In this document: positions 1-64,000 of the stretch, piece after piece
How the letters are laid out: each line of letters opens with the position of its first letter
Numbering within the stretch: the stretch's first letter is position 1
Made by a program: the position numbers and the translations under genes
Assembly (NCBI GenBank): GCA_022414725.1
Contig: CM039467.1
Coordinates: forward strand, 14,433,932-14,497,931
From: Microglena sp. YARC
Lineage: Eukaryota; Chlorophyta; Chlorophyceae; Chlamydomonadales; Chlamydomonadaceae
Direction of reading: 5' to 3'
Length of the DNA: 64,000 nt
Notes under the pieces: generated by a model
Seen by the model: the letters and a program-made list of their open reading frames with translations, nothing else
What the model was told of the DNA's origin: nothing
Database searches by the model: none

Positions 1-1263
1 ACACTGCACAACCTATACCCACAACTAACAACATACACTGCACAACCTATACCCACAACATACACTGCACAACCTATACCCACATCTAACAACATACACT
101 GCACAACCTATACCCACATCTAACAACATACACTGCACAACTATACCACAACATACCACTGCACTACCTATACCACAACATACACTGCAACAAGCTATAA
201 CCCACAACTAACAACATACACTGCACAACCTATACCCACAACATACTCTGCACAAGCTATACCCTCAACTAACAACATAAACTGCACAAACTATACCCAC
301 AACATACACTGCACAACCTATACCCACAACTAACAACATACACTGCACAACCTATACCCACAACTAACAACATACACTGGACAAGCTATACCCACAACTA
401 ACAACATACACTGCACAACCTATACCCACAACTAACAACATACACTGCACAACCTATACCCACAACTAAGAACCATACACTGCACAACCTATACCACAAA
501 CTAACAAACATACACTGCACAACCTATACCCACAACTAACAAATACACCTGCCACAACCTATACCCACAACTAACAACATACACTGCACAACCTATACCC
601 ACAACTAACAACATACACTGCACAGCCTATACCCACAACATACACTGCACAACCTATACCCACATCTAACAACATACACTGCACAACCTATACCCACATC
701 TAACAACGTAGACTGCACAACCTATACCCACTACTAACAACATACACTGCACAACCTATACCCACAACTAACAACATACACTGCACAGCCTATACCCACA
801 ACATACACTGCACAACCTATACCCACATCTAACAACATACACTGCACAACCTATACCCACATCTAACAACGTAGACTGCACAACCTATACCCACTACTAA
901 CAACATACACTGCACAACCTATACCCACAACTAACAACATACACTGCACAACCTATACCCACAACTAACAACATACACTGCACAACCTATACCCACAACA
1001 TACACTGCACAACCTATACCCACAACTAACAACATACACTGCACAACCTATATCCACATCTAACAACATACACTGCACAACCTATACCCACATCTAACAA
1101 CATACACTGCACAACCTATACACACATCTAACAACATACACTGCACAACCTATACCCCCAGCTTCCAACAGGCAATGCACGACCAATACCCGAAGCTAAC
1201 AACATCCACTGCACAACCAAAACCCACAGTTTAAAATGTCCGCTGCACAACCAATATCCACAG
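1..1263. repeat. 34-bp tandem repeat array in an intron of the solanesyl diphosphate synthase gene
   Basis: About 35 copies of a unit of roughly 34 bp built on ACTGCACAACCTATACCCAC plus ACTAACAACAT. The array is regular to about 1160 and then decays into the acceptor at 1263. The last intron bases (CTGCACAACCAATATCCACAG) and first exon bases (ATCAACAGTATG) resemble the unit, so the array may be expanded from the acceptor-exon junction. It holds no believable coding frame. Confidence 0.9.
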
Positions 1264-3715
1264 GTGCTGCCACCATCAACAGTATGTATGGAACGAAGGT
1301 GGCTGTACTGGCTGGCGACTACTTGTTTGCCCAGTCTTCATGGTTCTTGGCCAACCTGGACAACCTTGAGGTGAGTCCGAAATTTTGAATTTTGATCTCA
1401 TAATTAGGGTTTGCCTGCAGTAAAATTTGTTTGCAATTCTCTTGAGTGCCAAGCAGACATGTTCGGGAGTTCCTGGCCAACCTGGCCAACCTTGAGGTGT
1501 GTTTTATTTTTTTATTTTTCGTTTTTTATTTGTTTTTCCCGGCAGTGCAATTTGTTTGTATTCCTGTGAGTGGTAAGCAGACATGTCTGGGAGTTCTTGA
1601 CCAACCTTGAGGTGTTTTTGAAATTTTGATTTTTGATCTCATAATTAGGGTATGCCTGCAGTACAATTTGTTTGTAATTCTCTGAGTGCTAAGCAGACAT
1701 GTTTGGGAGTTCCTGGCCAACCTGGACAACCTTGAGGTGTGTTTGAATGTTTGAATTTTGTCTTGTATTAGGGCTTGCCTGAAGTACAATTTGTTTATAT
1801 TCCTGTGAGTGCCAAGCAGATATGTTTTGGAGTTGTTGGCCAACCTGGCCAACCTTGAGGTGTGTATTTTTGTATTATATTGATCTAATAATAAGGGTTT
1901 GTCTGCAAGGTTAGAGAATTACAAACAAATAAGGTTATTTGTTTGTAATTCTCTGAGTGCCAAGTATACATGTTGGGAGTTCCTGGCCAACCTGGACACC
2001 ATTGAGGTGTGTTTGAAAATTCGTAATTTTGTCTCGTTTATAGGGTTTGCCTGCAATGTCATTTGTTTGTATTTCGAATGCCAAGCAGACATGCCTGGGA
2101 GTTGTCGGCAAACCAAGTCATGCATAATAAGACAAGCGTATAGAATAATTGACTCCTGATTCTATTAGTAAACACTGATATGCACGCTACTCCCCCCCCC
2201 CCACCCCCACCCCCACCCCACACCCCACCCCCACCCCCACCCCACCCCCACATGCACCCTCACACACATGCCCTCACACACACACACATGCCTCTCGCAC
2301 TAAAAACACACTCACACACATACACCCCCCCTCACACACCCTCTCACCCTCACCCTCTCACAGACATGCTTATCCATCCTTGAGGTCATCAAGCTCATCT
2401 CCCAAGTCATTGCAGGTCACACCCTCTCACTCTCACCCTCTTGCACAAGCACACAGACCCTCTACCTCACCCTCGCACACACACATGCCCAATCCATCCT
2501 TGCAAGGTCATCAAGCTATGCTCTCCCAAGTCATTGCAGACTTTGCCAATGGAGAGATCAGCCAGGCGAGCAGCTTGTTTGACACCAGCATTACACTTGA
2601 GCAGTACAAAGACAAAAGCTTCTACAAGACTGCCTCCTTGATAGCAGCCAGCTGCCGCTCAGCTGCTGTTTTTCAGCGGAGCCAACGAGGAAGAAAAGTT
2701 GGCAATGTACAATTACGGCAAGCATCTTGGCCTCGCATTCCAAGTAGTTGATGACATTTTGGACTTCACACAGACTGCAGAGCAGCTTGGAAAGCCTCAG
2801 GTAAGTGCCCCACCCCACCCACCACCACTCACAGAGACACACACATCACCTTTCCATCCTCTAACCTTGCATGGCCAAGACTTGGCACTTGGTGAACTCC
2901 ATTTTACCCCCCAAATTTACCTTGACTCCCCACAATTAGCCTACCCAAAAGGTTAGTCCACACCACCACCCTTCCATCCTCTATCCTTGCATGGTCAAGA
3001 CCCAGCACTTGGTAAACTCCATTTGACCCCCAAATTGACCTGAATCCCACAATTAGCCCACCCAAAGCGATAGCCACACCCACCACCCTTCCATCCTCTA
3101 TTTTTGCATGGCCAAGACTTCGCAAATGGTAACCTCCCTTTGACCCCCCAAATTAGCTGATACTCCCCAAATTTGCCCCCAACACCACCCTTCTATCCTC
3201 TATCCTTGTAGGGCCAAGACTTGTCAAGTCACAACCTGACGCCGTCCAACACAGTTCCCCAGCTTCCGTAGAGCTTTTCTATGTCATCAACAACGAAGCC
3301 ATATAATAGGATTCATTGTAGGGCCAATACTTAGCATGTGGTACCCTTGATTTGACCCCTCAAAATAGCTTTTACCCCCCACAACTAGCCCCTAACACCT
3401 CCCTTCCATCCTCTGTCCTTGCAGGGCCAAGATCTAGCAAGTGGTAATCTGACTGCTCCCGTCATCTTCGCCCTCCAGCACGGATCCCCAGCTTCCACAG
3501 AGCTTCTCGATATCATCAACAGCGAGTTCCTAGAGGAGGATTCATTGAAGCGTGCTCTCTCTCTAGTAGATCAATGTGGGGGCCTGGAGACTTCCAGGGC
3601 CCTTGCTAGGGAGGAAGCTGATGTAGCACTGCGCTGCCTCGATGTGCTATCAGAGGGTCCCTCCAAGACGTCTTTGCAACAGATGGTAGATTACGTCCTT
3701 GACCGCATCTACTAG
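1264..3715 (+). CDS. Solanesyl (all-trans polyprenyl) diphosphate synthase, C-terminal half, split gene
   Basis: Head-to-tail prenyltransferase that lengthens an allylic diphosphate with isopentenyl diphosphate to make the long side chain of plastoquinone or ubiquinone. Exons seen: 1264-1370, 2385-2415, 2540-2800, 3425-3715 with TAG. Junction phases agree (2 in, 0, 1, 0) and all introns are GT-AG. Recognisable blocks are [20 protein letters not shown], the [17 protein letters not shown] helix, [18 protein letters not shown], and the second aspartate-rich motif [18 protein letters not shown], which binds Mg-diphosphate. The end is [11 protein letters not shown] followed by the helical C-terminus ending DRIY. 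The first DDxxD motif and N-terminus lie before the window. Exon 2540-2800 needs one T fewer in the T run at 2669-2673 to stay in frame; a sequencing error or a recent lesion are both possible. Plastid targeting cannot be judged without the 5' end. Confidence 0.93.
1371..2165 (+). repeat. Tandem copies of the exon 1264-1370 donor junction
   Basis: Five copies at about 120-150 bp spacing (near 1460, 1582, 1699, 1822 and 1971) repeat the last 25-30 bases of the preceding exon, the GAG-GTGTG donor and about 90 bases of intron. Each carries variants of GGCCAACCTGGACAACCTTG. Decay is mild, so the copies look recent. None is needed for the reading frame. Confidence 0.88.
2170..2384 (+). repeat. C/A-rich low-complexity tract before an acceptor
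   Basis: Poly-C, CCCCAC and CACACA runs with CTCACACA repeats fill the intron up to the acceptor TTGAG at 2384. Proline- and histidine-rich frames here are artefacts of composition. Confidence 0.85.
2416..2539 (+). other. 124-bp intron bounded by duplicated exon sequence
   Basis: The intron starts after CCCAAGTCATTGCAG (exon, ending 2415) and ends with CCCAAGTCATTGCAG (2525-2539). The donor copy gives exon bases 2385-2415 and the acceptor copy supplies the AG. Splicing joins GCA-G to AC-TTT and restores the conserved VIADF. A tandem duplication of about 124 bp turning exon sequence into an intron explains the layout. Confidence 0.75.
2801..3424 (+). repeat. Tandem copies of the last-exon acceptor junction
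   Basis: Units of about 100-120 bp (near 2852, 2970, 3088, 3190, 3300) repeat the pattern CCTTCCATCCTCTNTCCTTGCA-GGGCCAAGA plus 20 or more exon bases found at the true acceptor (3400-3450). The unit near 3205-3300 carries a longer degenerate exon copy reaching the region that encodes [10 protein letters not shown]. Confidence 0.87.
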
Positions 3716-4075
3716 GCTAGCCCATCAAAGCTTCCATCTAGTGGACCAGTGCAGAGGTCTGGAGACTTCCAGGGCCTTGGCCAGGGAGAAAGCTGACATG
3801 ACGTGATCCTGTGTTGCCTCAATGAGCTTCCTTAGGGTCCCTACAAGACACCTATGCAACAGATGGTTGAATACGTCCAGGACGCTAGCTAGTAAGCTAG
3901 CCCATAAAAGCTTCCATCTAGTGGATTAGTGCACGGGTCTGCAAACTTCCAGGCCTCTGGCCAGGGAGGAAGCTGACATGACATGACGCGCGGCCGCAAT
4001 GTGTTTCTAGCTTGTCACGACAATAAGTCTTAGCAACAGCTACGAGGTCATTTGCATCTTCTAAGCTAGCCTATC
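3716..4075 (+). pseudogene. Two decayed tandem copies of the last synthase exon
   Basis: After the TAG, segments 3716-3895 and 3896-4075 each repeat a roughly 180-bp block of the last exon (GGTCTGGAGACTTCCAGGGC, GGGAGGAAGCTGA, and the AGATGGTNGANTACGTCC end) with indels and stops. They lie in the 3' flank and cannot be translated in frame. Confidence 0.85.
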
Positions 4076-6340
4076 AAAACTTTCATATTCTCATGATAGG
4101 GTAGCTTCAGTACCTTAACAGGGCTACTACAATGTGTATTTGGTACATCCTGTGTACACCATTAGGGTTGCCTTGGTGCTCCGATTGTACTACCTAGGAA
4201 TCTTTTTTGAAATCTATTTGTGCATCTCTTGGATGATATGTGTGCCATAATGTATACTAGTTCTTTCTCTGCTCGAATTTTTGTACACGAGAGGTGGTCG
4301 TTTTGATATTATAGGTCCATTCATAGAGGGCATTTGATTGATGACCTGGGGGGTGGTATGTGTGGGCGATGTTGAATCTTCTTGTTTTCGTAGGTCAAGG
4401 TTATACCTCAAAATAAATGAAACAGTTAAGGGCTGATAGGCTGGTAGATAAAGGTGCCCAGTAGGATTGATGAGAAGCTTCTAGAAGCTGGTAGACCAAG
4501 GTTTCAACCGACAAAAGGCTTGATGAGAAGCTGGTAAAAGCTGGAAAGGCAAGGTGTTCACCGACAGTGGGCTTGAGAAAGTGGCTCAAAATACCTCAGC
4601 AACCTGCCTTGTGGGAAGAGTACAATTTTTTACAATAGTGAGCGAAATATTTCCCCATTGAATTAGGTTCGTTTGAGTGAGAGCTGAAGTTTTGAATTTA
4701 AATACAAGAGTGTACCAACTTCAGTACAGTCGATATGGAAGAGCTGCTGATAACAGATAACTAGAGTCAAACTGAAGTCGTTAACAAATTTAATTCGATG
4801 TAACCATTTTGGAAGAATCTTTCGTGGATGATTAAAGCTGTGCTGGACTAATGGCAATGATTGTGACCCAGTTGGGAGTATGTGGCAGAGCTTCCCCCTC
4901 GTGTGGCGGGACCTTGTTTGTTCATATATTTGTTTGTAACCATTGCTCTAACGAAATCATAGCTTCGGCCCATCATGCTTGTTGCCACCAGTACAACAGC
5001 TATTTAACAGCTAAGGCCGTCCTGCTGTCCACCTTCCTATCTATGCCACTATTTGAATCGAGTAGCTTACCACTCACTTAAGACTAGCTTTTTTGTACGC
5101 CAACTCTCTCTGGTCTTCCTCCGGACGTCATAACAGATATTGTGTTGTGCGCCCTGCTGTGTCTGGAGGCCCTGATATGCGACATATCAACTGTTTGTAT
5201 AATCTGGTATGCTTTTGAGGCTTTTATCCTCGAAGACAATGACAATGGTACCATACCTCCATGTTAACTGGTGGCCACAGATGAAGGTGGAAACGGATCG
5301 ACGTAGGCTACCCTTTTTCCCTTCCAATGATTGGGCGTGTCCTCTACGCCATTCTGGAACCGTTCAAGATGAACATAATGTGATTTTTGAATACACTGGC
5401 GAAGCCTGATTAAATTCGAGAAGAAAGTATCAGACCCTGATTTCCCAATCTGAGAGCAAAATGATTCCTCAACATTAGCTGCTGTGCAATCCAGAAGTGG
5501 AAGGTAGTGCGAAGCTACCTCTGTTTATCCATGAAAGTATGAAGAGATTGGATTAAGAGGCTTTACCTTTAAAAGGAGTCGGACACCACCCTGGGGTGGC
5601 CGATACTTTGGTGGTTGAAGGTCTGAGCGTCTTATGCTCTTTTGATAAGAAAGCTTAGATTTTTGATTGATTTGATTTCGTTTATGTTTCCCCTAGTAAT
5701 TTATTTTACCGCCAAAGACGAGCAGCCAAATTGCTGGCCGGAGCTATGTAACCAAGTTCAAGTCCAAGATCGTTGGTACAATATCAAGATACTACCAGCC
5801 CGGTGTCAGAAGTGCTAGAATCTCAATATACCGGTATCAACGGTTGACATTGAAGTGCTGAAGAAACAAACCAGTTGTCTCCTTAGTTCATTACACATTA
5901 GCCTGGCATGAGCTATTCCCTCACATTGATTTATGATGATCCAAAAATCCAATGATCACTTCTTGTGACTTGTATATGCAGGTCCCACTTGCGAATATAG
6001 TACAAGCTACGTACGTTCGGCCTGTAAACAAAAAACGCATTCCGTCACCCCCAACCTAGTAGCACCACACGCGCAATAGAGTGCTGCTGCCAACCCTCTT
6101 CAGGGTGATGATTCGCCTCCATCTGATCGACTTTATCAGGTCCCATTTCGTACACTACTTATAGAGGTCTCATTCAGAAGGGCTACCATTTCTTGTAAAC
6201 ATTGAAATTGAAATTATTACATCCGTGTAATACAGTTACCCACAGGACGTGAAGTTATAAGGACACCATAGCGTAAGCCTGAGGTAGCTGTAGTCACCGT
6301 ATTTCTTGTAAACATATAACTGCCATACACCCTGCTATAA
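4076..6340. other. Gene-poor stretch with short dispersed repeats
   Basis: I see no supported gene. Two short repeats occur: one at about 4680-4735 (with GAGTGTACCAACT and ACAGTCGATA) that recurs near 34260-34320, and one at about 5695-5770 (GACGAGCAGCCAAATTGCTGG, then AACCAAGTTCAAGTCCAAG), a copy of the AGCAGCCAA family also at 9548, 22190 and 56470. Another at 6180-6300 (GAAATTGAAATTATTACATC, then GACGTGAAGTTA) recurs at 40030-40130. Confidence 0.6.
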
Positions 6341-7340
6341 CCAGGGGACGAATCTGCTACAACCCTTGCATCAACGAAGGGAGAATCCCTGCTACAACCT
6401 TTGATACAACCAGCGATATAACCCCTGTTACAACCCAGCTATAAACCTTGCTACAAACAGGGGATTCTATCTGCTACAACCTCTGCCTCAACCTCTACTT
6501 CGACCAGGGTTAAGCATCTGCAACAAGTCTGTCACAAACCTTGCTACAACCAGGGGACACTACCTGCTACAACCTCTGCTTCAAACAGGGTATAAGCTCG
6601 GCAACAAAGCTGCTACAAACCTTGCTACAATTTGGGGATAATCCCTGCTACAACCTCTGCAACCAAGTTGCCACAACCCTTGCTACAGCCAGGGGATACA
6701 ACCAGGGATGACCCCTGTATCAACCCAGCTACAACCCTTGCTACAACCAGGGGACACTACCTGCTTCAACCTCTACCTCAGCCAAGGTATAAGCTCTGTA
6801 ACAACCCAGCTACAACCCTTGCTACAACCAGGGGACACTACCTGCTACAACTTCTGCTTCAACCTCTACCTCAACCAGGGTATAGCCTCTGCAACCATCC
6901 AGCTACGACCCTTGCTACAACCAGGGGAAACTACCTGCTACAACCTCCGCCTCAACCGGGGTATAGCCTCTGTAACAAGGCTGCCACAACCTTTGCTACA
7001 AACAGGGGGAAAACCTGCTGGCGCCCTTGCTACACACAGGAGACAACCCCTGGAACATTCCTGCTACAACCAGTGGGTGATGCCAGTGCACTCCTGTGGT
7101 CTCTGCAGCGCATGGCCTGATGAGGCGCCCTTGCTACAACCAGAATACGAGCCCTGCACAAATCCTGTTACAAACAGTCGGTGATGCCAGTGCGCTCCTG
7201 AAGTCTCTGCAGCGCACGGCCTGATGAGGCGCCCTTGCTACAACCAGAATACGAGCCCTGCACAAATCCTGTTACAACCAGTCAGTGATGCCAGTGCGCT
7301 CCTGAAGTCTCTGCAGGGCACGGCCTGATGAGGCGCCCTG
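6341..7340 (+). repeat. Tandem repeat region, CTACAACCAGGGGACACTACC type
   Basis: About 14 irregular units of 60-80 bp contain CTTGCTACAACCAGGGG, CCTGCTACAACCTCTGC and related bits. The last 200 bp switch to a 95-bp unit with GATGAGGCGCCCTTGCTACA. Long open frames on the plus strand arise because the unit lacks stops in some phases. Confidence 0.85.
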
Positions 7341-7689
7341 CCCCAGAGAACCCCCCCACGGGTTGGAGCTGTCTCCCTCCTCTCGGCTAGCAGCGTATCG
7401 TGACGTCTGCAAAAATCAATATGGAGTGGAAATATGGTTAACCGTAGTAATATGTGGTGAAGTATGGTGAAATGTGACTAATCCAACACCTTGCCGCCTT
7501 CACTGGTGATGAAAGGCGGACAGCACCTCCAGTCCGGCTGTGGTGAAAGCACCTGAGCGGGTGGGGGTGGGGGTGGTATTAGGGGTGGGAGGTGGGTTAA
7601 ATATAGTTAACCGTGGTAATATGTGGTTATGGGGGGTACTGATCATTGCAGATGTCAGCAAGGATCAATATGGAGTTGGATAGAATAGG

Positions 7690-7860
7690 AATCAGATATA
7701 TTAGTTTAGGGTTTATACTTGTTTAGTGTTTACGGTGTATTAGTTTAGGGTTTATATTAGTTCAGTGTTTAGATTAGTTTAGGGTTTACATTACTTTAGA
7801 GTTTACATTACTTTAGGGTTTATATAAGTAAAAGGTTTATATTATTTCAGGGACGGATAT
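7690..7860 (+). repeat. Degenerate telomere-like TTTAGGG tract
   Basis: Repeated TTAGTTTAGGGTTTATA variants (about 9 units). They resemble plant-type TTTAGGG repeats but are too degenerate and AT-rich to be a telomere. Confidence 0.6.
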
Positions 7861-7879
7861 TGCTTCACCAACCTTTCTT

Positions 7880-7960
7880 TCTGAACCCTTGGTGGCGCTG
7901 GTTTGGGTCCCACTTCCTGGGGTGAAAGCCTTGCAATACGAAAAGAAAATATATACTAAG
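7880..7960 (+). mobile_element. Family C retroposon, decayed copy, forward
   Basis: Contains CTTGGTGGCGCTGGTTTGGGTCCCACTTCCTGGGGTGAAAGCC, a variant of the core CTTGGTGTCGCTGGTTTGTG ... CCACCTCCTGGGGTGAAA shared with copies at 9165, 14880, 21820, 32365, 41387, 45165 and 51528. Confidence 0.6.
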
Positions 7961-8099
7961 TTTGCTGGAATTGTAGTTTGCCCCAGTGCAAGCAAACCGG
8001 CTGCCCCCCTCAACCTCACGCCTCGTAAGAAGGTCGCACTATTTATTTATTTATCGTTGGAACTGCTGTGGTACAGTACATATCCATGATCTCAACAAA

Positions 8100-8400
8100 C
8101 GCCTGAACCATGCATTCACCCCCAAATGTGTTTTACCGTCAAACCATTCAATCATCAACCGAGCTATCAATACGCGCCTCCCATTCCAAACAGGGCTTTT
8201 AGGGTTCAGTTCATCAGTGCTTTTTCTTTTAAGCCCTTCATATTCGGTCGGGTAAGTCCCCTCAGCCTATTTGGCCTACCCCTGGACTGTAACATACATA
8301 CATAAATACAAACAGGGATGTTCATGTCATCTTATATTTGTATTATATTAGTAAAGCTATTTGGCCTACCCCTGGACTGTAACATACATACTACATACCT
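8100..8400 (+). mobile_element. Family E retroposon ending GGACTGTAAC with a CATA tail
   Basis: Core GGGTTCAGTTCATCAGTGCTTTTTCTTTTAAGCCCTTC, then GGCCTACCCCTGGACTGTAA followed by (CATA)n. A second copy of the 3' end and tail lies at 8355-8400. Related copies: 21125-21275, 21985-22140, 36470-36515, and reversed at 36960-37060 and 37370-37530. Confidence 0.7.
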
Positions 8401-8945
8401 CAGGGTACAGGAGACGAATAGTGTGCCATAGTCGGCGCCCACAAGCCGCAGTGCCCTATTGTTCTCATTGGCCTGACCTACATTAATATCTTCACAGCGG
8501 CTTGCGGTGGTGCTGTTGTTTTTGGTGGAGCCATCCCATCTGGGGGGCGGGAGCCCCTAGGGTCACCCCGTTGTCCGCTTGCGCAACCGACGACCTAAAT
8601 TAATATGTTGACCGCGGATTGTGGTAGTGCTTTTGCTTTTGGCGGAGCCCCCAGGGTCACCCGTTGTCTGTTTGTGAGACCGACGACCTACATTAATATC
8701 TTCACTACAGATCGCAGTAGTGCTGTTGTTTTTAGCGGAGCCCCCAGAATCACCCCATCGTCCGTTTGTGCGACCGACGACCTAAATTAATATCTTCACC
8801 GCGGATTGCAGTAGTGCTGTTGTTTTTAGCGGAGCCCCCCCCTTCTGGTCGGCGGGAGCCGCCAGGGTCACCCCGTTTTCCGATTGTGCGACCGACGACC
8901 TACTTTCATATTAATTTTCACCGCGGATTGCGGTAGTGCTGTTGA
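8400..8945 (+). repeat. Family H tandem array, about 105-bp unit
   Basis: Five units share GACCGACGACCTAAATTAAT, ATCTTCACCGCGGATTGCGG, and GGCGGAGCCCCCAGGGTCACC. Single copies in the opposite orientation occur at 14330-14415 and 50250-50340, so this is also a dispersed element. Confidence 0.8.
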
Positions 8946-8989
8946 TTTCATGAGATAGGAGGGCTGACCCCTCATTCTCTGCGTGTTCT

Positions 8990-9740
8990 AGAAACTTCTC
9001 TGCTGTAACAGTGAATTTGAAGATGTATGCAAGCCTGTGCAGAGGCTGGCTCAAACAGATATAGACACACATGTCCCATACCACACGCGACCAAACATTG
9101 CTAGCAGTACCATTCAACTACCAAACCACCTACTCTTTTGTAGCAGTGGCAGCGCCATTTGAACTGAATCCTCGGTGTCGCTGGTTTGTTTTGGGAGACC
9201 CACCTCCTGGGGTGAAAATCCTTTCACAACTTAAGAAGAAAAACTCTCACTCTCCTTCCCCCTCTTTCTCTGCGTGTTCTAGAAACTTCTCTGCTGTAAC
9301 AGTGACTTTGAAGATGTATGCAAGCCTGTGCAGAGGCTGGCTCAAACAGATACTGACACACATGTACCATACAACAACAGTACCACACGCGACCAAACAT
9401 CTCTCGCAGTAACATTCAACTACTACTCTCCTTCCCTCTCCTTCTCTGCGTGTTCTAGAACCTTCTCTGCTATAACAATGCATGGAGAGAAAAAAAAAAA
9501 AAGATTTGTCGAGTTTACATTTTCCTGTTAATTTTCTTTTACTGTTAAAGACGGCGAGCGGCCAAATTGCTGGATGAAGCTATGTAACCAAGTTCAAGTT
9601 CAAGCATGGGAAGATGTATGCAAGCCTGTGCAGAGGCTGGCTCATACAGACACAGACACACATGTACCATACCACAACACTACCACACGCGAACAAACAT
9701 TGCTAGCAGTACCATTCAACTACCGAACCGCCTACTCTAC
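8990..9740 (+). repeat. Triplicated 130-bp segment with embedded retroposons
   Basis: The block AGATGTATGCAAGCCTGTGC ... CACATGTACCATACC ... CACACGCGACCAAACATTGC recurs at about 9017, 9312 and 9607. Between copies are a family C element (about 9165-9237, forward, with hairpin GTGAAA-ATCC-TTTCAC) and an AGCGGCCAA element (about 9530-9605). It includes a poly-A run at 9490-9503. Confidence 0.75.
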
Positions 9741-9871
9741 AGACAAAGACACAGACACAGATAAACACAGACAGAAACAAATTAACTGTACCAATAGGAT
9801 ATTCATAAGTCCGCCTTGAGTCTGTTGAGCTGTATGCATATCTAGATTCCAGTTATGCCCCAGGACAATGA

Positions 9872-9907
<36 letters not shown>

Positions 9908-12900
9908 TCTCCTCCTCTTCCTCCTCATCATTACTACCACCACCACCACCAGCCTCCAACTCATCCTCCATAATGACATCATCATCATCATCATCATCAT
10001 CATCATTCTCCTCCTCTTCTTCCTCCTCATCACTACTACCACCACCACCACCAGCCTCCAACTCATCCTCCATAATGACATCATCATCATCATCATCATC
10101 ATTCTCCTCCTCTTCCTCCTCATCACTACTACCACCACCACCACCAGCCTCCAACTCATCCTCCATAATGATATCATGATCATCATCCCCATCATCATCA
10201 TCATTCTTCTCTTCTTCCTCCTCATCACTACTACCACCACCACCACCCGCCTCCAACTCATCCTCCATAATGATATCATGATCATCATCACCATCATCAT
10301 CATCACTTTCCTCCTCTTCCTCCTCATCACTACTACCACCACCACCACCAGCCTCCAACTCATCCTCCATAATGATATCATGATCATGATGATCATCATC
10401 ATTCTTCTCTTCTTCCTCCTCATCACTACTACCACCACCACCACCCGCCTCCAACTCATCCTCCATAATGACATCATCATCATCATCATCATCATCATTA
10501 TCCTCCTCTTCCTCCTCATCACTACTACCACCACTACCACCCGCCTCCAACCCCTCCTCATTATCATCAAAAAAAAGAAGGGGAGAGCCCTACCCACCTT
10601 TGGAAAGTGTGTTGTGAAGGTGTGGCCCGACTTATGCAGAGGCTCTCCAGCCGCCAAACGATCCCAACACTTCTGACACATCTGGAAGGGCTCCTCACAC
10701 TGATCGCACTTGTACCTGTAATTTACGTCAGAATCTGTTAACTGGCGCAGCTCAGTAAACAACACTTCTGGTACATCAGGAAGGGCTCCTCACACTGATG
10801 TCGCCTAGGGGTTCAGGTTTAAAACCCTAAACCCTAAACCCTAAACACTTCTGGCACATCGGGAAGGGCTCCTCACCCTGATGTCGCCCAGGGATTTTCA
10901 TTTCCGATATATATAGCGATCGCTAGTTTTGGCCCCGTTTTAGCGAAATTATCGCTATAAAAAAGTTTAAAAAAAAGTTTTTTGTGTGCCCTCAGTGGCC
11001 TTAAAAAGCTACAAAAAGTTAAAGAAAGCATTAAAAAGCTGTGCCTGGAGGAGGCCTAAAACCATAATAGCTAGAAGATTCCCACTTTCAGGTTTGAAAA
11101 AAAAATCACTGATGTCGCCCAAACCTAGAATTAAGGTCAGAAGCTGGTAACTGTTGGTCACAATCTGTTAACTAGCGCAGCTCACAAACTTAAGATCATC
11201 ATGTATGCAAATCTGTAGCTCTGTAGTCAATGAATATAGATGGGCGTAATCACAATGAACACACTTGTATCTGGAATATATTTCACAAGCTGTTAGCTTG
11301 CGTAGCTCAGTAAGCAGAGGTGCACATAATCACACTGATCATACTTGTAGCAAGAGTGTAGTTCAGACCCTCTTAGCTTGCGTAGCTCAATACACAGAGG
11401 TGCACATACTCACACTATCACACTTGTAGCAGGAATATACGTATATATTTCACAACCTGTTAGCTTGCGTAGCTCAGTAAAGAGAGGTGCACATTATCAC
11501 ACTGACCACAATTGTAGCAGGAGTGTAGTTCAGACGCTCCAAGCTTGCGTAGCTCAATACACAGAGGTGCGCAAAATCACCTGACCACACTTGCATCTGG
11601 AACATATTTCACAACCTGTTAGCTTGCGTAGCTCAATAAAGAGAGGAGCACATAATCACACTGATCACACTTGTTGCAGGAGTGTAGCTCAGATGCTCCA
11701 AGCTTGCGTAGCTCAATACACAGAGGTGCGCAAAATCACCTGACCACACTTGCATCTGGAATATATTTCACAAGCTCTTAGCTTGCTTAGCTCAGTAAAC
11801 AGAGGTGCACATAATCACACTGATCATACTTGTAGCAAGAGTGTAGTTCAGACCCTCTTAGCTTGCGTAGCTCAATACACAGAGGTGCACATAATCACAC
11901 TATCACACTTGTAGCAGGAATATACGTATATATTTCACAACCTGTTAGCTTGCGTAGCTCAGTAAAGAGAGGTGCACATTATCACACTGACCACAATTGT
12001 AGCAGGAGTGTAGTTCAGACGCTCCAAGCTTGCGTAGCTCAATACACAGAGGTGCGCAAAATCACCTGACCACACTTGCATCTGGAATATATTTCACAAG
12101 CTGTTAGCTTGCGTAGCTCAATAAAGAGAGGAGCACATAATCACACTGAGCTCACTTGTAGCAGGAATATACGTGTATATTTCACAACCTGTTAGCTTGC
12201 GTAGCTCAGTAAAGAGAGGTGCACATTATCACACTGACCACAATTGTAGCAGGAGTGTGGTTCAGACGCTCTTAGCTTGCGTAGCTCAATAAAGAGAGGA
12301 GCACATAATCACACTGAGCTCACTTGCAGCAGGAATATACGTATATATTTCACAACCTGTTAGCTTGCGTAGCTCAGTAAAGAGAGGTGCACATTATCAC
12401 ACTGACCACAATTGTAGCAGGAGTGTAGTTCAGACGCTCTTAGCTTGCGTAGCTCAATAAAGAGAGGAGCACATAATCACACTGAGCTCACTTGCAGCAG
12501 GAATATACGTATATATTTCACAACCTGTTAGCTTGCGTAGCTCAGTAAAGAGAGGTGCACATTATCACACTGACCACAATTGTAGCAGGAGTGTGGTTCA
12601 GACGCTCTTAGCTTGCGTAGCTCAATAAAGAGAGGAGCACATAATCACACTGAGCTCACTTGTAGCAGGAATATACGTATAAATTTCACAACCTGTTAGC
12701 TTGCGTAGCTCAGTAAACAGAGGTGCACATTATCACACAGAATGCAACACCATGACAGGCTGTCACATATCTTTGAACACGGTTGTTCTCGCAATTGTTG
12801 GCGGACCATGGTTTGAATCCCTAGGGGTGCGACTTACTGTTCGCGGTCGCTGTCAACTGCTATGGTCCAGCACTGTCCAGGTAAAGTAGCAGCCGTTCTC

Positions 12901-15900
12901 TGCTGCCGTAAGACAGGGCTTCCTTAATCCCACGCCCCACCGGGCGTTATCATTTCTTTGCGGATCAGGTCGTAGAGTGCTTGCTCTCATAGCCCCTTCT
13001 GGTAGTCGGAATAATAGTTTGATTATTCTAGGTTGGGCAAGTCTATTTAGCCCAATTGGCCAAACCTGAAGCCACTTGGTGCGCCTGAGAGCTGGCAGGA
13101 CCAGCTTTCCACACTGCAAATTTGTCTTGTCTAATCTTTGGCACCCTTTTCTGCACCCTTTTCCATACAGCAAATTTGTCTTGTCTAATCTTTGGCACCC
13201 TTTTCTGCACCCTTTTCCACACTGCAAATTTGTCTTGTCTTACCTTTGGCACCCTTTTCTGCACCCTAACGTCACCCTTCCCACCCAGACCGTACCCTTA
13301 TAAGTTATAAGCCAAATAATCTTGAGGGCCTACCTGTACTCTCCTTGAGGTGTGTCATGTGCGTCATGTGCGCAGCAGCTTCTAGGCAGCTCCCTTTGCT
13401 GGCCCCTGGGCAAAACCTGAGGCCACTTGGCGCGCCTGAAAGCTGGCATGACCAGCCTTACACACTGCCAATTTGAGGGTCTTCAGCATCCTTTTCTGCA
13501 CCTTAACGGCAATTCAGTGAATGAACTGGACAAACCATTTCCGCGAGAACTCGTACTTTGTACTTCATCGAGAATTTTGGCCTTGAAATCCGAGAATTCT
13601 CGACAATTTGGCCTGGGATTCTCGACAATTCTCGACGAAGTACGAAACATTTGTCCAGTTCATCCCCTGAATTGCTAAAACGGCACCCTTCCCACCCAGA
13701 CCGTACCCTTATAAGCTAAATAATCTTAAAGGCTTACCTGTACTCTCCATGAGGAGCGTCGTGTGCGCCAGTCCATGTCCGTTCGCTACCATCGTTTATG
13801 GGGTGGGCACAAATAGAGCACTCATAGATCTCTTTCTGGTACTTGAAGCACAATCGGCGTGGGCACAATCAGAATTCATGCGTGGGCATATCCCATAAAT
13901 CCAGGGAACGGCAAAATGCTATCATATGCTATCATATGATGCCGACAGTCTGAGTAGGCCAACGTTACCATTTAAATACAACATCATATGATGCAATTTG
14001 AATGATATCATATGATATCATACTCACCTTTGGCAAAAATCATATGATAAGCATATCCCATATATCTAGAAGATGTTACCCGTACTCTCATCAATTCATC
14101 ATCTACCTTTTTCTGACTTCTGAAGTGAAATATCCAATATGTACCATCATATATGTGTAGCACCATGTGTATACGCCTGCCGAGCCGCGGGCACATTTGG
14201 AGTCCAGTGGGGCACCAGGAAAAATGAAACAAGTTCTATGCAGCGTCGCAAGCGACGTTACACATTGGCGGAGAGGTGTTTGCGACGGAGCGACAGATGG
14301 CAACGGAAGCGAGTTAGTTACGAGTGCGTTGGCTGACGTGTCAGGCTTCATCTGGGTCAGACGGTTGGTTGCACAGACGGACAAATGGGTAACCCTGGGG
14401 GCTCCCGCCAATCATCGTCATACACTGACTTTCCTCAACACATCTGCTATTGTACAACGTCTCACAACATCACGTCACGAAATGTTGTGAGACATTGTAC
14501 AATAGAAGATGTCCCTCAACACATTCATTCGACGAATGGTTCAATGGTTGAGCTCGTTGAACCGATGAAGGTGCTGGGTTCGAATCCCTACGGGTGCGCT
14601 TTAGTGTTCGCAGTCGCTGTCAACAGCCGTGGTAGCTGCGTCCAGGTAAAGTTGCAGCCCGTTCTCTACCGCCATAAGATGGGGCTCCCTCAACACCACG
14701 CCCCACTGAGCGTTCTCATAACAACCTCTCACTGTAGGTCCTCAGAGTATTGGATTTCAACCGGAAATATAATTTGACAAAAAACGGTCAGCAGCACCCG
14801 ACGTCCATTGCATCCATACCCCAATCTGTGGGGTCACCAGAGGCCCTTAGCCTCTTCTACTGGGTATAAACCCATTGTTTTTTAGTTTTGAAAGGATTTT
14901 CACCTCCAGAGGTGGGTCTCCCGACACAAACCAGCGAAACTGAGGATTCAGTTCGAATGGCGTTGCCACTCCAACAAAAGAGTAGGCTCATATGCTAATG
15001 CACAGTACCGCTTCTTCACTTCTACACTTCAACAATTCTACACTTCCCCCAGTTATACACTTCAACAATTTCACACTCCCCCCAGTTATGCACTTCTACA
15101 CTTCTCCCGAATATACAACTTTACAATTTAACAATTCTACACTTCAACAATCATACACTTCTCCCAGTTATATACTTCTACACTTTAACAATTCTGCACT
15201 TCCCCCAGTTATACACTTCTACACTTCTACACTTCTGCTGGTTATACACTCACTTGAAGCCTTTCTTCCCCATGTACTTGGATATTGACGAACCTTCTAC
15301 ACTTTAACAATTCTACACTCCTCCCGGTTATACACTTAAAATATTCTACACTCCCCTCAGTTACACACGTCTACGCTTTAAAACCTCAACAATTCTACAT
15401 CCCCCCCAGCAATACATGTCTACACTTCAACAATTCTACACTTCTCCGGGTTATACACTCACTTGAAGCCTTTCTTCCCCATGTACTTGGATGTTGACGA
15501 CCCTTTGCCTGAGGTGTCTGCCGTATCATCTACTGCTTTGGCTGAGGCAGTGAAGCCTCTCCGGTCATGCAGTTGCTGTAGCTTGGAAGCTAGGAGGGTA
15601 GGACATTGCAGCTTGTCTCCCCCCTCTGGAAAGTAGTAGGCCTCACTACAGCAGAAGTGCAGTCACTTTTTTATGTTTTTTAATTGATAGTTTGTAGCTT
15701 GAATGCTAGGAGGGTAGGACCTTGAAGCTTTTCTCCCCCCTCTGGAAAGAAGTAGGCCTCACTGTAGCAGAAGTGCATTCACTTATTTGTTTGTTTTATT
15801 GTTTTATTTATTGTTTGTAGCCTGGAAGCTAGGAGGTAGGAAGATTATTGTATTGTTTTATTGTAGCCTGGAAGCTAGTATTGTTTTATTGTTTTATTGA

Positions 15901-17130
15901 TTGTTTGTAGCCTGGAAGCTAGCCTGGAAGCTAGGAGGTAGGACCTTGAAGCTTGTCCCCCCCCTCTGGAAAGAAGTAAGCCTCATTATAGCAGAAGTGC
16001 ATTCGCTTGTTTGTTTGATTTATTGAATGATATATTGATTGTTTGATTGTTTGTGGCTTGGAAGCTAGGAGGGTAGGACCTTGCAGCTTGTCTTTCCCCT
16101 CAGGAAAGTAGTAGGCCTCATTATAGCAGAAGTGCATTCACTTGTTTGTTTGATTTATTGATTTATTGTTTCATTTATCAATTGCTTTATTGTTTTTTTG
16201 TTTATGACTTGGAAGCTAGGAGGGTAGGACCCTTGAAGGTGTCTCCCCCTCTGGAAAGAAGTAGGCCGCACTATAGCAGAAGTGCATTTGCTTGTTTGTT
16301 TTGCTCATTTGTTTGATTGATTCAATGATTGTTAGTTTGTAGCTTGGAAGCTAGGAGGGTAGGACCTTGAAGCGTGTCTCCCCCCTCTGGAAAGAAGTAG
16401 GCCGCACTATAGCAGAAGTGCATTCGCTTGTTTGTTTTGCTCATTTGTTTGATTGATTCAATGATTGTTAGTTTGTAGCTTGGAAGCTAGGAGGGTAGGA
16501 CCTTGAAGCGTGTCTCCCCCCTCTGGAAAGAAGTAGGCCGCACTATAGCAGAAGTGCATTCGCTTGTTTGTTTTGCTCATTTGTTTGATTGATTCAATGA
16601 TTGTTAGTTTGTAGCTTGGAAGCTAGGAGGGTAGGACCTTGAAGCGTGTCTCCCCCCTCTGGAAAGAAGTAGGCCGCACTATAGCAGAAGTGCATTCGCT
16701 TGTTTGTTTGTTTCTTTGATTGGTTGTTAATTATTAGCTTGGGAGCTAGGAGGGTAGGACCTTGCAGCTTGTCTCTGCCTGTGGAAAGAAGTAGGCCTCG
16801 CTACAGCAGAAGTGCAGTCATAACATAATTAATCGTAACATAATTATTGAAAGCATATAATATATGTATTGGTATAAATTTTGTTTGAGAGGCTGTGAAA
16901 GGGATGCACAAACCCCACATGCTCTCACAACCCTCACCACCAGCAGCACACCTGTCTTGTTTAAAGCCAACCTGGTGGAGGATGTCTGTTGCACCCGTGT
17001 CAGTAAGGACCTTCCCGGGCTTGCACCCGTGTCAGTAAGGACCTTCCCGGGCTTGCACCCGTGTCAGTAAGGACCTTCTCTTTGACTCTTTTTCGCGTTG
17101 CCTCGTTACACTTGTCTGAAGCAGTGACAG

Positions 17131-17173
<43 letters not shown>

Positions 17174-17774
17174 ACCCCCCCCCCCCCCTTCTCTACCCTC
17201 ACCACCGCCACCACCACTACTAGTTATATCACCTCCCCGCTCCCACGCTCTACACATCCCCACGACCACCAGCAGCTCACCTGTCTTGTTTGAAGCCTGC
17301 CATGCTGAGGATGTCTGTTGCGCCCGTAATGGCAAGGACCTTCTCTTTGAACTTTGCATTGTCTCGCCGCACTCGTCTGAAGCGGTGACAAGGGTTGAGG
17401 CTTAGGGTACATTTCTATAAGGCAGGGTGCATTTAAAGGAAATGAACCAGTTTATTTACACAGCAGCTGATTGGTGCTCCTAGTAGCCTTTGGGGCGCTA
17501 CTATCACCTGTATCGCCCCCTCCCCCACACCCACCCACACCAGTTTTTTTGTAAAGGAAAAGAAGAAGTGTATTTACATAGCAACATGGTGGTGCTCCTA
17601 GTAGCTTTTGGGGCGCTACTATCACCTATATTGACCCCCCCCCCCTCCCCCCCCCCCCCCCCCCCCTCCACTCCGCACACACCAGTTTTTTGGAGGGAAA
17701 AGAAGAAGTCTATTTACATAGCAACATGGTGGTGCTCCTAGTAGCTTTTGGGGCACTACTACCACCTATATTGA

Positions 17775-17815
<41 letters not shown>

Positions 17816-17918
17816 ACTCGCACACACCAGTTTTTTGGAGGGAAAAGAAGAAGTCTATTTTACATAGCAACATGGTGGTGCTCCTAGTAGCTTTTGGGCA
17901 ATACTACCACCTATATTG

Positions 17919-17965
<47 letters not shown>

Positions 17966-18465
17966 ACTCCGCACACACCAGTTCTTTGGAGGGAAAAGAA
18001 GAAGTGTATTTACATAGCAACATGGTGGTGGCTCCTAGTAGCTTTTGGGGCACTAACTACCACCTATATTGACCCCCCCCCCCCCCCCCCCCCCCCCTCC
18101 ACTCTGCACACACCAGTTCTTTGGAGGGAAAAGAAGAAGTCTATTTACATAGCAACATGGTGGTGCTCCTAGTAGCTTTTGGGGCCACTACCACCTATAT
18201 TGACCCCCCCCCCCCCCCCCCCCCCCCCCTGCACTCCGCACACACCAGTTTTTTGGAGGGAAAAGAAGAAGTCTATTTACATAGCAACATGGTGGTGCTC
18301 CTAGTAGCTTTTGGGGCACTACTACCACCTATATTGACCCCCCCCCCCCCCCCCCCCCCCCCTCCGCACACACCAGTTTTTTGGAGGGAAAAGAAGAAGT
18401 GTATTTACATAGCAACATGGTGGTGCTCCTAGTAGCTTTGGGGCTGCTACTATCTCCTATATTGG

Positions 18466-18505
<40 letters not shown>

Positions 18506-20182
18506 ACTCCGCACACACCAGTTTTTTGTCAGGAAAAGAAGAAGTCTATTTGCATAGCAACATGGTGGTGCTCCTAGTAGCTTTTGGGGCGCTTCTAGCA
18601 GTTTATTTGGCCCTCGAAAGCAGCCTCAAAAGACTTTAACGTAGCACCCCCTACACACATGTAGCATCCCGACCGCATCGCAAACCAGCTCTGATTTTGA
18701 CCAGAAATCATCCAGTTAACACACACCCGTCCACGCTTTACTCTGCCCTGTCTGTACTTCTCTACAGTGTTTCTGCGTCCAGAAATGTTTACTATGGCCT
18801 TGGCTAGCTTTCATTAGCATTTCGACCGCCCCCCAAGCCTGATCAGGCCTTGGCCAGGTAGCATCCAGTTAACACACACCAGTTCATGCTTTACTCTGTC
18901 CTACCTCTACCTCTCAACCTTGTTTCCACATCCAGAAATGTTGCCCATGACCATGGGTAGCATTCCGACCGCCTCCAACAGCTGATCAGGTATTAACCAC
19001 TTACATTTACTGGACGCACACTAGTCCACTCTCTGCCCTACCTGTACTTCTCAACCGTGTTCCCACATCCAGAAATGTTGCCTATAACCTTGGCTAGCAT
19101 TCCGACCGCCTCCCACAGCTGATCAGGTATTGACCAGTTGACATCCAGCATGTGCTTAATTGCGCTGAAGATATTGCGTGCCTGGGAATAGCTCACACCA
19201 AAAAGGGTTGCGTCAAGCATCCACTCAGCTAGCTGCATCTGAATATCCCCGGAAGGAAGGGGTGTGTGGCAGGTGGGTGGTTTTGTGTGTGTGTTGTGTG
19301 TGTGTGTGTGTGTGTGTGGGGGGGGGGGGGGGCAGCACTTGCGCAAACCAACTGGGAATTGCTCACGCCAAAGAGGCTTGCGTCAAGCATCCATTTAGCA
19401 AGCTGCATCTGAGTATCCCTGGAAGGAAGGGAGGGGCAGGTGGGTGGGTAGGCTAGTGTGTGTGCGGGTGCAGGTGTGAGCAGCACTTGCGCAAAACAAC
19501 TGGGAATTGCTCAAGCCAAAGAGGCTTGCGTCAAGCATCTACTCAGCTAGCTGCATCTGAATATCCCAAGAACGAAGGGGGGGGCAGATGGGTGGGTTTG
19601 TGTGTGTGTGTGCGGCTGCAGGTGTGGCAGCACTTGCGCCGACTAACTGGGAATCACTCACGCCAAAGAGGCTTGCGTCAAGCATCCTCTCAGCAAGCTG
19701 CATCTGAATATCCTCGGAAGGAAGGGGTTGGGGGGGGGGGGAGGTGGGTGGGTTCGTGTGTGTGTGTGCGCGCTGCGGGTGTGGCAGCACTTACGCCAAC
19801 CAACTGGGAATTGCTCATGCCAAGAGGCTTGCGTCAAGCATTTTATTTAGCAAGTTGTATCTGAATATCCTCGGAAGGAAGGGGGGGGGGGGGCATGTGG
19901 GTGGGTTCTTGTGTGTGTGTGTGGCGGCTGCAGGTGTGGGCAGCACTTGAGAAACCAACTGGGAATTGCTCATGCCAAACAGGCTTGCGTCAAGCATCAA
20001 TTCAGCAAGCTGCATCTAAATATCCCCGGAAGGAAGGGTGGGCACGTAGGTGAGTTTGTGTGTGTGTGTGTGTGTGTGCGGGTGTGGGCAGCACTGCGCG
20101 AACTAACAGGGAAGTGCTCACGGTAAAGAGGGTTGCGTCAAGCATCCACTCAGCTAGCTGCATCTGAATATGCCCGAAAGGA

Positions 20183-20214
<32 letters not shown>

Positions 20215-23200
20215 GTGGGTGGGTTCGAGTGTGTGTGGGGCTGCGTGGTGTGGGCAGCACTTGCGCCTACCAAATGGGAATAGCTCACGCAAAAGAGGCT
20301 TGCATCAGGCATCCTCTCAGCTAGCTGCACCTGAGGAGGGGCAATGGGAGAGAAGACGCGGTGTAGCAGGAGGGTGGTAGGAAATGGGGAGTAGATGTGG
20401 TTGAGCAGGAGGTGGTAGGAAAGAAGGGTGCTAGGCAACAATGGGAAAAGGGGTGGTAGCAGTGGTTTTCCTTCAGCTACGAGCAGCTTCTAGATAGCTC
20501 CCAAAGCCAGCCATTGGGCAAAGCCCACAAATTTGAGCAGTGCTAGAAAAGCGATTATGCTGGCTTCCAGGTGCACCAGCCCGCTTTGAGGTCGAATGGA
20601 CAGGAATAGCTAAGGTACCTAGCTGGCTTCCAGGTGCACCAGCCCTTTGAGCCCGCTGGCTTCCAGGTGCACTAGCCCGCTTTGAGTTAGGTCGAATGGA
20701 CAGGAATAGCTAAGGTACCTAGAAGCTGGTGCTCGTAGCTGAAAATAAAATCTGCTAGAAAATTGTACAAATTTGTAAGAACCATATTTATTAAGGGATG
20801 TATGACCAAATTATGCCTCCCTTGGTGACTTCCTTGAGAACCACCACCACAACTGCCACTGTGACTCCCCCCCCCCCCCCCCCCCCCCCACACACACACC
20901 CACACCCACCCACACCCACCCACACACATTCAAAAACACATGACCACATTATGCCTAAATCTCTGGGTGGTAGGACAGAAGGGGTCGTAGAGAGGAAGGC
21001 AGTATCAAACGCGGGCATATTTAGAGTCAAGTAGGGCACCAGGAAAAAATGTTAATCACAATCATCATCACCATTCACCTGCCATCCTGCTGTTTTATCC
21101 AGTTTTTATCTATGAATCATCCCTGTAGCACAAACTTAGGTTCCCTGTCAAACGATTGTTTTGGGTTCAGTCCATGAGAGCCTTTTTTTTACCCCCTCCA
21201 AATTCCAAGGCTGGGCAAGTTCCTTTAGCCCATTTGGCTACCCCCTGGACTGTAACAAACACAAAAACAACCAAACGAATAATTATTACTTTATTAGTCA
21301 TCGACATGTGCGTACCACGGGTGGAATATCCCATGAGTTTGCTCCTATGGGGTCGTTGCAGTAGTAGTACTGCTGGTACTTCTGGCTGTAGAACTCTTTC
21401 CACGTTTTAAGGTCCCCATCGCGTGCAGTCCCGATGTAGATGAAAGACTGGGGAGGGGAGGGGAGGGGAGGGGAGGGGAGGATGGGTATATAGTGTGCGA
21501 GTGTTTGTGTGTGTGTTTTGCGGGGCCATTGAAGGGGGGCGTACGTAAATGCATACACCTTTTCAGATTAGGGATGGGGTGCTTCTGGGTGGGGGGAAGC
21601 TAGTTACCACAAAGCCAGTACCCACAGGCCAGATCTCCTTGGGTTTAGGGTTTAGGTGTTTAAGGTATAGGGTTATGGGTTTAGGTTATAGGGTTCAGGG
21701 TATAGGAGATCTGGCTAGTGGGCACAGGCTTTGTGGGTACTTGCATCCCCCCTCCGTGCTTCTGGTTGTATGGGGGACTGCTGGTTGTTACGTGTGCGTG
21801 TAGATCAGATCGACAGGCACTGTTTTTTATTTGAAAGGATTTTTTACCCACGGAGGTGTGACCTCAAACACAAACTAGCACCAGAGCCAACAAAAATCCG
21901 TACAGAAAGGGGGAGAAGTTCCTACAAGAGCAGGCACCCAGACGAGATGATGATATAATTATATTGTATAATTCAATTATCACTGTAGCACGAAATCAGG
22001 GCCCCCGTCGGTTAAACGATTGTTTGGGGTTTGGTTCATCAGTGCTTTTTCTTTTTAAGCCCTTCCTAACACGGTTGGACAAGTCCCTTTAGCTTATTTG
22101 GCCTACTCCTGGACTGTAACATACATACATACAGGCACAATTGGATTGAAAAACATTCAACCTGTGAATATGCATCCGAAGCATTTCAATTTTGAAGACA
22201 GCGAGCAGCTAAATTGTTGGCTGGATCCAGGTAACAAATATTTAAAGCATGCATGGCAGTGTTCACTTAATAGCATGCAAGGCAGTGCTTAATTCAGAAC
22301 AAGCACGGCAGGCCAGTAGCCTGACAACTACAACAATACTAAATTTTGAAGACAGCGAGCAGCCAAGTTGTTGGCTGGAGCCAGGTGACTAATCTTTAAA
22401 GATTGCATGGTAGTGTTCCCTTCATAGTATGCAAGGTAGTGCTTAATTCAGAACAAGCACGGCAGGCCAGTAGCCTGACAACTACAACACAACTCAATTT
22501 CAAAGAAAGCGAGCAGCCAAGTTGTTGGCTGAAGCCAGGTAACAAATATTTAAAGCATACATGGCAGTGTTCACTTGAAAGCATGCATGGCAGTGCTCAA
22601 TTTAGAACAAGCACGGCATACCAGTAGCCTGACAACTACAACACAACTCAATTTCAAAGAAAGCAAGCAGCCAAGTTGTTGGCTGAAGCCAGGTAACAAA
22701 TATTTAAAGCATACATGGCAGTGTTCACTTGAAAGCATGCAATGCAGTGCTCAATTTAGAACAAGCACGGCATGCCAGTAGCCTGACAACTACAACACAA
22801 CTCAATTTCAAAGAAAGCGAGCAGCCAAGTTGTTGGCTGAAGCCATGCAACTAAGTTCACGTTGAAGTTTCAGTTTTGTTGTAGTGGCCAGGCCGATGAA
22901 CTGTCAACACTGCCATGCTTGTTCTAACGTATTCACTACCATGCTTGTTCTTCAGAAAACACAGCACTGAATGATATGGCCTGTATACCGCCATGCATGT
23001 AATAATATAAAAAATGCCCTTCATGCTCTGCTGTTAACATTGCCATGCATGCTATAAATGGAAGACTGCCATGCATGTTGTAATGTAAATCATGCCCTTC
23101 ATGCTCTACTGTTAACATTGCCATGCATGCTATTAAGGGAAGACTGCCATGCATGTTGTAATGTAAATAATGCCCTTCATGCTCTGCTGTTAACATTGCC

Positions 23201-26200
23201 ATACCATGCATGCTATTAAGGGAAGACTGCCATGCTATTTGTAATGTAAATAATGCCCTTCATGCTCTGAAGTAAACACTGCCATGCATGGTATTACAGG
23301 AAGACTGCCATGCATGTTTTAATGCAAATTATGCCCTTCATGCTCTGAAGTAAAGACTACCATGCATGCTATGAAGTAAACACTATCATGCAAGTTGTTA
23401 CGTAAATAATGCCCTTGATGTTCAAAAGTAAAGACTACCATGCGCCATATTAATTAAACACTACTACGCATGCTATGAAGTGAATACTGCCATGCATGCA
23501 TGCTATGAAGTAAACACCTCCATGCTATCTATGAAGTAAGTACCTCCATGCATGCTATGAAGTAAACACCTACATGCTATCTATGAAATAAACACCTCCA
23601 TGCATGCTATGAAGTAAACACCTCCATGCTACTATGAAGTAAACACCTCCATGCATGGTATGATTCCCTATGAAGTAAGCACCTCCATGCATGGTATGAA
23701 GTAAGCATCTCCATGCATGGTATGAAGTAAACACCTCCATGCATGCTATGAAGTAAGCATCTCCATGCATGGTATGATTCCCTATGAAGTAAGCACCTCC
23801 ATGCATGGTATGAAGTAAACACCTCCATGCATGCTATGAAGTAAACACCTCCATGCATGGTATGATTCCCTATGAAGTAAGCACCTCCATGCATGGTATG
23901 AAGTAAACACCTCCATGCATGGTATGAAGTAAACACCTCCATGCATGCTATGATTCCCTATGAAGCAAACACCTCCATGCATGCTATGAAGTAAGCACCT
24001 CCATGCAAGCTATGAAGTAAACACCTCCATGCATGCTATAAAGTAAACACCTCCATGCATGGTATGATTCCCTATGAAGTAAGCACCTCCATGCATGGTA
24101 TGAAGTAAACACCTCCATGCATGGTATGAAGTAAACACCTCCATGCATGGTATGATTCCCTATGAAGTAAGCACCTCCATGCATGGTATGAAGTAAGCAC
24201 CTCCATGCATGGTATGAAGTAAACACCTCCATGCATGGTATGATTCCCTATGAAGTAAGCACCTCCATGCATGCTATGAAGTTAACACCTCCATTCATGG
24301 TATGAAGTAAACACCTCCATGCATGGTATGATTCCCTATGAAGTAAGCACCTCCATGCATGCTATGAAGTAAGCACCTCCATGCATGGTATGAAGTAAAC
24401 ACCTCCATGCATGGTATGATTCCCTATGAAGTAAGCAACTCCATGCATGCTATGAAGTAAACACCTCCATGCATGGTATGAAGTAAACACCTCCATGCAT
24501 GATATAAAGTAAGCACCTCCATGCAAGCAATGAAGTAAACACCTCCATGCATGCTATAAAGAAAACACCTCCATGCATGGTATGATTCCCTATGAAGTAA
24601 GCACTTCCATGCATGGTATGAAGTAAACACCTCCATGCATGGTATGAAGTAAACACCTCCATGCATGGTATGATTCCCTATGAAGTAAGCACCTCCATGC
24701 ATGGTATGAAGTAAGCACCTCCATGCATGGTATGAAGTAAACACCTCCATGCATGGTATGATTCCCTATGAAGTAAGCACCTCCATGCATGGTATGAAGT
24801 AAGCACCTCCATGCATGGTATGAAGTAAACACCTCCATGCATGGTATGATTCCCTATGAAGTAAGCACCTCCATGCATGCTATGAAGTTAACACCTCCAT
24901 TCATGGTATAAAGTAAACACCTACATGCATGGTATGATTCCCTATGAAGTAAGCACCTCCATGCATGCTATGAAGTAAGCACCTCCATGCATGGTATGAA
25001 GTAAACACCTCCATGCATGGTATGATTCCCTATGAAGCAAACACCTCCATGCATGCTATGAAGTAAACACCTCCATGCATGGGATGAAGTAAACACCTCC
25101 ATGCATGCTATGATTCCCTATGAAGCAAACACCTCCATGCATGCTATGAAGTAAGCACCTCCATGCAAGCTATGAAGTAAACACCTCCATGCATGGTATG
25201 ATTCCCTATGAAGTAAGCACCTCCATGCATGGTATGAAGTAAACACCTCCATGCATGGTATGAAATAAACACCTTCACGCATGCTATGAAGTAAACACCT
25301 CCATGCATGCTATGAAGTAAATACTGCCATGCATTCTCTTTTGTTATAACTACTAATCATTTTTGAAAGCAAATACTGCCATGAATGCTATGAAGTAAAC
25401 ACTACCATGCATGCTATGAAGTAAACACTACCATGCATGCTATGGAGTGAATACTGTCATGCACTCTCTGATGTAAACACAGCTAATATGTTTTCAAGGC
25501 GAATGCTGCCATCTTGACCCAAGCCTCTGCTTGGCCAGTACTGGTCTTCATGTTGACTCGATAAATGTGAAGGGGATATTAAAAAAGTGTCGGTTGGAAA
25601 GACTACTAGCTCATCCCTTCAGCTTGCAGGTACCACATGATCTTTCGTCTTGTATCTATTTTCATGCATTCATTCAATGCATCATTCATTGCATTGCATT
25701 GTCACAGGCAGGCTGTTGTTGACTCAAGACGGGTTTGCTCCACATGTCCAGCAGGGGTGGGGTGGGGTGGGGTGGGGGGCTTCCAACCATTATATAGCTG
25801 AGTAAAGGGCGTAAGTTGAGTTGAGGGATTAACACATTACATGTCGATAGAGATTTGCAACCACTCTGGAACTATCCATGAGGCCACCCCAGGAGGCCAC
25901 CCCACTTAGGCATTGGAGGCATATAGGTGAACCAGAGCTAGAATCACTTGAACCCTACACCCCGCCTACACAAAAATGGCCAATCTTTGAAGTATCAAAA
26001 GTATCACAAGTATCTAAGGTATCAGGTGGGCTGTTGTGGAAGCCAGATGCCCCAAGATCTGCAATACCTGTTCCACGCTGTCAAACAGCTCAGCGCATGC
26101 TGAGGCCGTGTCGTGTGGCACATTCGCTTCAATTAGGGCAGAGTGCAATCGCTCCTTCAGCTGATGCCTAGATGTTAAGCTAAGAGAAGCGAAGTTGGCC

Positions 26201-26223
26201 GACACGCTGTTGGTACCGCTCAT
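9732..26223 (-). CDS. PUB-domain protein with WW-like segment, ZZ-like zinc finger and acidic repeat tail
   Basis: Minus-strand exons: 26068-26223 (ATG), 21316-21447, 19042-19238, 17281-17376, 15463-15645, 13738-13841 and 10715 down to a TGA, TAG or TAA stop at 9732. The first five join in phase by GT-AG splicing. Residues about 65-95 (WKEFY, QQYYYCND, SWDIPP) resemble a WW domain. Residues about 140-215 (IGNISGCGNTVEKY, RRDNAKFKEKVLAITGATD, ILSMAGF, EAYYFPEGGDKLQ) fit a PUB domain, the p97/VCP tail-binding fold of PNGase and UBX proteins. Then come CSIC, CDQC and CQKC pairs with a HKSGH end, fitting a ZZ-like zinc finger. Seven acidic repeats follow. I infer a role in ubiquitin or p97 protein quality control. 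Two joins are uncertain: exon 15463 to 13841 is off by one base, and the finger joins the acidic part only with one extra A in the A run 10569-10576 or a 41-nt excision. Confidence 0.75.
9860..10550 (-). repeat. Coding minisatellite encoding acidic tail (seven units)
   Basis: Read on the minus strand, seven units of about 90-110 bp encode LEAGGGGGSSDEEEEE, a run of 7-12 Asp, then IIMEDE or VIMEDE. Unit lengths differ by whole codons, mostly in GAT and GAG runs. The other frames are also open (poly-Ile, poly-Ser, poly-Met), so an open frame alone is weak proof of translation. The acidic frame is chosen because it follows the zinc finger. Confidence 0.7.
10818..10850 (+). repeat. Short interstitial telomere-type repeat (CCCTAAA)n
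   Basis: AAACCCTAAACCCTAAACCC occurs as about four units of the plant and green-algal telomere repeat. Confidence 0.75.
10900..11100 (+). mobile_element. Family J dispersed repeat, copy 1
   Basis: Shares about 190 bp with 30940-31170: TATATATAGCGATC, CTAGTTTTGGCCCCGTTT, ATTATCGC, the run of AAAAGCT motifs, CTGGAGGAGGCC, and CCACTTTCAG. It lies within the exon-junction array, and similar sequence (GATGTCGCCCA) flanks both sides, suggesting insertion. Confidence 0.65.
12740..13060 (+). mobile_element. tRNA-derived SINE, copy 1
   Basis: Has a B-box-like GGTTTGAATCC near 12810 followed by the shared body GTCGCTGTCAACTGC, TCCAGGTAAAGTAGCAGCCG, TTCTCTGCNGCCGTAAGAC, CACGCCCCACCGGGCGTTAT. The end (GGGCAAGTCTATTTAGCCC) resembles the family E 3' region. 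Other copies: 14525-14750, 29205-29345 (reverse), 37050-37250. Confidence 0.7.
13105..13440 (-). repeat. 54-bp triplet array and a copy of the exon 13738-13841 donor junction
   Basis: A 54-bp unit with CTGCACCCTTTTCCACACTG and AAATTTGTCTTGTCT occurs three times (13105-13265). At 13300-13380 lies a degenerate copy of the exon donor junction (AAATAATCTTGAGGGCCTACCTGTACTCTCC versus the real AAATAATCTTAAAGGCTTACCTGTACTCTCC at 13715-13748). Confidence 0.75.
13509..13675. mobile_element. Palindromic MITE-like element with 26-bp terminal inverted repeats
   Basis: Ends are GCAATTCAG-TGA-ATGAACTGGACAAA (13509-13534) and TTTGTCCAGTTCAT-CCC-CTGAATTGC (13650-13675). Inside, GTACTTCATCGAGAATT faces AATTCTCGACGAAGTAC. 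The element is 167 bp and has no coding capacity, fitting a non-autonomous DNA transposon. Confidence 0.72.
14330..14420 (-). mobile_element. Family H single copy, reverse
   Basis: Contains GACGGTTGGTTGCACAGACG and GACAAATGGGTAACCCTGGG and GGCTCCCGCC, the reverse complement of the array unit at 8400-8945 and nearly identical to 50262-50315. Confidence 0.65.
14440..14512. other. Near-perfect 31-bp hairpin with 11-nt loop
   Basis: Arm 14440-14470 and arm 14482-14512 pair except for two or three single mismatches; core GTCTCACAACAT pairs with ATGTTGTGAGAC and CTATTGTACAA with TTGTACAATAG. An 11-bp direct repeat CCTCAACACAT occurs at 14433-14443 and 14514-14524. It could be a tiny MITE or a small-RNA precursor. 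Confidence 0.8.
14525..14760 (+). mobile_element. tRNA-derived SINE, copy 2 with clear A and B boxes
   Basis: A box TGGTTCAATGG at 14537-14547 and B box GGTTCGAATCC at 14577-14587 have tRNA-like spacing. The shared SINE body follows (GTCGCTGTCAACAGCCGTGG, CCAGGTAAAGTTGCAGCCCG, TTCTCTACCGCCATAAGATG, CACGCCCCACTGAGCGTTCTCAT). Confidence 0.78.
14870..14990 (-). mobile_element. Family C retroposon, reverse copy
   Basis: Oligo-T side TTTTTTAGTT, short hairpin TGAAA-GGAT-TTTCA, then GAGGTGGGTCTCCCGACACAAACCAGCG, GAGGATTCAGTTCGAATGGC and AAAGAGTAGGC. Confidence 0.75.
14992..15462 (-). repeat. Array derived from the exon 15463-15645 donor junction
   Basis: Units of CACTTCTACACTT and CAACAATTCTACACTTC with GGTTATACACTCACTTGAAG; a clear junction copy at 15235-15295 repeats exon and donor (CACTTGAAGCCTTTCTTCCCC ... 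ATGTACTTGGATATTGACGA), matching the real one at 15450-15500. Confidence 0.82.
15646..16830 (-). repeat. Array derived from the exon 15463-15645 acceptor junction
   Basis: About nine units of 105-140 bp carry GAAGCTAGGAGGGTAGGACC, CTCCCCCCTCTGGAAAGAAG, TAGGCCGCACTATAGCAG, AAGTGCATTCGCTTGTTTG. The true junction at 15590-15665 has the same order, so each unit holds about 70 bp of exon 5' end plus intron. Three units between 16330 and 16690 are almost identical. Confidence 0.88.
16930..17128 (-). pseudogene. Duplicated, dead copy of PUB exon 17281-17376
   Basis: A whole-exon copy with acceptor-like and donor-like edges. A 33-bp piece (ACTGACACGGGTGCAAGCCC) is triplicated inside it. In the splice-compatible frame a TAA appears three codons in, so inclusion would end translation. 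Confidence 0.78.
17131..18610 (-). repeat. Seven-unit array with long poly-C tracts in the third intron
   Basis: A pure C run (17131-17173) and, from 17470, units of about 120 bp: GTAGCTTTTGGGGCACTACTACCACCTATATTGA, then 20-45 C, then CCACTCCGCACACACCAG, GAGGGAAAAGAAGAAG and CATAGCAACATGGTGGTGC. The transcribed strand of the host gene gives long G tracts in the RNA. Confidence 0.88.
18655..19041 (-). repeat. Copies of the exon 19042-19238 donor junction
   Basis: Two or three 130-160-bp units carry exon and flank pieces (TCCAGAAATGTTGCC, TAGCATTCCGACCGCC, CAGCTGATCAGG, TACTTCTCAACCGTGTT). The real junction lies at 19031-19110. Confidence 0.83.
19239..20345 (-). repeat. Copies of the exon 19042-19238 acceptor junction with GT/G tracts
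   Basis: About eight units of 120-150 bp carry AGGCTTGCGTCAAGCATCCA, CTCAGCTAGCTGCATCTGAATATCC, GGAAGGAAGGGG, TG repeats and CAGCACTTGCGC. They repeat about 60 bases of exon 5' end, the acceptor and intron. Frames reading MQLAE-type peptides here are exon echoes. Confidence 0.87.
20345..21125. other. Intronic stretch with short tandem repeats
   Basis: No gene is supported beyond the minus-strand intron. A segment with GGCTTCCAGGTGCACCAGCCC and CGAATGGACAGGAATAGCTAAGG is repeated two to three times (20565-20725). C/A-rich DNA lies at 20866-20940. Confidence 0.6.
21125..21275 (+). mobile_element. Family E retroposon copy
   Basis: Shares AACGATTGTTTTGGGTTCAG, the oligo-T stretch, GGCTGGGCAAGTTCCTTTAG and TGGCTACCCCCTGGACTGTAAC with other copies, followed by an A/C-rich tail. 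Confidence 0.7.
21448..21820. repeat. GGGGA microsatellite and degenerate TTTAGGG-like tract
   Basis: (GGGGA)n at 21452-21480 abuts the WW-like exon acceptor on the minus strand. A tract of GGGTTTAGGGTTTAGG and TATAGGGTT variants lies at 21640-21710, flanked by two related segments (AAGCCAGTACCCACAGGCCAG and GGCTTTGTGGGTACTTGC in opposite orientation). Confidence 0.65.
21820..22140. mobile_element. Degraded family C copy and family E copy
   Basis: 21820-21900 keeps TGAAAGGATTTTTTACCCAC and GGAGGTGTGACCTC (family C, reverse). 21985-22140 keeps AACGATTGTTTGGGGTTTGG, TCATCAGTGCTTTTTCTTTT, GGCCTACTCCTGGACTGTAA and (CATA)n (family E, forward). Confidence 0.65.
22185..22870 (+). repeat. Five-unit tandem array of the AGCAGCCAA element (about 150 bp)
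   Basis: Units contain GACAGCGAGCAGCCAAGTTG-TTGGCTGGAGCCAGGTAAC, GCATGGCAGTGTTC and GAACAAGCACGGCAGGCC. The CAGCCAA-GTTG-TTGGCTG palindrome is kept in four of five units. Dispersed single copies lie at 5695, 9548 and 56470. Confidence 0.82.
22900..25520 (-). repeat. 26-bp minisatellite with 88-bp higher-order repeat, first intron
   Basis: Basic unit GAAGTAAACACCTCCATGCA-TGGTAT (26 bp). A longer variant carries a GATTCCCTAT insertion (36 bp), and long-short-short triplets make an 88-bp higher-order unit through 23640-25260. Edges (22900-23500 and 25320-25500) are more diverged. Peptides like MHGGVYF are artefacts. Confidence 0.9.
25520..26067. other. First-intron remainder of the minus-strand gene
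   Basis: Non-repetitive sequence with a GGGGTGGGGT run (25755-25778) and AGTATCAAAAGTATCACAAG-type short repeats near 25990. I see no supported exon. Confidence 0.5.
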
Positions 26224-26673
26224 CTTTGCCCTACTATACTACTATACTATGACTGGATGTGTCTAGTTTGCTCGAAGTCGACTGGTTATGAACGGTTTCC
26301 TTCCAATCTGCCCGGTACGTTTGCACTCCGTGTGCAGAAGTCGCTCGCACCAAACAGGGCACTGGATTTCAAACCCCCCGCGCGACGAAGATTTTTATTT
26401 TTCACACAAGTACACTAACATCGACGACTGTACACCATGACTCTCGTGCACCTCTCCACCTTCACTTGGCGATGGGCGACCCTCAACAAATCGATGCTAC
26501 AGATTTTCGTCTAACAACCTAGCAGAGCAGCTTGACAATGGTGCTCGTTACAAGCTAACATGCTCGCAATTACGCTATCCATACAATATTTTCGCCACAT
26601 GTATGCCAGGCATCTGAATACATAGAACCATGTGTTAGAGTAATCCGTCCACGCCGAGAGCGGAGCGCCCAAA
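26224..26673. promoter_or_regulatory. Divergent intergenic region between two start codons
   Basis: The minus-strand PUB gene starts at 26223 and the plus-strand transporter at 26674, leaving 450 bp head to head. It is free of the repeat arrays seen elsewhere. It must hold both promoters unless non-coding 5' exons exist. No clear TATA box stands out. Confidence 0.6.
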
Positions 26674-29387
26674 ATGGCCATTACATGGATTTATGGCGCG
26701 ATTATCAACATTGTGAGTGGATGATGTCGCGATGTTGAGGAGCTGAGTTGGGTAACGTTTTTTCGCTTTCTAGCGCTAAGCCATCCCCATCCCCATCCCC
26801 ATCCCCTCCCCTGCGTCCTCAGGCTGGCAGCATCCTCATCAACTTGGGAACGGTACGTTTTCTCTTTTTCAGATACCACTTCTCACTTTTTCTTGGGTAG
26901 GGCTAGCTTCATCTACCTCCTTCCCCTCCTCCTGCCCAACAGAACATCATGAAGTTGGGACACAACAAGAGAGCCTTCATGGATGGAAAAGATGCGGATA
27001 AGCCTTCAATAGTGTAAGTGGATAACCTGAGAACAGAGGAGAAGCTGGGAGAAGTTGGATGTAGCGGTTGTAGCTAGGGTCCTGTTGCTGGAGTTTGACG
27101 TCAATGGTGGGAGTATGGGTTGGCTGTACTGCTGGTGCCTACGGCAGCAGTGGTATTAATTTTGCTTATGCTGCAGCCTGTAGGCACTTTGCATATGGTT
27201 TGGTACAGATTTTGTTGGTCGTTTCTTTTAACAAGGGTGGGTTGAAGGCACGCAGATTGTTGTGGTTTTGATTGTGCTGATTGATGGAATGCAGGCTGTG
27301 GCATTGGTGGTGTGGTGTTATGGGCAGTGTGGCGTGGATGGATGGGAAGCCGGGTCGATACGTATTTGGTGATTCTTGTTTTACAAGGGTGGGTTGTAGG
27401 CAGGCAGGTTGGTGTGGTTCTGATTGTGCCCATTGATTGACTGTGTGCTGTGGCGTTGGTGGTGTGTAGATGTGGGTAGTGTGGTGTGGATGGATGGGAA
27501 GCTGGGGCTACACAGATTTTGGTGATCCTTTTTTTGAACAAGGGTTGTTTGTTCTTTTTGTTTCAGGGATCCCTTGTTTCTGTTACATCATGGCACACAC
27601 ACACATTCATACTCCCATGCCAACTTCCCCTATCCTGCCCCCCAATGCATGCAGTAAATTTAAAGAGTGGAAAATAGGAATCGGCATATATGTCGTCGGT
27701 AACCTTCTCAACTTTGGGTCATTTGGTGAGTGCTTCCAGACATCTCAACCACTGTTTTGGGGGGGGCTGCGCTTAGCAGCTTCTAGGCAGCTCTTTCTCC
27801 TCATCCTGTAACCAGGCCTGCAGCTAGATGGTGCGTCTGAAAGCTGACATGACAGACATGAATGCAGCTGAAAGCTGACATGACAAGCTTATGAATGCTG
27901 CTGAAAGCTGACATGACAGGCACATCAAATGCCGCTGAAAGCTGACATGACAGGTGTATGAATGCGTCCTAAGCTGACATGACAGGCGTATGAATGCAGC
28001 TGAAAGCTGACATGACAAGCATATGCATGCGTCTGAAGGTGACATGACAAGCTAATGAATGCGTCGTAAGCTGACGTGACAAGCGTATGAATGCAGCGTA
28101 AAGCTGACATGACAGGCGTATGAATGCGTCTGAAGGTGACACGACAGGCGTATGAATGCGTCGTAAGCTGACATGACAAGCGTATGAATGCAGCTGAAAG
28201 CTGACATGACAGGCATATGAATGCAGCTGAAAGCTGACATGGCAGGCATATCAAATGCAGCTGAACGCTTGTGTCTTTGCCCAGTGACTGGCAAAAGGAT
28301 TATATTTTGCTGTTTGAATCATATTGATAGACTGACCCGAGAGGGGTTCAGTTGTGGGCTGGCTGGTACATACCGTTCCGGCAGTTCGTGGCCACCAGGC
28401 GCCCACGCTTAGCTGGAGCAAGATGGTTCTTCTGAAAGTTGACATGACAGGCACATCAAATGCAGCTGACAGCTTGTGTCTTTCACCAGTGAAAGTTTTC
28501 CAGCTTCCAGCCAGCGCTGGCCGATGGTGCTGGCTGGAAGCTGCCATGCGTAGCTCCCCAAAGAAGCAGTAATCCTAACTGTGCTGTTTTTGACACTTCA
28601 AGGACTATTAGTGGTGCCTGTGTGTATTTTTACGGTACAGTCCATTTTTGCAGCCTTCCTCTAACACAAATTCTGCCCCATGACTCTCTTTACTCCAACT
28701 CTGCCCAACCGCCCCCGCCCCCCCTCCCCCCCCCCCAGTCTCACACCTACTTCACAAAATACCTCACTTACTAATTTTTCTGACAATCCCTCACACCCCC
28801 CAATCCTGCCCAACTGAAAACGTCCTCCACTACCCCCCCCCCCCCTCCCCCCCCTTCAGTCTCACACACTACTTCACATACTACCTCACACACTACTTCT
28901 GGCTGACCACCCCTTCCACCTTCTTCTCTGCAGCCTTTGCGGCGCAGTCGCTACTGTCTGCCTTGGGCTCAGTGCAATTCGTGGCCAATGTCGTCTTTGC
29001 CTCCTTGGTGTTGAAAGAGCCGGTATGTACACTCAAGACATAACTATATAACTGTATAAATAACTCTCTATATAACTACATAGATAAATCGTACGTGTAC
29101 AAGGCGTGAGGTTGAGGGGGGCAGCCCGTTAGGTTGCACTGGGGCCAATCACCATGTGCACTCATACTGTAATGATAATGCCTGGTGGGGGGTGGTATTA
29201 AGGGAGCCCTGTGTTACGGCAGTACAGAAGGTGCTGCTACTTTACCTGGACAAAGCTACCATGGCGGTTGACAGCGGCTGTGGACACTGACGCGCACCTG
29301 TAGGGGTTCGAACCTAGCACCTTCTTCAGTCCAGCAAAATGATCAACCATTGAACATGTGCACTCATACTCAATATAAATATGTTTA

Positions 29388-29425
<38 letters not shown>

Positions 29426-31727
29426 CTCTCTCCTCTCTCCTCTCTCTCTCTCTCTCTTTTTTTGTATATATGTATATATACAGTATATGTCGAGATAGAT
29501 ATAGCCTGTATAAGCTGCCTATCTACGCTGACCTGAATCCATTGCAGGAAATTACCGTCCTGAATTCCATTAACAACCTGAACCTGCATACAATAATTGA
29601 GAAACGAGATCATATGTGAAATGTACAACAACTACAATGACCTGAAATCCATTAACAAGCTGAATCTGCTTATGAGATACGAGATCAGATGTGAGATACG
29701 AGATATGAGGTGCGAGATCAGATGTGAGATACAAGATATGAGATACGAGATCAGATGTGAGATAGAAGATATGAGATACGAGATCAGATGTGAGATACGA
29801 GATATGAGATACGGGATCAGATGTGAGATGTACAACAACTACAACGACCTGAATCCATTGCAGGTCGCATTAACTGTCCTCTAGGCGACTGCGTGCCCCA
29901 CAACAACCTGAAACAATTGCACTCCTCCCATGTCCCATGTATTTCTGCCTGTTGTCTTTTCTCTCATGCCCTATGCCTAGTGCCTCGTGTCTCATATCAT
30001 CTCACATCTTCAATCTCCCCCCCCGCAGGTCACATTAACCGTCCTTTTGGCGACTGTGTGCCCCACAACAACCTGAAACAATTGCACTCCTCCCATGTCC
30101 CATATTCCTGTATTCCCGTATTCCTACCTGGTGTATTTTCTCTCATGCCTCATGCCCCATGTTATCTCACATCTCATGCCTCATGCCCCATATATCTCAC
30201 ATTTCTCTCATGCCTCATATCATCTCACATCTTCACTCGACCCCCCGCAGGTCACATTAACCGTCCTCTTGGCGACTGTGTGCCCCACAACAACCTGAAA
30301 CAATTGCAATCCTCCCATGTCTCATGTATTCCTGCCTGGTGTATTTTCTCTCATGCCTCATGCCTCATGTTGTCTAACATCTTCACTCACCCCCCCGCAG
30401 GTCACATTAACCGTCCTCTTGGCGACTGCGTGCATCGTGGGGGGTTGTATCCTCCTCGTCATCTTTGGCTCCCATGAATCAACTACATATGATGTCGAAC
30501 AGCAGATTGAGCTGTATAATGAGTAAGTTGACAAAACATGAATCAACAACATATGACGTCGAACAGCAGATTGAGCTGTATACAGAGTTAGTTTACAATA
30601 CATGAAGCAACAACATATGACGTCGACGCGCAGATTGAGCTGTATACAGAGTAAGTTTACAAATCACATGAATCAACAGCAAATGACGTCGCAGCGCAGA
30701 TTAAGCTGTATAAAGAGGAAGTTTGCAAAACATTGATTTCACCGGTATTTCACATAATATAATATGAAGTATAAAATAAGTGTCTCAAAATATTATACTT
30801 GTATGAGATACAATTAAACAAATATATAAATAAATAAATAAACACGGAATAAACAATACAATTATTGTGCAGAAAGCTGCCACAGAGTTCCCCCTACAAT
30901 ACCCCCACCAAATATAAACTGCAGGGCTGCAGGCTGGGCTTTGTTTCCCCGCTATATATAGCGATCACTAGTTTTGACCCCGTTTGGTGAAATTATCGCC
31001 ATACAAATGTACTGAAAAAGTTGTTTCTTTGTTTGCCCCAAATGGCCCTATTAAGCTGTGAAAGGCTTTAAAAGCTATGAAAAGCTATAAAAAGTACTCA
31101 AACGCTGTCCCTGGAGGCGGCCGAAAAGCATACAGCTAGAAAAAAACCACTTTCAGAATTGAAAAAAGCCCTGGCTGCAGGACTGTAAAATGTTAATTAG
31201 CTTTCCCACAGTATCACCTTGCACACAAAATGTTAAGTAACTTTTCCACAGTATCACCACACACGCAAAACAAATCACCTCCACCCCACCACCCCACACC
31301 CACCCTACACACACACACACACACACTGAACAAAGCTGACTAACCACCTATCCTACCATCTTGCAGGCCCCTCTACATCACCTACCTTGTTATGGCGTTT
31401 GTGTTTGCATTCGGGTCGTATGTGGCCTACATGCAAGGTAAAAATGTCGCAAGGTAAGCTGAGACTGACTGTTATTAGATTCTGCTTGCCTCTTTTCCCT
31501 TGTTTGGGTTTAACAGGGTGCGTAAGTGTGTGTGTGCCTTAGTGGTGGTGGTGGAAGTGGTAGTGGTGGTGCTTAAGTGTGTGTGTGCCTTGGTGGTGGT
31601 GGTGGTTGTGGGTAAGTGTGTGTGTGCTTTTGTGGTGGTGGTGGTGGTGGGTATGTGTGTGTACCTTTGTGGTGTTGGTATTTGGTGTTTGTGGGTGCCA
31701 TGAGTTGGTTGGTTGGGGGTGGGTGGT

Positions 31728-31763
<36 letters not shown>

Positions 31764-34319
31764 GGGGGGGGCGATGAAGGCAAGGAGTTATTTATAACTA
31801 TGGTAGTGTAGGATGATGGAGGGTAGTGGGCGGTGATATGTAGTCATTGGGTTGTGGGAGAGGATGCCAGTGTTGATGATAATTTCAACCTCATCCTCAT
31901 CCCCAATCCCAACCCCAGAGCTGCACCTCAACCTTCTCCACATCCTCATCCTCAACCTCATTCTCGACCTCCACTCCACTGCACCTCCACCCCACCCCAC
32001 CCCGCCTCCACCTGGTCTCTCCAGGAATATATCAAAGAAGGCATTGGACATCCCAAGTTTTTACCAGGCACTTGGAAACATGTCTTCTGAATCAACCCCG
32101 ACCCCAACCCCAACCCCAACCCTAGCATCAACCTCAACCTCAACCTGGTCTCTGTATCTTCCAGGGAATGTATCAAAGAAGGCATTCGACAGCCCAAGTT
32201 TTTACCCGGCACTCGGATGAAGTCCTTCTGGATCCAGATCATGCCTGTCGCCTACTCCATCTACTCAGGCCTCATTGGTACCCAGTCAGTGGTGTTCAGC
32301 AAAAGTCTATCCATGCTCCTCAGGCTGTCCTTCAATGGAGACAATCAGGTTCGGATTTGTTTGTTTTGTTTTTAGTTGTGAAAGGAATTTCACCCCAGGA
32401 GGTGGGTCTTCCGACACAAGCCAGCGACACCAAGGATTCAGTTTGAATGGCGGTGCCACTCCTATGAAAGAGTAGGCGCGTTTGAGTAGGGAACGGCAAC
32501 TAATATTAGTATTTGAAAAACTGATATTAACTAATATTATTATAGTGTCACAATAATATTAATTTTTCAAATAAATTCGAATTTCTGGTGAGACGGCTCG
32601 TCCGACTAATATGATCTAATATGATCTAATATTAATTATTCACTAATATTATATAACATAGACGACCCCTACATATGGGTGTATATAAGACAGTACTGCC
32701 CAGCGTGATGGCCAGAACCAAGTTGGCTGTAATAATCTGTTTGTTTTCCGTTTTCCCCATCCTTCATGCTCCTGCCTTTTCCTCATGCCATTCTCACATC
32801 TTCACTCATCCCCTGCAGATGTCTTGTGCCTCATGGGCATCTCACATCTTAACTCATCCCTGCCAGATGCCTTATGCTCATGCCTCTTTCCCCATGCTTC
32901 ATGCCTCCTGCCTGTGCCTCATGCCATCTCACATCTCTAACTTATCCCTGCCAGATGTCTTGTGCTCATGCTCTTCCCCCCATGCTTCATGCCTTCTGCC
33001 TTGTGCCTCATGCCTCTTTCCCCATGCTTCATGCCTCCTGCCTTGTGCCTCATGCCATTTCACGTATTTACTCATCCCCTGCCAGATGTATTTTGCCTCC
33101 TGCCTCATGCCTCTTTCCCCATGCTTCATGCCTCATGCCTTGTGCCTCGTGCCTCATGCCATCTCACGACTTCGCTCATCCCCCGCCAGAAGTCTTGGCC
33201 TCCGCCTTGTGCCTCACGCTCTTTTCCTATGCTTCATGCCTTCTGCCTTGTGCCTTCTCACGCATTCACTCATCCCCTGCCAGACATCTTGTGCCTCCTG
33301 CCTTTTGCCTCATGCCTCTTTCCCCATGCTTCATACCTCCTGCCTTGTGCCTCGTGCCATCTCACGTCTTCACTCACCCCCTGAAGATGTCTTGGCCCTC
33401 CTGCCTTGTGCCTCTTTCCCCATGCTTCATACCTCCTGCCTTGTGCCTCGTGCCATCTCACGTCTTCACCCACCCCCTGAAGATGTCTTGGCCCTCCTGC
33501 CTTGTGCCTCTTTCCCCATGCTTCATACCTCCTGCCTTGTGCCTCGTGCCATCTCACGTCTTCACTCACCCCCTGAAGATGTCTTGACCCTCCTGCCTTG
33601 TGCCTCGTGCCTCTTTTCCCATGCTTCATGCCTCCTGCCTTGTGCCTTCTCACGTCTTCACTCATCCCCTGCCAGACAGCTTGTGCGTCCTGCCGTGTGC
33701 CTCATGCCTCTTTCCCCATGCTTCATGCCTCCTACCTCATGCCTCATGCGTCATGCCATCTCACGTTTAACTCATCCCCCTACCAGATGTCTTGTGCCTC
33801 ATGCATCATGCCTTTTGCCTCTTTCCCAACGCTTCATGCCTCCTGCCTTTTGCCTCGTGCCTCATGCCATCTTCATGCCTTCACTCATCCCCTGCAGATG
33901 CCTCGTGCCTCATGCCTCTTTCCCCATGCTTCATGCCTCCTGCCAGATGCCTCGTGCCATCTCACGTCTTCACTCATCCCCTGCCAGAAGTCTTGGCCCT
34001 CCTGCCTTGTGCCTCATGCCTCTTTTCCCATGCTTCATGCCTCGTGCCTTGTGCCCCATACTTATATTCCTATGCATCCTGCCTCCTGCCTCGTACCTCG
34101 TGCCTCATGCCATCTCACGTCTTCATTCACCCCCTGCAGATGAAAAGCTGGTTCACTTATGTCATGCTCCTATGTTTCCTCATCACGGCCTTCTTCTTCA
34201 TGTCTCGACTCAATCAGGTGCGCTCAATCTTAAAACACTTGCTGCTAGGTCGCCTGTTTTTAATTTAAACATAAGAGTGTACCAACTGAAGAACAGATCC
34301 TGTTCAAGTACAGTCGATA

Positions 34320-34350
<31 letters not shown>

Positions 34351-35813
34351 CATATAAAGAAATCATGGTCGTGGTTGTGGTCGTGGTCGTGGTCGTGGTC
34401 GCGGTCGTGGTCGTGGTCGTGGTGGTGTCATCATCGCGTACCCATGGCCATGGGCGTGCGAAGTGTAACCGACTTGCAACCGACTTTCCGTACACCCAAG
34501 TCTTTGCCCAGCGATTTCAATTGCCGAAACAGCAGATGCGCTAAGCTAAGCGCGCGCGCTCATTTCATGTCCATAACTGCCTCCCATACTGTGACTGCAA
34601 TGAATTGCAATGAAATGAGTGAGGAGATCCTCTCCTCGGAGGTCATTTGCTGACCCTCAGATCGCTTTGCATGGCGCTCGGAATAATAGTTTTCAGTGTA
34701 TTGCTTCACGGAGCGACCTGCGGGCTGCGGCTCATGCTCCAGAACTTTCACTTCGGCTCATGATTCGGCTGGCCCTTGACTTTCACTTGGCTCACGCATG
34801 CGCACTTCTTTCTTCATCTCAGCATTACATTCGTCGTCGTATTATGCTATCACATCGCCTGATTCGTGATTAGAGGTAGTTCACTTCCATTCTCCAGCCT
34901 TTCTGCAGGCTCTATTGATACTTTCATCTTGCTGCGAGCTAAGACACTGGCGCGGCTCATGGTATCTCTGCACGATCTAAGTCCCTGCAACCCTGTGACG
35001 TTCTTCCGACTTCCTTCTTGCTGCGTGCTCCTTGCACCGCGTGCAATACCTCTTCAAGATCTTCCCCCCCACCCCACACGACTCACACCCTGCAACGATA
35101 AGGTTATTTTCGCGCTGAGCTGTAGCGAGTGCGTGACAGAGTTGACCGAGCGAAGGCCCTTTCAGGAAACAGCTTGCACGCCCAACCAGGTATCTATGCG
35201 CGAAGACGAAGCTACAGGTAAGCACCTTTGCTCTCGCGCAATTCCGATCTTTCAAGCTGATTCTGAAACTGCGCAGACGTTCGTTTGCAATTTCCATAAG
35301 TCTTCGCATTTCCGCGTCGTCTGACGAAACGTCCAAACGTCTGCGCGATTTCGAACTCAGCTGGAAACATCATAATCGCTTCTGTTAAACCCATCTGCTA
35401 AAGTGTCCGAGAGAAGATCAGATTAATGGGAACGGAGAAGCAGGGAAGTGCGTGCGTGTTGGCGGGTAAAGGGGTGAGGCAAATTTGAGATTGGGCCTGG
35501 GTCGAGGTTTGGGCAGAGTGGGGACTGTGTGTGTGTGTGTGTGTGGGGGGGGGGATGCATGGGGAGGGATAAGTGTGTGGGTAGTTGTTAGTGCTGGGGA
35601 GGGGGGGGGGGGGGGGGGGAGGGGGGGGGGGGGGGGGGCAGATGCGTCAGGATTTGAAGTGGGGGAAACATGATGACTGTGTTTATGAGAGGGGTGGAGG
35701 TGAGGACATATGTGTAGCCCATTCTGTAACCCAGCCCCACGGGCACCCTATTATGATTGGGGTAGGGGTGATGTGTGTCTGTGTGGCCACCGGCTACACG
35801 GGCTACCGTACTA

Positions 35814-35853
<40 letters not shown>

Positions 35854-38681
35854 TGGAGAATAGCTACCATGTTGAGTTTATTTGGTTTCACAGACCCTCT
35901 GCGCCTGAGCTTGGACTACTGCGCGACAGCACAATCCGTCTATGTACACCTGATGCACGGCCTTGCCATGTTCCGAGGCATGCTGATTGGGAGAGGGAGG
36001 AGAGGGAGGGGGAGGAGGGGGAGGGAGAGGAGAGCGAGGGGGAAGGAGGGGAAGGAGGGAGGGAGGGGAGGGAGGAGGGGCGTCCACAGGAGGAGGGGTG
36101 AGGGAGGAGGGGTGAGGGAGGGGTACAGGGGAGGGAGGGGGAAGGAGGAAGGGGGGAGGGAGGAGGGGCGTCCACAGGAGGAGGGTGAGGGAGGGGGGGG
36201 TGAGGGAGGAGGGGGAGAAGGAGGGAGGGGAGGAGATGCAGGGGGAGGAGAGGGAGGGGGAGGGGGAAGGAGGGTGGGGAAGGAGGGAGGGGGGGGGAGG
36301 GAGGAGGGGCGTCCACAGGAGGAGGGGGGAGGGAGGAGTACAGGGGAGGGAGGAGGGGGAGAAGAAGGGGCAGCTATCAGAGTGGGAGGCATGCTGATTG
36401 GGAGGGGGGAAGTTAGCCTCCACTTCAGGTACTTGCTTTTGCTTTAGCCCCTCTTGGCATCATGGTCTGGCAACTCCATATAGCCTATTTGGCTACCCCC
36501 TGGACTGTAACAACATAGCACAAGGGTGGATGCTTTCTTCCTTGCTGTGCAGTGCACCACCACACTAGACAACACAACAACACAACAACACACACCCCAG
36601 CACAACACAACTACATAACACAACGGCACAAAACAACTACACAATACAGCGACACAACACAACGAATTCCATCGCCATGCTGATTGGGAGGGGGGAAGTT
36701 AGCCCCCACTTCAGTTTATAGGTATAAGGTTTAGTGGTTTAGGTTTGAACTCAAAGGTTTAGGGTTAAGGTGGGTTTAGGGTTTAGGGTCTTGGTTTAGG
36801 TAAGTTAGGGGTTTAGGGTCTGGGTGGGTTTAGGGTTCAGGTAAGTGGGGGGCCAACTTCAGTGGGGCTAACTTCCCCCTACTTGATGATTGTCCCCCTC
36901 GTGCAAATTTGCTCCACACTGATATCTAGTTGCAGCAATATACCAAGATGAAGAATTCCAGTCCTCATAATGTATTAATGTATGTATGTAGGTATGTTTG
37001 TATGTATGTATGTATGTATGTATGTATGTATGTATGTTACAGTCCAGGGGTAGACCAAATTGCTGAAACATAGAAGGGCCGGGAGTTCGATTCCCCCTAC
37101 GGTCGCCCTGAGCGTTGCAGGTCATTGTCAACCACGATGGTAGCTTGTCTAGTTGAGGTGGTAGACCGTTCTCTGCCCGCGTACAACGGGTTCCCTTAAT
37201 ATCACGCCCCACCAGGCGTTATCATTACATTACAGTCCAGGGGTAGGCCAAATATCACGTGGCATCAATTATCGAGTACAACCACGGCATGGCTGTATCA
37301 AATGCATCAGGTCGCGCCAGGTGGTCCTGCCTTTCCCTGTTATCAAACTGGCTATCACGTGGCATCAATTATCGTGTATGTATGTATGCATGTATGTATG
37401 TATGTATGTATGTATGTATGTATGTATGTATGTATGTATGTATGTATGTATGTATGTTAAATTCCAGGGGTAGGCCAAATAGGCGAAAGTGACTTGCCCA
37501 ACCATGATAGGAAGGGCTTCTACAGAAAAAGCATTCCTAAAACAAAGAAAATACATACACAAATGGTTTGCCTCTTGATGAGGCGGGGGGCAGCCTGCTC
37601 GCTTACGCTAGGGCCAACCACCAATATCCTTCTGAATCCATTTAAGTACTCTTGATGCCCTTGGTATTACTTATTCCTGCCATATCCAACTGTTGATATC
37701 TCGTCTCAAGAAGGCAATCAACCTAGATCCTAGACCAAAGAACCCCCTGCCCGGAAAAAGATGTGCCCGGAAAAAATATGCTTTTATCCCAACCCAACCC
37801 AACCCAACCCAACCCAACCCAACCCAACCAACCCAACCCAACCAACCCATCCCTACCCTACACTACTCTACCCTACCAACCCCAACCCCAACCCCAACCA
37901 GGTCCTTGGCATGTTTCCAGCTATGCTGATTGTCCCCTCATGCAAATATGTTGGACGTTGTTCTCCATCATCTCCCTCCCACACCCCACCTCCATTCCCT
38001 CCCCCACCCCACCCCACCTCCACCTCCACCCCCCCCACCTCTACCCCCACCTCTACCCCACCTCCACCCCACCCCCCACCTCCACCCCACCTCTACCCCC
38101 ACCCCCACCTCCACCCCCACCCCACCTCTACAACCACCTCCACCCCCACCCCCACCTCTACCTCCACCCCACCCCCACCTCTACCTCCACCCCCACCCCC
38201 ACCTCTACCCCCACCTCCACCCCCACCCACAGGGCCTTGGCATGTTCCCAGCTATGCTGATTGTCCCCCTGAGTAAATATGTTGGACCCTGTTCTCCATT
38301 ATATCCCCCCACCCCCCAACACCCTAACCACCCAACCTCACCCCACCCAACAACCCACCCCCACCCACAGGGTCTTGGCATGTTCCCAGCTATACTGATT
38401 GTTCCCCTGAGTAAATATGTTGGACCCTGTTCTCCATTATATCCCCCACCCCCCAACACCCCATCCCACCAACCCAACTCACCCCACCCAACCCCCACCC
38501 CCCACCCACAGGGCCTTGGCATGTTCCCAGCTATGCTGATTGTTCCCCTGATGCAAATATGTTGGACGCTGTTCTCCATCATCTCAGGCATGCTGTTTTG
38601 GCAAGAGTACAAGGTCTTCACGACACTCATGGCAGTCATGTTCACCATAGGTGTCTTGGTGAGTCAAGGCACAAGCTCCCT

Positions 38682-38720
<39 letters not shown>

Positions 38721-41700
38721 TTCTGTTGTCCCTCCCCCTTGTTGTTTCCCCCCGCGTCTTCTTGCTCATGGCGATCATGTTCACCATCGGTGTAGTGGTG
38801 GGTCAATGCAATGCTTTTAATGCACCAAGTTGGTAGAGCGCTGCTCATGGCAGTCATGTTTACCATAGGTGTCTTGGTAAGTCAATGCACAGGCTCCCTG
38901 CCCCCCCCCCCCCCCCCCTGTTTTGTTGTCCCTCCCCCTCGTTGTTTCCCACTTGTCTTCTTGCTCATGGTGATCATGTCCACCATTGGTTTCTTGGTGA
39001 TTCAATGCACAGGCTTCTTGTTTAGTTGTCCCTCTGTCTTCTTGCTCATGGCGATCATGTTCACCATCGGTGTATTGGTGATTTAACACGATGCCTTGTG
39101 TGCAACAAGTAGGTAATGCGCTGATCATGGCTGTCATGTCCACCATCAATGTATTGGTGATTCAACACAATGCTTTGAATGCAACAAGAAGGTAGTGCAC
39201 TGCTCATGGTGATCATGCCCCCATCCCCCCCCACCCCACCCCAAACCCACCCTCCCACACACAACTCCCCCCCGCCCCTAATCCCCAACACCACCCCCAC
39301 CACTCCAGATTGTTATCGTGGGTGTGTATCTCCTCACCCTGAATGCCAAGATCCAATACGAAAAGAGAAAGAAGCACCGAGGTTGTTGCAAGAGAAGTAG
39401 TTGTTGGAGGCACAGGCTCTACGCCCCCCCCCCCCCCCCCCCACACACACACACCCCCCCCACCCCACACACACACATCAACACACACACCATCCCACTC
39501 CAGATTGTTTTCGTGGGTGTGTATCTCCTCACCCTGAATGCCAAGATCCAATACGAGAAAGAGGACGAAGCACTAAGGCAGTTGCAAGAGACGGAGTTAT
39601 TGGAGGCGCAGGCTCTGGACCCAGGCGACCCTGACAACTGTTCCGTGGTGGGGAGCGAGCACAACCCCAACCAGTCCATGCGACACAGCATCGTCGGCTC
39701 CCCGGATGGTTTTGGTCCATACCCCAGGTGGGCCAGGCAACACGCACTCACCCCACACCACCTACCCTCCCCACACACACGCACCCACCCCACACCACCT
39801 ACCCACCCACCCCACACACGCCCACCCACACCACCTACCCACACCACACCACCTACCCACACCACCCACCCGCACCCACCCCACACCACCTACCACACCA
39901 CACACACGCACCCACACCACACACACGCACCCACACCACACCACACCACCTACCCACCCCGGGTGGTTTTGGTCCATACCCCAGGTGGGCCAGTCAACTC
40001 ATGTACTGCCTGTATTCTGGTGGTTATATGAAAATGAAATTGAGGTTGAAATTGTTACATCTGAGTAATGTGCCACTCTCGGGACGTGAAGTTAAGGACA
40101 TCACTGCGAAAGCCGGAACTAGCAGTGGTCATAATGAAATATGATGTAATATATAATAATATATTATTATATATTACATACTTTCCCCCCCCCAGTAGGA
40201 ATAAGGTTATGGGTTTTCCAAGGTTTGGGGGAGGGGGGGGGGGGAATCGCTGCCTTCTCAATCAACTCTGTGCTTAGGGCATTTGTTTCTAGATATCAGA
40301 AGGAGATGGGAGTTGAACTGGGGCGTTCCTCTGTTAAAGACCAGTCCATTGGAGCTATTAGGGAAGCCCCCCCCCCCGAACCCCAACCCAACCCCCTCTC
40401 AACCCCCCCCCAACGCAACCTAACTCAATAAAAGATTAGCAGGGGGGTAGGCTGTTCAACCACCTTAAGGATGTGTAGGCGTGTATTCTACATATTGGAT
40501 GAGAATGTGATTGAGATAGCCACTCCCATTCCCATTCCCATTCCCACCCCACCCCATTCCATCCCCATTCCCACTACCTTTCCGGCTCCAACTCCCACCA
40601 CTACCAACCTTGCACACCCGAAACCCACTGTAACTTTCCCCCGTGCAAGCGACAGGAAAGGTTGCTTCAAACTCACGCCCTGTGGCAAGGAGTATGAATT
40701 GTAATTGTTTACCCACCCCACCCAGGCCAACGTCCAAGATGAACAGCTCTCTGCTCAGTGAGCATAGCAACCCCATCTACAGATCATGGTTTGTCTCCCA
40801 CTATCACTCCCTCTCCCACTCCCACTACCACCCCCACAACCTTCACCACTGCCACTCCCATTCCCATTCCCATTCCCATTTCCACTCAATTCCCCGCTCC
40901 AGCTCCCACCACTTCCAACATAACACACTATACCCAGGTCGCGGGCCAACATGAACATCTCTCTACTCAGTGAGCATAGCAACCCCGTCTACGAATCAAG
41001 GTTTTGTCTCCCACTCCCACGCCCACTCCCACTCCCACTCCCACAACATTCACCACTACCACTACCACTACCACAACCTCCACCACTGCCACTTCCGCTT
41101 CCACTCCCATTCCCACGCCCATTTCTATTCCCATTCCCATTCCCATTCCCATTCCCATTCCCACTCACTCTACCGCTCCAACTCTTACCACTACGGACAT
41201 AACACACCCTACCCAGGTCACCGTCCAACCTGAACAGTACTCTGCTGAAGGAGCATAGCAACCCCATCTACGACCCCAACCCGCAAAACGACGACCCCAA
41301 TAAGCCAAGAAAGGGCGACGTATTCGACACGCTCATCTTCACCAGTTTGGCAAGCACTATTGGCGGAACGAGGGTAAGTTGCTTTGTTAATTAATGAAAG
41401 GAAGTTTACCCCAAGAGGTGGGTCTCCTGACGCAAACCAGCGACCCCAAGGATTCAGTTTGACTGATGATAAGAGCTCAAAAGAGTAGGCGCACTTAGTT
41501 GAGTTGAATGGAATGAAGTGAAACTGTTGATGTGAGTTTAATCTGCAATTTTGGTCATTCAATCCCATGGATAAAAAGCATATATGAAATATATGACGTG
41601 ATATTAATGATATCTTAAAAGTGGAACTGTTGCGCTCTCAAACCAGGGTACTTCCAAGCGCGCGCTTTTTGAGCCCCACTGCGCGCTTTGCGCAGTTTTT

Positions 41701-44700
41701 TTGCAACCCCCTGTGGGCGCAGAAAGCAATTTTTGCGCTGTTTGCACTACAAAGCGCAGATCTTTTTCTTTCAAGCGCGCTAAAGCGCTGGCCAATTTGG
41801 TCAATGGAAGGACCGTGACTCAAACATGCCATTAAAGTTCACCTCGGCAGATAATCTTCTTGTCAACTTGAGCTCATCAGGGTGCCAGATGAGACTGACT
41901 ACTGCGCGCTAGTGCGCAAGGTTTTGGAGCTTGACTGCGCGGTTCAGTCATTTGTAAACCCCCTCCGGGCGCAGCCCACAGATTTTCTTTTTAGGTGAGT
42001 CAAAAAGGCAACCCAGAAGGATGCGGTTGCGCTTTTGAAGCAACCCTAAATGACCCAATGTAGTACACTGGTGCAAATAGGTCATTGGTCGCAGAATAAG
42101 ATAACTAGGGATGTCAAGCATGATATCGGATAGATATATCGTATATGTATATCGAATAGATATATCGAATAGATATATATATGATCTGTTGACAAAATCA
42201 TATGTTATATCTTACAATGGCGTTCGATATATCTATACATCATACAATATGCATAGGCTTCGAAGATTAGGGCAAATCGTGGACCAAATTAGCCCTAATA
42301 GGGCTAAAAGGCTAAATCAGCCCTATAAGTGTACAACTAATTTAGCCAAACTAAGCCAAAACACCCCAGAAAAAGTTGACATGTGTTCAGAAAAGTGTTG
42401 TTCTGCGACCTATTGACGTGTGTGGCAATTGGATTTGATCTGCCCATCATGAATTCATGATGAAATAGCTCTTATGATATGAAGAACAGATATCCCCATA
42501 TAATGGCATGTCTGGGTTCAAAGCCCCTTGACTGCTTTGGTATGTCTGATCTAAGTCTATTTCCTGGCTCACGTAGGCTTTTGAAGGTTGTTGTAGGTTA
42601 GTTCATGCCATTTCAGGTCAGTTCATGCTATTTCAGGTTAGTTCATGCTATTTCAGGTCAGTTCAGGCTATAACTAGTGCTAATTACGGAATCGCTTATT
42701 GCGCTAAGCTCCCACCCCCACCCCATTAGAGCCCTAGATGTATCGTACAATATTGTATGATATATAGCCCGATAATCTTGCTGACCAGTACCATATTGAC
42801 AACCCTAATAATGTATCATTTAACCCTTCCCTTTGCCCACTACTGAAGCCCACCTGAAAGCATCGATGCAAAGAACTGTGCAGTATATCTGTGTATAGCA
42901 CTCAGCCCTACCCATTGCCCACTACTGAGGCCCACTTGAATGCGTCCTTGCCAAGACCTGCGCAATGAATCCATGCATAACACCCAACCCTACCCGTTGC
43001 CCACTATTGAGGCCAAACCAAATGCATCGATGCAAAGAACTGTGCAGCATATCCGTGCATTACACCCAACCCTACCTTTTGCCCACTACTCAGGCCCACC
43101 TAAAAGCATCGATGCTAAGAACTATGCAGCATATCCGTGCATAACACCCAACCCAACCCTACCCTTTGCCCACTACTCAGGCCCACCTAAAAGCATCGAT
43201 GTCAAGAACTATGCAGCATATCCGTGCATAACACCCAACCCAACCCTACCCTTTGCCCACTACTCAGGCCCACCTAAAAGCATCGATGTTAAGAACTATG
43301 CAGCATATCCGTGCATAACACCCAACCCTACCAGTTGCCCACTACTAAGTCCCACCTGAAAGCATCGACGCAAAGAACTGCAAAGCGAATCCGTGCAAAA
43401 CACCCAACCCCACCCTTTGCCCACTACTCAGGCCCATCTCAACGCGTCCTTGCAAAGAAATGCGCAACGAATCCGTGCATCAGAGGGAGGAGAGAACGCC
43501 GTGGAGTCCACACTTACGCCCAACGCACTGAACGGAACCAACAGCAGTCGTCCAGTCCTGAATTCATCGATTCGTAGCGGAACAAACCCGAATGAGACTC
43601 CCAGCCCCCTGAACGCTTCCAATGTCAGCAATGGGGATAAGTCTTCGTTGTAAGTTTTCTGTTTCCTGTTGCTTGGTTCCCACAGCCACATATACAAAAC
43701 ATCTTCACATTTGCATTTACATTTACATTTGCACGCCCATGCACACTCATGCACACGCACGCACAGGCACGCACACACAAACAAACACATGCACACACAT
43801 ATCCTCATGACTCCTATACATATCACATGCACATTCACATCACATGACTCCTATACACATCACATGCACATCACATGACTCCTATACACATCACACGCAT
43901 CTTCATATGACTCATATACACATACACATGCACATGTACATCACATGACTCAAATACACATACACATCACACGCATCATCATATGTAGTACAATTACGCA
44001 TCTTCATATGAAATACAGTTACGCATCTTCATATGAAATACAATACAATGCATGTGCGTATCCAAATGGCACATTTGCACACAGGTGACATGCATATCCA
44101 CATGGCACATACACACACACGCATGCACACACATATCCACGTACACATCACACGCATCTACCTATGACATGCGCACAGACATGTGTGTATACATATCTGA
44201 ATGGCTCATTCGCACACATTATCATGGTATGCATACATGCACACACTTACAAAGCACACACACAGACACGCTCACAAAGCACACATACACTCATGCGAAA
44301 GACATACGCACAGCCGTTGACACCCACGGCACACAACACGCACAAGGCCACACTCCATTACAAAAGACTCTCAGAATCCATGCATCCATGCAAGTGACAC
44401 ACGTGACACTAGTTATCATTGTGCACCACTTACCAACGCACGTCACTATAAGATTGTATTATTATTGTTGCATGGTTACAGCCAGCTATGGACTGCTCGC
44501 CTTCTTCCAATTCCAAGTCCCCCCGTGCGAGACCAAACCTAACCTAACCTAACCTAACCGCAGAATGGAGACTTTCAAGCGCAGCTTCCGTTCAATGCAG
44601 AAGCGAATCACGAATGACTTCAGCGTTGTAGACACCGATACTGTGAAGGGCTCTGTTGGGCTCAACAATGCGCATATGGGCTTCTACCCAGGACCTGATT

Positions 44701-44737
44701 ACACTAATGGAAGCGGAAAGCTGGTAGGTGCTCCTGC

Positions 44738-44773
<36 letters not shown>

Positions 44774-44823
44774 TAGTAAACGGTATTACACAACCGTGTT
44801 GGGGTCCAGCGTCTCTCTCTCTA

Positions 44824-44888
<65 letters not shown>

Positions 44889-47800
44889 GCCCCTCTTCCC
44901 CTTTGAGTGTGTCTGTCAGTGACTCTCTCCTCAACTTCGTACATCATACTATGTTTTGTCTTATCTTCCTACTATACTCTGCATCTACGCAGGGGGCAGT
45001 GCTTGGGGGTAGTGGTGGCAGTGTAGGAGGTGGGGGCGGGGAAGGGCTTGGATGCAGTGGGGGTGGGAGGGGGGAGCGGTGCGGTGGGCAAGGAGCGATG
45101 AAGACCTGCGGGAGATCACGGACACCTATAGACACTAAACTCTGCATCTACGCATTTTTTCTTTCTTTTCTAGTAAAAGGAATTTTACCCGAGGAGGTGG
45201 GTCTCCTGACACAAACCAGCAAATATGTCTGTCAGAGCATATCCCTTCATAGTGGATGCCGTCAGTTTTTCATCATCATCATCATCATCGTCGTTGTCTT
45301 CGTCGTCCTCCTCCTCCTCATCATCATCATCATTCCCACTATCCTACTCCTACTCCTACTCTTACTCCTACTCCCCCTCCTCCTCCTACTCCACCTCATC
45401 ATTGTACTCCTCATCCTCGTCATCATTATCATTTGTGTTTCTATAAATATTTGCATATCGAATCTACTTATACGCCATCCAGCCTATATTGAGGAGCCTA
45501 CATCCCTGGCTTTCTTCTCCACACCCTTCATTCCACCATCTTTTCTTGACACTGCAGAATCGAAGCATCACGGCTGCTGCTGGACGCCTCCCTGCTAGCC
45601 CAGATTCTCAGGGGGGCCATGATCATATTGCATCGTCACTACCTCAATCTCGCTTCTACGATAATGTGAGTTCTATGATAGTTTTATGACGGTTGTCCGT
45701 TTGTCGTGTTGTTAGTCTGTCGTGTGGTCGGCCACCCTGGCCCTGGCCCTGGCGTAACCCTGGCCATGTCGTATAATCTGGCTTTGGTCCGCTGCACTCT
45801 ATTCCGGTGCCACCTGTCGCTCCAATAGCCAACACTCTCCGCCAATTATCCACGTCGCTTGCCACGCGTTTAGGACTTTGTTTACAGGGGTGAGGGGGGG
45901 GGGGGGGGGGCAGTAAAGGGCACATCTGGTGAAGGGCAAATCTGGTGAAACCTAGCCCTCTGGGACTGAGGACAAAGGAACACAAAAATCCCTAACCAAC
46001 TTTTGGTTCCAAAGGTAGAATTTGATTTAGATAGCTCGTGTTAAAGCCTTTGACCTCCTCTATCAATGTATGCAGTACAATTTGACTTCCATGGAGCCAA
46101 TTTTGAGAACATGATGATGTACTGTAGTAGGAGATGTGTTACAGGTTTGAAGTGTCTAGTGTGATGGTGCAGTACTGGGATGGTGCAGTATCATGTGATG
46201 TTATTACAGACAAGGACAGTATTATAGACTAGGACTTGTTGTCTATAATAATGAACGAAGTACAGCACCTGGAGCGGAGCAGTAGACCCCCCCCCCTATT
46301 TTTATATTGTTTACAACAGGTGAACCAAGAGAGGGTGCTTGCTGATATCATCTGAATAGATGTAGATGTTTCATCCAATGTGTTTCATCTTCTAAACTGG
46401 GCAGAGATGTGAAGAGATCATCATTAGGATGTTATGTGTCATTAGGAACAGATATCGTCATTAGGATGTTACGTGTCATTAGGAACAGATATCGTCATGA
46501 GGATGTTCCTTGTCATTAGGAACAGATATCGTCATTAGGATGTTACGTGTCATTAGGAACAGATATCGTCATTAGGATGTTACGTGTCATTAGGAACAGA
46601 TATCGTCATTAGGATGTTACGAGTCATTATGAACAGATATCGTCATTAGGATGTTACGTGTCATTAGGAACAGATATCGTCATTAGGATGTTAAGTGTCA
46701 TTAGGAACAGATATCGTCATTAGGATGTTCCGTGTCATTAGGAACAGATATCGTCATTAGGATGTTACGTGTCATTAGGAACAGATATCGTCATTAGGAT
46801 GTTACGTGTCATCAGGAACAGATATCGTCATAAGGATGTTACGTGTCATTAGGAACAGATATCGTCATTAGAATGTTACGTGTCATTAGGAACAGATATC
46901 GTCATTAGGATGTTACGTGTCACTATGAACAGATATCGTCATTAGGATGTTACGTGTCATAAGGAACAGATATCGTCATTAGGATGTTACGTGTCATTAG
47001 GAACAGATATCGTCATTAGGATGTTACGTGTCATTAGGAACAGATATCGTCATTAGGATGTTACGTGTCATTAGGAACAGATATCGTCATTAGGATGTTA
47101 CGTGTCATAAGGAACAGATATCGTCATTAGGATGTTACGTGTCATTAGGAACAGATATCGTCATTAGGATGTTACGTGTCATTAGGAACAGATATCGTCA
47201 TTAGGATGTTACGTGTCATAAGGAACAGATATCGTCATTAGGATGTTACGTGTCATTAGGAACAGATAGCGTCATTAGGATGTACGGTGCATGTTATTCA
47301 TCCTATGGAGCGATCAAATATGGTATATCCTGCCGTAATGGCGGGGCGTTGTCGGGAAAAAAGTGATCAACCCCTGTGATCAACCCTTTCTGCTGTCATC
47401 AGCTCCCTAGTACCCCTAATGTTGTCCCTAGTACCCCTAATGCTGTCATCAACTTTTAAGACCCCTTCTGCTGTCCCCTACAGAAGCCAACTCTTGGAAA
47501 GCTGTCGACAATCAAGGAGGTGTCTTCGTCTGTGGTAAGTCGCTACCCACTGTTTTATTATTAATGTACGTCCTGGGTGTGTATTATGGGTATACGCGTG
47601 TATTATGGGGAGTACACTGGGTGTCAATTGACATTTTGGGCGTGTTGAGTCACAAACATCGCGTAACCGCAAACATGGTGGAACCACCTCCCAAAGTGGG
47701 CATATGGCTGGCAAATTAGAACATAGGCACTACCTCATCTATTTCATCTATGGTAAAGTCTCCACACACTGTTTTATTATTAATATCATGTACACTACCT

Positions 47801-49805
47801 TATCTGTTACACCTTATCTAATACACCTTATCTGTTACTTCGACAATGACGCAGCTTGACTGCAACGAGGCTGTGTTTTTGTTTAGGTGTTCACCTGGTT
47901 TCAGTTTAATTAGTCCTGAAATTGAAGGATAAAATTGCAATCTTCAACTACCCCACTTTTATAACCACCCTTGGAGTACTTGCTACAGATTCTGACCAAG
48001 GTGTTGGCTCCGGCTGATCAGATTGACGAAGCTGAGAAAGAGATGGAGGCTGGTAAATCAAAGGAGGGCGCTGCAAGCAGTCAGACAGACCATCACCCAA
48101 CCACCCGATTCACCCCCTACCAAGCAATCAACCACCCCTTGCTCACAACCACCCTTTGAGTACTTTCTACTCGCTCATAACCACCCTTTGAATGCTTGCT
48201 ACTTTCTCATAACCACCCTTTGGATGCTTGCTACTATCTTATAACCACCCCATGCTCATAACCACCCTTTGAGTACTTTCTACTCGCTCATAACCACCCT
48301 TTGAATGCTTGCTAATTTCTCATAACCACCCTTTGGATGCTTGCTACTATCTCATAACCACCCTTTGAGTACTTTCTACTCGCTCATAACCACCCTTTGA
48401 ATGCTTGCTACTTTCTCATAACCACCCTTTGGATGCTTGCTACTTTCTCATAACCACCCTTTGAATGCTTGCTACTCGCTCATAACCACCCTTTGAATGC
48501 TTGCAACAGAATATGAGAAGTGTGCTGGCTCCAGTTGATCGCATTGACGAAGGTGAAGAAGAGAGGGATTCACGACAACCATCAAAGGAGGGCTCTTCAA
48601 GCAGTCAGATTGGTGACAAGCAACTCCCCTCTAATGGGGTCTCTGCCTCCAACTCCGCTGATCGACTTTTGGATACACAACCCGCCACCGCCGACACCGA
48701 TCTTGCCAGCTCCCTGAACTCAACCAAACGGCGGAGAATGAAAGCCCTTGATGCAGAGTCGGAGGACGAACGGCCGACTGTGCTGTCAACCGCCTCAACT
48801 GAACCCGCAGGTGTTGCTTCCATAGGACGTGGTCCGGATCGAAGTAAGACATCTCGACAGAACTCAGGAGATGATCTAGAGAGACCTATCTCACGTATTT
48901 CCCCAAAGCTGTCCTCACGCAATTCCCCATGGCAGCCCTCAACTTATCAATCTAAGGCAGCTTCACTATCCACCACCAACGGTAGCTATGGTGGGGGAAC
49001 AGGACCTGATGGCTCCCTGAGTAACAGCACTACACACAGCAGTAGCCACACCAGCAATACAGGGGGCGGAATGGGTGGTGGAGGTAGAGGTCCAGATGTA
49101 TACGCGCCTATTTTGGTGGACATTAAACGTAGCCCCATGTACAATTCCCAGGATCTGTTTCGACCCACATCCCGACAATTGTCCGGTGGAATGGACTGGG
49201 CTGGTGGGGAGGCAAACCCCAACAATAGAGCAAGCCCAGGATGGCCTGTGTACGCCCAAGGGGGTGGGCTGCCGACGGAGGGTGGCATTGGCAGTTTCCT
49301 CAACGCAGTCCCCTCTCTGGCACAGGCGCACTCCTCATCCTTAGCCGTGCGGCGGGAGCACGCGCAGCTGAGGGCAGGAGATTATAGCGGTGCAGGCTAT
49401 ATGAGTAACAGCATAGAAGGAATGGCGCTACCAGTGGGTGCCTCCTCAACATACGTACCCAGGCCCTATTCAGGCAGCCCCACTGGGGGCCAGAACCCAG
49501 GTGGCTACACCTCTCCTCGAATGTATTCTCAAATGTTGGACCATCCCCTTACTGGTGGAGGGGTGGGTGGAGGAGGAGGGGTGTTTGGCAGTGGCGGTGT
49601 GCGGGGCAGCGTTGCAAGCAGCGGCAGTGGAAGTGGAATGAGCTACGCAAATGTGCGGGGCAGTGTTGGAAGCTCTGGTGAAAGGAGTGGGCTACCCCAC
49701 CAGCAGCGTCCCGTGCCCTTGCAACCTGTGGGGGGGTACTTCACACAGCCCCAACCTGTGCGTTATCAGTCACCCCAGGGCCGGTCCGGGGGGGAGGGGG
49801 ACTAA
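26674..49805 (+). CDS. NIPA-family (DUF803) magnesium transporter with very long C-terminal tail
   Basis: Multi-pass membrane transporter of the NIPA family, proposed to carry Mg2+. Exons: 26674-26712, 26823-26852, 26943-27013, 27655-27725, 28934-29022, 30401-30522, 31367-31453, 32165-32348, 34140-34217, 38512-38658, 39504-39727, 41217-41373, 43432-43649, 44564-44723, 45558-45665, 47484-47534, 48510-49805. All introns are GT-AG, phases agree, and the sum is 3132 nt. Core residues 1-330 show family features: MAITWIYGAIINIAGSILI, LGTNIMKLGHNK, WKIGIGIYVVGNLLNFGSFA, SVQFVANVVFASLVLKEP, then paired hydrophobic segments to IVFVGVYLLTLNAKIQYEKE. NIPA proteins are usually 300-450 residues; here about 700 more follow, rich in Ser, Gly, Asn and Pro, with no domain I recognise. 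Introns make up 86 percent of the gene and are mostly junction-derived arrays. The start fits the family N-terminus directly. Confidence 0.92.
27095..27545 (+). repeat. 125-bp tandem repeat in transporter intron 3
   Basis: Three to four units with TTTTACAAGGGTGGGTTG, GGTGTGGTTCTGATTGTGC, GATTGATGG, and GTGGATGGATGGGAAGC. The minus frame gives a 146-residue artefact. Confidence 0.8.
27800..28560 (+). repeat. 33-bp minisatellite GCTGAAAGCTGACATGACAGG in intron 4
   Basis: About 16 units of 30-34 bp (GCAGCTGAAAGCTGACATGA, CAGGCATATGAAT) from 27830 to 28260. A related segment lies at 28420-28470. The left edge has CAGCTTCTAGGCAGCTC, a fragment also seen near 13377 and 20485. Confidence 0.85.
28680..28930 (+). 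repeat. C-rich duplicated segment before exon 5
   Basis: Two units with poly-C, CAGTCTCACACNTACTTCACA and ATACCTCAC precede the acceptor at 28933. Confidence 0.6.
29205..29345 (-). mobile_element. tRNA-derived SINE, copy 3, reverse
   Basis: On the minus strand TTCAATGGTTGATC and B box GGTTCGAACCC precede the shared SINE body (TGTCCACAGCCGCTGTCAAC, GCCATGGTAGCTTTGTCCAG, GTAAAGTAGCAGCACC). Confidence 0.72.
29380..29465 (+). repeat. (CT)n microsatellite
   Basis: CTCTCTCT run of about 75 bp with a few interruptions. Confidence 0.9.
29530..30400 (+). repeat. Copies of the exon 6 acceptor junction
   Basis: Clear copies near 29858, 30024 and 30245 carry GCAGGTCACATTAACCGTCC, TCTTGGCGACTGTGTGCC and CCACAACAACCTGAAACAAT. 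The true acceptor is at 30398-30400. Units also carry TCCCATGTCTCATGTATTCC flank. A more decayed copy begins near 29540. Confidence 0.87.
29640..29840 (+). repeat. AGATACGAGATCAGATGTG minisatellite
   Basis: About six units combine GAGATACGAGATCAGATGTG and AGATATGAG; they lie between two junction-like segments (TACAACAACTACAANGACCTG). Confidence 0.8.
30523..30730 (+). repeat. Copies of the exon 6 donor junction
   Basis: Three 60-65-bp units (30530, 30597, 30662) repeat ATGAATCAACNACATATGACGTCG, CAGATTGAGCTGTATANAGAG and the GTAAGTTTACAA flank seen at the true donor at 30523. Confidence 0.88.
30935..31175 (+). mobile_element. Family J dispersed repeat, copy 2
   Basis: Matches 10900-11100 through CTATATATAGCGATCACTAG, CCCCGTTTGGTGAAATTATC, AAAGCTATGAAAAGCTATAAA, TGGAGGCGGCCGAAAA and CCACTTTCAG. 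Confidence 0.65.
31500..32164 (+). repeat. GT/GGT microsatellites and a copy of exon 8 start
   Basis: 31500-31770 is GTGTGT and TGGTGG repeats. 31890-32010 is ACCTCAACC-like. 32021-32095 is a degenerate copy of the exon 8 acceptor junction (AATATATCAAAGAAGGCATT, CCCAAGTTTTTACC) ahead of the true one at 32165. Confidence 0.82.
32360..32480 (-). mobile_element. Family C retroposon, reverse copy in intron 8
   Basis: TTTAGTT then hairpin GTGAAA-GGAA-TTTCAC, CCAGGAGGTGGGTCTTCCGA, CACAAGCCAGCGACACCAAG, GATTCAGTTTGAATGGCG, AAAGAGTAGGCGC. Confidence 0.78.
32750..34139 (+). repeat. About 14 copies of a 95-bp unit near the exon 9 acceptor
   Basis: Units combine CATCTCACGTCTTCACTCATCCCCTGCAGATG, CTTGTGCCTCATGCC, CTTTCCCCATGCTTCATGCC. 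The true junction (CATTCACCCCCTGCAG-ATG, 34124-34142) has the same acceptor context, and the exon is similarly rich in CATGCTCCT and TTCATGTC. A 560-residue open frame through it is an artefact. Confidence 0.85.
34320..34435 (+). repeat. (AT)n and (GGTCGT)n microsatellites
   Basis: TATATATA at 34328-34352 and GGTCGTGGTCGT at 34367-34430. Confidence 0.85.
34977..35336 (-). CDS. Possible nested minus-strand ORF, unknown
   Basis: A 119-residue frame within transporter intron 9. It shows charged helices (MRRLMEIANERLRSF) and a CESCGVGG ... CTRC ... pattern that could bind zinc. No family recognised. It is one of the few non-repetitive frames in the intron, but codon evidence is weak, and GT/AG signals near 35220 and 35110 could alter it. 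Confidence 0.25.
   Translation of the reverse strand: MDVSSDDAEMRRLMEIANERLRSFRISLKDRNCARAKVLTCSFVFAHRYLVGRASCFLKGPSLGQLCHALATAQRENNLIVAGCESCGVGGKILKRYCTRCKEHAARRKSEERHRVAGT
35515..35640 (+). repeat. GT and poly-G tracts
   Basis: GTGTGTGTG followed by poly-G at 35600-35638 with two A interruptions. Confidence 0.85.
35815..35855 (+). repeat. (AT)n microsatellite
   Basis: About 19 TA units. Confidence 0.9.
35985..36425 (+). repeat. 430-bp polypurine tract
   Basis: Almost pure G and A (GGGAGGGAGGAGGGG) broken only by a recurring GCGTCCACAGGAGG at 36068, 36167 and 36308. The ends share GGCATGCTGATTGGGAG (35978 and 36388), recurring at 36676. Confidence 0.85.
36470..36515 (+). mobile_element. 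Family E 3' end fragment
   Basis: AGCCTATTTGGCTACCCCCTGG-ACTGTAACAACATAGCA. Confidence 0.6.
36715..36850 (+). repeat. Degenerate TTTAGGG-type tract
   Basis: GGTTTAGGGTTTAGGGTCTTGG and GGTTTAGGTAAGT variants; flanked by copies of GGGGGAAGTTAGCC(C/T)CCACTTCAG (36402, 36691). Confidence 0.65.
36960..37260. mobile_element. Nested family E tail (reverse) and SINE copy 4
   Basis: (TATG)n at 36973-37036 then TTACAGTCCAGGGGTAGACC is a reversed family E 3' end. A SINE body follows with AGTTCGATTCC (37084) and CACGCCCCACCAGGCGTTAT (37204), and another TTACAGTCCAGGGGTAGGCC at 37229. The order suggests insertion of one element next to another. Confidence 0.68.
37370..37540 (-). mobile_element. Family E copy, reverse, with expanded (TATG)n tail
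   Basis: (TATG)n of about 21 units at 37373-37457, then TTAAATTCCAGGGGTAGGCC and GACTTGCCCAACCATGATAGGAAGGGCTT, the reversed family E 3' half. Confidence 0.7.
37780..38511 (+). repeat. CCCAA/CCCCAC tracts with three copies of the exon 10 acceptor junction
   Basis: Copies at about 37898, 38229 and 38369 repeat CCTTGGCATGTTCCCAGCTA, TGCTGATTGTTCCCCTGA, AAATATGTTGGACNCTGTTC up to 80 bases of exon, each preceded by a CAG. Only the copy at 38512 continues into the full exon. Copies two and three share GAGTAAATATG in place of GATGCAAATATG. Confidence 0.9.
38659..39300 (+). repeat. Copies of the exon 10 donor junction, C tracts
   Basis: Six units of 80-110 bp (near 38757, 38846, 38962, 39045, 39122, 39200) carry CTCATGGCNATCATGTTCACCATCGGTGT and a TTGGTGA(G/T)TCAA flank. 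Poly-C runs at 38684 and 38902. Confidence 0.87.
39309..39503 (+). pseudogene. Degraded tandem copy of exon 11 start
   Basis: ATTGTTATCGTGGGTGTGTA to about 39420 repeats the first 110 bp of the real exon (39504). A GA-rich deletion shifts the frame. C-rich filler separates it from the real acceptor. Confidence 0.87.
39728..40000 (+). repeat. CCACAC-rich array and exon 11 donor copy
   Basis: ACCCACACCACCTACC-type repeats, then at 39960-39995 GGTGGTTTTGGTCCATACCC-CAGGTGGGCCAG repeats the real donor junction (39705-39735). Confidence 0.83.
40020..40140 (+). mobile_element. Dispersed repeat also at 6180-6300 and 50410-50490
   Basis: GAAATTGAGGTTGAAATTGT-TACATCTGAGTAATG and GGGACGTGAAGTTAAGGACA match the 6180-6300 copy. 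Confidence 0.55.
40490..41216 (+). repeat. CCCATT/CCACTC tracts with two copies of exon 12 acceptor junction
   Basis: Junction copies at 40725-40790 and 40936-41015 share CAACNTGAACAGCTCTCTGC, GAGCATAGCAACCCC, TCTACGA and an ACCCAG acceptor with the real exon at 41217. Spacer is CATTCC and CACTCC repeats. Confidence 0.88.
41385..41490 (-). mobile_element. Family C retroposon, reverse copy in intron 12
   Basis: TGAAAGGAAGTTTACCCCAAGAGGTGGGTCTCCTGACGC ... CCAGCGACCCCAAGGATTCAG ... AAAAGAGTAGGCGCAC. Confidence 0.72.
41620..42070. repeat. GCGCGC-rich dispersed repeat (two copies)
   Basis: Segments with CTGCGCGCTTTGCGCAGT, AACCCCCTGTGGGCGCAG and a second with ACTGCGCGCTAGTGCGCAAG, AACCCCCTCCGGGCGCAG. 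A reversed copy lies at 50045-50165. Confidence 0.65.
42110..42260 (+). repeat. AT-rich GATATATCGAATA tandem repeats
   Basis: Short direct repeats of ATAGATATATCGAAT. No gene. Confidence 0.6.
42590..42675 (+). repeat. 20-bp repeat TTTCAGGTCAGTTCATGCTA
   Basis: Four tandem units. Confidence 0.85.
42835..43431 (+). repeat. Seven copies of the exon 13 acceptor junction (about 85 bp)
   Basis: Units carry CCCACTACTCAGGCCCACCT, AAAGCATCGATGCAAAGAAC, TATGCAGCATATCCGTGCAT and AACACCCAACCCTACCC. The real acceptor and exon (43429-43480) have CTACTCAG-GCCCATCTCAACGC, TGCAAAGAAATGCGCAACG, AATCCGTGCAT. About 55 bases of exon are in every copy. Confidence 0.92.
43690..44350 (+). repeat. CA-rich ACACATCACATGACTCCTATA repeats
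   Basis: ACACATCACATGACTCCTAT units at 43790-43920 and ACGCATCTTCATATGA units at 43985-44045, then CACACA-rich DNA. Confidence 0.75.
44530..44563 (+). promoter_or_regulatory. (CCTAA)n run directly before exon 14 acceptor
   Basis: Four or five CCTAA repeats end in CTAACCGCAG. CTAAC is a good branch-point match, so the array may supply several branch sites for the acceptor at 44563. Confidence 0.5.
44740..44890 (+). repeat. (CT)n and (TATC)n microsatellites
   Basis: CT run 44741-44771; (TATC) run of about 17 units 44822-44887. Confidence 0.9.
45160..45235 (-). mobile_element. Family C retroposon fragment, reverse
   Basis: Oligo-T, hairpin GTAAAA-GGAA-TTTTAC, then GAGGAGGTGGGTCTCCTGAC and ACAAACCAGC. 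Confidence 0.72.
45268..45432 (+). repeat. CAT/CTC triplet-rich tract
   Basis: CATCATCATC, CTCCTCCTC and CTACTCCTA repeats. Confidence 0.85.
46418..47285 (+). repeat. 37-bp minisatellite in transporter intron 15
   Basis: About 23 units of CGTCATTAGGATGTTACGTG-TCATTAGGAACAGATAT with few substitutions. Each unit carries two ATTAGGA half-units. Confidence 0.93.
47985..48509 (+). repeat. Copy of final exon start plus acceptor-derived 30-60-bp array
   Basis: 47989-48100 resembles the final exon start (GTGTTGGCTCCGGCTGATC, GATTGACGAAG, AAAGGAGGGC, CAAGCAGTCAGA). 48130-48509 is CATAACCACCCTTTGAATGC-TTGCTACT, the acceptor flank repeated about 12 times up to the real acceptor. Confidence 0.88.
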
Positions 49806-50190
49806 GTGTTTCTCGAGCGTGGAACCAGCCAGGTAGCAACGGTAGCAGCGGCAACTCACAAAACCCCTCCCCTCTCCGATATCAACGCTACTAAACTTAG
49901 CCCAGGTGCTTGTGATATTGCAAGTGCTGCTGGCACTGTTACTTTTTGGGGCTTCGCATATCAGCTTCCATCCAGCTCCATTAGCCAGGCACTGGGTCAT
50001 TTCCAACCCTTGCAGCTGCATTGGAACAGGGTACTACATTTTGTTATTCTAGGTTGTGCTTTTACCACAACTGAAAACACAAATCTGCGCGCTGTGCCCA
50101 GAGGGGGGTTAAACAATTGTGTCAATTGCGCAGTCGGGCTCCAAAACCTTGCGCGCTAGGGCGCAACAGCGCTCGCCATGTAGTACCCTC
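49806..50190. other. 3' flank of the transporter gene
   Basis: No gene. Contains a reversed copy of the GCGCGC repeat (50045-50165: AATTGCGCAGTCGGGCTCC, CTTGCGCGCTAGGGCGCAAC). Confidence 0.5.
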
Positions 50191-50490
50191 GTCCAATGAT
50201 GAGCGTCATCATATTTGGTGAACGATGATACGTTACAGCCGCTTCGTCTCGGTCAAACGGTCGGTCGGTCGTACACACAGACGGACAAATGGGTAACCCT
50301 GGGGGCTCCCGCCCCCTTGAAGAGGGGGCTCCGCCAAAAACATGGGCGGCAGGTGTCCAATGATGAGCGTTATCATATTTGGTGAACGATGATATGTAAC
50401 AGTTCAAGCCGCCTCTGGAAATTTGGAACTGTGTATGAAGATTGAAAATCATTACTTGCCATGGGACATTAAGTTGAAGGAACCTTCCCG
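50190..50490 (-). mobile_element. Family H copy flanked by 46-bp direct repeats
   Basis: Direct repeats with TCCAATGATGAGCGTCATCA and TTTGGTGAACGATGATA occur at 50192-50237 and 50354-50402. Between them is reversed family H (CAGACGGACAAATGGGTAAC, GGGGGCTCCCGCC) and a hairpin GCCCCCT ... AGGGGGC. Confidence 0.7.
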
Positions 50491-50909
50491 TTCGCTTGCG
50501 CTGGGGAAGGTTACTGTGGGTTTGCTTTTGCAGACTGCTACTGGGCCAGAGCTCGGACTACCGCAATGTGACATCATGTGACATCAGCAGCAGAAGCAGT
50601 GTCATCGGCAGCAGAAGCAGGATCATCAGCATTGTCATCACCATCATTAGCATCAGCATCATTGCGGGACTACTATTATACCAACCAAGGCTGAGCTTGT
50701 ATTATAGTAGGTATGGAAGAGGGTAGTAGCCGTTTAGAAGACGTTTATTTATCACACACACCGATCCGTCCATTTATCACACACAACTTGTTCCACACTC
50801 TCATGAGTTGGCAGTAAGGCGAGTTTAGATCTTCCTTTCGCAGCAAAGAGAGAAATAAATCCATCAGTGCCCTGGGCGGTTCTCTGAATGATAGTAAGAG
50901 ACAGGTGGA

Positions 50910-50990
50910 AGAGTTTTTTTTTTTTTGAGATAGGACTTACACCCCAGGAGGACCAAAGACGAAGACATAAGTCCATAAAACCGAACAAAT
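50910..50990 (-). mobile_element. Oligo-T headed retroposon fragment with GGACTTA hairpin
   Basis: T run at 50914-50926, then GGACTTA (50933-50939) pairing with TAAGTCC (50968-50974). ACCCCAGGAGG resembles family C and GACCAAAGACGAAGAC the poly(A) family F. Confidence 0.6.
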
Positions 50991-50999
50991 TAACTTAGC

Positions 51000-51525
51000 G
51001 CAGATTAATGGGGACAGATCAATAGGTATAGTAAATGATTGCACGTTGTAGCAAGAGATCTTATGTTGGTATTACGACTGCTGAAGGTGGTGAAGATATT
51101 ACACCACTGCGTAGCATTAAGACTAGTTCAAATGTTGGTAGTATGGTGCTATGGAAAGATGCTAAAAGAGATCCAAGGTTATGTAACGATTTTGAGCTAA
51201 GCAATCCAGCTTCTACAGCTCACTAGCTTTTCGCTTCAAGCGCACTTGTGTGTCGATTTGCCTTAGAGGCGAAGTCAAGGAGAATGAGTTGCATGCAAGC
51301 TGCTGCGTGAATCGTACGACAGAGTTGCAGTGGCTACGTATGGTAGTTGAATTATACGATGGGCAAGTCCCCAACTCCCGACAGTATTGGCCCATGAGGC
51401 CACAACCGGACTGCAATACCTTACGCGCAGCATTAATTGGCAAATGACTAGGCGAACGACCATTTGCCAAAGCGGTTTTTGAGACAAACCTGAGTCGGCT
51501 GGGTCGCTCGCTCTCTAGATCACTT
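51000..51525. other. No gene recognised
   Basis: Frames on both strands up to 154 residues, none recognisable, and the minus one overlaps the retroposon at 51528. I see no repeat structure beyond GCGAAGTCAAGGAGA, repeated as GCGGAATCAAGGAGA at 51726. Confidence 0.4.
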
Positions 51526-51527
51526 TT

Positions 51528-51640
51528 TTTTTTGTTTTTAGTTGTGAAAGGACTTTCACCCCAGGAGGTGGGTCTCCCGACACAAACCAGCGACACGGAG
51601 GATTCAGTTCGAATGGTGGTGCCACTCCTACAATATGCAA
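51528..51640 (-). mobile_element. Family C retroposon, reverse, well preserved
   Basis: T run (51522-51539), hairpin GTGAAAG-GA-CTTTCAC (51544-51559), then CCAGGAGGTGGGTCTCCCGA, CACAAACCAGCGACACGGAG, ATTCAGTTCGAATGGTGG. Confidence 0.82.
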
Positions 51641-52014
51641 AGAGATACCAACCCACGACCAAACGAACATTCACCACTACCCATGTTGACCACGGCAGAC
51701 AAGCTCCCTACCATGGTCTTTAGAGGCGGAATCAAGGAGACATAACTAGACAACCACCACGAGGACAGAAATCCGACAGTACTTCCCTACAAGGTTTGCT
51801 AAGGGCCAGGACGCCAAAATACTGAGGAATCGAACCTCACCACCCCCTTCCTACTCTCGCAAGTAGGGTCGATACAGCAAGGGTACTGTAGATCATAAGG
51901 GATGTAGAACACACCACATTTGTAACTCAGCCTGCGTGTCCTGCGATCTAACGCCGCCCCCTGACCGCTAAGGTAAACCTCGGCAAGACAGGAAAAGAGC
52001 TATCTCCCGTGGAA

Positions 52015-52610
52015 CTGTGGTCTGGGCGATTTTCACGCCCAGATCGGTCTAGGCGATTTTCACGCCCATACCCCCACAACACACCCCTCACCCCCATACC
52101 CACCACCATCCCACCACCACCCTAAACTAAACATAAAAAACAAAATGGGTGGGTGGTAAGTTGTAAGAATGTGTGGTGATAGGGGGGAGAGTGTGTGGTG
52201 ATGGGTGATGTGGTGGGGGAGTGAGTGTGGGTTTGGTGGTGAAGAGAGAAGGTGTGTGTTTGTGTGTGTGTTTTTGAGGGCGTGATTTACAGGCCCAGAC
52301 CGGTCTAGGCGATTTGCACGCCCAGACCAGGTTTGTGGTGATGTGGTGGGGGTGAGAGATGTGATGTGTAGGTTGGAGTGGTATGTAGTAAGGACATGTT
52401 GTGATAGGGGGGAGTGTGTGGTTATGGGCGGTGTGGTGGGGAGTGAGATTGTGGGTTTGGTGGTAAAGAGTGTGGGGGTTGGGGGGGGGGGAGGTGGATG
52501 GGGGGGAGTGTTTGGCAGTGTGAGGTTGAAGGGTGTGATAGAGGGGGGAAATGTGTGAGGGGGAGCGTTAGACTGTGGGCAAGGAATGAGGGTGGAGAAA
52601 AGAAGAAGTT
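52015..52610. repeat. GGCGATTTTCACGCCCAGA segments with GT-rich tandem repeats
   Basis: GTCTGGGCGATTTTCACGCC-CAGATCGGTCTAGG at 52020-52065 and a close relative at 52290-52330. Between and after them two related GTGGTGATAGGGGGGAGAG-type blocks (52140-52260, 52335-52560). Confidence 0.65.
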
Positions 52611-53390
52611 GAAAAGAAACTTCGACCACAGGAGGAAGCCTACCTAAGCCTACCTGAGAAGGTGTAAAGAGGGAGGTGTAGGGGAAAAGAGGGTGTAGGT
52701 GTAGAGCAGAGGAATCAATTAAACGGGAGCGAGGTACGAGGTCCACGACAATCACGTCTTTAGGCGTGATTGCCGAAATTTCGCAAATCCTGAGTAGGGT
52801 GTGGGGGGATTGATGTGGGAATAATTGTTTAGACTAACAGCGCCGCGGTACAGTGATGAGGGGTCCAGGCAAAGTCCACTGCGATCCAGCGTTCACTGCG
52901 AGGGGTGGGGAGTATGGAAATGCGAGAAATGAGAATTGTTGCCGGTTTATAGCCACAATAGCCATAGTAACAAGCCAGCACATATGGTTAGGACTGTTGA
53001 AAGTACGAGTTTGCAATTATGGTACAATATTGTCGTTTCATACATGTATGACTACACTTTTGTTTGGAAATCAATATGAAACCAAGTTGATATTGCAGGT
53101 AATATTGTGTTGTAGACCGGATTATATACCGGCTACGGAGTTGCTCAGAGAAGACAGTGTGTAGTCACTGACTGGCTCTGCACAGTGCACGTGTCCATAT
53201 GATCACGTGCACCGCCGTTCACGCAGTACTACTGTACTGCCACCGGCTAGTATATTATGCAAGCCCCTGGGGCATCTAGTAATCAATCAAACTGTAATCA
53301 ACATCAGGTCCAGAACAGAACAGAACAGAACAGAAGGTCCAGATCTGAGCTAAGATCCAGATCAAGATCTTGATACTGTCTCTGTCTTCA
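52610..53390. other. No gene recognised
   Basis: A short palindrome AATCACGTC-TTTA-GGCGTGATT lies near 52750-52770. A (CAGAA)n run lies at 53312-53335. Nothing else stands out. Confidence 0.4.
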
Positions 53391-54095
53391 TTCCTGTTGT
53401 TTACCGCCTAGACCAGTCTTTTAGGGTTTCGCTTTGCTTCCAGTTGTCTTTCTTCTTTTCTGGTTGCCTTGCTTTTGGCTTGTTTTCGCAGTTTCCCCCT
53501 TAGTTTGCTTCCCCTAGTTCAGTTTCCACCCTTAGTTGCCTCCTTAGTTTCCCCCTTAGTTGCCCCCTTAGTTTCCCCCTTAGTTGCCTCCTTAGTCCCC
53601 CCCCCCCCCCCCCCCCTCCCCCCCTTATTATCTTAGCTTCTCGCATAGTTTTCCTTTTAATCCTCCTTAGTTTGCATCTCCTCTTTTAGTCTTCTGATCC
53701 AGTGACTGTTAGAGGTTGCAATGTTTTGGCCCCCCCTTCATAGGTCTTTTTTCTTAGTAGTACTAGCCCCTTCTCTTGGGCTTACTCTTTTGGGCTTCTT
53801 CCTTGCCTCTCTGATTTGTTTGTCTTCTGTTCCTGTCCTCCTTTGTCCCTTTAGTCGCCTAGGTGGTGGCCGTCCCATTGCTGTCCCTTAACTGTTCTTG
53901 TCTATTTCTTTGGTCTTTTCTCCTTGGTCACAAAGGGCTAGGTTTTATCAGTTGCGCCTTTTCCTGGTTCCCCCCTTTGTAAAAAAAAAAAAAAAAAAAA
54001 AAAGGAGGACAGGAACAGAAAAAAAGGGCTATCCTTGGTCACAAAGGCTTTATCAGTTGCGCCTTTTCCTGGGTCCCCCCTTTGTAAAAAAAAAA
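53390..54095 (+). mobile_element. Poly(A) retroposon family F, longest copy plus nested second 3' end
   Basis: Pyrimidine-rich body with CTTAGTTTCCCCCTTAGTTG repeats, then TTGGTCACAAAGGGCTAGGTTTTATCAG ... TTTTCCTGGTTCCCCCCTTTGT and a poly-A tail (53981-54003). Hairpin arms ACAAAGGG (53930-53937) and CCCTTTGT (53973-53980). A second shorter 3' end with its own tail ends near 54090 and lacks GGGCTAGG. Confidence 0.8.
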
Positions 54096-54399
54096 AAGTT
54101 GCTCCTATTTCCTCGGTGTCTCGCAGTCTCACATTCTATCGAATACCAAAGGTTATGGTTAGCCCTATAGTCACGAACATTGATCTATCGTGCTAGTAAT
54201 CTCGATTTGAAGCAAGTCAGCTCGCCGAGACCCAGTTTCCATTTGCTGCTACTCATCAAAGCCCGCAGCTGCCATCTATCAGCTTAAACACTTCAGGAGT
54301 GAAGGGACGATTTGCAGTGGCAGCACTCAGATATCCATAGCATGATGAGATAGCTTACAGACGGTGAAATCACCTTAAGCCAGTGATTTTTCTAAGGAA

Positions 54400-54600
54400 T
54401 TGGGCTTAAACATTAAGTATATGGCTGCCATATACCCAGGTGTAGACTTAGGTAGGGCAGAAACATTAAGTATATGGCAGCCATATACCCAGGTGTAGAC
54501 TTTGGTTGGACGGAAACATTAAGTACATGGCAGCCATATACTCAGGTGTAGATTTTGAAAAGCACAAACGTTAAGTATCTGGCACGCCCGATACTGCTTA
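54400..54600 (+). repeat. 55-bp tandem repeat of a palindrome
   Basis: Four units contain GTATATGGC-N-GCCATATAC near 54417, 54470, 54526 and 54575. The last reads GTATCTGGC ... GCCCGATAC. Confidence 0.8.
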
Positions 54601-54769
54601 CAAGCGGTTCCATTGCAATCGGGCTGTCAAATTTGCTGTGTACCAATCTTGGTCGCAAATTCTGGTTACCTATGGGACATTAAAGGTCACAAATCCTAGA
54701 AACCCCTGTGGAAAATACAAGCAACTAGCTTTGCTTATTCTAGAATAATATATTATTATCGATAATGCA

Positions 54770-55145
54770 AGCAGCTCCAAGTGTCTCCAGGCAGCTTCAG
54801 GGAGGGGGGGAGCTCCAGGCAGCTCCAAGCAGCTCCAGGTAGGGGGGGTGCAGCTCCAGGAAGGGGCAGGGGGCGGGGGGCGGGGGGGGGGGGGGGGGGG
54901 ATAGCTCCAGGCAGGGGGGGGCAGCTCCAGGCAACTCTTGGAAGGGAGGGGGCAGCTGCTAGCAGGGGGGGGGGGCAGGGGGGGGGGGGGGGGTGGGGGG
55001 GGCTCCAGGTAGCTCCAGGCAAGGTGGGGTGAGCTCCAAGCAGGTAGGGGGGGGGGGGGGGGGGGGGGGGCAGCTCGAGCTCCATGCAGCTCCAGGGGCA
55101 GCCTAGGCAGTCCAGGTAGGGGAAGCTCCAACAAGCCGTAGTCAG
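54770..55145. repeat. G-rich GCAGCTCCAGG repeat
   Basis: About 14 GCAGCTCCAGG units separated by G runs up to 24 long (54882-54900, 54978-54992, 55047-55070). Confidence 0.85.
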
Positions 55146-55445
55146 GAAGGACGCAAGCAACGCAAGCACATTTTGTAGATCGAGAATCAATTATTAGGTG
55201 TTATTTGGTTTACTAGCAATGATAAGAATAGCGACGAACTACAGAAGCCAACAATCAGGATTCGATGCACACCAAGTCTAAGAATTAAGCAAGCAAGAAG
55301 CGCTGGCCGCAGGCAAAGATCAGCAGGGCATGCTGATCGCAGCCAGCCGGAAGAATCAGTGGGCGATGGTCAAATCTGGGGATGCCAAAGAGCTGGAGCA
55401 AGAGCAAGGGGCGTGGAATAGGCATCGCGAATTGTGATGGCTTAC

Positions 55446-55783
55446 CTGTGCACAGTGGAGAACCGCCGGCGACGACTAAATCAGCAGCTGTATCTGCGTC
55501 ACCTGGGAAGGAGAGATGGGGTTGGGGGTAGGGCTCAGTCGCAAAACAATAATAACTCGAAGCACGCAAGCGACCCAGGCAGAAGCGATGAGACAAAGAT
55601 GCAGCGAGAAACAGGCAGTTGCTTACCTGCGGTGGCCTCTTTCGACTTGCACGGCCGGCCTCGGACAGGCGCGACAACTGTCGTCGGAGCGCCGAAGATC
55701 ATCTTCCAGGTACCTGGGGGCAGTCCTAAGGACTGCGCCTTGGTCGGGCGACCAGTCATCTGCTTCTTATGCTTTCTGAGCAT
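55446..55783 (-). CDS. Possible AT-hook-like protein, two exons seen, C-terminus unclear
   Basis: Minus-strand exons 55627-55783 (ATG at 55783) and 55446-55502. Both introns start GTAAGC and are phase 1; the first (124 bp) ends in CTTCCCAG. The first exon encodes MLRKHKKQMTGRPTKAQ and PVRGRPCKSKEA, two basic GRP cores that resemble AT-hooks binding the minor groove of AT-rich DNA. The second encodes an Ala/Asp/Gly-rich segment. The next exon after the GTAAGCC donor at 55445 is not identified. No neighbour gene supports a function. It could be a transposon-derived gene or a chance frame; the clean splice signals argue for the former or for a host gene. Confidence 0.35.
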
Positions 55784-56084
55784 CTTGGATACTTGGATTT
55801 TAGAGGTCGGAGTGGGTTTGACTACTTATACGCATGGGCTGCTGTACCCCATTTTTGACAGCCCTAGGCAACTGGCCTCAGGCAGTTATTGTTTTCAAAC
55901 GTGGCAGGCTTTTTTGAATATCGACCGTCCATCGTCGAGCGTCCATCACTCGGGGAAGTCGACAGATCGCTAAATGCGTACGAGCGCAGCGGAATGCACG
56001 CGGAACGCACGCGGGGTCCGCGATTAGTCATAGTCCTTTAATGACCTGGCACTTCTGACTCTAGCGGTAAGCCCTATACCCGTG

Positions 56085-56340
56085 TCGCGTGTAGCTCAGA
56101 ATCCCGAGACATTTCGCCTACATTTCGCCAAGGCGACATTTCGGCCAGACTTCTGAGATATTTCGACGGCATCTCGCCACGCACGGCGGCTTGTGCACGG
56201 TAATGAGGCGAAATGTTCGGTCATCCCGAGACATTTCGCCTGTACTTCGCCTGCAGGGCCGTTTGGGCACGGTGGTCGGAGAGGTCTCATTTTCAGGAAT
56301 ATTTTCTAGGAGCATTTCTCAATTACATCAGGAGTCGAGA
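56085..56340. repeat. GAGACATTTCGCC repeated segment
   Basis: ATCCCGAGACATTTCGCCT occurs at 56101 and 56223, with GGCGAAATGTTCGG and CGGCATCTCGCCACGCACGGCG between. The CATTTCGCC and GGCGAAATG pieces form an inverted pair. Confidence 0.6.
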
Positions 56341-56469
56341 AGATAGATTACATACATAATAAACTATGCATCCATTAACCTATTGATCTACCTATATGTC
56401 TATGTAAGCATCCTTACACATGTACATCCACTACAGCCCATATATTTCCTCTATATCCATTAACCATAG

Positions 56470-56545
56470 ATAGACAGCGAGCAAAAACGAGCAGCCAAAT
56501 TGCTGGCTGGAGCCATGTAGCTAATTAAGTTCAAGTACAAGTATA
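56470..56545 (+). mobile_element. AGCAGCCAA family single copy
   Basis: GACAGCGAGCA, AACGAGCAGCCAAATTGCTGG-CTGGAGCCATGTAGC, AAGTTCAAGTACAAG. Confidence 0.65.
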
Positions 56546-56739
56546 TACGCAGCCTGCAGGCAGCTATCTATTTGTCTACTTATGAAAACATAGGCCTATA
56601 TATCCACCAAGAAGAAACGCCCAATCAAAGCTATACACCTATATATCTTCGCTAATTCTATTTTATATTTCCATCTTCAGCATGTGTAGTTCCTTCGTGG
56701 CAACAATCTTCATCGCAGCCGTAGCATTTCCATCCATCC

Positions 56740-58130
56740 TTTTGCCCTGCAAGACATGCAAAGCAGGGCATGCGTTAGAGAGCAACCAATGGCAGGGTTA
56801 ATGGCAAGGGGCAGGACGGTGCGGTGATGAGCAGAGCATGGCATGCGTTACATAGCAACCAATGGCAGGGAGCATGGCAAGGGGCAGGCATGTGCTAAGC
56901 AGAGCAGAGCAGGCATTATAGAGCAATGAATGGCAGGGAGCACGGTAAGGGGCATGGATACGATAAGCAGATCAGGGCATGTGTTAGATAGCAAAGCAAG
57001 GAAGGGAGCAAAGTACGCCTGGAAAGTGATGACCAGAGAAGGGCGTGCGTTCGAGGAGGAAGGAAGGGAAAGAAGCACGGCAAGGGGCAGGACCACAGTG
57101 ATGAGCATAGTAAGGCATGCGTTTGAGAACCAAGAGCATGGATAATGGCAATTGCCAGTATCCCTGCCCCTCTTTGATCTTTAACGCCTGCCCTGCTCTG
57201 CTCATCACTGTCACCTAGCCCCTCGCCATTATCCCTGCCCCTCTTTGCTCTCCAACGCCTGCTTTTCTCTGCTCATCACTGTCGTCTTGCCTCTTGCCAT
57301 TATCCCTGCCCCTCTTTGCTCTCTAACACCTGCCCTGCTCTGCTCATCAGTGTCGTCCTGCCCCTTGCCATTATCCCGGCCCCTCTTAACTCTCTAACAC
57401 CTGCCCAGCTCTGCTCATCACTATCGTCCTGTCCTTTGCAATTATCCCTGCCCCTCTTTGCTCTCTATTGCCTGCTCTACACTGCTCATCACTGTGTCAT
57501 GCCCCTTGCCATTATCCCTGCCCCTCTTTGCTCTCTAAACCTGCTCTGCTCTGCTCATCACTGTCGTCTTGCCCCTCGCCATTGTCCCTGCCCCTCTTTG
57601 CTCTCTAACGCCTGCCCTGCTCTGCTCATCACTGTCGTCTTACCCCATTATCCCTGTCTGCTGGTTTGTACCCACGAGAGTAAAAGCAGGGATAATGGCA
57701 AGGGGCAGGACGACAGTGATGATGAACAAGGCAGGGCAGGCGTTAGAGAGCAAAGAGGGGCAGGGATAATGGCGAGGGGCTAGGTGACAGTGATGAGCAG
57801 AGCAGGGCAGGCGTTAGAGAGCAAAGAGGGGCAGGGATAATGGCAAGGGGCAGGACGGCAGTGATGAACAAGGCAGGGCAGGCGTTAGAGAGCAAAGAGG
57901 GGCAGGGATAATGGCAAGGGGCAAGACGACAGTGATGAGCAGAGCAAGCCAGGCGTTAGAGAGCAAGGAGGGGCAGGGAGCACAGATAGGGGCAGGATGG
58001 TGATAAGCAGAGCATGGCCTGCGTTACAGAGCAATGAAGGGCAGGGAGGATGGCAAGGGGCAGGACAGTGACGTACATAGCAGGGTATGCGTTAGAGATC
58101 AATGAAGGGCAGTACAAAGACGGAGGCATA
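56740..58130. repeat. 75-bp minisatellite that switches orientation twice
   Basis: Unit GCAGGGCAGGCGTTAGAGAG-CAAAGAGGGGCAGGGATAAT-GGCAAGGGGCAGGACGACAG-TGATGAGCAGA. It is forward in 56740-57130, reversed in 57140-57655, forward again in 57680-58130. The centre near 57665 makes a roughly 450-bp imperfect inverted repeat. Confidence 0.88.
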
Positions 58131-58710
58131 GTACAGATGCAGTTACAGAGATGATGGCAGAGATAGTGACACAAACATAGACAGATGCACGTGGGCACCA
58201 CCTAGGCATGAATCAAGACATAATTCCCTATGCCACACAACTGTTGCGAAACCGCACCCACAAGCAAGCTTCACTTATCACTTACGTTGTTGTCCAAAAG
58301 CCTCATGTGACAGTGGAACATCAGAACTGGGAGGGAAGACAGAGCAATGGTCCCTGCAAATACAGAATGCAGGCATAGTTAAATTAAGTAGCACCTTTAC
58401 TTCTTATTTGATGATAGTTTAAAGCCCCCTTCTCTTGTGTCAACAATTGCCAAGCGCTCAAGCAGACTGACAAGCAAGTATTCATGTGTGCAACAGATAG
58501 GCATGCAGGCAACCAGGCCACTTTTCCATGGGCTGAACACTCTATGCCTAGCACCTCCAAGCTGCAGTCACCATCCAGATAGTCAGCCAATCAGTCACCA
58601 AGGAGTAAGACAGAAAGGCAGGCATACAGACATGAATGCACAAAAGGAGGCATGCAAGCAGGTGGACACTATTTAGGCATGTGATCAAGTCAGAATTCCC
58701 TAGGCCACAT

Positions 58711-59060
58711 TGATTTTTTTTTTTTTTTTTTTTACATAGGGAGGAACCAGGAAAAGGGAACATCTGATAAAACCTAGCCCTATGTGACCAAGGAAGAAAA
58801 ACCAAAGAAGAAGACTAGAGGACATGGACCAAAAGTCCGCTAAGACAAATGATCCAAGACAAAAGACGAAAAGACTAGGGACGAAGAACGAGGGACACAA
58901 ACTAATTACTAGGAGGACAAAGGACAAAGGGCCTTCCGAGCACCACCCCCACCTCCAAGCAACACTGTTCCTCCCCAACCAACAAAACACCACTGTAACC
59001 TCCAAGAGCAACACAGAAAAAGAAGGAAAGGCATGCAAGCAAAGAGCATTGGTCAAATTT
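58711..59060 (-). mobile_element. Poly(A) retroposon family B, reverse, about 340 bp
   Basis: T run 58713-58733, hairpin arms ACATAGGG (58734-58741) and CCCTATGT (58778-58785), then GGACATGGACCAAAAGTCCG, GGACAAAGGGCCTTCCGAGC, AACACCACTGTAACCTCCAA and AAAGGCATGCAAGCAAAG. Confidence 0.85.
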
Positions 59061-59786
59061 CAATAAACAATCCAACGCACTACTCGCACGCCGGAAGGCG
59101 GAGAGGCGTGGCGCATTAATCCTGAGAAGAAATCTGGAAATAATGGAGGAAACAAAGCAGGACGCCAAAAATATCAAGTAGCAACAAACACGTGCGTTGG
59201 GCGAGGGAGGGAAGAATTTGTGGTAGGAGATCGAGAGACAGAATGAAGGTTGGCGTGGCTTGCGACGGCTTGCCCCTGCTTGCCCTGGCCATATTGCCAT
59301 GGCTGTAATCGTACAGACATTTCGCCATGCCGCGTCCAATCCGCCTTGGCTAAATGTACGTGAAAGGGCACCCTGCGAAAACATCTATCAAAATTACTAC
59401 GAGGCCTGCCAGGTCATCGCAAGTCACACTAATATTTCAGTGTGACTTAGGCTTTCATCACAGTGATTAAAATCGTCCTGGTTTCGCCCTACAACAGTGC
59501 CATTTTCGACGTATGCAGCGGAAGCACATCGGTGACTTCGGGTGTCCATTTTCCCGAATGAAAGCTATTCGCCAACAAGTAGTTTGCGCTAGTACTTTGT
59601 TGCCTAATTGTTCATCCTATCTCGGAATCGCTGGCAGGTTCGCAAGAATGACCCCTCGAATAGGTTGCTAACAGACCCTCGAGCGACAGAAAGCTGCATA
59701 CCCCTTCGCGTATTACAACTCAGTAGTTAACGTGCGATCGAGGAGTTATTGGTCACGCTTCAGTCTACGAAAAGTTCTGGGTGTCT
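59060..59786. other. No gene recognised; short hairpin at 59421-59448
   Basis: AAGTCACACT (59421-59430) pairs with AGTGTGACTT (59439-59448). No coding frame is recognised. The stretch could hold remnants of the Ty3/gypsy element that follows, but I see no motif. Confidence 0.4.
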
Positions 59787-59948
59787 GTCTTTTTTTTTTT
59801 TTTTTTTTTTTTTTACAAAGAGGGGAACCAGGAAAAGGCGCAACTGATAAAACCTAGCCCTTTGTGACCAAGGAGAAAAGACCAAAGAAAAAGACAAGAA
59901 CGGCTAAGGGACAGCTAAGGGACGGACACCACCTGGGCGACGAAAAAA
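59787..59948 (-). mobile_element. Poly(A) retroposon family F, reverse, 5'-truncated
   Basis: T run 59790-59814, ACAAAG-A-GGGG and CCCTTTGT arms, TCTCCTTGGTC complement, truncated after CACCACCTGGGCGAC. Confidence 0.8.
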
Positions 59949-59951
59949 AAA

Positions 59952-61431
59952 CAATTTGTCTATGATGCCATCGCTGTTTTCGTAGACAAATTGTCTAAAA
60001 AGGTTCATGTCGAACCTTGTCATACTACGATTAACGCGGAGGAATTCACTTCCCTGTACCTCAATCGTGTTATCCGATATCATGGTATCCCAAAGAAACT
60101 CCTAAGTGATCGCGACGCGCGATTCATTTTTTTTTTTTTACAAAGGGGGGAACCAGGAAAAGGGCGCTGATAAAACCTAGCCCTTTGTAACCAAGGAGAA
60201 AAGACCAAAGAAAAAGACATGAACGGCTAAGGGACAGCTAAGGGACAGACACCACCTGGGCGACTTAAGGGACAAAGGAGGACAGGAACAGAAGACAAAC
60301 AAACCAGAGAGGCAAGGAAGAAGCCCAAAACAGGAAGGCCATTTCGGCGTGGCTCTCCATCGTTTAATGGGCACGCGACAGGCATTTTCGACAGCATTCC
60401 ATCTGCAGACTGACGGTCAGACGGAACGCATGAACCGGGTTATCGAGGACATGATTCGCCACTACGTGGGGCCATACCATGACGATTGGGATAAATCCCT
60501 AGCATTGGTGGAATTTGCGATCAACAATTCCTACCATGAGTCCATTCAGAACACCCCCTTTCGGGCGTATCCTGGCTACGACCCTATGACGCCCCTCAAG
60601 GCGGAAGTCGAATCGAAATGTCCGGCTGCCAACAATTGGTGGGCCGATCACATTGAACGACAAGATCAATGCAAGGCATGCATGCAATCCGCTCAAGATC
60701 GGTAGAAAGCCCATTACGATAAACGCCGAACTGAGATTTTCTTCAAGCTTGGTGATAAGGTTCTCCTGTCCACCCGCAATATGAAGTTCAAAGCAACGGG
60801 TAAACCAAAATGTACACCTCGTTTTGTTGGCCCTTATACGATCACAGAATGCATTGGTCCACGCGACGTGCAAACAGGAGTCGTCCGCCAAGTCACGGCG
60901 TGCCGATTAGCCTTGCCTAAAATGATGCGCATCCATCCCGTGTTTCACGTGGGATTGATAAAGCACTGGCGCTCTGATGGCGTTGTCCATGTTGGACAAC
61001 CGCTAGAGTACGACTCCGACGGGGCTCCGGTTTGGAATATCCAATGCATCATGCACGAGAAATCGCGTGTCATCGGCACATCCATCAAAAGACGTCTCGA
61101 ATACTTGGTCCGTTTGCAAGACTTCGGTATTGAGCAAGACACTTGGGAACTCGCCAAGGCGGTCAAGAAAAGTGCTCCTCACGCCGTCGATGCATGGAAA
61201 TCCCGTGTTACGCCCGTTATGTCCCGACGTACGTCAAAAAAAAACGGCCCATCACCCACCCATCGCACTCGATGCATACGACACGGCGGTAAGATTGCTT
61301 TATCTGTAAAGCTATCTTACTCGGAGTACTCAAAAGGGATGTTAAATGGTCCGAAACCAACTTGTTTCAGCAAGTATATTTTGAGCACGACAAATACGAC
61401 GACAACTGGTATTCTCATCCTACCTTTATAA
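59952..61431 (+). pseudogene. Ty3/gypsy (chromovirus-type) integrase and chromodomain remnant
   Basis: Frame 59952-60126 shows an integrase catalytic core start (YDAIAVFVDKLSKK and LLSDRDARF, with the first two acidic residues of the DDE triad). A family F retroposon splits it at 60127-60338. The frame resumes at about 60339 with LQTDGQTERMNRVIEDMIRH and WDKSLALVEFAINNSYHES, is closed by one TAG at 60703-60705, and continues through RNMKFKATG and HPVFHVGLIKHW to a chromodomain-like end with EYLVRLQDFG. Protease, reverse transcriptase and RNase H are not seen. The insertion and the stop mean it cannot be active. Confidence 0.88.
60127..60338 (-). mobile_element. Family F retroposon inserted into the integrase
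   Basis: T run 60127-60139, hairpin arms ACAAAGGG (60140-60147) and CCCTTTGT (60181-60188), ends after GGAAGAAGCCCAAAAC. It is longer at its 5' end than the copy at 59787. Confidence 0.85.
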
Positions 61432-61473
61432 CGATCAGATGCGGGGTCCGCATCTCTTCATGAGGGGGGGGGG

Positions 61474-61821
61474 TGTAACGGTACAGAACCCTTCACGGGT
61501 ACTCTGGCCGTCCAGCAAGGCATACGGGTACACCGTACCCGTAAGCCACGTGACGAACGCACATGATACAGTACCATACCCATGTACTGCCACATCGCTC
61601 TCAACGCACACGTTGCGCACATAGACACGAGCTACTCGGAACGAACCCTTCTACTCCTCCCACGAAGACGTTCTTTCCAAGCTACTCGACATCCCCACCT
61701 AGGTAACGCATCAACCTGTTCTGCTAGCTTACCCATATCGACATACACGTAAACACACATCACGTAGCCTGTTACCCTAGACTAACCCCCCAAGCTTCTG
61801 TATGCATCCTGAGCTGTTACA
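61474..61821 (+). mobile_element. 3' LTR of the Ty3/gypsy element
   Basis: A polypurine tract (GAGGGGGGGGGG, 61462-61473) lies 30 bp after the chromodomain stop. The LTR starts TGTAACGG and ends CTGTTACA, 348 bp, with 6-bp TGTAAC/GTTACA inverted ends. No matching 5' LTR is in the window. Confidence 0.72.
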
Positions 61822-62080
61822 GAGGCTGAAGCTGAGGCTGAGGCTGAGGCTGCTGATGTTGGTACTGCTGAAGCCACAACAGATATTGGAGTGTAAGGTG
61901 CAACTGATGTTAGTAGTGAAGCTAATGGTGGTTGTTGAACTTGAGGGGTAGATGCTGGTACTGAAGCGTGAGAAGGAGCTGATGCTAAAGAAGTCGCTTG
62001 AGAGTGTGCTGCTTCTGGTGCTGTAGCTGCGGCTAGATCTGATTCTGCACCTGGTTTATGTGGATGAGCTGTCTGTGCAT
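61822..62080 (-). CDS. Open Ala/Ser/Pro/Gln-rich fragment bounded by two mobile elements
   Basis: On the minus strand about 86 codons are open without a stop, rich in Ala, Ser, Thr, Pro and Gln (pieces such as SVPASTPQVQQPPLAS). A family B retroposon abuts one side and the LTR the other. It may be part of a larger gene broken by both insertions, or a simple-sequence frame (the LTR side has a GAGGCT repeat). No start codon or domain. Confidence 0.3.
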
Positions 62081-62440
62081 CTTTTTTTTTTTTTTTTTTT
62101 TTTTACATAGGGAGGAACCAGGAAGGGAACATCTGATAAACCTAGCCCTATGTGACGAGGAAGAAAAAACAAAGAAGAAGACTAGAGGACATGGACCAAA
62201 AGTCCGCTAAGACAAAAGATCCTAAGACAAAAGACGAAAAGACTAGGGGACAAAAGACCGAGGGACACAAACTAATTACTAGGAGGACAAAGGACTAAGG
62301 GCCTTCCGAGCACCACCCCCCACCTCCAAGCAAACACTGTTCCTCCCCAACCAACAAAACACCACTGTAACCTCCAAGAGCAACACAGAAAAAGAAGGAA
62401 AGGCATGCAAGCAAAGTCTTGCTGATCTAAGATTAAAACA
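62081..62440 (-). mobile_element. Poly(A) retroposon family B, reverse
   Basis: T run 62082-62104, arms ACATAGGG (62105-62112) and CCCTATGT (62146-62153), body as at 58711, then CTTGCTGATCTAAGATTAAA shared with the copy at 63108. Confidence 0.87.
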
Positions 62441-62830
62441 CTGCAGGGCATCACTCCTGTAACAGGCTAGTGCATCAGGGCATCACTCCTTTAGCAAACC
62501 AGCACAGACTCTTAGTAACATGTCGCTAGGTCACCCATGCAGATCAGCAAGCTCTGCAAAGACGACCAGAACGCGGCATGCCTACGGTTCAAAGGTAGCA
62601 GAAACAAGGTAACAAAAACTATGTAGCTTCTAAGTAAGCCTCCTAAACCTGCAGACGCAAGATACAACACGGTACAGGGCATCACTCCTATAACAGTCCA
62701 GCGCATCAGGGCATCACTCCATCAGCAGACCGGCGAGCCAACTCAGCTGTCAAGTAGCATGCCACTTCTTCTCCAATGCAGGCCAGCAAGCTCTGTAAGG
62801 AAGAAGACCAAAGCAGGGCATGCTACTGAT
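62440..62830. repeat. Two-unit tandem repeat GGGCATCACTCC
   Basis: CAGGGCATCACTCCTGTAAC, CATCAGGGCATCACTCC, and GCAGATCAGCAAGCTCTGCA occur at about 62450-62560 and again near 62675-62810. No gene. Confidence 0.65.
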
Positions 62831-63107
62831 AAACAGGTCCAAGAAAAAGCAAACAAAAAACAGTCTTCAGGGCAGGAGCAGCAGATCCACCCCCAAAAAC
62901 TACTATCCAGCCCTTAGGGCAGCAAAAAGCTAAGACAAACTGTATCGCTATGGTTTCCAACCAATGTCACACTCAAGGATCGACAAGTCTCGAATTAGAG
63001 AACAAGAAGATGCTGACCAATGCAGACCTTCAAATGGAGACCTGCTGACTGAGAATCCAAGAAAGAGGGAAGTGGAGTATGAAACTTGTGCTCCATCTGA
63101 AGAAGGG
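62830..63107. other. No feature recognised
   Basis: Nothing stands out before the next retroposon. Confidence 0.4.
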
Positions 63108-63480
63108 TTTTTTTTTTTTTTACACAGGGAGGAACCAGGAAAGGGAACATCTGATAAAACCTAGCCCTATGTGACCAAGGAAGAAAAACCAAAGAAGAAG
63201 ACTACCGGACATGGACCAAAAGTCCGCTAAGACAAATGATCCGAAGACAAAAGACGAAAAGACTAGGGGACAAAAGAACGAGGGACACAAACTAGTTACT
63301 AGATAGGAGGACAAAGGACAAAGGGCCTTCCGAGCACCACCCCCACATCCAAGCAACACTGTTCCTCCCCAACCAACAAAACACCACTGTAACCTCCAAG
63401 AGCAACACAGAAAAAGAAGGAAAGGCAGTAACCCGAAGGTCTTGCTGATCTAAGATTAAAAACACAGCAGGGCATCACTG
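63108..63480 (-). mobile_element. Poly(A) retroposon family B, reverse
   Basis: T run 63108-63121, arms ACACAGGG and CCCTATGT (63122-63129, 63165-63172, one mismatch), same body, ends with GTCTTGCTGATCTAAGATTA and AGCAGGGCATCACT. Confidence 0.85.
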
Positions 63481-63502
63481 GGGTGCATATGAAATGCCTG
63501 GC

Positions 63503-63990
63503 TCAATGTTGGCGGTGCTGTCGATGGGGGCTGCTGAAGTCACTGGGTCTGTGTGTGTCTCCGACAGGAGAAGGCTTGAAAAATTGATTGTAACCTCGGG
63601 GGTGCTCTGAGGGAACCGGCGTGGAGGAGTGCCTCAGTAGGGGGAAACATGTAGGGGCTGTTGGGAGAGTGGGATGGTGTGGTGGACCATGTTGAGAAGG
63701 AGGGTGGGGTGAGAGTGGTGTGTACTGGACGGTGGGAGGGCCGGGGAGATGGAGAGAATGAGGAGGGGTACCATAGGTCGGGGGCCCGATGGGTTCCATG
63801 TTGGAAGAAGGGGAAGGGAAGGGGGGGTGGAGGAGGAGGAGGAGGAGGAGGAGGAGGAGGAGTAGAGGGGAGGTAGAAGCAGAAGGGCCTTTGGAAAGAG
63901 GTGAAGAGGGGATGTGGTGGAGAGGTGGGAACGAGCAGAATGGAAGGGAGGGTAAAGAGAGAGGATCTTGATCCAAGAAAGGTGCTGAAG
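63503..63990 (-). CDS. Proline/serine-rich open frame, unknown, possibly partial
   Basis: A 157-residue minus-strand frame (and open upstream to the window edge) rich in Pro, Ser, Leu and His. It includes a CTC repeat giving a Leu run and pieces such as PIGPPTYGTPPHSLHLPGPP. No domain recognised. Composition is less monotonous than the repeat artefacts elsewhere, but it may still be low-complexity DNA. Confidence 0.25.
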
Positions 63991-64000
63991 GGGGTCTACC

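Follow-up and report, generated by a model that had tools for sequence, protein, structure and literature searches.

Local tandem duplication of exon edges in introns of the green alga Microglena sp. YARC

Introduction

Minisatellite expansion generates tandem units, imperfect copies and a wide range of copy ages. Introner elements, by comparison, are dispersed families that add splice-site-bearing DNA to genes.

In the literature searched, tandem copying of an exon edge through its adjoining intron was found described only as the 'exon stuttering', or sequence stuttering, of bird dot chromosomes (Hron et al., February 2026; PMC12954441). The available text of that report lists 190 of 5,572 chicken dot-chromosome introns as carrying it, with exon parts of 20-187 bp (median 36) in 1-44 copies (median 4), and its authors link the phenomenon to GC-rich DNA. 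A related event is the potato RdRp case, in which, according to the accessible text, a duplication took in the 3' end of an intron and the 5' portion of the exon that follows (PMC4974935).

Here we examine a stretch of 64,000 nucleotides (the window) from contig CM039467.1 of the green alga Microglena sp. YARC. A preliminary description of this DNA had reported exon-edge arrays at the junctions of three genes, and had proposed that they seed at splice junctions by a process not previously described. The present analysis covers one genome, as DNA sequence and predicted proteins; most of the reported arrays stand, while neither of these proposals is supported.

Results

Gene models and sampled introns

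The product of gene 1 (P0001, 288 aa, EukProt gene25207) is a polyprenyl synthetase of the solanesyl type, and that of gene 3 (P0121, 1059 aa, EukProt gene25205) a NIPA-like magnesium transporter. Among named organisms, green algae, chiefly chlorophycean ones, have the proteins closest to those of this genome. Spliced alignment of these proteins to the window gave 227 identical residues of 227 aligned for P0001 and 1052 of 1052 for P0121, with one frameshift in each, and places gene 3 on the plus strand at 26674-49891 in 17 coding exons and 16 introns. Gene 2, on the minus strand, has a ZZ-like exon scoring under the Pfam cut-off and no protein model; only its three claimed arrays were tested, directly, with exon edges picked by eye.

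Frequencies were measured on a sample of 30 introns, comprising all 16 of gene 3, three of eight from gene 1, two of six from its C2 paralogue, and others from loci L038 (1/9), L040 (1/4), L041 (2/6), L037 (3/3) and L039 (2/2). Introns beside weak 5' exons of gene 1 and the C2 paralogue were left out, as was the 3,030-bp intron preceding the gene 1 exon at 1264. L038-L041 were chosen since the family table gave no copies there, so that these loci lean against arrays, and L037 was chosen for its long reading frame; the L041 model carries five frameshifts and may represent a broken gene. Two dynein loci chosen for visible copies, L035 and L036, are reported separately; the two leading introns of the L036 model (167-265 and 331-770) were excluded and an artefactual exon of 1 bp was merged, so that six introns remained. 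The NIPA gene on C1 (L015-L017) was excluded because P0122 gave no reliable model.

Exon-edge arrays in three genes

All features of gene 1 lie on the plus strand. The exon at 1264-1370, supported by spliced alignment of P0001 and by its edge copies, ends at a donor at 1371, and its last ~28 bp are repeated within the intron; the resulting donor-spanning array of intron 1 occupies 1343-2114 with a period of ~116-123. Downstream of the exon at 2540-2800 (spliced alignment), an acceptor-spanning array of intron 3 (2838-3544, period ~117) extends into the last coding exon (3425-3712). A further array of period ~180 (3562-4086) runs across the coding end, the stop codon (3713-3715) and the sequence beyond, showing the same pattern, at lag 180, at a boundary other than a splice site; such an array was present at only one of the three gene ends examined. 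Comparison with the C2 paralogue shows different arrays at corresponding places: shared intron 1 has a donor array in gene 1 and an acceptor array in the paralogue, and the next shared intron has an acceptor array in gene 1 and, in the paralogue, a donor array together with a weak match on the acceptor side.

In gene 3, also on the plus strand, acceptor-spanning arrays occur at intron 5 (29530-30433), intron 9 (37906-38582, period 138), intron 11 (40579-41273) and intron 12 (42822-43480, period ~82), and donor-spanning arrays at intron 6 (30470-30733, period 64) and intron 10 (38626-39209, period 79). Duplications span the acceptor of intron 10 (39308-39610, lag 195) and the donor of intron 11 (39707-39998). 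At intron 7 the array is acceptor-side (32024-32217): the exon edge is of low complexity and the repeated exon part starts ~40 bp into the exon. An intronic array of period ~96 at 32769-34142 ends 3 bp within an exon and was not scored as crossing. These coordinates bear out the donor arrays that had been noted at 1371-2165, 30523-30730 and 38659-39300 and the acceptor arrays at 2801-3424, 37898-38511 and 42835-43431. The claim for 48130-48509 is weak: there is an array at the acceptor of intron 16 (47944-48568), but it is mostly intron sequence and its exon part is weakly repeated, the best exon-edge match scoring 19 at 47998-48028.

The three arrays claimed for gene 2 are all present on the minus strand. 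Those at 15646-16830 (eight copies, 90-93% identity) and 19239-20345 (seven copies, period ~150, 78-92% identity) are acceptor-side, and 10740-12740 holds six diverged copies of the opening part of the ZZ-like exon (73-96% identity); the reversed control of each gave 0 copies. Nearby, also on the minus strand, a potentially coding array with periods of 96 and 102, both multiples of 3, lies within overlapping open frames of both strands (9872-10559).

Masked self-comparison of the gene 3 region by a diagonal method found 1841 segments in local direct repeat, whereas its reversed control gave 0, rising to 2 at the loosest threshold (14). A BLAST-based count (153 against 51 at score 20) was discarded because simple repeats inflated its control.

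Frequency, size and spread

Exon-edge copies were found in the exon's own intron at 12 of the 38 junction sides of genes 1 and 3 (gene 3, 9/32; gene 1, 3/6), where a positive side had to score above the reversed intron and every other intron by at least 3. Edge alignment over the 30 introns gave 21 positive sides of 60 (12/38 in the window, 9/22 at other loci), and 17 of the 30 introns contain exon-edge units. With the published exon-stuttering settings, applied to the present gene models without manual review, 13 of 30 introns were positive, including 8 of 19 in the window; this screen returned 0 shuffled matches and 0 matches of exons in non-adjacent introns of the same gene. Pure chance was rejected on the segment counts (1841 against 0), the 12 of 38 sides above controls and the 0 shuffled matches.

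The exon part of the unit measures 21-107 bp with a median of 57 (21 arrays, a tally that omits those cut by the 120-bp exon flank or of unclear period), exceeding the upper bound of the 20-80 bases proposed earlier. Positive junctions carry 1-11 copies in the published-style screen of 30 introns (median match length 46 bp); the 20 that closes the reported range of 1-20 was not observed. Copies are ~73-100% identical, in agreement with the varied array ages described before. Tandem array makes up 38% of the bases of the 30 introns and low complexity a further 22%; the median intron is 914 bp long and the median unique remainder 360 bp.

The preliminary description expected many genes across the genome to be affected, and copies indeed occur at dynein, kinesin and other sampled loci, on contigs of up to 195 Mb. 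Dynein and kinesin genes elsewhere hold 37 partial-exon copies, 33 of them anchored at an exon edge, and all 33 lie on the expected side: 22 of 22 donor-edge copies downstream and 11 of 11 acceptor-edge copies upstream. L035 and L036 both carry donor arrays at the same junction. The view of the arrays as local rather than transposed also agrees with the absence of matches in non-adjacent introns, and was tested genome-wide for one block: a search with window positions 1264-3500, of which 40 of 646 candidates were scored, returned exon regions and copies on C2 and C1 and a C/CA-rich repeat, and among the candidates scored the gene 1 donor-array units had no match elsewhere. GC content is 0.487 in 14 random stretches, 0.493 in introns and 0.545 in exons.

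Junctions and other sites

Seeding at splice junctions predicts that repeats span junctions more often than other points. The matched test on the 30 introns gave no such enrichment: local repeats span 14 of 60 junctions, where points placed at random in these introns would give 18.0, and 10 of 24 in the chosen dyneins, with 8.7 expected. Local repeats span 35% of positions in the whole window, 17-57% in three stretches outside the two modelled genes, and on average 18-19% (range 0-51%) of 14 random 10-kb stretches. Many arrays are not confined to junctions, being intron-internal or between modelled genes; one of period ~37 (46413-47289, plus strand) lies entirely within gene 3 intron 15, touches no junction and served as a comparison case. 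Across 33 introns, none of the arrays was confined to the flanking exon sequence, which extended to at most 120 bp.

When each array is treated as a single seed, 22 cross a junction against 11.6 expected (30 introns; P = 0.0002). This excess diminishes when low complexity is removed from the free length (22 against 15.9; P = 0.026) or arrays are detected in the intron alone (15 against 8.4; P = 0.008), and with both corrections it falls to 15 against 11.8 (P = 0.15). Junction arrays remain detectable for longer because their exon copies are conserved. In 21 arrays, the fraction of the unit that is exon (mean 0.40) shows a mild departure from uniformity (KS P = 0.036).

Decoy splice sites

The introns are, as had been suggested, full of decoy splice sites, and these are often intact: when each is given its best score among three one-base shifts, 48 of 64 decoy donors and 28 of 46 decoy acceptors exceed the 10th percentile of real sites. 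The splice dinucleotide was counted as kept in 85 of 111 copies, and its retention relative to neighbouring exon bases is 0.81 against 0.89 for donors and 0.87 against 0.89 for acceptors. Selection for or against decoy dinucleotides was sought in these comparisons and not clearly seen. Exon parts of the copies match the exon at 86-94%, with point changes and indels. Eight of the L041 donor copies have TG, and in seven a G precedes it, which amounts to GT displaced by a single base; all eight fall outside the 85.

Probable newly formed introns

One intron, and probably a second, appear from sequence comparison to have been newly made by local tandem duplication. The 124-bp intron of gene 1 at 2416-2539 (plus strand) ends with a copy of the end of the preceding exon (score 24) and is absent from the C2 paralogue, which has one uninterrupted 291-bp exon in its place. 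The small plus-strand exon before it (2385-2415, placed by spliced alignment) probably arose when the acceptor was duplicated along with ~31 bp at the beginning of the exon. L036 likewise lacks intron 4 of dynein L035, its 340-bp exon running uninterrupted across the site. This L035 intron contains a fused exon-exon copy (40 of 44 bases matching), which duplication of a still uninterrupted exon would produce, and its tail matches the upstream exon end briefly (score 11). Support for splicing comes from the predicted protein P0001 in gene 1 and from alignment to relatives' proteins in L035.

Discussion

Origin of the arrays

The best reading, and one we hold with some confidence, is that frequent local tandem duplication is filtered by selection on exons. 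Over much of the genome, short local tandem duplications with units of tens to a few hundred bp would arise at a high rate; replication slippage, end-joining and fork restart are candidate mechanisms, and G/C-run DNA a possible site for them. A duplication lying entirely within an exon would usually break the protein and be removed, whereas one crossing a junction would be tolerated because a copy beside the remaining exon still functions and the remainder becomes intron. The same filter on coding sequence could also explain the array across the stop codon. Further duplication or unequal exchange would then enlarge the arrays, yielding longer introns filled with presumably neutral decoys among which the spliceosome may select the correct site through exon definition, and an occasional duplicate bringing both donor and acceptor would create a new intron. 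Weighing against this reading are the seed-count excess at junctions, the mildly non-uniform exon share of the units and the presence of a stop-codon array at only one of three gene ends.

Duplication might instead be directed to junctions, with splice-site features such as co-transcriptional R-loops, polypyrimidine or G/C-run DNA, or pausing favouring starts there. The uncorrected seed excess points this way, as does that of the chosen dyneins, which stays after both corrections (10 against 6.6; P = 0.04); G4/C-run motifs are also denser in sampled introns than in random stretches (29 against 5 per 10 kb) and cover 9.8% of bases in 25 introns with exon-edge copies against 4.1% in 17 without, a comparison confounded by the arrays' own content of such runs. 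We nevertheless consider junction-directed duplication unlikely, since the matched test shows no enrichment, most of the excess disappears once detection bias and low complexity are corrected for, and arrays are also seen deep within introns, in DNA between modelled genes and over a stop codon. A function for the decoys, for instance in splicing regulation or as alternative exon starts, would suit the many usable donors and acceptors, but the dinucleotides are kept about as well as, or slightly less well than, neighbouring exon bases, as in fairly recent neutral copies, and array positions are not shared in the one paralogue pair compared; we regard this as quite improbable.

Still less credible is an artefact in which reads were stuttered or misassembled near exons. 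Each modelled gene does have one frameshift relative to the species' own proteins; however, those EukProt proteins run through the exons, the point changes and indels of the copies are unlike read stutter, and paralogous introns hold different arrays. Lowest of all in probability is an introner-like or other transposable element: introns of many genes do gain sequence carrying splice sites, but the units are the adjacent exon edge and differ per intron, distal matches within genes are nil, and the gene 1 donor-array units have no match elsewhere among the candidates scored. An introner or transposon origin was accordingly rejected.

Beyond filtered local duplication, we raise tentatively, and as a rather doubtful extension, that hyperactive small local tandem duplication could be the main engine of intron birth and growth in this alga, with introns continually created from exon edges at a rate far above that reported for bird dot chromosomes and without high GC. 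If true, this would imply a lineage-specific state of replication or repair, and a spliceosome able, through exon definition, to cope with several intact decoys in an intron.

Comparison with known systems

The belief that no described process bears this signature does not hold, since it matches exon stuttering as set out in the available text of PMC12954441. In both, introns contain local tandem blocks that are imperfect and measure tens to hundreds of bp, and an exon edge with its donor or acceptor is copied, strictly locally, through the adjoining intron. Exon stuttering is thus now seen in a second, very distant lineage. As far as that text goes, the differences are that the alga has arrays in many genes on large contigs rather than on one chromosome class; that 13 of 30 introns are positive without manual curation as against 190 of 5,572 in chicken with it; and that 14 of 39 matches begin no more than 1 base from the border of the exon as against more than 90% in birds. 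The association with GC-rich DNA in birds is also not found at the alga's ordinary GC (48.7%), which argues against GC-rich microchromosomes as a necessary cause. As the alga is fast-dividing and genetically simple, both the mutational mechanism and decoy avoidance by the spliceosome would become directly testable.

With minisatellite expansion the arrays share tandem units, imperfect copies and a wide age range, although their units include functional exon edges. They differ from introners in deriving from the adjacent exon edge and in having units that differ from intron to intron. The gene 1 intron at 2416-2539 resembles the potato RdRp intron gain, as the accessible text presents it (PMC4974935), and together with the stop-codon array such intron birth goes beyond what the available account of bird stuttering contains. 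Unlike intron gain by tandem duplication elsewhere, however, gain in this alga would be a side effect of a general process under which introns also grow longer, tying intron growth and intron gain to a single visible process.

Gene models and arrays in the window

The window (G000:C6:14433932-14497931, within a 568-Mb genome) encodes proteins whose nearest named relatives are green algae, mostly chlorophycean. The species' own predicted proteins match two of its genes, a polyprenyl (solanesyl-type) diphosphate synthase (P0001, gene 1) and a NIPA-like transporter (P0121, gene 3), and we placed their exons with a purpose-written splice-aware protein-to-DNA aligner. Spliced alignment of P0001 gave gene 1 exons at 1264-1370, 2385-2415, 2540-2800 and 3425-3712, and that of P0121 gave gene 3 as 17 exons from 26674 to 49891. 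Each gene carries one frameshift relative to the EukProt proteins; that in gene 1 (2540-2800), near a T run, is perhaps an assembly error. Gene 2, on the minus strand, has as its sole domain match a weak ZZ domain, below Pfam's cut-off, and was examined one array at a time.

The preliminary description reported introns filled with tandem copies of neighbouring exon edges and their splice sites, and such arrays are present. Diagonal self-comparison, ignoring low-complexity bases, found 1841 segments (score ≥16) in the gene 3 region and none in the reversed control. When exon edges of up to 40 bp were aligned to their own introns, 12 of 38 junction sides outscored the reversed intron, and likewise every other intron, by 3 points or more. 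The three arrays claimed in gene 2 hold 8, 7 and 6 copies, with none in reversed controls, while that claimed at 48130-48509 is weak by exon-edge alignment.

Other repeats were also seen. A period-34 array (1-1263) runs up to the acceptor of the exon at 1264, its unit resembling the intron end there, without exon sequence. Near-pure cytosine runs of up to 58 bases lie at 17131-18502, several within a tandem repeat of about 130 bp, and a long array of nested 26-bp and 88-bp units lies between modelled genes (23468-25480). A weak integrase core (rve) match at 59919-60167, below Pfam's cut-off, is probably a fragment of an LTR retroelement.

Proposed junction seeding and a probable general process

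Local repeat spans 35% of window positions, against an average of 18-19% in random stretches. Among 30 introns selected on grounds other than visible arrays (all 16 of gene 3 and selected introns of gene 1, its paralogue on contig C2 and other loci), 38% of bases are array and 22% other low complexity; their median length is 914 bp and their median unique remainder 360 bp. The duplications had been proposed to seed at splice junctions, yet arrays spanned only 14 of these 60 junctions, against 18.0 expected were junctions random points of their own intron, and 10 of 24 against 8.7 in two dynein loci chosen for their visible copies (L035 and L036). In the 30 introns, with each array counted as one seed and with unit size and array-free intron length taken into account, 22 of 49 arrays cross a junction against 11.6 expected (P=0.0002). 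This excess is inflated by conservation of the exon copy, which keeps junction arrays recognisable longer, and by masked low-complexity sequence being counted as free length. With low complexity removed it fell to 22 against 15.9 (P=0.026), with arrays detected from the intron alone to 15 against 8.4 (P=0.008), and with both corrections to 15 against 11.8 (P=0.15; 10 against 6.6, P=0.04, in the chosen dyneins). Seeding at junctions is thus not required, though a modest preference for them is possible.

There are signs of a general process acting under a filter, namely an array at a non-splice boundary, the absence of arrays wholly inside exon flanks, and paralogues that differ. An array with a lag of 180 crosses the gene 1 stop codon (none was found at the other two gene ends examined), and no array lies wholly within the sampled exon flanks around 33 introns. 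In intron 1, gene 1 carries a donor array and the C2 paralogue an acceptor array. The next intron they share has an acceptor array in gene 1 and a donor array in the paralogue, which also shows a weak match on the acceptor side. The array at 9872-10559, whose periods of 96 and 102 are each divisible by 3, lies within several long overlapping open frames.

The sizes of the units and their mixed ages suggest that small tandem duplications are still arising and that arrays grow. Per 10 kb, the sampled introns carry 29 G4/C-run motifs against 5 in 14 random stretches, roughly a sixfold difference in density, and such runs make up 9.8% of bases in introns with exon-edge copies against 4.1% in those without; because the arrays themselves contain such runs, this association is only a lead.

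Decoy splice sites and probable intron birth

Across 42 introns, 111 exon-edge copies occur at 35 of 84 junction sides. GT or AG is kept in 85 of the 111, close to the rate at which adjacent exon bases match. Decoys were scored with a simple matrix derived from the 42 real introns, using whichever of three one-base shifts scored best. The 10th percentile of real sites was exceeded by 48 of the 64 decoy donors and by 28 of the 46 decoy acceptors. Given the orientation of the arrays, the working site comes first in a donor array and last in an acceptor array, and we infer that it is chosen by exon definition.

Two introns point to intron birth. In L035, intron 4 has no counterpart in the paralogue L036 and holds the two flanking exon sequences fused together in copied form. 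This copy matches at 40 of 44 bases, 14 on the left of the splice point and 30 on the right, and is hard to explain other than by duplication of an uninterrupted exon. The 124-bp intron at 2416-2539 has at its end a copy of the 31-bp exon that precedes it, and the C2 paralogue, lacking this intron, has a single 291-bp exon there; the layout of this intron resembles the potato RdRp case (PMC4974935). The other 40 of the 42 introns have no abutting tail or head copy. Fused matches at L036 intron 6 and at intron 2 of another sampled locus (L041) are weaker and mostly one-sided, and we do not claim intron birth for these.

Dynein and kinesin genes

The expectation that many genes would be affected is borne out elsewhere in the genome. 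The dynein AAA_6 domain matched 69 rows, which group into 14 gene clusters; for the kinesin motor, with 122 of 325 candidates scored, there were at least 132 rows in at least 58 clusters. In these two sets at least 37 copies of part of an exon lie close to a stronger exon, in at least 17 clusters (7 of 14 dynein and 10 of 58 kinesin among those listed). At least 22 share the exon end (within 6 residues), every one downstream, and at least 11 the exon start, every one upstream; of the remainder, two are whole exons and two share neither edge. One dynein has seven copies of an exon's last ~45 codons, placed after its donor. In L035 and L036, fetched because of such copies, exon-edge copies occur at 9 of 12 and 4 of 12 junction sides, and the published exon-stuttering screen was positive in 8 of 12 introns. 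Intron content differs between the two loci at three sites, corresponding to residues 1566, 1667 and 1684 of the P0145 reference. A protein filed under the sturgeon Acipenser sinensis (P0133, UNVERIFIED_CONTAM) matched a 113-residue dynein region at 400 bits, about 1.7 times the next match, as though the protein carried that domain in more than one copy; a contaminating organism may be its source.

Comparison with avian exon stuttering

The signature had been taken as undescribed, but it is already in print, since it matches the 'exon stuttering' that Hron et al. (PMC12954441) describe as part of 'sequence stuttering' on chicken dot chromosomes, where a lateral part of an exon, its donor or acceptor included, is repeated across the intron. 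There the exon parts measure 20-187 bp in 1-44 copies. With the BLAST settings and bit-score threshold of that study, our own gene models and no equivalent of their manual review, 39 matches were found in the 30 algal introns, and none in shuffled or non-adjacent introns. Of these, 30 begin no more than 5 bp from the exon border and 14 no more than 1 bp, a smaller share than in chicken, where >90% are reported within 1 base. GC content averages 48.7% across 14 random stretches of the algal genome, so stuttering here is not tied to high GC. In this small sample the signature is far more frequent in the alga (13 of 30 introns positive) than the 190 of 5,572 introns reported there for the chicken dot chromosomes.
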